Position numbers and translations under genes: made by a program | Assembly: GCA_031262785.1 (NCBI GenBank) | Contig: JAISHB010000076.1 | Span: forward strand, 1-35,936 | Direction of reading: 5' to 3' | DNA from: Prevotellaceae bacterium | GTDB lineage: Bacteria; Bacteroidota; Bacteroidia; Bacteroidales; Bacteroidaceae | DNA: 35,936 nucleotides | Notes under the pieces: model-generated | What the model saw: only the letters and a program-made list of their open reading frames with translations | Told to the model about the DNA's origin: nothing | Databases searched by the model: none | Part shown: piece after piece, positions 1-35,936 of the stretch | Numbering within the stretch: the first letter of the stretch is position 1 | Layout of the letters: each line of letters starts with the position of its first letter

Positions 1-1
1 C

Positions 2-1891
2 TACGGGGCTATCCAGCAACACAGCTCGGTGGAGCATGACTACCTGACCGACGGCTTCTGGGCGATGCAGCGAAGCGAGGAGCTGCCCACTCCGGGGCTG
101 CGCTTCCAGTTTATTACCCGCATCGAAGAGATTACCGACGTGGTGAATGCCCGCGTACAGGCCGGCGAGGTCGATGCCTACACCGCACAAACCCGTCCCT
201 ACCTGACCAAGCTGGCGCAGGAGCTTTTCAAACAGAGCGACCTCTACGGACGCAAAGGAGTGGTGGCCGATGCGCTTCCCTTCTACGCCGGCAACCGCTT
301 CTACCTCTTTTATAAGACCATCTACACCGATGTGCGCATGGTGGCGGCTCCCCCGTCGTCGGTCGGCAAGTTTGGCGGCGAAACCGACAATTGGATGTGG
401 CCGCGCCACACGGGCGACTTCTCGATGTTCCGCATCTACGCCGACGCCGAGGGCAATCCTGCAGACTATGCTCCCACGAACATCCCGCTGAAGACGCCCA
501 AGTACCTGACCATCTCGCTTAAAGGCGTGGAAGAGGGTGATTACGCCATGATCATGGGATTCCCCGGCAGTACCTATCGCTACCTCACCACCGCCGAGGT
601 GCGCGAACGCATGGAGGCCGGCAATGAGCCGCGTATCGTCATCCGTACCGCCGCGCTCGATGTACTGCGCGAGGAGATGGCTGCCAGCGACAAAATCCGC
701 ATCCAGTATGCCAGCAAATATGCCGGCCTGAGCAACTACTGGAAGAACTCCATCGGGATGAACAAGGCCATCGTCGACAACGATGTGCTGGGTGTGAAGG
801 CCGAACAGGAACGCGCCTTCGAGGCCTTCGCCCAGGGCAAGCCCGAGTATCAAGGGGTGGTCGGGAGAATCAATCGTTTGGTGACCGCCCAGATGCCGCT
901 GACCGAGCAATACACCTACGTGCGCGAAGCTTTCGGAACCATAGAATTTGGGAGTCCCTATCAGGTGATGGCCAACCTGAAGGAGGCTTTGCAACAGAAG
1001 AACGATTCGCTCATCGGCCGCTCCATCGAGCAACTCCGGCAGAGCTTCGAGGCCATTCACGACAAAGACTACGATCACGCCGTGAGCCTGCGCGTGGCCA
1101 AAGCGGTCTTTGCCGCCTATGCCGCTCATGTGAAGGCCGAAGACCGTCCCGCCTTCTTTGAGACCATCGACAAGGAGTTCAAGGGCGATGCCAACGCCTA
1201 CTTGGATGCAATGTACAGCCAATCTATTATGTCGAATCGCACGACCTTCGACCGGTTCCTGAAGAAGCCTACCGTCAAAGCCATCGAGAAAGACTTGGCC
1301 ACCCAATACTCCACGGCCAAATATGCCAAGATGGCCGAGCTGAGCGGACAACTGAGCGGCAACAACAAAGAGATGGCCGCGCTGCACAAAGCCTATATCC
1401 GCGGATTGGAAGAGATGAAGTTGCCTGCGCCTTCTTATCCCGACGCCAACTTCACCATTCGTCTGACCTACGGCAATGTAAAGTCCTACAATCCCCGCGA
1501 TGCCGTGCACTACAACTACTACACCACCACCGACGGCATCTTGGAGAAAGAAGATCCCGACAACCGCGAGTTTAACGTACCGGTCAAGCTTCGGCAACTC
1601 ATTCAAAACAAGGAGTTCGGGCGCTATGCCAGATCCGACGGACAGATGCCGGTCTGCTTCCTGACCACCAACGACATCACCGGCGGTAATTCGGGAAGTC
1701 CCGTACTCAATGCCCAAGGCCAACTCATCGGTGCCGCCTTCGACGGCAACTGGGAGTCGCTCAGCGGTGACATCAGCTTTAACAAAGAGCTGCAGCGCTG
1801 CATCGTGGTGGACATTCGCTACGTCCTCTTCATCCTCGACAAGCTGGGCAATTGCCGGCACTTGATTGAGGAAATGAGTCTTGCGCAATAG
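2..1891 (+). CDS. S46 dipeptidyl-peptidase, DPP7-like (5' end cut by window)
   Basis: Serine peptidase of family S46, exported enzymes that remove dipeptides from the N-terminus of oligopeptides in the periplasm. The reading frame is open from base 2, so the signal peptide and the catalytic His (in the HHCGY motif just before the YGAIQQHSS stretch at the window edge) lie outside. The remaining 629 residues carry the Asp motif WPRHTGDF (Asp codon 416-418) and the nucleophile motif GGNSGSP (Ser codon 1691-1693). Eighteen residues after the Ser is Gly (codon 1745-1747, in FDGNW). In Porphyromonas gingivalis enzymes this S1 residue is Gly in DPP7 (hydrophobic P1) and Arg in DPP11 (Asp/Glu P1), so a DPP7-like preference is inferred. 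It is a paralogue of the gene at 15627. A hairpin terminator follows. Family assignment is secure; specificity is inferred. Confidence 0.93.
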
Positions 1892-1972
1892 CGAAAGTAT
1901 AGGAAAGTGGAACACCCTCTACTGGGACTGTCTTACCCTCGGGTTGCTCACACCCACCCGGTACACACACAA

Positions 1973-2008
1973 AAAAGAGGATGCGCCGGTTGGGACGCAT
2001 CCTCTTTT
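1973..2008. terminator. Bidirectional hairpin terminator between two convergent genes
   Basis: A perfect 13-bp inverted repeat, AAAAGAGGATGCG at 1973-1985 and its complement at 1996-2008, with a 10-nt loop. The arms end in A and T runs, so each strand shows a stem followed by U residues. It lies 82 bp after the S46 stop and 45 bp after the pckA stop, so it can end both convergent transcripts. Confidence 0.85.
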
Positions 2009-2052
2009 CTTATTGGGTTCCTACCTTAGGGGCAGGAGCTAACGCAATTCTT

Positions 2053-3660
2053 TTAAAGTTTCGGACCGGCAGATACCAAGGCTTTGCCGGCTTCATTGCC
2101 CTCAAACTTGGCGAAGTTCTTAATGAAGCGTCCGGCCAGGTCTTTGGCTTTCTCGTCCCACTTGCAGGCACATTCATACGTGTCGCGCGGATCGAGAATC
2201 TTAGCATCTACACCCGGCAACTCGGTGGGAACCACGAAGTCGAAATAAGGAATCACCTTGGTCGGGGCTTTGTCGATCGAACCGTCGAGGATGGCATCGA
2301 TAATACCGCGGGTATCCTTGATAGAGATACGTTTGCCGCTGCCGTTCCATCCGGTATTCACCAAATAGGCCTTGGCACCCGATTGCTCCATCTTCTTGAC
2401 CAGTTCTTCACCATATTTGGTGGGATGCAGGCTCAGGAAAGCGGCACCGAAGCAAGCCGAGAAGGTGGGCGTCGGCTCTGTGATGCCGCGCTCGGTACCG
2501 GCCAGCTTGGCGGTAAAGCCCGAGAGGAAATAATACTTGGTTTGCTCGGGATTCAGCATCGAGACCGGAGGCAATACCCCGAAAGCATCGGCCGAAAGAA
2601 AGATCACCTGCTTGGCAGCCGGTCCTTTAGAAATGGGCTTAACGATGTTATGGATGTGATAGATGGGATACGACACGCGGGTATTCTCCGTCACGCTCTT
2701 ATCGGCAAAGTCTATTTTGCCGTTGGCATCTACGGTTACATTCTCGAGCAGAGCATCGCGTTTGATGGCGTTGTAGATGTCGGGTTCACTCTCTTTGTCT
2801 AAGTTGATCACCTTGGCATAGCAGCCGCCTTCGAAGTTGAAGACTCCTTCGTCGTCCCAACCGTGCTCGTCGTCACCGATGAGCAAACGTTTCGGATCAG
2901 TAGAGAGGGTGGTTTTGCCCGTACCGGAGAGGCCGAAGAAGATGGCCGTGTTTTGTCCGTCCATGTCGGTATTGGCAGAGCAGTGCATCGAAGCCATGCC
3001 TTTGAGCGGAAGCAGGTAGTTCATGTAGGAGAACATTCCTTTCTTCATCTCGCCACCATACCAGGTGTTGAGGATGACTTGAATCTTTTCGGTGAGGTTG
3101 AATACCACGGCGGTCTCGGAGTTTAAGCCCAGCTCTTTGTAGTTTTCAACTTTGGCCTTGGAGGCATTCATAATCACGAAGTCGGGTTCGCCGAAATCGG
3201 CCAATTCTTCTGCCGTCGGGCGGATAAACATGTTGGTAACAAAGTGTGCCTGCCATGCCACCTCCATGATGAAGCGCAGCTTGAGGCGCGATGCGGTGTT
3301 AGTTCCGCAGAAGGCATCTACCACGTAGAGGCGTTTGCCCGAAAGTTCTTTGGTGGCTAACGACTTCACGGCTTCCCAACAGTTGGCATCTACGGGCTTG
3401 TTGTCGTTCTTGTAGGCTTCAGATGTCCACCACACGGTGTTCTTGCTGGTTTCATCCATCACAAAAAATTTATCTTTAGGCGAACGACCGGTGTAGACAC
3501 CTGTCATCACATTCACTGCACCCAATTCTGTTACCTGACCCTTTTCAAAACCTTCCAAACCGGGCTTGGTTTCTTCTTTGAAGAGCACTTCATACGAGGG
3601 ATTGTAGACGATGTCCGTAACTCCCGTAATACCGTACTTACTGAGATCTAAATTTGCCAT
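2053..3660 (-). CDS. pckA: Phosphoenolpyruvate carboxykinase (ATP)
   Basis: Cytosolic enzyme that interconverts oxaloacetate plus ATP with phosphoenolpyruvate plus CO2 and ADP. In Bacteroides-type anaerobes it often runs in the CO2-fixing direction that feeds succinate and propionate formation. The 535-residue length fits the ATP-dependent family. Visible motifs are the substrate loop RSPKDKF (residues 59-65), the P-loop GLSGTGKT (243-250) and the metal/kinase motif beginning [12 protein letters not shown] (261-272). The ATG at 3660 gives the expected N-terminus. The gene is monocistronic, diverges from upp, and has a good minus-7 box 64-71 bases upstream. The shared terminator at 1973-2008 follows it. 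Nothing looks truncated. Confidence 0.97.
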
Positions 3661-3723
3661 TTTCTTTGATTTTAAATAATTTATAATGTGATTATTTTCT
3701 CTTTTCCCTTAAAAAATCGACCG

Positions 3724-3731
3724 CAAAAGTA
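3724..3731 (-). promoter_or_regulatory. Minus-7 box of the pckA promoter
   Basis: On the minus strand this reads TACTTTTG, an exact match to the Bacteroidota minus-7 consensus TAnnTTTG, followed by C. No clear TTTG minus-33 box sits 19-21 bases further upstream. Transcription would start near 3717, giving a leader of about 57 nt before the pckA ATG. Confidence 0.6.
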
Positions 3732-3824
3732 ACAAATAAGAGAGGAGATGTTTCATCCGTTAAGGTTTTCTTTTCTTAATAATACCACTTTTATCACATT
3801 GGCGAGTACAACTGCCAACTGAAT

Positions 3825-3856
3825 GTTGCAAATTGGCAGAAAAATGGTTTCCTTTG
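3825..3856 (+). promoter_or_regulatory. Probable upp promoter
   Basis: A minus-7-like box TTCCTTTG (3849-3856, one mismatch from TAnnTTTG) lies 20 bases after a TTGC (3825-3828) that could serve as minus-33. The predicted transcript start is about 16 bases before the upp ATG. Both boxes are imperfect. Confidence 0.4.
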
Positions 3857-3879
3857 CAGCCGAAATAACATAAAAATCC

Positions 3880-4533
3880 ATGAACATTATCAATTTTGCC
3901 GAATCCAACTCGGTTTTGAATCAATATGTTGCCGAGATTAGAGATGTGCGCATCCAGCGCGACCGCCTCCGTTTTCGACGCAACCTTGAACGTATCGGAG
4001 AAATTATGGCGTATGAAATGAGTAAAACATTTACCTATTCCGCCAAAGAAGTAGACACACCATTGGGCACGGCAGCCGTGCAAACACCCGACAATTCATT
4101 GATCTTGAGCACCATTTTGCGTGCCGGACTTCCCTTTCATCAAGGATTCCTCAGCTACTTCGACACGGCGGAGAACGCCTTCGTCTCGGCCTACCGAAAG
4201 TATAAGGACACACTGAAGTTCGACATCAACATCGAATACATTGCCTCGCCCCGCATCGACGGCAAAACCCTCGTCATCACCGACCCTATGCTGGCCACCG
4301 GAGGCAGCATGGAGCTGACCTACCGCGCCATGCTCACCAAAGGAACCCCGTCGGTGATTCATGTGGCCTCCATCATTGCGAGCAAAGAGGCGGTTACACA
4401 CATTGCCGAGAGTTTCCCGCAAGAACATACCACCATCTGGTGTGCCGCCATTGATCCGGGATTGAACGACCACTCCTACATCGTGCCCGGACTGGGCGAT
4501 GCGGGCGATTTGGCCTACGGCGAGAAAGACTGA
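3880..4533 (+). CDS. upp: Uracil phosphoribosyltransferase
   Basis: Pyrimidine salvage enzyme that converts uracil and PRPP to UMP in the cytosol. The 217 residues show the type I phosphoribosyltransferase PRPP loop DPMLATGGSM (135-144), the LRAGLPF segment (80-86), and the C-terminal uracil-binding segment YIVPGLGDAGDLAYG typical of Upp. The ATG at 3880 starts a normal MNIINF N-terminus. It diverges from pckA. The next gene (GH28) begins 37 bases after the stop with no obvious terminator or promoter between them, so read-through into the glycan genes is possible although the functions are unrelated. Confidence 0.96.
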   Translation: MNIINFAESNSVLNQYVAEIRDVRIQRDRLRFRRNLERIGEIMAYEMSKTFTYSAKEVDTPLGTAAVQTPDNSLILSTILRAGLPFHQGFLSYFDTAENAFVSAYRKYKDTLKFDINIEYIASPRIDGKTLVITDPMLATGGSMELTYRAMLTKGTPSVIHVASIIASKEAVTHIAESFPQEHTTIWCAAIDPGLNDHSYIVPGLGDAGDLAYGEKD

Positions 4534-4570
4534 GCATGTATTATTACCCAACTAAAATCCATAAAAACGT

Positions 4571-5869
4571 ATGAAACTGAAAGCATTTGCGTGCGTCTTG
4601 TTCAGCTGTGCAGCCCTGACGGCGCAGGAAAAGTTCCCCGATGGAACCTCCATCCCCGACTGGTTTTATCAAACCGACATCGTCAAACCCGAGAACCTGG
4701 GCAAGGCCTACTCCATCACCGACTACGGCGTAGTGAATGACAGCACCGTGGTGCAAACCGCGAAAATCCAGGCCGTCATTGACCGTGCCGCCGCAGAGGG
4801 CGGAGGCGTGGTGGTTATCCCGGCCGGAACTTACCTGAGCGGCTCGCTTTTCTTCAAGCCCAAGACCCATTTGCACCTGCTCGAGGGAGCGGTGCTGAAG
4901 GGAAGCGACGACATCAGCGATTTCCAAATCATCGACACCCGCATTGAAGGACAAAATCTCAAATACTTCGCCGCGCTGGTCAATGCCGACAAGGTCGACG
5001 GCTTCACGCTCTCGGGCAAGGGCACCATCAACGGAAACGGTCTGCGTTTTTGGCGCTCCTTCTGGCTCCGGCGCAAAGTAATTCCCAAGTGCACCAACAT
5101 GGACGAGCTGCGACCCCGTTTGGTGCACATCTCCCACAGCAACGACGTGCAACTCTCGGGCGTTCGCCTCATCAACTCGCCGTTTTGGACCACCCACTTG
5201 TATAAATGCAACCGCGTGAAGCTGCTCGGCCTCTACATCTTCGCGCCGGCCGCTCCGGTGAAGGCACCCAGCTCGGATGCCATCGACATCGATGTCTGCA
5301 CCGACGTGCTGGTGAAGAACTGCTACATGTCGGTCAACGACGATGCCATCGCCCTGAAAGGCGGCAAGGGACCCTGGGCGGATACCGATCCCAACAACGG
5401 CGCCAACCGCAACATCCTCATCGAAGATTGCACGTACGGCTTCTGCCACAGCGCCCTGACCTGCGGCAGCGAGTCGGTCTTCAACCACAACATCCTGTTA
5501 CGCCGCATTCGCATCGATCATGCCAGCCGGTTGCTCTGGCTCAAGATGCGTCCCGACACCCCGCAACACTACGAATACATCACCGTGGAAGATATCAAGG
5601 GAAGTGCCCGCGCTTTCCTCTACATCCGCCCGTGGACGCAGTTCTTCGACCTCAAAGATCGCAAAGATGCGCCCATGTCCTATTCCGACCACATCACGAT
5701 GCGCAACATCGAGTTGGAGTGCGACGTCTTCTTCAATGTCAATCCCCGCCCCGATCAGTATAAGCTCACCAATTTCACCTTTGAAAACCTCAAGATCAAA
5801 GCCAAGGACCCCAAGTGCGACCGCTCGGCGGTGGAAAACTTCGTCTGGAAGAATGTGGTTTTCGAATAG
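4571..5869 (+). CDS. Exported glycoside hydrolase family 28 protein (polygalacturonase or exo-galacturonidase type)
   Basis: A right-handed beta-helix pectin enzyme of family GH28, which hydrolyses alpha-linked galacturonic acid. Residues 1-18 form a signal peptide with a likely cut after LTA, so it acts in the periplasm. Family motifs are recognisable but relaxed: SSDAIDID (234-241, equivalent of the NTD motif), the Asp pair in VNDDAIALKGG (257-258), CHSALTCGS (292-300, in place of GHG) and LLWLKMR (321-327, in place of RIK). The relaxed motifs suggest an exo-acting galacturonidase on a side chain instead of an endo-polygalacturonase. The neighbouring 6131 gene looks like a rhamnogalacturonan-II enzyme, and the B. 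thetaiotaomicron RG-II locus also pairs such genes as I recall. The exact linkage cut cannot be read from sequence. Confidence 0.88.
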   Translation: MKLKAFACVLFSCAALTAQEKFPDGTSIPDWFYQTDIVKPENLGKAYSITDYGVVNDSTVVQTAKIQAVIDRAAAEGGGVVVIPAGTYLSGSLFFKPKTHLHLLEGAVLKGSDDISDFQIIDTRIEGQNLKYFAALVNADKVDGFTLSGKGTINGNGLRFWRSFWLRRKVIPKCTNMDELRPRLVHISHSNDVQLSGVRLINSPFWTTHLYKCNRVKLLGLYIFAPAAPVKAPSSDAIDIDVCTDVLVKNCYMSVNDDAIALKGGKGPWADTDPNNGANRNILIEDCTYGFCHSALTCGSESVFNHNILLRRIRIDHASRLLWLKMRPDTPQHYEYITVEDIKGSARAFLYIRPWTQFFDLKDRKDAPMSYSDHITMRNIELECDVFFNVNPRPDQYKLTNFTFENLKIKAKDPKCDRSAVENFVWKNVVFE

Positions 5870-5943
5870 GGGCGGCTCTCCCCGGGATTGGTTGTGCGCC
5901 AACCTGCCCCAAAAGGCCTTCTGAGCGCGGTTGTTGTTGCGCC

Positions 5944-6053
5944 AAACTTGGACTGCAGTCCGGCTAAACTTGGACTGCTGTCCCGTGAAACTTGGACTGC
6001 TGTCCCGTGAAACCCGGACTGCTGTCCCGTTGAACCCGGACTGCTGTCCCGTG
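5944..6053. repeat. Array 1: five 22-bp tandem repeats with palindromic core
   Basis: Five consecutive units of exactly 22 bp begin at 5944, 5966, 5988, 6010 and 6032; a partial sixth follows. The unit is close to AAACTTGGACTGCTGTCCCG plus TG. Each has a self-complementary core: GGACTGCAGTCC in unit 1 (5950-5961, perfect palindrome) and GGACTGCTGTCC in the others. The array fills much of the 261-bp gap between the GH28 and GH137-GH2 genes. Short reading frames through it are side effects of repetition. Confidence 0.9.
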
Positions 6054-6130
6054 AAAGTCCGATTATATAGCAGTAGATCTGCCCAAAACCGGCCGACTTC
6101 GGGGCATTTCAAGTTACAAACAGCCTCAAA

Positions 6131-9100
6131 ATGCGTCATTTAGGTATGAAACAGCTAACTCTCCTCCTTTTGTGCGCCGTGGTAGCGCCCGTTCTCTGCG
6201 CCCAGCCGCCAATCTCCCCCGAAGTGATGCAACACATCTACGACGAGGTGCGTACCCCCTACAAATACGGGTTGGTGGTGGCACCGACCGACAATCGTCA
6301 TAAAATGGATTGCCCCACGGTGTTCCGTCACCAGGGACATTGGTACATGACCTACGTGGTCTACGACGGACAGTCGGGCAAAGACGGACGGGGCTACGAG
6401 ACGTGGCTTGCCCAGAGCGAAGATTTACTCCATTGGACGGTGAAAGGGCGCGTGCTCTCGTTCCGCGACGGACGGTGGGACGAAAACCAGCGCGGCGGAT
6501 TTCCCGCCCTGCCCGACATGACGTGGGGAGGGAGCTACGAGCTGCAATCCTACCAAAACAGGTATTGGATGACCTACATCGGAGGCCGCGGTCGCGGCTA
6601 CGAGACCGGCCCGCTGAGCATCGGCCTGGCCTCGACACCCCAAGCCGACTTGGGGCAGGCGGTGGAGTGGAAGGCCGACAACCGACCGATACTCTCGTCC
6701 ACCGATGCCGACGCCGGCTGGTTTGAGAGTTTGACGCAATACAAGAGCACCATCTATTGGGACCGGTCGGAGAAGCTCTTCGGCCAACCCTTCGTGATGT
6801 TCTACAACGCAGGCGGTATCAACCCCGCCAACCACATCAAGGGCGAACGGGTGGGCATTGCCCTGTCGAAGAACCTCAAGAAATGGACGCGCTATGCCGG
6901 CAATCCGGTGTTTGCCCACGAAACGGCCGGCACCATCACCGGCGATGCCCACATTCAGCAAATGGGTGACAGCCTCTACGTCATGTTCTACTTCTCGGCC
7001 TTCAACCCCACCCGACCCTACAAGGCCTACAACACGTTTGCCGTCAGTAGCGACCTGGTACACTGGACCGATTGGACGGGCGACGACCTGATCACGCCCT
7101 CCAAGCCCTACGACAACCTGTTTGCCCACAAGAGCTACCTCATCCGCCACGAGGGGGTGACCTATCACTTCTATTGCGCCGTCAACCGCGACGACCAGCG
7201 AGGCATTGCCGTGGCCACGAGCCGCCCGGTAGGCGACCGACGCTCCTCCATTCATTTTCCGGAGCCGGAGAAGAACGGCAAGCGCAGCGAAACGGTGCTC
7301 ATCGAACCCTCCAACAAAGACGATTATTACGGCTACCGCCAACTCACCCACGGCAACCTGCACGGTTCGGCGCTCTATCAAAAGACGTTCCTTGCCCCTC
7401 CCCGCCCGGGTAAGCGCTACTTCCTGCGCTTCGAGGGGGTGGGCACCTTTGCCACCGTCAAAGTCAACGGCGTCGACTTCGGACGTCATCCGGTGGGACG
7501 CACCTCCCTCACGCTCGATGTAACCAAAGCGCTGAAGAGCGACTCGCCCAACCTGCTCGAAGTGCGTGCCGACCATCCCGAAATGATCACCACCATGCCC
7601 TGGGTGTGCGGCGGCTGCTCCTCGGAATGGGGCTTCTCCGAAGGCTCGCAACCCCTGGGCATTTTCCGCCCCGTAGTGCTTGAAATCACCGACGAAGTGC
7701 GCATCGAACCCTTCGGCGTGCATGTTTGGAACAACGATCGCGCCGATAGTGTGTTTGTCGAGACCCAAGTGAAGAACTACTCGGGCGAACCCCGCACCAT
7801 TCAGGTGGTCAACAAGCTCAACGATGCCGACGGACGCCAAGTTTTCCGCCTGGCCACCGACGTACTGCTGCACGTGGGCGAGACCCGCACCGTGCGCGTG
7901 GCCGCCCGCATCGACAAGCCCCACCTTTGGAGCACCGACACCCCCTATCTCTACAGTCTGGCCTCGATGGTGAAACAGGGCAACGTCACCTCCGACGAAG
8001 TAAGCACGCCTTGCGGCATCCGCACGCTCAGCTGGCCGGTGAAGCGGCACGACGGCGACGGACGCTTCTTCCTCAACGGGAAGCCGCTCTTTATCCGCGG
8101 CATTTGCGAGTATGAGCATCAGTTCGGACAGAGCCACGCCTTCAGCGGCGAACAAATCACGGCACGAATGCACGAGATTCGTTCGGCCGGATTCAATGCC
8201 TTCCGCGATGCCCATCAACCCCATCATTTAGACTACACCCGCCTTTGCAACGAGTTGGGCATCCTGCAATGGACGCAGTTTTCGGCACACATCTGGTACG
8301 ACACGCCCGAGTTTCGGCGCAACTTCAAGGAGCTGCTGATTAAATGGGTCAAGGAGCGTCGCAACGATCCCGCCGTGGTGATGTGGGGGCTTCAAAACGA
8401 GAGCGTCCTACCCACCGACTTTGCCCAAGAGTGCAGCGACCTGATTCGCTCGCTCGATCCCACTGCCCGAACCATGCGCGTTATCACAACCTGCAACGGA
8501 GGCACCGGTACCGACTGGAATGTGGTGCAAAACTGGAGCGGAACCTACGGCGGCGACCCAAAGAAGTATGGCTCGGAGCTGAAACATCCCGAACAGCTGC
8601 TCAACGGCGAGTATGGCGCTTGGCGTACCCTCGGCGTGCACGACGAGGTCACCACTTTTCATCAGAACAGCGCCCAATGGAGTGAAAGCCGTGCCTGTAA
8701 GTTGTTGGAGATGAAGATCCGACAGGCTTGGGAGGCTCGCGACAGCATCTGCGGTCAGTTCCTGTGGATTTGGAGCAGCCACGACAATCCGGGACGCCGT
8801 CAGCCGGACGAAGCCTATCGAATGATTGACAAGGTAGGCCCCTTCAACTACAAAGGATTGTTCACCCCGTGGGAGGAACCCACCGATGCCTACTATTTAT
8901 ACCGCGCCAATCAGGTGTCTGCTGCCACCGATCCCATGGTCTACCTTGTCTCGCACACGTGGCCCCACCGGTTTGAACAGAGCGGTCGACGCCGCGCCAC
9001 CATCGAGGCCTACAGCAATTGTGATTCGGTCTTACTCTACAACGGCCCTCAATTCTTGGGTCGCAAACGGCAGGGGGGCGTCGGCACTCATTTTACTTGG

Positions 9101-10267
9101 GAGAACCGCGACATCCGCTACAACACGCTTCGTGCCGTTGCCTACTACAAAGGGCGCGCAGTGGCCGAAGACCAGCTACTCTTGAAAGGATTGGAGGCAG
9201 CTCCCTCCCGCACCGATCTTTCCACGGAGCCTGAAAAGGAAATTCTTCCCACCACCAACACCTACGTGGTGAACGACAGCAGCTACACCTATATATATAG
9301 GCTCAATTGCGGTGGCGATGCCTACACCGACCGTTTCGGCCACCGCTGGATGGCCGACGACACTCTCTACTCGCACAGCTGGGCACAAGATTTCACCGGA
9401 CTAAGCCCCTATCTGGGCAGTCAACGCACCATCGGCGATGCCATCGGCGGCACCCGCGAGGACGCCCTCTTTCAGTCGTTCCGCTTTGGTCGTCACCGCC
9501 TCAGCTTTCACTTCCCCGTGTCCGACGGACGCTATCGGATTGAGTTGTTTTTCACCGAACCGTGGTATGGCATCGGTGGAGGCGAGAAGACCGATTGCGA
9601 AGGATGGCGTCTCTTCGACGTGGCAGTGAACGGAACCACCCGCCTGCGCAACCTCGACCTCTGGGCGGAGAGCGGACATGCCGGCGCACTCAAGAAAACC
9701 ATCACGGCCGATATTACCGGCGGCACCCTGACCATCAGCTTCCCCGAGGTGAAGGCCGGACAGGCTGTTATCTCGGCCATTGCCATCGCCACGTCGACCA
9801 ACTCTCCCGCCTTCCAAACCTTCCTTCCGCCCCGAGCACCACAAGGCGACAACCGGCGGCAGCCTGAGGCGATGTGGAAAGCCTTCGATACCGACACCGT
9901 AGCCAAACTGCCCGCCTCGATGCTACCCGAAGACAAAAATACGCGCACCGCAACCACCTACACACCCGATGAAGCAACACCCGATTACCTCGAGTGGAAC
10001 AACATCACCGTGGGATTGGCGCAAGAGTATGCCTTCCGCTTCAAGTACATGAACGTGAGTGGTCAAGCCAAGACCGTACGCTTTCAATTGATGACGCCGG
10101 GTGGCACAGTACTGCGTGATGTTCCGTTCACCCTGCCCGCGACACCCCAAAAGTGGAAATTAGTTAGTACCACCAGCGGCGGATACATCAATGCCGGTCA
10201 TTATAGGGTGATTCTTTCGGGTGAAGGAGTGCGCGATGTGCAGATTGAATCGGTGGATGTTCAATAG
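6131..10267 (+). CDS. Exported GH137-GH2-malectin multidomain glycosidase, RG-II type
   Basis: A 1,378-residue enzyme resembling B. thetaiotaomicron BT0996, which combines a GH137 beta-L-arabinofuranosidase and a GH2 beta-glucuronidase acting on rhamnogalacturonan-II side chains. The start could be 6131 or, more likely, the ATG at 6146, where the signal peptide MKQLTLLLLCAVVAPVLCA begins. Residues about 30-370 look like a five-bladed propeller (DCPTVF, WYMTY, GDAHIQQ). Glu158 and Glu239 (numbered from 6131) lie 81 apart, the same spacing I remember for the BT0996 pair E159/E240; this needs checking. Residues about 400-930 are GH2: a jelly-roll, then NES with acid/base Glu757, then NGEYGA with Glu827 as candidate nucleophile as in glucuronidases. 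RLNCGGDAYTD (1057-1067) opens a malectin/CBM57 domain to about 1215. A further C-terminal beta-rich region follows. No SusC/SusD pair is in the window. Confidence 0.85.
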   Translation: MRHLGMKQLTLLLLCAVVAPVLCAQPPISPEVMQHIYDEVRTPYKYGLVVAPTDNRHKMDCPTVFRHQGHWYMTYVVYDGQSGKDGRGYETWLAQSEDLLHWTVKGRVLSFRDGRWDENQRGGFPALPDMTWGGSYELQSYQNRYWMTYIGGRGRGYETGPLSIGLASTPQADLGQAVEWKADNRPILSSTDADAGWFESLTQYKSTIYWDRSEKLFGQPFVMFYNAGGINPANHIKGERVGIALSKNLKKWTRYAGNPVFAHETAGTITGDAHIQQMGDSLYVMFYFSAFNPTRPYKAYNTFAVSSDLVHWTDWTGDDLITPSKPYDNLFAHKSYLIRHEGVTYHFYCAVNRDDQRGIAVATSRPVGDRRSSIHFPEPEKNGKRSETVLIEPSNKDDYYGYRQLTHGNLHGSALYQKTFLAPPRPGKRYFLRFEGVGTFATVKVNGVDFGRHPVGRTSLTLDVTKALKSDSPNLLEVRADHPEMITTMPWVCGGCSSEWGFSEGSQPLGIFRPVVLEITDEVRIEPFGVHVWNNDRADSVFVETQVKNYSGEPRTIQVVNKLNDADGRQVFRLATDVLLHVGETRTVRVAARIDKPHLWSTDTPYLYSLASMVKQGNVTSDEVSTPCGIRTLSWPVKRHDGDGRFFLNGKPLFIRGICEYEHQFGQSHAFSGEQITARMHEIRSAGFNAFRDAHQPHHLDYTRLCNELGILQWTQFSAHIWYDTPEFRRNFKELLIKWVKERRNDPAVVMWGLQNESVLPTDFAQECSDLIRSLDPTARTMRVITTCNGGTGTDWNVVQNWSGTYGGDPKKYGSELKHPEQLLNGEYGAWRTLGVHDEVTTFHQNSAQWSESRACKLLEMKIRQAWEARDSICGQFLWIWSSHDNPGRRQPDEAYRMIDKVGPFNYKGLFTPWEEPTDAYYLYRANQVSAATDPMVYLVSHTWPHRFEQSGRRRATIEAYSNCDSVLLYNGPQFLGRKRQGGVGTHFTWENRDIRYNTLRAVAYYKGRAVAEDQLLLKGLEAAPSRTDLSTEPEKEILPTTNTYVVNDSSYTYIYRLNCGGDAYTDRFGHRWMADDTLYSHSWAQDFTGLSPYLGSQRTIGDAIGGTREDALFQSFRFGRHRLSFHFPVSDGRYRIELFFTEPWYGIGGGEKTDCEGWRLFDVAVNGTTRLRNLDLWAESGHAGALKKTITADITGGTLTISFPEVKAGQAVISAIAIATSTNSPAFQTFLPPRAPQGDNRRQPEAMWKAFDTDTVAKLPASMLPEDKNTRTATTYTPDEATPDYLEWNNITVGLAQEYAFRFKYMNVSGQAKTVRFQLMTPGGTVLRDVPFTLPATPQKWKLVSTTSGGYINAGHYRVILSGEGVRDVQIESVDVQ

Positions 10268-10336
10268 GTCGTAGCATTCCATCTTATTTAACTAAAAAAA
10301 AGGAGTGTATACAAAGTAGGTCTCTCGAAAACTCTC

Positions 10337-10344
10337 TACCTTTG
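10337..10344 (+). promoter_or_regulatory. Minus-7 box of the dedA promoter
   Basis: TACCTTTG matches TAnnTTTG exactly and is followed by C. No good minus-33 box is seen. Transcription would start near 10351, which supports the ATG at 10385 over the in-frame ATG at 10361 as the dedA start. Confidence 0.55.
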
Positions 10345-10384
10345 CTTCCCTTAAAAAAGATTGCATTATTTAACGCTTACTGAT

Positions 10385-11134
10385 ATGAAGACAAAGGTAT
10401 TACACTCGCTCATGCTTACTCTTTTCCTGTGGACCGGCACAGCCGGCAGTGCAACAGCTGCCGATACCTTGCGCATCCAGCCGGTTACACCTGTACAAAC
10501 TGCAGCCGACTCCACCGTTATGGAGAAGGTGGTCGCCTGGTACATGGATAATATGAACTATGCCACCATTACGCTGCTCATGACGGTAGAGAGTTCGTTC
10601 ATACCTTTTCCTTCGGAGGTGGTGGTGCCACCCGCAGCCTACAAAGCTGCTCAAAAGGATAGCGGACTCAACGTGATTCTGGTGGTTCTCTTTGCCACGC
10701 TGGGGGCGGTGCTGGGGGCTGCCATCAATTACTTCCTCGCACTCTGGTTGGGGCGTCCCATCATCTATCGTTTTGCGGAAAGCAAACTTGGGAAGCTCTG
10801 CATGCTGAGTGCCGACAAGGTCAAGAAGTCCGAAGAGTACTTTGTACGACACGGGCGCAGTTCTACGTTCATCGGTCGCTTGGTTCCCGCTGTGCGCCAG
10901 CTTATTTCAATCCCCGCCGGATTGGCTCGCATGCACTTTGGTACCTTTATGCTCTACACAGCGCTTGGTGCCGGCATTTGGAACATTGTACTGGCCATTT
11001 TGGGACATCTGGCTCACGGACAAGCCGACCTAATCAGCCAATACAGCCATGAACTCTCCTACGCACTGCTTGCCTTGGGTGTGTTGTTTGTGCTCTACCT
11101 CGTGTACAACGCTTTTTTAAAGAAGAAGAAATAA
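10385..11134 (+). CDS. DedA-family membrane protein
   Basis: Inner-membrane protein of the DedA/VTT family; some members flip undecaprenyl phosphate or phospholipids. The 249 residues start with a hydrophobic leader (MKTKVLHSLMLTLFLW then a TAGSATAA cleavage-like site), followed by the DedA core. Core motifs are the acidic ESSFIPFPSE, a Gly-rich re-entrant segment around GAVLGAAINYFLALWLG, and FIGRLVPAVRQLISIPAG with the conserved Arg and Pro residues. The C-terminus is hydrophobic and ends in a Lys tail. An upstream in-frame ATG (10361) would place the start about 10 bases after the predicted transcript start, so 10385 is preferred. The tamB frame follows directly, in the same frame, after the TAA at 11132-11134. 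Exact substrate unknown. Confidence 0.88.
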   Translation: MKTKVLHSLMLTLFLWTGTAGSATAADTLRIQPVTPVQTAADSTVMEKVVAWYMDNMNYATITLLMTVESSFIPFPSEVVVPPAAYKAAQKDSGLNVILVVLFATLGAVLGAAINYFLALWLGRPIIYRFAESKLGKLCMLSADKVKKSEEYFVRHGRSSTFIGRLVPAVRQLISIPAGLARMHFGTFMLYTALGAGIWNIVLAILGHLAHGQADLISQYSHELSYALLALGVLFVLYLVYNAFLKKKK

Positions 11135-11188
11135 AAACAGTTCGCCATCAAACGGATTAAGAAGACAGTCAGCTGGATACTCGGCATT

Positions 11189-14100
11189 GTGCTGAGTATC
11201 TACATCGGAACCACCTTTGCGCTGAATACACCTTATATTCAACGCAAGGCATCGGCTCTGATTGCACGCGAGTTGTCTGCTTATCTGGATACCAAAGTAA
11301 CCATTGGACACATCAACCTGGGTTTGTTCAACCGCATCATCATAGATGACCTGCTGCTAAACGACCGCACGGGCAAAGAGATGTTGAAAGCCTCGCGCCT
11401 TTCGGTCAAGTTCAATCTCATTTCTCTCTTCAACGGGCGCATTTCCATCAGCAATGTACAACTCTTCGGCTTCAATGCCAGCCTCGAACGCGAAACGCCC
11501 CAATCCGAACCCAATTTTCAGTTTGTGGTCGATGCCTTTGCCGCCAAAGACACGCTTCAGAAAGAGCAAAACCTCAACCTGCGCATCAATTCGTTGGTGA
11601 TGAGCAGAGGCAGAGTCTCCTACGATGTGTGGTCGGCCGACAGCACACCGGGGCGTTTCAACCCCTCGCATCTCTGCTTCACCAATCTGGTGGCGAACAT
11701 CTCGCTGAAGGCATTGCAGAACGACTCCATCAATGCAGCAGTCAAACGACTGAGTGTAGAAGAAGAGAAGTCCGGCTTTACCCTTAAAAAACTCAGCTTG
11801 AAGATGACAGGCAACAACAAACGGATGAACATCGAGCATTTTACCGTCGATCTCCCCCACTCTTCCCTTGCTATGGACACCATCTCCCTGAGATACGATA
11901 GCCTGGAATCTTTTGCAAATCCGGTAAACGATGTGCATTTCACCTTTCGCCTGCTGCCTTCGGAGATCATGCCGAGCGACTTAGCGCCTTTCATTCCCCT
12001 GTTCACACCCTTTAGCGGGTTGATACGAATAGAAGCTGCTGCGCACGGAACCGTCAACCAATTGGAAATTCCCAAGCTGTCCATCACAGCCAACAATCAC
12101 TTTCAACTGTTGGGAAGCGCTGCATTGCAGGATTTGTCGCATCCGGAAGATGCTTATATTTTCGGCAAGCTCACCAACCTCTACGTTGACCGAGAAGGAG
12201 TTGATTTCTTCTCCCGAAACCTCATTCAAAACTACACCGGTACACCGCCCATGCTGCAACGCTTGGGCACCATCCTGTTCACGGGTGAACTATCGGGCTA
12301 CTTCACCGACTTGGTTACCTACGGGAGGGTACGCACCGACCTCGGCTCGTTCCAAACCGACGTGAAGCTGAGTAGTCGCAAAGCCGAAGCGCTTTTTTCC
12401 TACTCGGGACGGGTGAAAACCGAAGAGTTTCAATTGGGTGGGCTACTGGGTGACACCCACGTGGGCAATGTCACTTTCAACCTCGACGTGCAAGGCAAGC
12501 ATCGCGAACAACGCTACCCCGATATTGTACTGAAAGGATTGATTGCGGCTATCAACTACAACGAATACACCTACCACAACATCACCCTCGACGGCGAATA
12601 CAAACAAGGTGGCTTTGACGGCCAAATTGCACTCAACGACGAAAACGGATCGGTATTGCTCAATGGTAGCCTCAACGCTGTTAGCCGGATGCCGACCTTT
12701 AACTTTCGTGCCGATGTGCGCAATGTACGCCTGCACGAGCTACACCTTACTCCCAAGCACGAAGGTTCCACACTCTCACTGAAGATGACGGCCAATTTCA
12801 CCGGAGGTTCTATCGACGAAATGGACGGTGAAATCAACATCGACAGTCTGCACTTTACCGACCCGAAAAAAGATTACTTCCTGCCCGGTCTGAAGATTGC
12901 CGCCTCACGTACCGACGACACCCATAAGTATCTCTCCGTCACCTCCAACTTCCTGCAGGCGCATATTGAGGGTGATTACTCCTATCGCACGCTACCTGCC
13001 GGCATATCGAATATCATCAGTCGCTATATTCCCACGTTGATTCCTCCCCGCCCCCATATCGAATCGGAAAACAACTTTTCATTTGACCTCCGGCTTGAGG
13101 ATGCCGAGTTTTTTTCTGCCTTTTTCGATGTTCCGCTAAAGGTCTACACCACCTCTACCTTGAAGGGCTATTTCAACGACAAAGCACAGCGCATGCACGT
13201 AGAAGGTTACTTTCCACGACTACTTTACGGAAACAACTTCATTGAGTCGGGCATGCTGTTGTGCCAAAACCCGAACGACGAATTCGATGCTCGCATTCGA
13301 TTCAATAACCGGAAGCCTACCGGCACGGTAAATCTCTCCATCGAGGCGCAAGCCAAAGACGACAGCATCAGCACCACCCTAAACTGGGGCAACAGCAGTG
13401 CAATAACCTATAGTGGCAAAGTGGCTGCCACCACCCTGTTCGAGTCGCCGCAAAAGAGTATTACACAAATCAAGCGCACCAATGTCATTCTCAACGACAC
13501 ACTCTGGGAAATACACCCCTCACAGATTGTGGTCGACTCGGGCAAGGTGCACATCAACAATTTCTATTTCAGCCATGCGGAGCGTTATTTGCGTGCCGAC
13601 GGCATCGTCTCCGCCCTTGCTGAAGATACAGCACGTTTGGAACTAAAAGACATCAACATCGGCTACGTCTTTGATATTGCCCGCCTCAATGTGAACTTCA
13701 AGGGAGAGGCTACCGGCACCGCCTACGCATCGGGCGTGCTGCAAAAGCCGGTAATGCACACCGATCTCTTTATACGCAACCTCGGATTGAACGACGGACT
13801 GCTGGGTGACACATACATACACGGCGAGTGGCACAATGAAGTGGAAGGGATCTTCCTGCAAGCCGACATCCGCGAAAAAGAGATTGCCCGAAGCCAAGTA
13901 GAAGGATACATCTATCCGCTTAAACCCAAAAGCGGTCTCGACCTGCACATACGTGCCGACAGCACCAACTTGAAATTCATCGAACACTACCTCGCCGACA
14001 TTACCCCCGAATTTGACGGACGTGCCACCGGCGATGTTCATTTCTACGGGAAGTTCAATGCACTGGAACTTGACGGCAAGGTGCTGGCCGATGCTTCGAT

Positions 14101-15604
14101 GAAAGTGGAGGTGCTGAACACCAGCTTTCGTGTGCGCGACTCTATTTTGGTTCGTCCCGACGGCCTGACCTTTGCCAACAATCGCCTGTTCGACACCCAA
14201 GGACATGAGGGACGCCTGAGCGGCTACGTCAATTACACTCATTTCAAAAATGCCGCCTATAATCTGCGTGCCAACGTAACCAACATGCTGATGATGAATA
14301 CCAAAGAGTCGCTCGACTTCCCCTTTTACGGCGTGGTGTACGGTACCGGAAGCACCCAACTTAGTGGCAACGAAAACGACGGGCTGAGTGTCACCGTGGC
14401 CATCACCACCGAACGAAACACCAACTTCGTCTACATCAAAGACAATGTGTCGTCGGCCGTCAACAATCAATTTATCAAGTTCGTAGACCGAACACCGCGA
14501 CGCCAGCTGCTCGACTCCATCAATCTGGCATCGGACTACGAGTTGGCACAGCAACACATCCAACGCGAGGCCGATGAGGAGAATGAAACCGACATCCATC
14601 TCAACCTACTGGTGGAAGCCACGCCCGATGCCACCATGCGCATTATCATGGATCCCATCGCCGGCGACTACATCAGTGGACGTGGCTCGGGAAGCATCCG
14701 TACCGACTTCTATAACAAGACCGACGACCTCAAGATGTTTGGCAATTACCATATCAATCAGGGAATCTACAAATTCAGTTTGCAAGAGGTAATCCGCAAA
14801 GATTTTACCATCAAAGACGGAAGCACCATCACCTTCAGCGGAGCACCTTCAGATGCCACGCTCGACATACAGGCAGCCTACACGGTCAACTCGGTATCAC
14901 TCAACGACCTGATGCCCAATGCCTCGGACTATGTCAATCAAACCAATATCAAGGTAAACTGCACCATGGCTATCTCGGGACAACTCACCGCTCCGAACAT
15001 CCAATTGGGTTTGGAAGTACCCGGCGAACGTGACGAAGTGCAGGCACTCATTCGCAACTACATCCCCACCGACGAGCAGATGAATATGCAGATTCTCTAC
15101 CTGTTGGCACTGGGCAAGTTTAGTACGCCGGAAAACATTGAAACCACCCAAAGCTCCAACATGATGGCCTCTGCAGTGGTTTCTACACTCTCCGGACAGT
15201 TGAGCAACGCCTTGTCGCAAGCCCTCAACCTCAAGGGATGGAACTTTGGTGCCAATTTGAATACCGGAACCGACTGGACGGATGTGGAGGTGGAAGGATT
15301 GTTGTCGGCCAATCTGCTTAACAATCGTCTGCTCATCAACGGCAACTTCGGTTATCGCGACAATCCGCTGGCCAACACCAACTTTGTAGGTGACTTCGAT
15401 GCCGAATGGCTGGTGACCCGTGGTGGCGACATCCGTTTGAAAGCCTACAACGAAACCAACGATCGCTACTACACCAAGACCAACCTCACCACGCAAGGCA
15501 TCGGCATCATCTTCAAGAAAGATTTCAGCCACTGGCGTGAACTGATGTTTTGGAACAAGTGGCGCTTGAAACAAATGAAAAAGCAAATAGAACAAAAGAA
15601 ATAG
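11189..15604 (+). CDS. tamB: TamB-like translocation and assembly module protein (DUF490)
   Basis: A very large beta-rich envelope protein of the AsmA/TamB group. These are anchored in the inner membrane and span the periplasm; they are linked to outer-membrane protein assembly and phospholipid transport. The body is a long run of alternating beta strands, and the last about 450 residues match the TamB C-terminal domain (repeated GxG and NxLLNNRLLINGNFGYRDN type strands). The first usual start is GTG at 11189, but that falls inside the membrane anchor. The frame is open upstream to the dedA stop and encodes KRIKKTVSWILGIVLSIYIG, a typical anchor with no ATG, GTG or TTG before it. A start at ATC 11147 or ATT 11156 is therefore possible. 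It follows dedA closely and the S46 gene begins 22 bases after its stop. Confidence 0.88.
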   Translation: MLSIYIGTTFALNTPYIQRKASALIARELSAYLDTKVTIGHINLGLFNRIIIDDLLLNDRTGKEMLKASRLSVKFNLISLFNGRISISNVQLFGFNASLERETPQSEPNFQFVVDAFAAKDTLQKEQNLNLRINSLVMSRGRVSYDVWSADSTPGRFNPSHLCFTNLVANISLKALQNDSINAAVKRLSVEEEKSGFTLKKLSLKMTGNNKRMNIEHFTVDLPHSSLAMDTISLRYDSLESFANPVNDVHFTFRLLPSEIMPSDLAPFIPLFTPFSGLIRIEAAAHGTVNQLEIPKLSITANNHFQLLGSAALQDLSHPEDAYIFGKLTNLYVDREGVDFFSRNLIQNYTGTPPMLQRLGTILFTGELSGYFTDLVTYGRVRTDLGSFQTDVKLSSRKAEALFSYSGRVKTEEFQLGGLLGDTHVGNVTFNLDVQGKHREQRYPDIVLKGLIAAINYNEYTYHNITLDGEYKQGGFDGQIALNDENGSVLLNGSLNAVSRMPTFNFRADVRNVRLHELHLTPKHEGSTLSLKMTANFTGGSIDEMDGEINIDSLHFTDPKKDYFLPGLKIAASRTDDTHKYLSVTSNFLQAHIEGDYSYRTLPAGISNIISRYIPTLIPPRPHIESENNFSFDLRLEDAEFFSAFFDVPLKVYTTSTLKGYFNDKAQRMHVEGYFPRLLYGNNFIESGMLLCQNPNDEFDARIRFNNRKPTGTVNLSIEAQAKDDSISTTLNWGNSSAITYSGKVAATTLFESPQKSITQIKRTNVILNDTLWEIHPSQIVVDSGKVHINNFYFSHAERYLRADGIVSALAEDTARLELKDINIGYVFDIARLNVNFKGEATGTAYASGVLQKPVMHTDLFIRNLGLNDGLLGDTYIHGEWHNEVEGIFLQADIREKEIARSQVEGYIYPLKPKSGLDLHIRADSTNLKFIEHYLADITPEFDGRATGDVHFYGKFNALELDGKVLADASMKVEVLNTSFRVRDSILVRPDGLTFANNRLFDTQGHEGRLSGYVNYTHFKNAAYNLRANVTNMLMMNTKESLDFPFYGVVYGTGSTQLSGNENDGLSVTVAITTERNTNFVYIKDNVSSAVNNQFIKFVDRTPRRQLLDSINLASDYELAQQHIQREADEENETDIHLNLLVEATPDATMRIIMDPIAGDYISGRGSGSIRTDFYNKTDDLKMFGNYHINQGIYKFSLQEVIRKDFTIKDGSTITFSGAPSDATLDIQAAYTVNSVSLNDLMPNASDYVNQTNIKVNCTMAISGQLTAPNIQLGLEVPGERDEVQALIRNYIPTDEQMNMQILYLLALGKFSTPENIETTQSSNMMASAVVSTLSGQLSNALSQALNLKGWNFGANLNTGTDWTDVEVEGLLSANLLNNRLLINGNFGYRDNPLANTNFVGDFDAEWLVTRGGDIRLKAYNETNDRYYTKTNLTTQGIGIIFKKDFSHWRELMFWNKWRLKQMKKQIEQKK

Positions 15605-15626
15605 AAATCCCCTAACAAACACCTTT

Positions 15627-17792
15627 ATGAGAAAGAATGTACTTACCGTATTGCTGATGCTCTCTACCCTCTCCGTTCTACACGCCGACGAGGGTATGTG
15701 GATGCTCACCGACCTGAAGAAACAGAACGAAGTAGCCCTAACCGAACTGGGGCTGCTCATTCCCATCAACGACATCTATAACCCCGATGGCCTCTCGCTC
15801 AAAGATGCTGTTGTACACTTCGGCGGAGGATGCACCGGCGAGGTTATCTCCGCCGAAGGCCTCGTCCTGACCAACCACCACTGCGGCTACAGCGCCATTC
15901 AGCAGCACAGCTCGGTGGAACATGACTACCTCACCGACGGCTTTTGGGCCATGAACCGTTCCCAAGAGTTGCCCTGCAAGGATTTAACCGTCACCTTCAT
16001 CGACCGCATCCTCGACGTGACCGATTACGTGAACGAGCAACTCCAAATCGACCCCGATCCGAACGAAACCAACTATCTATCACCCAAATACCTGCGCGAA
16101 GTAGCCCAACGCTTTGCCGACGCCCAAGGGATTGCCCTCACCCAAGGCATGAAACTCGAACTCAAAGCCTTCTATGGCGGCAACCGCTACTACCTATTCG
16201 TCAAGAAGGTGTACAGCGACATCCGCATGGTGGGTGCACCTCCATCGGCCATCGGCAAGTTTGGCGCTGACACCGACAACTGGATGTGGCCGCGTCACAC
16301 GGGCGATTTTTCTCTCTTCCGCATCTATGCCGACGCCAACGGTGAGCCGGCCGACTACAACGCCGCCAACACCCCGCTTCGGGTGAAGAAACACCTGACC
16401 ATCAGCCTGGAAGGGTATCGCACGGGCGACCTCACCTTTGTGATGGGATTCCCCGGCCGCAACTGGCGCTACATGATCTCCGACGAAGTGGAAGAACGGA
16501 TGCAAACCACCAACTTCATGCGTCACCACGTGCGCGACGCCCGCCAAGAGGTGCTCATGGAGGCCATGCTGAAAGACCCCGCCGTGCGCATCCACTACGC
16601 AAGCAAATATGCCTCATCGGCCAACTATTGGAAAAATGCCATCGGCATGAACGAAGGATTGCTGCGCTTGAAGGTGCTTGATACCAAGCGGGCGCAACAA
16701 GAGCAACTCCTTGAGCGCGGCCGCAAATTGGGCGACGATTCGTACGGGCAGGCCTTCGACCGCATACAGAGTATTGTGGCAGCCCGCCGCCAACCGCTCT
16801 ATCATCAGCAGGCCATTCAGGAGGCATTGGTCAATGGTCTCGACTTTATGCGCATCCCCTCCACCGCTTCGTTGCTGACCGCCCTCAAGAAGAAAGACAA
16901 AGCAGCCGTTGCCGCCGCAGCCGACACGCTGAAAAAGAGAGCGGACAACTACTTTAAGTCCGTCCCCTTCCCCCAGGTGGAACGAGCCGTGGCCAAACGC
17001 CTGTTGCGCACCTACATGGAATACATCCCCGCCGACGAACGTATCAACATCTTCGAGGTGATAGACAAACGCTTCCGCGGCAACAGCGACGGGTTTGTAG
17101 ATGCCTGCTTCGACCACTCCATCTTCGGTAGCCGAGCCAATTTCGACAAGTTCATCCGCAAGCCGAGTCTTTACCGCATCAGCTACGACTGGATGGTGCT
17201 CTTTAAATACTCCATCACCGAAGCCATCATGCAAACGGCCATCGAGATGGCCGAGACCAACAAAGCCTACGATGCGGCGCACAAAGTGTGGGTCAAGGGC
17301 ATGATGGAACTGCGCATTGCCGCCGGACAGCCGCTCTATCCCGACGCCAACTCCACCCTGCGCTTCACCTACGGCCGCATACTGCCCTACTCGCCCGCCG
17401 ACGGCGTTGAATTGGAGACCTACACCACGCTGCACGGCGTGATGCAGAAAGAAGACGCCACCAACCGCGAGTTTGTCGTTCCCCAGAAGCTCAAGCAACT
17501 CTACCGCGCCAAAGATTACGGACGCTACGGCCTGCCCAACGGCCAGATGCCCGTCTGCTTCATCATCGACACCGACCAAACGGGCGGCAACTCGGGCAGC
17601 CCCGTCTTCAATGCCAAGGGAGAACTCATCGGCACCGGTTTCGACCGCAACTACGAGGGACTAACCGGCGACATCGCCTTCCGCCCCTCCTCGCAGCGCG
17701 CCATCTGCGTAGACATCCGGTACATCCTGTTTCTCATCGAGAAATATGCCGGCGCCTCGCACCTGATTCAAGAGCTAACCATTGCCCGATAG
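15627..17792 (+). CDS. dpp11: S46 dipeptidyl-peptidase, DPP11-like (Asp/Glu specific)
   Basis: Complete 721-residue exported S46 peptidase, close to the 720 or so of P. gingivalis DPP11. Signal peptide 1-20 (MRKNVLTVLLMLSTLSVLHA). The catalytic triad is visible: His85 in TNHHCGY, Asp227 in RHTGDF and Ser656 in GGNSGSP. His85 and Asp227 fall at the positions I recall for P. gingivalis DPP11, and Ser is offset by one. Arg674 (codon 17646-17648, FDRNYEG) is 18 residues after the Ser, the position where Arg gives DPP11 its preference for Asp or Glu at P1. It lies 22 bases after the tamB stop and may share its transcript. The partial gene at the window start has Gly at this site. Symbol is by inferred specificity only. 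Confidence 0.93.
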   Translation: MRKNVLTVLLMLSTLSVLHADEGMWMLTDLKKQNEVALTELGLLIPINDIYNPDGLSLKDAVVHFGGGCTGEVISAEGLVLTNHHCGYSAIQQHSSVEHDYLTDGFWAMNRSQELPCKDLTVTFIDRILDVTDYVNEQLQIDPDPNETNYLSPKYLREVAQRFADAQGIALTQGMKLELKAFYGGNRYYLFVKKVYSDIRMVGAPPSAIGKFGADTDNWMWPRHTGDFSLFRIYADANGEPADYNAANTPLRVKKHLTISLEGYRTGDLTFVMGFPGRNWRYMISDEVEERMQTTNFMRHHVRDARQEVLMEAMLKDPAVRIHYASKYASSANYWKNAIGMNEGLLRLKVLDTKRAQQEQLLERGRKLGDDSYGQAFDRIQSIVAARRQPLYHQQAIQEALVNGLDFMRIPSTASLLTALKKKDKAAVAAAADTLKKRADNYFKSVPFPQVERAVAKRLLRTYMEYIPADERINIFEVIDKRFRGNSDGFVDACFDHSIFGSRANFDKFIRKPSLYRISYDWMVLFKYSITEAIMQTAIEMAETNKAYDAAHKVWVKGMMELRIAAGQPLYPDANSTLRFTYGRILPYSPADGVELETYTTLHGVMQKEDATNREFVVPQKLKQLYRAKDYGRYGLPNGQMPVCFIIDTDQTGGNSGSPVFNAKGELIGTGFDRNYEGLTGDIAFRPSSQRAICVDIRYILFLIEKYAGASHLIQELTIAR

Positions 17793-17851
17793 GCGGGCAT
17801 GAACAATCTGTGTGCAATCTTGTTTATAATACACTAACAATTTTAAAAAAA

Positions 17852-17856
17852 AGGAG
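17852..17856 (+). promoter_or_regulatory. Shine-Dalgarno-like site before thioredoxin
   Basis: AGGAG, preceded by a run of A residues, ends six bases before the ATG at 17863. Such a strong site is uncommon in Bacteroidota, where A-rich leaders usually suffice; most other genes here lack one. It supports the chosen start and suggests high expression. Confidence 0.6.
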
Positions 17857-17862
17857 ATCGAT

Positions 17863-18159
17863 ATGGAAACATTTAGTGAACTTATACAATCGGAGAAGCC
17901 TGTTTTGGTAGACTTCTTTGCCACATGGTGCGGTCCTTGCAAAAGAATGCATCCCGAACTCGAGAAACTCAAAGAAGAGATAGGCGACAGTGCCCGCATA
18001 GCCAAGATTGATGTAGATCAAAACGAAGCATTGGCCGAACAGTACCGCATTCAGTCGGTGCCTACCTTCATTGTCTTCAAGAAAGGACAAGCCGTGTGGC
18101 GTCATTCGGGAGTTATCGACCGCAAAGATCTACAAACGGTGTTATCACAGAATGCGTAA
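17863..18159 (+). CDS. trxA: Thioredoxin, cytoplasmic
   Basis: Small dithiol oxidoreductase. The 98 residues contain the active site WCGPC (22-26) after the strand PVLVDFFA, and the cis-proline segment SVPTFIVF. There is no signal peptide, so it should act in the cytosol as an electron donor for reductive enzymes. A strong AGGAG site precedes the start. The exported thioredoxin-like gene begins 15 bases after the stop, so the two are likely co-transcribed and end at the hairpin at 18617. Length is slightly shorter than the usual 105 or so but all core elements are present. Bacteroides carry several thioredoxins, so the symbol is approximate. Confidence 0.92.
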   Translation: METFSELIQSEKPVLVDFFATWCGPCKRMHPELEKLKEEIGDSARIAKIDVDQNEALAEQYRIQSVPTFIVFKKGQAVWRHSGVIDRKDLQTVLSQNA

Positions 18160-18174
18160 AGCAATCCCGTTGTT

Positions 18175-18591
18175 ATGAAACGATTCTTTTTAAGCCTGCT
18201 ACTTGCTACAGGCTTTTTTATGGTCCGTGCCCAAGAGGTGGTGCCGATGGACAAAGCCCTGTTTCTCGAGCAGGTATTCAACTACGAGACCTCCGGCGAG
18301 TGGAAGTATAAGGGCGACCGTCCGGCCATCATCGACCTGTATGCCGACTGGTGCGGCCCCTGCCGCATGACCGCTCCCATCATGAAGGAGCTGGCCAAAG
18401 AGTATGGCAACAAGTTAGTCATCTACAAAGTGAACGTAGACAAAGAGCGCGAGTTGGCTGCCCTGTTCAACGCCTCCAGCATTCCCCTGTTTGTGTTCAT
18501 CCCCTTGAAAGAGCAACCCCAGCTCTTCCGCGGAGCAGCCAATAAAGCCACCTATAAAAAGGTGATCGACGAGTTCCTGCTCAAACCATAG
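18175..18591 (+). CDS. Exported thioredoxin-fold protein
   Basis: A periplasmic thioredoxin-like protein of 138 residues. Residues 1-19 form a signal peptide with a cut near VRA. The active site WCGPC lies at 59-63 in ADWCGPCRM, and IPLFVFIP supplies the cis-proline loop. Export together with a CGPC motif suggests a reductant or disulfide-handling role in the periplasm; the sequence does not show the partner. It starts 15 bases after the cytoplasmic thioredoxin gene, suggesting a functional pair, and a strong hairpin terminator follows 25 bases after the stop. Confidence 0.88.
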   Translation: MKRFFLSLLLATGFFMVRAQEVVPMDKALFLEQVFNYETSGEWKYKGDRPAIIDLYADWCGPCRMTAPIMKELAKEYGNKLVIYKVNVDKERELAALFNASSIPLFVFIPLKEQPQLFRGAANKATYKKVIDEFLLKP

Positions 18592-18616
18592 CGGAGAATA
18601 CCCTACAGCTTTTCTT

Positions 18617-18655
18617 AAAGAGCGGACGTGTCGTTTAGGCACGCCCGCTCTTTTT
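18617..18655 (+). terminator. Hairpin terminator after the thioredoxin pair
   Basis: AAAGAGCGG (18617-18625) pairs with CCGCTCTTT (18645-18653). After one A-C mismatch, CGTG (18627-18630) pairs with CACG (18640-18643) around a 9-nt loop. The descending arm ends in five T residues, giving a classic Rho-independent form. Confidence 0.85.
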
Positions 18656-18692
18656 AGTAGATGCCACTGCAACCTATTCCACAGCTTTTACC

Positions 18693-18700
18693 TATTTTTG
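18693..18700 (+). promoter_or_regulatory. Minus-7 box of the valS promoter
   Basis: TATTTTTG matches TAnnTTTG, followed by C, 41 bases before the valS ATG. No clear minus-33 box. It lies just after the thioredoxin terminator, as expected for a new transcription unit. Confidence 0.5.
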
Positions 18701-18740
18701 CACCCTCTAAAACAGTATAAATCATTATAATTATATCAAT

Positions 18741-21386
18741 ATGGAATTAGCAAGCAAGTACAACCCTGCCGACGTGGAGGGAAAATGGTATCAATACTGG
18801 ATGGATCATCAGCTTTTCGGCTCGCAGCCCGACGCTCGGGAGCCATACACCGTGGTGATTCCCCCTCCCAACGTCACCGGAGTGCTGCACATGGGACACA
18901 TGCTGAACAGTACCATTCAGGACATTCTGGTGCGTCGCGCCCGCCTCAAAGGCAGGAATGCTTGCTGGGTGCCCGGCACCGACCACGCCTCCATTGCCAC
19001 CGAAGCCAAGGTGGTGAACCGGCTCTCTTCCCAAGGAATTAAAAAGAGCGACCTCACCCGCGAAGAGTTCTTGCGCCACGCCTGGGCATGGACAGAAGAG
19101 CACGGAGGAATCATCCTCCAGCAGTTACGGCGTCTGGGTGCCTCGTGCGACTGGAACCGCACCGCCTTCACCATGGACGAGGTGCGCAGCGAAAGCGTCA
19201 TCAAGGTGTTTGTCGACCTCTATCGGAAGGGACTTATCTATCGGGGGGTGCGCATGGTCAACTGGGATCCCAAGGCCTTGACCGCGCTGTCCGACGAAGA
19301 GGTGATCTACAAAGAGGAGCACGGCAAGCTCTACTACCTGCGCTACCAGGTGGAGGGCGATGCCCAAGGACGCTACGCCGTGGTGGCCACCACCCGTCCG
19401 GAGACCATCATGGGGGATACCGCCTTGTGCATCAACCCGCAGGATGCCAAGAACGCTTGGCTCAAAGGCAAGCGGGTGATTGTGCCGCTGGTGGGACGCT
19501 CCGTACCGGTGATTGAAGACGACTACGTCGACACCGAGTTTGGCACCGGCTGTTTGAAGGTGACCCCCGCCCACGACGTGAACGACTACCTCTTGGGCGA
19601 GAAGCACAACCTGGCCAGCATCGACATCTTCAACGACAACGGCACGCTGAGCCAAGCCGCCGGCTTGTATGTGGGCATGGACAGGTTTGAGGTGCGCCGG
19701 CAGATCACGCAAGACCTCGAGGCCGCCGGATTGCTCGACAAGAGCGAAGCCTACACCAACAAGGTGGGCTACTCGGAGCGCACCGACGTGGTGATCGAAC
19801 CCAAGCTCTCGATGCAGTGGTTCCTCAGGATGCAGCACTTCGCCGACCTGGCGCTGCCGCCGGTGATGAACGACGAGATCAAGTTCTACCCCCCCAAGTA
19901 TAAGAACACCTACCGCAACTGGCTCGAGAACATCAAAGACTGGTGCATCAGCCGTCAGTTGTGGTGGGGACACCGCATCCCCGCCTACTACCTGCCCGAA
20001 GGAGGCTATGTGGTGGCCGCCACCCCCGCCGAGGCCCTGCAGGCGGCGCGGCAGAAGACAGGCAACCCGCACCTGGCGATGGACGACCTGCGCCAAGACG
20101 AAGATTGCTTAGACACTTGGTTCTCGTCGTGGCTGTGGCCTATCTCGCTGTTCGACGGCATCAACCATCCGGGCAACGACGAATTGAACTATTACTACCC
20201 CACGGCCGATTTGGTGACCGCTCCCGACATCATCTTTTTCTGGGTAGCCCGCATGATTATGGCCGGCTATGAGTATGAAGGCCAAATGCCCTTCGGCAAC
20301 GTCTACTTCACCGGCATCGTGCGCGACAAGATAGGGCGCAAGATGTCCAAGTCATTGGGCAACTCGCCCGACCCCCTCGAGCTGATAGACCGCTACGGCG
20401 CCGACGGGGTGCGCATGGGCATGATGATGACCGCACCGGCCGGAGGTGACATCTTGTTCGATGCGGCCATCTGCGAGCAAGGACGCAACTTCTGCAACAA
20501 GATATGGAACGCCTTCCGCTTAGTCAAGGGCTGGCAGGTGGCACCCGATGAGGTCCAGGCGCCGGCCTCTACCGCCTACGCCGTGGCGTGGTTCCGCGCC
20601 AAACTCAGTGAGGCCACCGCCCAGATGGACGATCTGTTCGGCAAGTATCGCATCAGCGAAGCCCTGACGGTGTGCTACAAGCTGTTTTGGGATGAATTTT
20701 CCAGCTGGTACCTCGAACTGATCAAGCCCGCCTACGGCCAACCCGTCGACGGGTCGACCCATGCCGCCACGCTCGAATTCCTCAACTCTCTGTTGCACCT
20801 GCTGCATCCCTTCATGCCCTTCATCACCGAAGAGCTGTGGCAGCAGCTCGACATAGACAAGCAAAGCGTCAGCCTGATGGTCGACGTCCTCCCCATGGAG
20901 GAGTGCCTCCACCTCGAGCAGGGCGTCCTGCTCTCGCAGATGGAGACGCTCAAAGAGGTAATCACCGGCGTGCGCGCCATCCGTCAGCAAAAGAACCTCG
21001 CCCAGAAAGAGCCGCTCGCCCTCCAAGTCATCGGTGAGAATATCTCCACCGAGTGTAAGGGACTGATAACCAAGCTGTGCAACCTCTCGTCCATCGAAGA
21101 GGTGAGCATCAAGGCCGAAGGCGCCGCCTCGTTTCTGGTGGGCACCACCGAATATGCCGTGCCGCTCACCAACCTGCTCGATGTCGAAGCCGAGATAGCC
21201 CGTCTGGAGGCCGAGCTTAAGCACAAGGAAGAGTTCCTCCTGGGCGTGGAGAAAAAGCTCTCCAACGAGCGCTTCGTGCAGCATGCCCCCGCCGCCGTGC
21301 TGGAGCTGGAGCGCAAGAAGCAGGCCGATGCGCAAAGCGTGATTCATTCGCTGCGCCAAAGCCTGGCAGCCCTGCGGGAAAGATAG
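18741..21386 (+). CDS. valS: Valyl-tRNA synthetase
   Basis: Class I aminoacyl-tRNA synthetase charging tRNA-Val, 881 residues, normal for the family. The HIGH motif appears as HMGH (50-53) after PPPNVTGVL, and the KMSKS loop is KMSKS at 534-538. The editing (CP1) domain lies between them, with [12 protein letters not shown] and the [15 protein letters not shown] segment. The C-terminus (about 810-881) is a charged coiled coil, the usual ValRS tRNA-binding arm. The ATG at 18741 gives the standard MELASKYNP start. The gene has its own minus-7 box and is followed by repeat array 2 in place of a simple terminator. Confidence 0.97.
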
Positions 21387-21434
21387 CATCCGGTACCCCC
21401 CATTCCCTTCCATCGGCCACGGCCGAAGCCGTTT

Positions 21435-21740
21435 GGTACACCAGGGTAGGTTCAGTTTTTGCGAACTGAACCTATTTGGTGCACCCGAAAGGGTCAGATC
21501 GCCAGATCCGGAGCTATTTGGTGCACCAGAAAGGGTCAGTTCGCAAGATCCGGAGCTATTTGGTGCACCAGAAAGGGTCAGATCGCAAGATCCGGAGCAA
21601 TCTGGTGCACCAGATAGGGTCAGTTCGCCAGATCCGGAGCTATTTGGTGCACCAGATAAGGCCAGTTCGCAAAATCCGAAGCTATTTGGTGCACCCGATA
21701 AGGCCAGTTCGCAAGATCCGGAACAATTTGGTGCACCAAG
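21435..21740. repeat. Array 2: 42-bp tandem repeats with GGTGCACC core and inverted first unit
   Basis: The palindrome GGTGCACC recurs at 21478, 21520, 21562, 21604, 21646, 21688 and 21730, always 42 bp apart, with a well conserved spacer containing AGGGTCAG and GATCCGGAGC. A variant GGTACACC at 21435 opens the array. Between it and the next core the sequence is an inverted repeat: TAGGTTCAGTT (21447-21457) and AACTGAACCTA (21464-21474) around TTTGCG. The array lies between the convergent ends of valS and comEC and stops about 18 bp before the comEC stop codon. Because 42 is a multiple of three, several frames stay open through it. Confidence 0.92.
21447..21474. terminator. Perfect 11-bp hairpin at the edge of array 2
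   Basis: TAGGTTCAGTT and AACTGAACCTA form a perfect 11-bp stem with a 6-nt loop, 60 bases after the valS stop. It could end valS transcription, but no T run follows on the plus strand, so factor-independent termination is doubtful. It is also the inverted first unit of the repeat array. Confidence 0.4.
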
Positions 21741-21755
21741 GCGGGCCGGACAGAA

Positions 21756-23327
21756 TCAAAAGAAGCAGATCTTGACCACCAGCGCCAGCAACACGCACAG
21801 CGCTGCTTGCAGATGGCCTGCACGCCGGGTGGAAAGAAAACGAACCCACCAAAAACAGAGCAAATAATAGAGCGCCACTTCCCAAACGTCGACATGCAGG
21901 TGTACAAGCGAGGTGCCCGGTAGTTGCCCCACCCATCCAAGGAAGCGGTTTTGCAGCGTCAGCAGCAGATTGACCATCCACGCCACCCCCTGCTCGAGCG
22001 TCGGGCACAGCGGCGAGAGCAGCAGCATGGGAATGGTGCCGTAAACGATGAGCGTGGTCAGCGGCAGCACCACCAGATTGGTCAGCAGGAAGTGGAGGGG
22101 GAATCGGGAGAAGTAAAGTATCACCAACGGTGCGGTACCGGCCTGTGCCACCAGGGCAACGAGCAGCAGTTCGGCCGCAGGGCGCAACCGGCGGGAACGA
22201 ATCCACCGGAGTTGGCCAAACCGGGGGAGCAGCCACACCATGAACAGGACCGCCGCAAACGAAAGCTGAAAACCGGCATCGAAGAGCCACAGCGGACGAA
22301 ACAGCAGCATCCCGAAGGCGGCAAAAATCACCGCATCGACGGTGGGGAGGGCGCGAAAGGTGAACAGCGAGGCCACAGCCAGCAGCGAACACATGCCCAC
22401 GGCACGCACCGTGGAGGCCGAACATCCGGCGAGGAAAGCAAATCCCCACAACAAGACACAACAGCAGAGCGCCGTAGGCAGCAGCCGGAAACGGAGCACG
22501 CGGCGGAACAGCAGGAGCAGAAAAGCATAGAGCAGGCCGACGTGTAGCCCCGAGATGGCCAACACATGGCTCACTCCGGCGGCCGAATAGGTTTCGCGCA
22601 CCTCGCCGGTGAGGGATGCTTTGTTGCCGATGGTCAGTGCCGAAAGCACGGCCAGATTTTCGTCCCGGAATCCCAGCCGGCGGTAGTGTCGGGTGAGCGC
22701 CCGGCGGGCTTGCTCCGCCCATCGCTCCAAGCTCGGGAGTGTGTCGTATCCGACCACCTCCCAGCGGCCGGAGGCTACGTAGCCGGTGGCACCGATGCCG
22801 TGATGCTGGAGGTAGCGGATGTACGAGGACGACAGGGTGCGCACACTATCCAGCGGCAGCAGCCGACTCTTTATCCGCACCACCTGGTTTGGTTGCAGCT
22901 GCCGGGCGGCGCTGTCCGGCGCAAAATAGAGCAACAGCTTGCGGCCTGCCCGCTCTTCCGCCGTGCAGGCGATGCTGCGGGGTTTGATGAGCGGATAGTC
23001 CCGAAGGGTGACGACGCAGGTTTGCATTGGCGCCCCGGGGGAGGTCTGGGAGGGAGGCAGCGCACGACGGGCAAGCAGCCATCCCGTGACGAAAAAGAAG
23101 AGGAGTGCCATCAGGGCAAACTCCCGCCGGTAGTCGTGCCGGGAGGTGCGGCCGAGCCGGTGCGCCAGGAGCAGCCACACGGCCGGCAGCATCGGCACAA
23201 ACACCCACCACGACGGCACAAAGGCGGTATGAAAATGGAAAAAGCACCACTCGGCACACACGATGCCGGCCGCCAGCGACACCAGGAGCAAAAGCACCGG
23301 ATGCCGCCGCAAAGAAAAGAGCCACAC
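21756..23327 (-). CDS. comEC: ComEC/Rec2-family membrane protein lacking the beta-lactamase-like domain
   Basis: Integral membrane protein related to the DNA-uptake channel ComEC. Of 523 residues, the N-terminal part has two hydrophobic helices and a soluble OB-like (DUF4131) region. The ComEC motif HVLAISGLHVGLL follows, and then many hydrophobic segments. The C-terminal metallo-beta-lactamase-like domain of classical ComEC is absent; the protein ends soon after the last membrane helices. The start is GTG at 23327, 13 bases after the rpe stop, and no ATG is available upstream in frame, so translational coupling to rpe is likely. Array 2 begins right after its stop codon. Whether it moves DNA in this organism is not shown by sequence. 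Confidence 0.88.
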   Translation of the reverse strand: MWLFSLRRHPVLLLLVSLAAGIVCAEWCFFHFHTAFVPSWWVFVPMLPAVWLLLAHRLGRTSRHDYRREFALMALLFFFVTGWLLARRALPPSQTSPGAPMQTCVVTLRDYPLIKPRSIACTAEERAGRKLLLYFAPDSAARQLQPNQVVRIKSRLLPLDSVRTLSSSYIRYLQHHGIGATGYVASGRWEVVGYDTLPSLERWAEQARRALTRHYRRLGFRDENLAVLSALTIGNKASLTGEVRETYSAAGVSHVLAISGLHVGLLYAFLLLLFRRVLRFRLLPTALCCCVLLWGFAFLAGCSASTVRAVGMCSLLAVASLFTFRALPTVDAVIFAAFGMLLFRPLWLFDAGFQLSFAAVLFMVWLLPRFGQLRWIRSRRLRPAAELLLVALVAQAGTAPLVILYFSRFPLHFLLTNLVVLPLTTLIVYGTIPMLLLSPLCPTLEQGVAWMVNLLLTLQNRFLGWVGQLPGTSLVHLHVDVWEVALYYLLCFWWVRFLSTRRAGHLQAALCVLLALVVKICFF

Positions 23328-23340
23328 GAAAGAATCGGAT

Positions 23341-23991
23341 TTAGAGCTGCTTCATGGCGCGGATGACCTCTTGGGGATGAGGTGCGTTGAAGATGGCATT
23401 TCCGGCCACCAATACGTCGGCACCAGCTTCGATTAGTTGGGCGCCGGTGTGCAGATTGACCCCGCCGTCCACCTCAATGAGCGCCTTCGAGCCGCTTTGC
23501 GTAATCAGCCGGCGCAACTCGCGCACTTTTGCCAGCGAGTGTTCAATGAACGACTGCCCGCCAAACCCGGGATTGACACTCATCACCAGCACCATGTAGA
23601 CATCTTGGATGATGTCGGTAAGCATGGACACGGGCGTGGCCGGATTGAGCGTTACCACGGGCAACATGCCCGCATCTCCGATTTGGTGAATCACGCGGTG
23701 CAAATGGGGACATGCCTCGTAATGCACGTTCATGGTACGGATACCCAGGGCTTTGAGTTCGGGAATAAACTTCTCGGGTTGTATAATCATCAGGTGCACA
23801 TCCAAGGGTTTGGTCGAAAGTTCGACCACATATTTCAAGACGGGAAAGCCAATGGAAATATTGGGCACAAACACACCGTCCATCACGTCGATGTGCAACC
23901 AATCCGCTTCGCTGCGGTTTACCATCTCCAAATCGTCTGCCAGACGGGCAAAGTTGGCCGATAGCATGGAAGGGGCTACAAGGGGTTTCAT
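23341..23991 (-). CDS. rpe: Ribulose-phosphate 3-epimerase
   Basis: Pentose-phosphate enzyme interconverting ribulose 5-phosphate and xylulose 5-phosphate. A TIM barrel of 216 residues with the family motifs VAPSMLSANF, HIDVMDGVFVPN, DVHLMI, MSVNPGFGGQSFI and EVDGGVN, which carry the metal-binding His and Asp residues. The ATG at 23991 is chosen; a GTG two codons upstream (23997) is possible but less likely. The promoter upstream has an exact minus-7 box followed by a long palindrome. comEC follows after 13 bases, so the two form an operon. Confidence 0.96.
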   Translation of the reverse strand: MKPLVAPSMLSANFARLADDLEMVNRSEADWLHIDVMDGVFVPNISIGFPVLKYVVELSTKPLDVHLMIIQPEKFIPELKALGIRTMNVHYEACPHLHRVIHQIGDAGMLPVVTLNPATPVSMLTDIIQDVYMVLVMSVNPGFGGQSFIEHSLAKVRELRRLITQSGSKALIEVDGGVNLHTGAQLIEAGADVLVAGNAIFNAPHPQEVIRAMKQL

Positions 23992-24030
23992 GAACACAAC
24001 AGGTTAAATGTTTTTTGATTGGAATACAAC

Positions 24031-24067
24031 TGCGTGCCGTTACCATCCGGAGCGGTAACGACACGCA
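24031..24067. promoter_or_regulatory. 37-bp palindrome at the rpe promoter, candidate operator or leader hairpin
   Basis: TGCGTG then CGTTACC on one side pairs with GGTAACG then CACGCA on the other (24031-24044 and 24054-24067), with one C/A mismatch and a 9-bp centre. One end touches the rpe minus-7 box (24066-24073), so the palindrome covers the predicted transcript start. It could be a repressor site or fold as a hairpin at the extreme 5' end of the rpe mRNA. Confidence 0.65.
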
Positions 24068-24073
24068 AAAGTA
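24066..24073 (-). promoter_or_regulatory. Minus-7 box of the rpe-comEC promoter
   Basis: On the minus strand TACTTTTG, an exact TAnnTTTG match followed by CG. The predicted start is near 24059, about 68 bases before the rpe ATG. Minus-33 is not clear. Confidence 0.6.
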
Positions 24074-24088
24074 GGGAAAAGATTTTGT

Positions 24089-24274
24089 TCAGCCTAACAT
24101 CATGCCTTGATAGCCTGAGGGAAGGCGGGGGTCAACCCGATAGTTGCGCGCCAAAAGGCGCAGGTAATCAATCACCCGCGTGGAGGGCTGAAGCAAGGGT
24201 TGTGACGGTTTATCCGCATCGTGCCCGGGGGCAACCAACGAATCGGAAAGGAAAGGAGTACTGTTCTTGTTCAT
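24089..24274 (-). CDS. Small protein of 61 residues, function unknown
   Basis: A short frame in the gap of over 400 bp between rpe and pepD. It begins at an ATG (24274, MNKNSTPFLSDS) and ends in TGA just upstream of the rpe minus-7 box. The protein is polar and has the segments VAPGHDADKPSQPLLQP and VIDYLRLLARNYRV, then LPSGYQGMMLG. Codon choice resembles the neighbours and there is no signal peptide. Bacteroides genomes contain small proteins with a similar PSQPL and RxFAR-like layout as far as I recall, but I cannot name the family. The frame is open further upstream, but the composition there looks non-coding. No strong promoter box is visible; TAATTTG at about 24339-24345 is only near-consensus. 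Confidence 0.5.
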   Translation of the reverse strand: MNKNSTPFLSDSLVAPGHDADKPSQPLLQPSTRVIDYLRLLARNYRVDPRLPSGYQGMMLG

Positions 24275-24390
24275 AGGCTTTTGCTGATAGGGGGTAAGGG
24301 GCGATGTTCGCCAGTGAGTATAAAACGCAGGCAAGCGCAAATTAGTATAAAAGAAATTCGGATTATTATGCGGTCTGCCATTATTCTTCT

Positions 24391-24398
24391 TACATTTG
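24391..24398 (+). promoter_or_regulatory. Minus-7 box of the pepD promoter
   Basis: TACATTTG, an exact TAnnTTTG match followed by C, 22 bases before the pepD ATG. The minus-33 region is weak. Confidence 0.55.
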
Positions 24399-24420
24399 CG
24401 CAAACTAATTTTTAAATCGT

Positions 24421-25887
24421 ATGAACACCATCTTAGAGCTGGCTCCACAAAATGTGTGGAAGCACTTTTATTCACTCACGCAAATCCCGCGTCCGTCCGG
24501 ATTTCGGGAACCGATCAGAGACTTTCTGCTTAGTTTCGGCAAAAACCTGGGTCTGGAATCGTTTGTCGATGAAATCGGGAACGTCATCATCCGTAAACCC
24601 GCCACGCCGGGCATGGAAAACCGGAAGGGATTGATTCTGCAGGCACACAGCGACATGGTGCCGCAGAAGAATAACGATACGGTGCACGACTTCACCAAAG
24701 ATGCCATCGAGGCCTACATCGACGGCGACTGGGTGAAGGCACGCGGCACCACCCTGGGGGCTGACGACGGGCTGGGTGTGGCCGCCATCATGGCGGTACT
24801 GGAAGACAACAATCTGAAGCATGGCCCGCTGGAAGCGTTGATCACCGTAGACGAAGAGACGGGCATGTACGGCGCCTTTGGACTCAAACCCGGCACCTTG
24901 CGGGGCGAAATCTTGCTCAATCTCGATTCGGAAGATGAAGGCGAACTCTATATTGGCTGCGCCGGCGGCGTAGATCTGACCGCCACGCTCGAATATAAAG
25001 AGGAGAGGGTCCGGGAGGACGACGGATATGTAGCCCGCCGACTCACCTTGAAAGGATTGCGCGGCGGACACTCCGGACTGGAGATCAATCAGGGACGGGG
25101 CAATGCCAACAAGCTGCTGATGCGGGTACTTCACGACGTCCTGGTCTCGTTCGATACCCGATTGGTGAGCTACGAAGGCGGAAATATGCGCAATGCCATT
25201 CCTCGCGAAGCCACTGCGCTCTTGCTGGTAAATCCCGATGAGGTGAACGATCTGGATGCGTACATCGTCGACTACGAGCAACAACTCAATGACGAATACA
25301 CCCCCATCGAAAGCGATCTGACGCTCGACCTCGAGGAGACCGAACTGCCTGCCACCGCACTGCCCGAAGAGATTCAAGACGCTCTGGTCAACACCCTGTT
25401 GGCTTGCCAAGACGGCGTGATGCGCATGATACCCACCGTACCCGACACGGTAGAGACCTCCTCCAACCTGGCCATCGTGACCATCGGAGGCGGCAAGGCG
25501 GAAGTGCGCATACTGGCGCGCAGCTCGTGCGATACCATGAAGGAATTTTTGGCCGACAGCCTGACCTCGTGCTTCTCCATGGCCGGCATGAAGGTGGTGC
25601 TCAGCGGAGGTTATTCGGGTTGGCAGCCCAACGTACACTCTCCCATCCTGCACGCTATGAAAGCCTCGTATGCGCAGCAGTTTGGGGTAGAACCGGCCGT
25701 CAAGGTGATTCATGCGGGCTTGGAGTGCGGCATCATTGGAGCTGCTTGTCCGGGGTTGGATATGATTTCGTTTGGCCCCACGCTCCGTTCGCCCCACTCA
25801 CCCGACGAACGTGCCTACATCCCCTCGGTAGCCAAGTTTTACGACTTCCTGACGGCCACATTGGCCAACTCTCCCGAGAAGGAATAA
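24421..25887 (+). CDS. pepD: Aminoacyl-histidine dipeptidase (Xaa-His dipeptidase)
   Basis: Cytosolic zinc dipeptidase of family M20/C (PepD), which cleaves Xaa-His and other dipeptides. The 488 residues fit the family. Metal and catalytic motifs are visible: AHSDMV with His76 and Asp78, GADDGLG (Asp115-Asp116), DEETGM (Glu145-Glu146), LNLDSEDEG, and near the C-terminus SPHSPDER, which gives the last His ligand. The ATG at 24421 lies 22 bases after a good minus-7 box. A strong hairpin terminator follows the stop. It would take up the dipeptides released outside the cytoplasm by enzymes such as the two S46 peptidases; this link is inferred. Confidence 0.96.
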   Translation: MNTILELAPQNVWKHFYSLTQIPRPSGFREPIRDFLLSFGKNLGLESFVDEIGNVIIRKPATPGMENRKGLILQAHSDMVPQKNNDTVHDFTKDAIEAYIDGDWVKARGTTLGADDGLGVAAIMAVLEDNNLKHGPLEALITVDEETGMYGAFGLKPGTLRGEILLNLDSEDEGELYIGCAGGVDLTATLEYKEERVREDDGYVARRLTLKGLRGGHSGLEINQGRGNANKLLMRVLHDVLVSFDTRLVSYEGGNMRNAIPREATALLLVNPDEVNDLDAYIVDYEQQLNDEYTPIESDLTLDLEETELPATALPEEIQDALVNTLLACQDGVMRMIPTVPDTVETSSNLAIVTIGGGKAEVRILARSSCDTMKEFLADSLTSCFSMAGMKVVLSGGYSGWQPNVHSPILHAMKASYAQQFGVEPAVKVIHAGLECGIIGAACPGLDMISFGPTLRSPHSPDERAYIPSVAKFYDFLTATLANSPEKE

Positions 25888-25917
25888 CCCTTTCCTAAAC
25901 GGAAGGTCAAGATGAAA

Positions 25918-25955
25918 AGGCGTCGACTTTTGCGCAAAAGGTCGGCGCCTCTTTT
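25918..25955 (+). terminator. Hairpin terminator after pepD
   Basis: AGGCGTCGAC with TTTTGC pairs with GCAAAAGGTCGGCGCCT through a G-U pair and one bulge. The stem is about 16 bp around a nearly closed centre (TTTTGCGCAAAA), and CTTTTG follows. The T run overlaps the minus-33 box of the hisH promoter. Confidence 0.8.
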
Positions 25956-25983
25956 GTCGTCTAAGGCAAATGCGTTACTTTTG
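25953..25983 (+). promoter_or_regulatory. Promoter of the hisH operon
   Basis: TTTG (25953-25956) and TACTTTTG (25976-25983) are separated by 19 bases, matching both the boxes and the spacing of the Bacteroidota consensus. Transcription would start near 25990, about 16 bases before the hisH ATG. This is the best promoter match in the window. Confidence 0.75.
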
Positions 25984-26005
25984 CACTCTCAAATACAGAC
26001 AGCTC

Positions 26006-26599
26006 ATGAAAGTGGCAGTAATTAAATACAATGCAGGAAATATCCGTTCGGTGGAGTATGCGCTCAAACGGTTGGGCGTAACCGATGTGGTGATTACGGC
26101 CGATCAAGAGCAACTGCGATTGGCCGACAAGGTGATCTTCCCCGGTGTGGGAGAGGCGGGCACCACCATGCAACACTTGCGTGCCAACGGGATGGATTCG
26201 CTGATTAAAGCCTTGCGCCAACCGGTGCTGGGCATTTGCCTGGGCATGCAGTTGATGTGTCGCCGCTCCGAAGAGGGAGCGGCCGATTGCCTGGGCATCT
26301 TCGATGCGGACGTGAAGCGATTTGTGCCGCAACATCCCCAAGAAAAGGTTCCGCACATGGGATGGAACACCCTCACCTCGCCCCGCAGTGCCCTGTTCGA
26401 GGGCTTCGACAAGCCGGAGTATGTCTATTTCGTCCACAGCTATTATGTTCCCGTCCATCCCTTTACGGCGGCGGTCACAAACTATATCCATCCCTTTAGC
26501 GCCGCCCTGCATAAAGAGAACTTTTATGCCACGCAGTTCCATCCCGAAAAGAGCGGAGGCGTGGGCGAGCGCATCCTTCACAACTTCTTAGCCCTCTGA
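26006..26599 (+). CDS. hisH: Imidazole glycerol phosphate synthase, glutamine amidotransferase subunit
   Basis: Class I glutaminase that supplies ammonia to HisF in histidine synthesis. 197 residues. The catalytic nucleophile is Cys78 in GICLGMQ, and the His-Glu pair is in FHPEKSG (His179, Glu181). NAGN near the N-terminus and PGVGE are typical of HisH. The ATG at 26006 is chosen because the frame upstream (to 25970) overlaps the promoter. It is the first gene of a run of eight closely spaced genes; hisA starts 5 bases after its stop. Confidence 0.96.
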   Translation: MKVAVIKYNAGNIRSVEYALKRLGVTDVVITADQEQLRLADKVIFPGVGEAGTTMQHLRANGMDSLIKALRQPVLGICLGMQLMCRRSEEGAADCLGIFDADVKRFVPQHPQEKVPHMGWNTLTSPRSALFEGFDKPEYVYFVHSYYVPVHPFTAAVTNYIHPFSAALHKENFYATQFHPEKSGGVGERILHNFLAL

Positions 26600-26604
26600 T
26601 TTCG

Positions 26605-27333
26605 ATGATAGAACTCATTCCCGCCATCGACCTGATTAACGGCAAATGTGTGCGCCTTTCACAAGGTGATTACCACACGCAAAAGGTATATAACGAGAAT
26701 CCGGTTGAGGTGGCCAAAGCACTGGAAGCGCACGGCATCCGCCGGTTGCACGTGGTAGACCTGGACGGTGCCGCTTCCCACCATGTGGTCAATCACCGTA
26801 CCTTGCACGCACTCTCTACGCAAACTTCGCTGGTTATCGACTTCGGCGGCGGGGTGAAAAGCGACGAAGACTTGCAAATAGCCTTCGACAACGGCGCGCA
26901 AATGGTTACCGGAGGTAGCATTGCCGTAAAAGACCCCGAACGTTTCTGCAGCTGGCTGAAGCGTTACGGCGCCGAACGCATCATCTTGGGCGCCGACGTA
27001 AAAGAGCGTCGCATAGCCGTTAGCGGATGGAAGGAAGAGAGCAACTGCGATCTGTTTCCTTTCTTAGACAACTATATTAAAAGAGGAGTTGGGCAGGTGA
27101 TCTGTACCGACATCAGTCGCGACGGTATGTTGCAAGGTCCTTCCCTCGAACTCTACGGCGAGGTGTTGCGACAGCATCCCAAACTGCATCTGATCGCCAG
27201 CGGCGGTGTCGGCAGCATGAATGACATCGGCGAGCTGCAGCGGGCGGGGGTGCCGGCGGTAATTTTCGGCAAAGCGCTCTACGAAGGACGTATCACGCTT
27301 GAGCAGCTGGAACAATTCATCATTCATTCATAG
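26605..27333 (+). CDS. hisA: Phosphoribosylformimino-5-aminoimidazole carboxamide ribotide isomerase
   Basis: TIM-barrel isomerase of histidine synthesis that converts ProFAR to PRFAR, the substrate of HisF-HisH. 242 residues. [13 protein letters not shown] carries the catalytic Asp9, and [10 protein letters not shown] carries the second Asp. Phosphate-binding glycines lie in FGGGV and ASGGVGS. It starts 5 bases after hisH and ends 13 bases before the hisF start. The C-terminal codons form a run of CATTCAT repeats, ending IIHS. Confidence 0.96.
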
Positions 27334-27346
27334 CAAAAAGAACACC

Positions 27347-28102
27347 GTGTTAGCAAAGCGTATCATTCCCTGTCTGGACATCAAAGAGGGACAAACCGTA
27401 AAAGGGACCAACTTCGTGAACCTGCGCCAAGCCGGCGATCCGGTGGAGCTGGCGCGTGCCTATAGTGAACAAGGAGCCGACGAATTGGTCTTCTTAGACA
27501 TCACCGCCAGTTTTGAAGGACGCAAAACGTTTGCCCGGCTGGTGCAACGCATTGCGGCCAACATCAGCATTCCCTTTACGGTAGGAGGCGGTATTCATGA
27601 GTTGAGCGATGTGGAGCGTTTGTTAGAGGCCGGTGCCGACAAAATATCGATCAACTCGGCGGCGCTTAGGCGTCCTGCGCTGATTGATGAGATTGCCCGC
27701 AACTTCGGCTCGCAAGTGTGTGTGTTGGCGGTCGACGCCAAACAATCCGAAGCAATCTGGCGCTGCTATCTCAACGGCGGACGCGTAGAGACCACCCGCG
27801 AACTCTTCGACTGGACACACGAGGGACAAGAACGGGGCGTCGGCGAGATTCTCTTCACCAGTATGAATCACGACGGTGTAAAAACCGGCTATGCCAACGA
27901 CGCCCTGGCGCGAATGACGTCTCTTTTGTCCATTCCTGTTATCGCTTCGGGCGGGGCGGGGAATAAAACACATTTCCGTGATGTTTTTCAATTGGGAAAG
28001 GCCGATGCGGCACTGGCTGCCAGTGTTTTTCATTTTGGAGAAATCACGATTCCCGATTTAAAGTCGTATCTTTGCGACCTCCAGATAGCCATTCGAATAT
28101 AA
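27347..28102 (+). CDS. hisF: Imidazole glycerol phosphate synthase, cyclase subunit
   Basis: Cyclase half of the HisF-HisH complex; makes imidazole glycerol phosphate and AICAR. The GTG at 27347 is chosen as start. It gives [14 protein letters not shown] directly, the usual HisF N-terminus with catalytic Asp11, and a 251-residue protein of normal length. An in-frame ATG at 27299 would overlap hisA and add a tail not seen in the family. VGGGIHE and ASGGAG are the phosphate sites. hisIE starts 19 bases after the stop. Confidence 0.95.
28067..28074 (+). promoter_or_regulatory. Possible internal minus-7 box before hisIE
   Basis: TATCTTTG, followed by C, lies inside the 3' end of hisF, 48 bases before the hisIE ATG. 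There is no minus-33 partner at the right spacing. It may be a secondary promoter or chance. Confidence 0.25.
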
Positions 28103-28121
28103 TTAGGATAGAATCATTCAT

Positions 28122-28733
28122 ATGAAGTTGGACTTTGACAAGATGAACGGCCTCGTTCCCGCCATCATACAAGATGCAGACACGGCACACGTGTTGATGC
28201 TTGGTTTTATGAACAAGGAAGCAGTCGACCAAACCGTGGAGAGCGGATTGGTTACCTTTTTCAGCCGCACCAAGAACCGTCTGTGGACCAAAGGAGAAGA
28301 GAGTGGCCATTTCCTGCATGTTGTTTCCATTCAAGCCGATTGCGACTGCGATACCCTGCTCATCAAAGTGCATCCTGCCGGTCCGGTGTGCCACACGGGC
28401 AACGACACCTGCTGGGGCGAAAAGAACGAAGAACCGGTGCTCTTCTTGAAATTGTTGCAAGATGTCATTGACCAGCGGCATGCCCAAATGCCCGAAAACT
28501 CCTACACCACCTCGCTGTTTGAATCGGGCATCAACAAAATAGCCCAGAAAGTGGGCGAAGAAGCGGTAGAAACACTCATCGAAGCGACCAACGGATCTTC
28601 CGAGCGTCTGGTCTACGAAAGCGCCGACCTCATCTACCACCTGCTGGTTCTCTTAACTTCCAAGGGGCATCGCATCGAAGACCTTGCCCGCGAACTGGCC
28701 GAACGTCATAGCGTTGGCTGGAAGAAGCATTAA
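28122..28733 (+). CDS. hisIE: Bifunctional phosphoribosyl-AMP cyclohydrolase / phosphoribosyl-ATP pyrophosphatase
   Basis: Fusion enzyme catalysing steps two and three of histidine synthesis. Of 203 residues, the N-terminal half is HisI, with the metal motifs in DCDCDTLL and CHTGNDTCW and the preceding FFSRTKNRLWTKGE. The C-terminal part from about residue 110 is HisE, an all-helical MazG-like domain with KVGEEAVETLIEA and ESADLIYHLLVLL. It follows hisF by 19 bases and precedes the FtsE-like gene by 11. The other his genes (hisG, D, C, B) are not in the window. Confidence 0.96.
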   Translation: MKLDFDKMNGLVPAIIQDADTAHVLMLGFMNKEAVDQTVESGLVTFFSRTKNRLWTKGEESGHFLHVVSIQADCDCDTLLIKVHPAGPVCHTGNDTCWGEKNEEPVLFLKLLQDVIDQRHAQMPENSYTTSLFESGINKIAQKVGEEAVETLIEATNGSSERLVYESADLIYHLLVLLTSKGHRIEDLARELAERHSVGWKKH

Positions 28734-28744
28734 CCACTCTTTTT

Positions 28745-29443
28745 ATGAGCGATTGCCTGATACACTATAAAGATGTAGCCATACACCAACAGGAGCTTTC
28801 TGTGTTGGAACAGGTCGACCTCTGCTTGCGGCGGGGAGAGTTCGTCTACTTGATTGGCAAGGTGGGATCGGGTAAAACCAGTCTGCTCAAAACCTTTTAT
28901 GCCGAATTGGACATTGCCTCGGGCGAAGCGCAGGTGTTGAACTACCAGCTGCGTGGCATCAAGCGCAACCTCGTTCCGTCGTTGCGCCGAAAGTTGGGCA
29001 TTGTCTTTCAAGACTTCCAGCTGCTCACCGACCGCACCATCTACGACAACCTGGCTTTTGTCTTGCAAGCCACCGGCTGGAAGAACCGCCATGAAGTGGC
29101 CGAGCGCATCCATGTGGTCTTGCGTTTGGTGGGGATGGAAACCAAAGGCTATAAATATCCCAACGAACTCTCGGGAGGAGAACAACAGCGCATCGTCATT
29201 GCACGTGCCATGCTTAACTCACCCGATATTATTCTGGCCGACGAACCCACCGGCAACCTCGATGTGGAAACCGGCCGGGCTATTGTCGGGCTGTTGCACG
29301 AAATATCAGCCAAAGGCCGGCTGGTTATCATGAGTACGCACAACCTGCAGCTGATACGGGAATATGGCGGACGTGTGTTTCGCTGTGCCGACCATCGTCT
29401 GCAAGAAATCACTGCTACCTATAATAAAACTATAACCCTATAA
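28745..29443 (+). CDS. ftsE: FtsE-like ABC transporter ATP-binding protein
   Basis: ATPase subunit of the FtsE/LolD class. Of 232 residues: Walker A GKVGSGKT (38-45), Q-loop at Gln89 in VFQDFQLL, signature LSGGEQQR (142-149), Walker B DIILADEP (161-168) and the switch His in MSTHN. FtsE with its partner FtsX controls cell-wall hydrolases at division, but no FtsX gene is next to it here. It sits between hisIE and lysC with 11-base gaps on each side, an order I recall from Bacteroides. FtsE is the best match; another MacB-like export ATPase cannot be excluded. Confidence 0.8.
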
Positions 29444-29454
29444 AGAATAGAAAG

Positions 29455-30771
29455 ATGAAAGTTCTAAAGTTTGGAGGTACTTCCGTCGGCTCGGCCGAGC
29501 GCATACGGGAAGTGGCCAAATTGATTACCGACGGCGAGCCGAAGATTGTAGTGCTCTCTGCCATGTCGGGCACCACCAATACGTTGGTGGAAATATCCGA
29601 TTACCTCTACAAGAAAAATCCCGAAGGAGCCAATGAGGTCATCAACCGTTTGGAAGCCCAATACAGGGGGCACGTGAATGAACTCTATGCCACCGCCGAG
29701 TATAAACAGAAAGCCTCCGAACTGCTCCGCTCGCATTTCAACTATATACGCTCCTACACCAAAGACCTCTTCACCCTGTTCGAGGAGAAGGTTATTCTGG
29801 CACAAGGCGAACTGATGTCGACAGCCATGATGAATTTCTACCTGCAGGAGTGCGGCGTAAAAGCCGTGTTGTTACCCGCCCTGGAATATATGCGCACCGA
29901 CAAGAATGCCGAACCCGATCCGGTCTACATCAAAGACAAACTCCACGCCCAGCTGGAGCTGCAAGCCGGAGCCAACATCTACATCACGCAAGGCTATATC
30001 TGCCGGAATGCCTATGGCGAAATTGACAACCTGCAACGGGGAGGCAGTGATTACACCGCTTCGCTTATCGGAGCAGCCGTCAACGCCTCCGAGATACAGA
30101 TATGGACCGACATCGACGGCATGCACAACAACGATCCGCGGGTGGTAGAGCACACCTTGCCCGTGCGCCATCTGCACTTCGAAGAGGCGGCCGAGCTGGC
30201 CTACTTCGGAGCAAAGATATTGCATCCCACCTGCATCCAGCCGGCCAAGTATGCCAACATCCCCGTCAGGCTGCTCAACACCATGGAGCCGGAGGCACCG
30301 GGCACGATGATTTCGAACGACACCGAGAAAGGGAAGATCAAAGCCGTGGCCGCCAAAGACAACATCACCGCCATCAAGATTAAGTCGGGACGCATGTTGT
30401 TGGCTTACGGTTTCTTGCGCAAGGTCTTCGAGATATTCGAGAGCTATCAAACCTCCATCGACATGATATGCACCTCCGAGGTGGGCGTCTCTGTCTCCAT
30501 CGACAACACCAAACATCTGAACGAGATACTCGACGACCTCAAGAAGTACGGCACCGTCACCGTAGACAGCGACATGTGTATCATCTGCGTGGTGGGCGAT
30601 TTGGATTGGGAAAACATCGGCTTCGAGGCCAAGGCGCTGGATGCCATGCGCGACATCCCCGTGCGGATGATTTCGTTCGGCGGCAGCAACTACAACATCT
30701 CGTTCCTGATTCGCCAGGCCGACAAGAAGCGGGCACTTCAAACGTTAAGCGACTCTCTCTTCCATTCTTAA
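29455..30771 (+). CDS. lysC: Aspartate kinase, monofunctional
   Basis: First enzyme of the aspartate family; phosphorylates aspartate on the way to lysine, DAP, threonine and methionine. 438 residues. KFGGTSVGS (5-13) and RGGSDYTASLIGAA are the kinase substrate and ATP motifs. The C-terminal part from about residue 300 carries two ACT domains, suggesting feedback control by an amino acid. There is no homoserine dehydrogenase domain. It is co-directional with lysA, which starts 20 bases after the stop; the 3' end and gap contain an ATTCTTC-type short repeat. Confidence 0.95.
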   Translation: MKVLKFGGTSVGSAERIREVAKLITDGEPKIVVLSAMSGTTNTLVEISDYLYKKNPEGANEVINRLEAQYRGHVNELYATAEYKQKASELLRSHFNYIRSYTKDLFTLFEEKVILAQGELMSTAMMNFYLQECGVKAVLLPALEYMRTDKNAEPDPVYIKDKLHAQLELQAGANIYITQGYICRNAYGEIDNLQRGGSDYTASLIGAAVNASEIQIWTDIDGMHNNDPRVVEHTLPVRHLHFEEAAELAYFGAKILHPTCIQPAKYANIPVRLLNTMEPEAPGTMISNDTEKGKIKAVAAKDNITAIKIKSGRMLLAYGFLRKVFEIFESYQTSIDMICTSEVGVSVSIDNTKHLNEILDDLKKYGTVTVDSDMCIICVVGDLDWENIGFEAKALDAMRDIPVRMISFGGSNYNISFLIRQADKKRALQTLSDSLFHS

Positions 30772-30790
30772 TTCTTCATTCTTCATTCCC
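30757..30790. repeat. Short ATTCTTC-type direct repeat at the lysC-lysA junction
   Basis: The 3' end of lysC and the gap to lysA read as copies of ATTCTT/CATTC (CCATTCTTAATTCTTCATTC, then TTCATTCC). The complement, GAATGAAGAATGAAG, resembles a low-complexity spacer I remember from Bacteroides intergenic regions. A similar CATTCATTCAT stretch ends hisA. Confidence 0.5.
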
Positions 30791-30791
30791 C

Positions 30792-31952
30792 ATGAAAGGA
30801 ACCTTCCCCATAGATAAGTTTAGCGAGTTGCGCACTCCCTTCTACTATTACGATACCGAGGTGTTGCGCCAAACCATTGCCACCGTGCGCCAAGAAGCCG
30901 CCCGATTGGGCAATGTGGCGGTACACTATGCCGTCAAAGCCAACGCCAACGCAGGTGTGCTCTCTATTATTCGGGAACATGGCCTGGGCGCCGATTGCGT
31001 GAGCGGCGGCGAGATACGTGCTGCCCTGAAGGCCGGATTCCCCGCCTCCAAGATTGTCTTTGCCGGTGTGGGCAAAGCCGACTGGGAAATTGAGCTGGGT
31101 TTGGATGCCGACATCTTCTGCTTCAACGTAGAATCGGTGCCCGAGCTGGAAGTAATCAATGAGTTGGCCGCCCGCAAGGGAAAGATGGCCAACGTAGCCT
31201 TCCGCATCAATCCCGATGTGGGAGCACACACCCATGCCAACATCACCACCGGCCTGGCCGAAAACAAGTTCGGCATCAGCATGAACGACATGGACGACGT
31301 CATCGACCAAGCCCTGCAGATGCCACACGTCCGGTTCGTGGGACTTCACTTCCACATCGGTTCGCAGATAGTGGATATGGGCGATTTCGTGGCTTTGTGC
31401 AACCGCATCAACGAGCTGCAAGACCGCATCGAAGCGCGTCACATCCGCATCGAACACATCAACGTGGGCGGCGGACTGGGCATCGACTACGATCATCCCA
31501 ACCGTCAGCCCGTCCCCGATTTCAAAAGCTATTTCGCCACCTACGCCAAAAACCTGCGCCTGCGCCCGCATCAAACGCTCCACTTCGAGCCGGGGCGTGC
31601 CATCGTGGGGCAATGCGGTTCGCTCATTTCGCGGGTGCTCTATGTCAAGCAGGGCACCAATAAAAAATTTGCCATCCTCGATGCCGGCTTCACCGATTTG
31701 ATTCGTCCGGCGCTCTATCAAGCCTATCATAAGATAGAGAACCTCAGTTCCGACGGAGCGATGGAAACCTACGACGTGGTGGGTCCCATCTGCGAATCGT
31801 CCGATGTCTTCGGCAAAGCCATCGATCTCAACAGCGTGCGTCGCGGCCACTTCGTGGCGTTGCGTTCGGCCGGCGCCTACGGCGAAATCATGGCCTCTTC
31901 CTACAATTGCCGCGAGTTGCCCAAGGGCTATCTGTCCGACGAAATGCGCTAA
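30792..31952 (+). CDS. lysA: Diaminopimelate decarboxylase
   Basis: PLP enzyme that decarboxylates meso-DAP to lysine, the last step of lysine synthesis. 386 residues from the ATG at 30792, the usual length; the open frame extends upstream into lysC but without homology. The PLP lysine is Lys49 in HYAVKANAN. GGGLGIDYD and FEPGRAIVGQCG form the cofactor phosphate and substrate sites, and GPICESSDVFGK carries the catalytic Cys from the partner subunit. mltG starts 21 bases after the stop. Confidence 0.96.
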   Translation: MKGTFPIDKFSELRTPFYYYDTEVLRQTIATVRQEAARLGNVAVHYAVKANANAGVLSIIREHGLGADCVSGGEIRAALKAGFPASKIVFAGVGKADWEIELGLDADIFCFNVESVPELEVINELAARKGKMANVAFRINPDVGAHTHANITTGLAENKFGISMNDMDDVIDQALQMPHVRFVGLHFHIGSQIVDMGDFVALCNRINELQDRIEARHIRIEHINVGGGLGIDYDHPNRQPVPDFKSYFATYAKNLRLRPHQTLHFEPGRAIVGQCGSLISRVLYVKQGTNKKFAILDAGFTDLIRPALYQAYHKIENLSSDGAMETYDVVGPICESSDVFGKAIDLNSVRRGHFVALRSAGAYGEIMASSYNCRELPKGYLSDEMR

Positions 31953-31973
31953 CCTCCGGCCACATCCGTGCCC

Positions 31974-32972
31974 ATGAAGAAGAAAGCCAAGCGTATCCTT
32001 TGGGGAAGCATCCTCCTGCTGCTGCTCTTCGGTGCCGCCGGTGCCGGTACGGTTTATTACTACCTCTTCTATCCGCAGCTGTATCCGACGGGGAAGGTCT
32101 CGCTCTATATTGACGGCGACGACACGCTCGATTCGGTCTGCCACAAGCTCAGCCGCATCCCCTCGGGCAATCTTTCCGTCTTCCGCTGGATGGCACGCTA
32201 CCGTGGTTACGACCGGCATATCCGCACCGGGCACTACGTGGTTTCGCCGCGCGAGAATGTCTACCAGCTCTTCAGCCGTCTCTACCGCGGCTACCAGCAG
32301 CCGGTCAATCTGGTGATAGGCAGCGTGCGCACGATAGATAAGCTGGCGCACAATCTCGATACCCAACTGATGCTCGACTCCGCCCAACTGGCTGCGGCAC
32401 TTGCCCCGGAACCGCTGAGTCTGATTATCCCCAACACCTATCAAGTCTACTGGAATCTCTCGGCCGCTGCGCTGGTGGAGCGCCTCCGGCAAGAACACGA
32501 CCGCTTCTGGAATGCCGACCGGCGCGCCAAAGCCGCCGCTATCCATCTCACCCCCGAAGAGGTAACCACGCTGGCCTCCATTGTGGAAGAAGAGACCAAC
32601 GACGCAGCCGAGAAACCCACGGTGGCCGGTCTCTATCTCAACCGGTTGCGCATCGGGATGCCGCTGCAAGCCGACCCCACGGTGAAATATGCCGTCGGCA
32701 ATTTCGAGCTGCGGCGCATCACGGGCGACATGCTCCAAACCGATTCGCCCTACAACACCTACCTGCACACCGGTCTTCCGCCCTCGCCCATCCGCATCCC
32801 CACGCCGGCAAGCATCGATGCCGTGCTCAACCCTGCCGTTCACCGCTACCTCTACATGTGCGCCAAAGAAGACTTCTCGGGCACGCACAATTTTGCCACC
32901 AATCTGGCCGATCACAACCGCAATGCGCGCAAGTATCGCCAGGCGCTGAACCGACGGGGCATCTTCCGATAG
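31974..32972 (+). CDS. mltG: Endolytic peptidoglycan transglycosylase MltG (YceG-like)
   Basis: Inner-membrane enzyme that cuts nascent glycan strands and helps set their length. The ATG at 31974 gives 332 residues; a GTG two codons earlier is less likely. One membrane helix near 8-30 follows a Lys/Arg-rich start and leaves the rest in the periplasm. A LysM-like region comes next, then the YceG catalytic region: ASIVEEETN with Glu205 matching the catalytic Glu of E. coli MltG, GLYLNRLRIGMPLQADPTVKYA, and SPYNTYLHTGLPPSPI. It ends the his-lys run; only a weak hairpin follows. Confidence 0.94.
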   Translation: MKKKAKRILWGSILLLLLFGAAGAGTVYYYLFYPQLYPTGKVSLYIDGDDTLDSVCHKLSRIPSGNLSVFRWMARYRGYDRHIRTGHYVVSPRENVYQLFSRLYRGYQQPVNLVIGSVRTIDKLAHNLDTQLMLDSAQLAAALAPEPLSLIIPNTYQVYWNLSAAALVERLRQEHDRFWNADRRAKAAAIHLTPEEVTTLASIVEEETNDAAEKPTVAGLYLNRLRIGMPLQADPTVKYAVGNFELRRITGDMLQTDSPYNTYLHTGLPPSPIRIPTPASIDAVLNPAVHRYLYMCAKEDFSGTHNFATNLADHNRNARKYRQALNRRGIFR

Positions 32973-32980
32973 AATATTTT

Positions 32981-33003
32981 ATGCCGGATAAGCATCTTTT
33001 TTT
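32981..33003 (+). terminator. Weak hairpin with T run after mltG
   Basis: ATGC and GCAT (4 bp) around a 7-nt loop, followed after one C by seven T residues at 32997-33003, starting 9 bases after the mltG stop. The T run is good but the stem is short, so termination is uncertain. Confidence 0.35.
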
Positions 33004-33078
33004 GCACTTTAGGCAGATATTGATGCATCTTATTCACCTTTTACGTTTTTGGGGTTTTACGGAAAGCACTATTGTTTC

Positions 33079-33086
33079 TATCTTTG
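33079..33086 (+). promoter_or_regulatory. Minus-7 box upstream of the mosaic gene
   Basis: TATCTTTG, exact TAnnTTTG and followed by C, 44 bases before the ATG at 33131. A TTTT stretch lies at about the minus-33 distance. This suggests the gene is transcribed separately from the mltG operon. Confidence 0.5.
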
Positions 33087-33130
33087 CCGGAAATTTCAAC
33101 CACCCAGTCTAATTAAACAACATTATCCTT

Positions 33131-34468
33131 ATGAATGACACCCTCCATTCCATCCACTGCGAAGCGAAACGTCGCTTCCCGCACCTCATGCCACTACTCT
33201 TTATCTTGGGCGGACTGACTATAACCCTTCCTGCACAGGCGCAGGACAAACTGATCACCAAAGACGGCGAAGTGATTCAAGCCTATCGGATAGATATTGG
33301 CGGAAACGCTATCTACTATCGGTTGGAAGATTCCGACCAGGCAGCAATCCAGACCATCGAGAAAGCGAGCGTATTGCTGATCAAGAAACAAGATGGCACC
33401 TCGGTCAATCTGTATGAAACAGCAGCCAATGGAGCGGCAACGCCGACACCGGCAGCAGCACCCACCCAAACCACCCCCGCTTCTGCACCGGCTGTGCTGA
33501 GTGAAGAGGCAAAGCAGGCAAATGCGGCAATTATTCAGAGTTATAAGGAAGGGGAAGTGACTTATGTGAATGAGGAGAAAAGAGGGAAAAATGCAGGATT
33601 TGTGTTTTGTTGTCTATTACCAAACAATAGCTCTATCTTTGTCACAGATGATATTGAAGTGATTTGTAAAAGCGGATATTATTCTTCTGAGTCTCTTAAA
33701 AAAGAACCTATATTTTATGAATATGGATTTTATGAAAATAGAGAGGCTTCAGGATATACTATTATGGAATATTTTAATCCGGCATATAGTGTGAGCATAA
33801 AGAATAAGACTAATAAAATCATCTATCTCGATTTAGGAAATACCTTTTTTACACGCAATGGTCAATCTACAGCTTATTATACACCAACATCTACTACCAC
33901 ATCATCATCATCTAGCAGTGGAGCCAGTGTTAATCTTGGGGCAGTAGCCAATACGATAGGCATTGGGGGAGTTGCAGGTACATTGGCAAATGGTGTCAAT
34001 GTTGGAGGAGGAAAAACGAGTGCTACATCAACTATAACATACTCTCAACGGGTAGTTGCTATACCTCCAATGTCCACCATAAATTTGGAACCTCAAATGT
34101 GGTTTACAAAGGAGTCCTCTACTGCTATTAATGGAGTCGGGTATTATGGACCATCTCCGGACGGAAAAGATTTTCTGTACTTTGGATTTAATCCGGCATT
34201 AAGAAGAGGAGACCATCTCGTATACACAGAATCTACTGCTCCACTTCAATTTAGCTCATTTATTACCTACTCTTATTCTGAAGATTGCGCAGTATCAAAG
34301 ACCCTCTCCCAATCATTTTTCCTTAGTAGTATAATAGCAGGTAACTATGAATATAATGGTTTTAAGTCAGTAAAAGATGTGATGTTTAGTAAAGATAGTA
34401 AAGGTATGATGATGTTTGTAGGAAAAATTAGTATTAGAAATGTAAATGGTTCATTCCCGCAAAAGTAA
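33131..34468 (+). CDS. Exported protein of unknown function with mosaic composition
   Basis: I do not recognise this 445-residue protein. Residues 1-38 form a long signal peptide (hydrophobic MPLLFILGGLTITLPAQA). Residues 39-97 form a small beta-rich domain (DGEVIQAYRIDIGGNAIYYR). A Pro/Ala/Thr linker follows (98-122), and then a larger domain with SIKNKTNKIIYLDLGNTFF. That contains a Ser/Thr tract (254-264), a Gly-rich stretch (264-294) and SQRVVAIPPMSTINLEPQ. Composition changes inside the gene: the row at 33181-33240 is 32/60 G+C, that at 33661-33720 is 16/60, and that at 34381-34440 is 15/60 with no C at all. The switch is near 33,500-33,540, close to the linker. This suggests that the second part was acquired or exchanged. 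It is followed directly by repeat array 3. Confidence 0.8.
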   Translation: MNDTLHSIHCEAKRRFPHLMPLLFILGGLTITLPAQAQDKLITKDGEVIQAYRIDIGGNAIYYRLEDSDQAAIQTIEKASVLLIKKQDGTSVNLYETAANGAATPTPAAAPTQTTPASAPAVLSEEAKQANAAIIQSYKEGEVTYVNEEKRGKNAGFVFCCLLPNNSSIFVTDDIEVICKSGYYSSESLKKEPIFYEYGFYENREASGYTIMEYFNPAYSVSIKNKTNKIIYLDLGNTFFTRNGQSTAYYTPTSTTTSSSSSSGASVNLGAVANTIGIGGVAGTLANGVNVGGGKTSATSTITYSQRVVAIPPMSTINLEPQMWFTKESSTAINGVGYYGPSPDGKDFLYFGFNPALRRGDHLVYTESTAPLQFSSFITYSYSEDCAVSKTLSQSFFLSSIIAGNYEYNGFKSVKDVMFSKDSKGMMMFVGKISIRNVNGSFPQK

Positions 34469-34481
34469 ATAGTAAATTCTT

Positions 34482-34867
34482 CTCCCGCGGGAGGAGAACA
34501 CTTTTATTTTGAAAACCACTCCTCTCCCACGGGAGGGGAACCCTTTCGTTTTGAAAAACACTCCTCTCCCGCGGGAGGAGCACACTTTCATTTTGAAAAC
34601 ACTCCGCTCCCGCGGGAGGGGAACACTTTCGTTTTGAAAAACACTCCTCTCCCCCGGGAGGAGCACCCTTTTATTTTGAGATGAACACATCTCCCCCGGG
34701 AGGAGGATGTTTTATTTCTGCACGGACACATTTCCCCCGGGAGGAGGATACTTTTCGTTCCAGACCAACACATTTCCCCCGGGAGGAGCGTGTTTTCTTC
34801 TGGAACCAACACATCTCCTGCGGGAGAGGAGTGTTTTTTTCCTGCGGCAACACATTTCCCACGGGCA
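34482..34867. repeat. Array 3: ten 41-42-bp tandem repeats with CTCCCGCGGGAG core
   Basis: Cores begin at 34482, 34524, 34566, 34607, 34649, 34691, 34732, 34774, 34815 and 34856, always 41 or 42 bp apart. The core is CTCCCGCGGGAG or CTCCCCCGGGAG, with TTCCC variants in the second half. Spacers of the first five units are alike (about AACACTTTCATTTTGAAAAC); those of the last five have diverged. The array fills the 440-bp gap after the mosaic gene and its last unit overlaps the promoter region of the DUF3857 gene. Small frames on the minus strand through it are artefacts. Confidence 0.92.
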
Positions 34868-34876
34868 ATCTTTTCT

Positions 34877-34884
34877 TATCTTTG
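34877..34884 (+). promoter_or_regulatory. Minus-7 box of the DUF3857 gene, at the end of array 3
   Basis: TATCTTTG followed by CAC, exact TAnnTTTG, 24 bases before the ATG at 34909. The last palindromic unit (34856-34867) occupies the region where a minus-33 box would be, so a protein bound there could act on this promoter. Confidence 0.6.
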
Positions 34885-34908
34885 CACAAACCAATCCATC
34901 TTTCTACC

Positions 34909-35936
34909 ATGAATAAAACCATCTTTGTTGTCCTGTTGCTTTTGGTGGTTCCCAGCGCATTGCCGGCCACCGAACTTCTCCCCAATCTGAAATTTGGCAA
35001 ACCCACCATGGAAGAACTTTCCATGAAGAGTTATCTGCCCGACACGTCGGCAACGGCCGTGGTGCTGTGTCACCTCACCGAGGTATCCTACGATTGGGGC
35101 GTGAACGATTTCGTGGTGATATACAGTCACAAAATGCGCCTTAAAATACTCAAACCCGAAGGAACGGATTATGCCAACATCAACATCCCCTACTACTACA
35201 AAGAAACCAACCCCTCGCGCGAAAAGATAACCCTGGTGGATGTGAGTGCCTACAACCTCGAAGAAGGTAAAATAGTACGCACCAAGATGAAAAACAGCCA
35301 AGCCAATGAAGAACGCATCGATGAGACCTATATGCAACTAAAATTTGCCGTGCCGCAAGCGAAAGCAGGTACGGTCATTGAGTATCAATACAAGTGTCGC
35401 TCCGATTTCTTCGGAACCTTGGATGTCTGGAAAGCACAGCGGGACATCCCCACCCTCTACACCGAATACAATGCCGTGATTCCCGAGTACTTCAAATTCA
35501 ATATCGATAAGCGTGGCTGGGAACGGTTGGAACCCACCAGCGAACAGATCGATATGACCATTTTCAGCCACGGTAGCACCCTGGATTGCAGGGCGGAGCA
35601 TCTCAACTTCAAAGGACACCGGCTGCCGGCAGTCAAGAGCGATGCCCACGTGTGGTGTGCCGACGATTATTGCACGCAGGTGAAGCTGGAACTATACGGC
35701 GTAAATATTCCCGGGCGCATCTATCGATCGTTCTCCCGCAAATGGGAAGATGTAGACCGGCTGTTGATGAAAGACACCGACTTTGGTACACGCATGCGCA
35801 TGAGTAACCCGCTCAAAAACGAGGTGGCGGCGTTGCAGTTGCAACAGTTCTCCAATCCGGTCGATAAAATTGCAGCCATCTACTGCTTGCTCAAGAGCAA
35901 GGTGAAATGGGACGACCACCTGATGGACGCCAAGTT
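34909..35936 (+). CDS. DUF3857-type exported protein (3' end cut by window)
   Basis: Open from the ATG at 34909 to the window end (342 complete codons). Residues 1-19 are a signal peptide (MNKTIFVVLLLLVVPSALP then AT), so the protein is exported. The following region (YSHKMRLKILKPEGTDYANINIPYY, then ITLVDVSAYNLEEGKIVRTKM, then FAVPQAKAGTVIEYQYK) matches the DUF3857 domain. That domain normally precedes a transglutaminase-like domain, of which only the start (VDKIAAIYCLLKSKVKWDD) lies in the window. Such proteins are common in Bacteroidota; their function is not settled. Its promoter lies at the end of array 3. Base composition is back to that of the rest of the window, unlike the gene before it. 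Confidence 0.85.
   Translation, partial: MNKTIFVVLLLLVVPSALPATELLPNLKFGKPTMEELSMKSYLPDTSATAVVLCHLTEVSYDWGVNDFVVIYSHKMRLKILKPEGTDYANINIPYYYKETNPSREKITLVDVSAYNLEEGKIVRTKMKNSQANEERIDETYMQLKFAVPQAKAGTVIEYQYKCRSDFFGTLDVWKAQRDIPTLYTEYNAVIPEYFKFNIDKRGWERLEPTSEQIDMTIFSHGSTLDCRAEHLNFKGHRLPAVKSDAHVWCADDYCTQVKLELYGVNIPGRIYRSFSRKWEDVDRLLMKDTDFGTRMRMSNPLKNEVAALQLQQFSNPVDKIAAIYCLLKSKVKWDDHLMDAK

Follow-up and report, generated by a model that had tools for sequence, protein, structure and literature searches.

Tandem arrays in the window

The window, i.e. the whole stretch of 35,936 nucleotides that was analysed, comes from a Bacteroides-like MAG (the source genome) and carries three tandem arrays (Table 1). 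Their near-constant spacing, claimed in an earlier note made from the sequence alone, proved real by core location and by TRF, which gave periods of 22, 42 and 41/42 bp (83 as a dimer) for F22, F42A and F42B, respectively. Codon-usage gene calls placed all three in gaps between genes, as the earlier note had it; the open reading frames that seemingly run over the 42-bp arrays are there because the period is divisible by 3. The F22 cores start at 5950, 5972, 5994, 6016 and 6038, each step being 22 bp. The GGTGCACC cores of F42A start at 21478, 21520, 21562, 21604, 21646, 21688 and 21730, 42 bp apart, with the degenerate GGTACACC 42 bp ahead of the first of them, and the ten F42B copies follow one another from 34481 at steps of 42 or 41 bp. 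A single isolated copy of GGTGCACC is also present in the window at 16233.

Table 1. Positions and make-up of the repeat features in the window
Feature	Position	Strand	Make-up	Remarks
F22 leader	5899..5943	+	conserved core AGGCCTTCTGAGCGCGGTT at 5914-5932	common to the other four F22 loci
F22 array	5944..6056	+	5 units x 22 bp, core GGACTGC[A/T]GTCC	core location and TRF
F42A array	21436..21738	+	7 cores GGTGCACC at 42-bp steps, plus one degenerate core	
F42B array	34481..34866	+	10 units of 41/42 bp, CTCCCGCGGGAG-like cores	unit variants in order

The self-complementary core described for each array stood in part: cores were located in all three, but in F22 only the first of the five is a perfect palindrome, the remaining four consisting of 4-bp arms that flank TGCT, and in F42B the perfect CTCCCGCGGGAG occurs in only 3 of 10 copies (34482, 34566 and 34607). 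Rfam gave no match at gathering thresholds across the window. A CRISPR array was ruled out, the units being contiguous and repeated over their full length without unique spacers. The three arrays are mutually unrelated in sequence, yet none is unique in the source genome, where F22 was found at 5 loci, F42A at 2 and F42B (the CTCCC family) at 6.

A genome-wide class with a locked unit length

Arrays were sought as tandem repeats in a sample of 287 kb of the source genome, and all 29 of those found had periods of 21-23 or 41-43 bp. Mean periods in the source genome are 22.25 and 41.7 bp. Seven stretches taken blind (81 kb) held 6 arrays, or ~74 per Mb; if this blind sample is representative, the assembly of 2.34 Mb would contain ~170 arrays, about one per 14 kb. 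The suspicion that the window arrays belong to a genome-wide class of palindrome-rich, fixed-spacing intergenic arrays was borne out, further arrays being found elsewhere and each window array recurring at other loci, and the class reaches well beyond the source genome. Elsewhere in the Bacteroidales, periods of 21-23 bp were found in 66 of 100 arrays and other periods in 34, in comparison to 2 of 19 arrays at 21-23 bp in outgroup samples analysed with the same settings. The length peak agrees with that from a second method, a lag scan. The isolates B. faecis, B. fluxus and P. distasonis also bear arrays, which are therefore not a MAG artefact. Many unrelated unit families have one common length, and periods differ by 1-2 bases between arrays.

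Cassettes, their dispersal and their units

The F22 leader is present at all 5 F22 loci; three of the other copies differ from the window leader at 1 position and the fourth (L130) at 4. The leader, with other units behind it, also occurs in G095, G116 and G154 (in G095 and G154 also read by eye). In G095 and G116, two related species, cassettes comprising this leader, 2-3 units and a conserved tail were found at 17 loci, and at 17/17 the same leader stands ahead of different 22-bp units. The exact F22 core pair was absent from 40/40 relatives, and F22 DNA gave weak matches in 5 of 148 other same-genus genomes. Two of these five are G095 and G154; in the other three (G184, G190 and G019) 22-bp units resembling F22 were read by eye, with no leader ahead of them, so F22 units are not confined strictly to the source species. 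A mobile-element origin was rejected: the exact leader pattern had 0 matches in viral contigs, F22 was not found in phages and the G116 cassette was not found in plasmids.

F42B displays its unit variants in the same order at 6 loci, in sense orientation relative to the neighbouring genes at 3 of them and antisense at 3. Its DNA was matched in 0 of 148 same-genus genomes, with at most 4 candidates scored per genome.

Array change at orthologous sites

Four orthologous array sites were compared between the G095 and G116 loci. At two of them (L281/L292 and L291/L290) the leader was 100 % identical while the arrays (69.7 and 74.2 %) had diverged beyond the flanks (83.6-89.2 %), and all four arrays concerned were nearer to a non-orthologous array (90.9, 92.4, 92.4 and 80.3 %) than to their orthologue. 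The array closest to that of L290 was L285 in the other species (92.4 %), against 90.9 % for the best in its own genome, which leaves conversion inside one genome unproven. The arrays at the remaining two sites were 86.4 and 100 % identical, equal to or above their flanks, and may be under constraint. At the orthologous site L277/L298 the two species, each represented by one genome, have 3 and 2 units. Unit 3 is the reverse complement of unit 1, with 2.27 mismatches per 20 against 5.59 after permutation (p=5e-5) at 15 loci, which include orthologous pairs and so are not independent; this is the outcome expected of the known quasipalindrome template switching.

Origin of the arrays

Our tentative proposal, which we hold with somewhat less than even confidence, is that the arrays are non-autonomous, palindrome-rich intergenic DNA cassettes that are copied and homogenised by recombination. 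A cassette would be a run of 21-23 or 41-43 bp units, with a conserved leader in the F22 type and a conserved tail in G095/G116. Units would gain copies when replication slips or switches template on DNA that forms hairpins, and whole cassettes would be copied to further intergenic sites in either orientation. Gene conversion between loci may then homogenise or replace the units, with the shared leader and tail as putative homology arms. Such cassettes would be tolerated mainly 3' of genes and probably serve no host function. In favour of this proposal are the observed length lock, the spread of arrays with ordered unit variants to several loci, the differing units behind one leader, the orthologous sites at which the array outpaced leader and flanks, the unit 1-unit 3 complementarity and the lack of PF01797 matches in three carrier genomes. 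Among the three roles considered in the earlier note, the self-expanding, non-mobile or poorly mobile repeat fits best, and neither the sequence-specific regulator nor RNA pairing is supported. The cassette proposal does not explain the length lock. Units are enriched in palindromes, significantly in 27 of 67 arrays; the lack of significance in the other 40 speaks against the proposal, as do the two orthologous arrays that are no less conserved than their flanks.

The broader possibility, which we regard as less likely than not, is that the order Bacteroidales carries an order-wide class of intergenic cassettes in which a physical ruler of ~22/42 bp is kept while undescribed cellular machinery rewrites the units, in places behind a leader that stays the same. 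This would amount to a satellite-like system coded by length and not by sequence. Small interspersed repeats are usually recognised by their sequence; the conserved property here is unit length, which is shared by unrelated sequences in several genera of a gut-abundant order. The length lock would reflect either a constraint of replication or repair or a DNA-binding ruler. Array-bearing organisms have workable genetics, and the replacement of units can be followed where one leader stands ahead of differing units.

A protein ruler is the core of one alternative, in which a structure- or shape-specific nucleoid protein occupies sites spaced by two or four turns of the helix and insulates genes or organises the nucleoid, its geometry setting the unit length. 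The two sharp length classes, the palindrome enrichment, the absence of strand asymmetry and the independent variation of palindrome arms within arrays, as half-sites can vary, are all consistent with such a platform. However, within one genome most arrays have units of unrelated sequence, therefore no sequence-specific protein fits, and the sharing of one length by many unrelated families likewise argues against one sequence-specific regulator. The earlier note had symmetric sites facing one side of the helix, but 22.25 and 41.7 bp correspond to helical repeats of about 11.1 and 10.4 bp, i.e. to different pitches, three-turn arrays (31-33 bp) are missing among the 29 of the source sample, and the period shifts by 1-2 bases from array to array. 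These periods are poorly matched by a single helix-face ruler, and we consider a protein platform unlikely.

No better placed is the possibility that transcribed arrays form chains of hairpins with a role in terminating, stabilising or insulating the 3' ends of mRNAs. In co-directional gaps 27 of 36 arrays lie nearer the 3' end of the upstream gene, but the distance test gave only p=0.08; divergent gaps are depleted in the source genome and its GC-rich relatives (4/38 vs 39/121, p=0.011), but not overall, where they hold 13 of 65 arrays (p=0.64). Slightly fewer detectable terminators at array-bearing 3' ends (14/68 vs 196/570; stratified odds ratio 0.69) and the complementarity of units 1 and 3 would also suit an RNA element. 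So would the low folding z-scores, found on both strands (mean -4.2) against dinucleotide shuffles, which do not make a fair null for sequences repeated in tandem, and the excess of GT over AC mismatches in F42B stems (36/17), which partly reflects out-of-register windows and shared ancestry. Against it, GU and AC mismatches are about balanced over all arrays (53/64 and 97/88 in two analyses), and F42B is antisense to its neighbours at half of its loci. The stability comparison ran in the wrong direction, the antisense strand being the more stable in 22 of the 36 co-directional gaps and the sense strand in 14 (p=0.03). Of 116 arrays detected, 34 had a hairpin and three or more copies; across these, copy-by-copy covariation of the arms was null (z -0.2), and RNA hairpins were rejected as a general rule. 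These results do not support the pairing of neighbouring cores in RNA suggested earlier, and an RNA element seems improbable.

Stem swaps were noticed by eye in some arrays. A special link to valS was rejected, as 11 of 78 upstream regions of sufficient length for the scan passed the threshold, about the same as for arrays in other long gaps; nine of these passes were at lag 21/22, one at 44 and one at 14.

Mobilisation of REP-like elements by a RAYT/Y1 transposase is a far weaker candidate. REP/BIME sequences are short, intergenic, dispersed palindromes, at times in tandem, and CGTC-tagged repeats are reported from Bacteroidetes (PMC3733652), some of which have RAYT-type enzymes (PMC6006769). 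The present arrays are likewise palindromic, intergenic and dispersed, but they differ in their head-to-tail order and locked length. PF01797 (RAYT/Y1) was detected in G005, G012, G026 and G073, but had no match in G000 (76 % complete), G095 (99 %) or G116 (100 %), each of which carries dispersed arrays; an 80-kb sample of G026, which has 6 matches, contained no array. For the three carrier genomes RAYT-driven movement is unlikely, and as an account of the class it is very improbable. Chance tandem duplications or TRF detection bias with no common cause are hardly credible: tandem duplication is common in bacteria, coding sequence holds 6 of 87 arrays and 34 of the 100 Bacteroidales arrays have other periods, but the same settings gave no such peak in outgroups, the lag scan agrees, and isolates carry arrays.

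Likeness to known repeats

The proposed cassettes can be set beside several described repeats. A literature search, with most subscription journals outside its reach, found no account of 21-23 bp intergenic arrays in Bacteroidales. In Streptococcus, BOX elements (boxA - boxB n - boxC) are interspersed composite repeats that have fixed end modules and tandem middle modules that vary in number (PMC3049150), a general architecture, the only feature compared, that the F22 and G095/G116 cassettes share. BOX modules are defined by sequence in the account compared, whereas here the middle units change under one leader and length is kept across unrelated families. The tandem repeats of Borgs, archaeal extrachromosomal elements, are numerous, independently arisen, about half intergenic and rapidly evolving, with examples of 20-nt and 21-nt units (PMC9879509). 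Borg units are perfect and A-rich, and the description compared here mentions neither a length lock nor palindrome enrichment. The TAACTGA heptamer forms intergenic direct repeats in Beggiatoaceae, Cyanobacteria and five Bacteroidetes (PMC4679880) and is, as described there, one fixed heptamer, whereas the present arrays combine variable sequence with fixed length.

Arrays of fixed unit length in the host genome and its relatives

The host genome (2.34 Mb, 135 contigs, 75.8 % complete, the window being contig C30) was sampled in 20 stretches (54 % GC), 13 with known or possible arrays and 7 blind. TRF arrays were accepted at 2.4 copies or more and a period of at least 12, overlapping rows being merged and the smallest long period kept. 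The 287 kb including the window held 29 arrays, 12 with periods of 21-23 bp, 17 with periods of 41-43 bp and none with any other, supporting the genome-wide class suggested in the earlier note; the positions and spacings of the three window arrays were also confirmed. The blind stretches (81 kb) held six arrays, four of 23 bp and two of 42 bp, and a separate lag scan over 12-60 bp found only periods of 22, 23 and 41-43 bp in the host genome. According to codon-usage gene calls, 28 of the 29 lie outside genes, counting one that has 11 % of its length within the end of a gene; the other is a weak array (2.6 copies) in stretch L131.

Bacteroides faecis and a Bacteroides MAG have valyl-tRNA synthetases 79 % identical to that of the window (best segment in each case), and the host genus accounts for 24 of the first 40 relatives sampled. 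Around valS in Bacteroidales (80 named loci, 1.05 Mb) 30 of 45 arrays had a 21-23 bp period, the carriers including isolates of B. faecis, B. fluxus and P. distasonis; nine other genomes of the host genus gave 36 of 55, and 80 kb of G026, another genome of the order, held none. The 21-23 bp share was 65/99 in Bacteroidales versus 2/19, both from G042, in the outgroups (three same-class genomes, two same-phylum genomes and E. coli K-12; Fisher test with one known duplicate removed, p = 1.4e-5). Arrays of 40-43 bp were common in the host genome alone, with three in G005.

Unit sequences are mostly unrelated between arrays, although in a small sample the same or a similar unit recurred at two or more loci in G005, G015, G003 and G116. 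No description of such a length lock across unrelated sequences was found in the literature searched. The closed genome G116 carries a second 22-bp palindromic family, GAAACwwwwGTTTC, alongside the leader family described below.

Features of the window and of sampled loci
Feature	Sequence	Position
S46 peptidase gene (Pfam)	window	29-1891
Leader of F22	window	5899..5943
F22 array, 22-bp units	window	5944..6056
S46 peptidase gene (Pfam)	window	15627-17792
F42A array, 42-bp units	window	21436..21738
ORF of 445 aa	window	33131-34468
F42B array, 41/42-bp CTCCC units	window	34481..34866
GAAACwwwwGTTTC family	L319	9639-9719
GAAACwwwwGTTTC family	L328	17285-17366
23-bp array, Parabacteroides MAG	L061	10139-10368
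Long-palindrome array, G003	L245	13529-13619
Long-palindrome array, G003	L247	585-683

Copies and palindromes

None of the window arrays is unique to its site in the host genome. Further copies of the F22 unit occur in contigs C38, C52, C86 and C101, the GGTGCACC unit of F42A has a second site in C62, and the F42B unit recurs in C6, C35, C52, C69 and C107. F42B arrays begin with copies that end in AAACACTCC or similar and continue with copies that end in ACCAACACA or similar; this fixed order indicates that entire arrays were copied. F22-like units without the leader were seen by eye at L258, L264, L259 and L260 (G184, G190 and G019), in G184 in both orientations within one array.

The palindromic cores noted earlier are present, but perfect palindromes are few (one of five cores in the first array, three of ten in the third). 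In 27 of 67 non-redundant 21-23 bp arrays, with about 3 expected, the consensus unit had a hairpin or palindrome at p < 0.05 against shuffled units, and in the other 40 it fell short of this; a stricter measure gave 26 of 69, two duplicates counted. By eye, the host 23-bp arrays L129, L137 and L139 share the centre CCGAG(C/G)GG, and their arms differ yet remain complementary. A CCCCGAGGCGGG-like core in the array of an uncultured Parabacteroides MAG resembles this centre. Each of the two G003 arrays in the table appears by eye to be one long palindrome, starting with CTTGTACAAAAGATTG and closing with the reverse complement of that sequence.

A conserved leader with exchanged units

The F22 arrays are preceded by a common leader, about 45 bp long. 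The core of this leader, AGGCCTTCTGAGCGNGGTT, was found with one mismatch allowed in 5 of 399 Bacteroidaceae genomes, at four loci in the host, eight in G095, nine in G116, two in G523 and one in G487; a fifth host F22 locus, L130, has 4 mismatches to AGGCCTTCTGAGCGGGGTT. At all 17 G095 and G116 loci the leader is followed by 22-bp units, three per cassette (two in L298), and then a tail, conserved save in L283, where it has diverged. These units are not those of F22; they are GGTGAACTAACTAGTTCACCnn-like, or GTTGAAnGTnCGC-like at three G116 loci. In G154, found by DNA search and absent from the core-pattern list, the leader precedes two units like AAAGGATATACCTTTnnTAGGC. The G523 core lies within a longer, CCCCGTCAGAAGGCCTTCTGAGCGGGG-like palindrome (L280, L284) with no 22-bp array, possibly a terminator-like form or an ancestral one, and the G487 core, a two-mismatch match, likewise has no such array. 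Relative to the leader, the G095/G116 cassettes extend from about -30 to +130, and a TGTAAA-like motif flanks them on each side, at about -28 and +126 (L277-L299); both motifs point the same way and are possible cassette ends or promoter parts.

In four orthologous pairs the leader was 95-100 % identical and the flanks 83.6-95 %, apart from the unalignable left flank of L297/L299 (51.5 %), and the arrays were 69.7, 74.2, 86.4 and 100 % identical. The two pairs whose arrays have diverged are also just 70 % identical in the 30 bp to the left of the leader, and all four of their arrays are closer to some non-orthologous array than to their orthologue. Within one genome, L292 is closer to L296 (90.9 %) and L281 to L293 (92.4 %); L290 is closer to L285 of another species (92.4 %; own-genome best L299, 90.9 %), and L291 to L297/L299 (80.3 %).

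Unit 3 tends to be complementary to unit 1: within a locus it had 2.27 mismatches in 20 to the reverse-complemented unit 1, against 5.59 when permuted (p = 5e-5) and 5.20 in direct comparison, over 15 loci (excluding the two-unit L298 and also L299, which is identical to L297) that include orthologous pairs and are hence non-independent. Over the same non-independent loci, complementarity was weak for units 1-2 and 2-3 (p = 0.014 and 0.018), and locus-specific self-complementarity was marginal for unit 2 (p = 0.047) and absent for units 1 (p = 0.39) and 3 (p = 0.16).

Position and possible origin of the arrays

Among 87 arrays of 21-23 or 41-43 bp from five sets, 6 were coding and 16 lay at contig or stretch edges; the remaining 65 occupied 36 co-directional, 16 convergent and 13 divergent gaps. 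In co-directional gaps 27 of 36 were closer to the 3' end of the upstream gene (median distances 62.5 vs 167.5 bp, paired test p = 0.08). In the host genome and its GC-rich relatives, arrays were depleted from divergent gaps (p = 0.011), and over all sets they were not (p = 0.64).

The favoured reading is that of passive or selfish DNA cassettes, whose units would multiply via slippage or template switching and which conversion would homogenise. It accounts for the dispersal, turnover and inversion symmetry of the arrays and for the absence of RAYT (the Y1 transposase of REP elements, profile PF01797) that sets the cassettes of three genomes apart from REPs. In architecture the F22 cassette resembles the BOX element, with fixed ends and a tandem middle. 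The length lock is left unaccounted for by slippage and conversion.

Action as RNA structures through pairing of the cores, the alternative raised earlier, would suit the tendency towards gene 3' ends, the complementarity of units 1 and 3 and the excess of GT over AC in F42B stems (36/17, confounded by shared ancestry and out-of-register windows). Three tests gave it no support: stability favoured the antisense strand in 22 of 36 arrays (p = 0.03), G-U and A-C stem mismatches were balanced (53/64 and 97/88), and copy-by-copy arm covariation was absent in a low-power test. Terminators were found at 14 of 68 3' ends with an array versus 196 of 570 without (stratified odds ratio 0.69, significance not computed).

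Helical phasing, also proposed earlier, is an incomplete answer, since 22.25 and 41.7 bp do not fit one pitch; the host sample held no three-turn arrays, and G005 one of 32 bp.

No Pfam family matched the 445-aa ORF adjoining the F42B array, and the host codon model does not call it; the ORF is possibly foreign.
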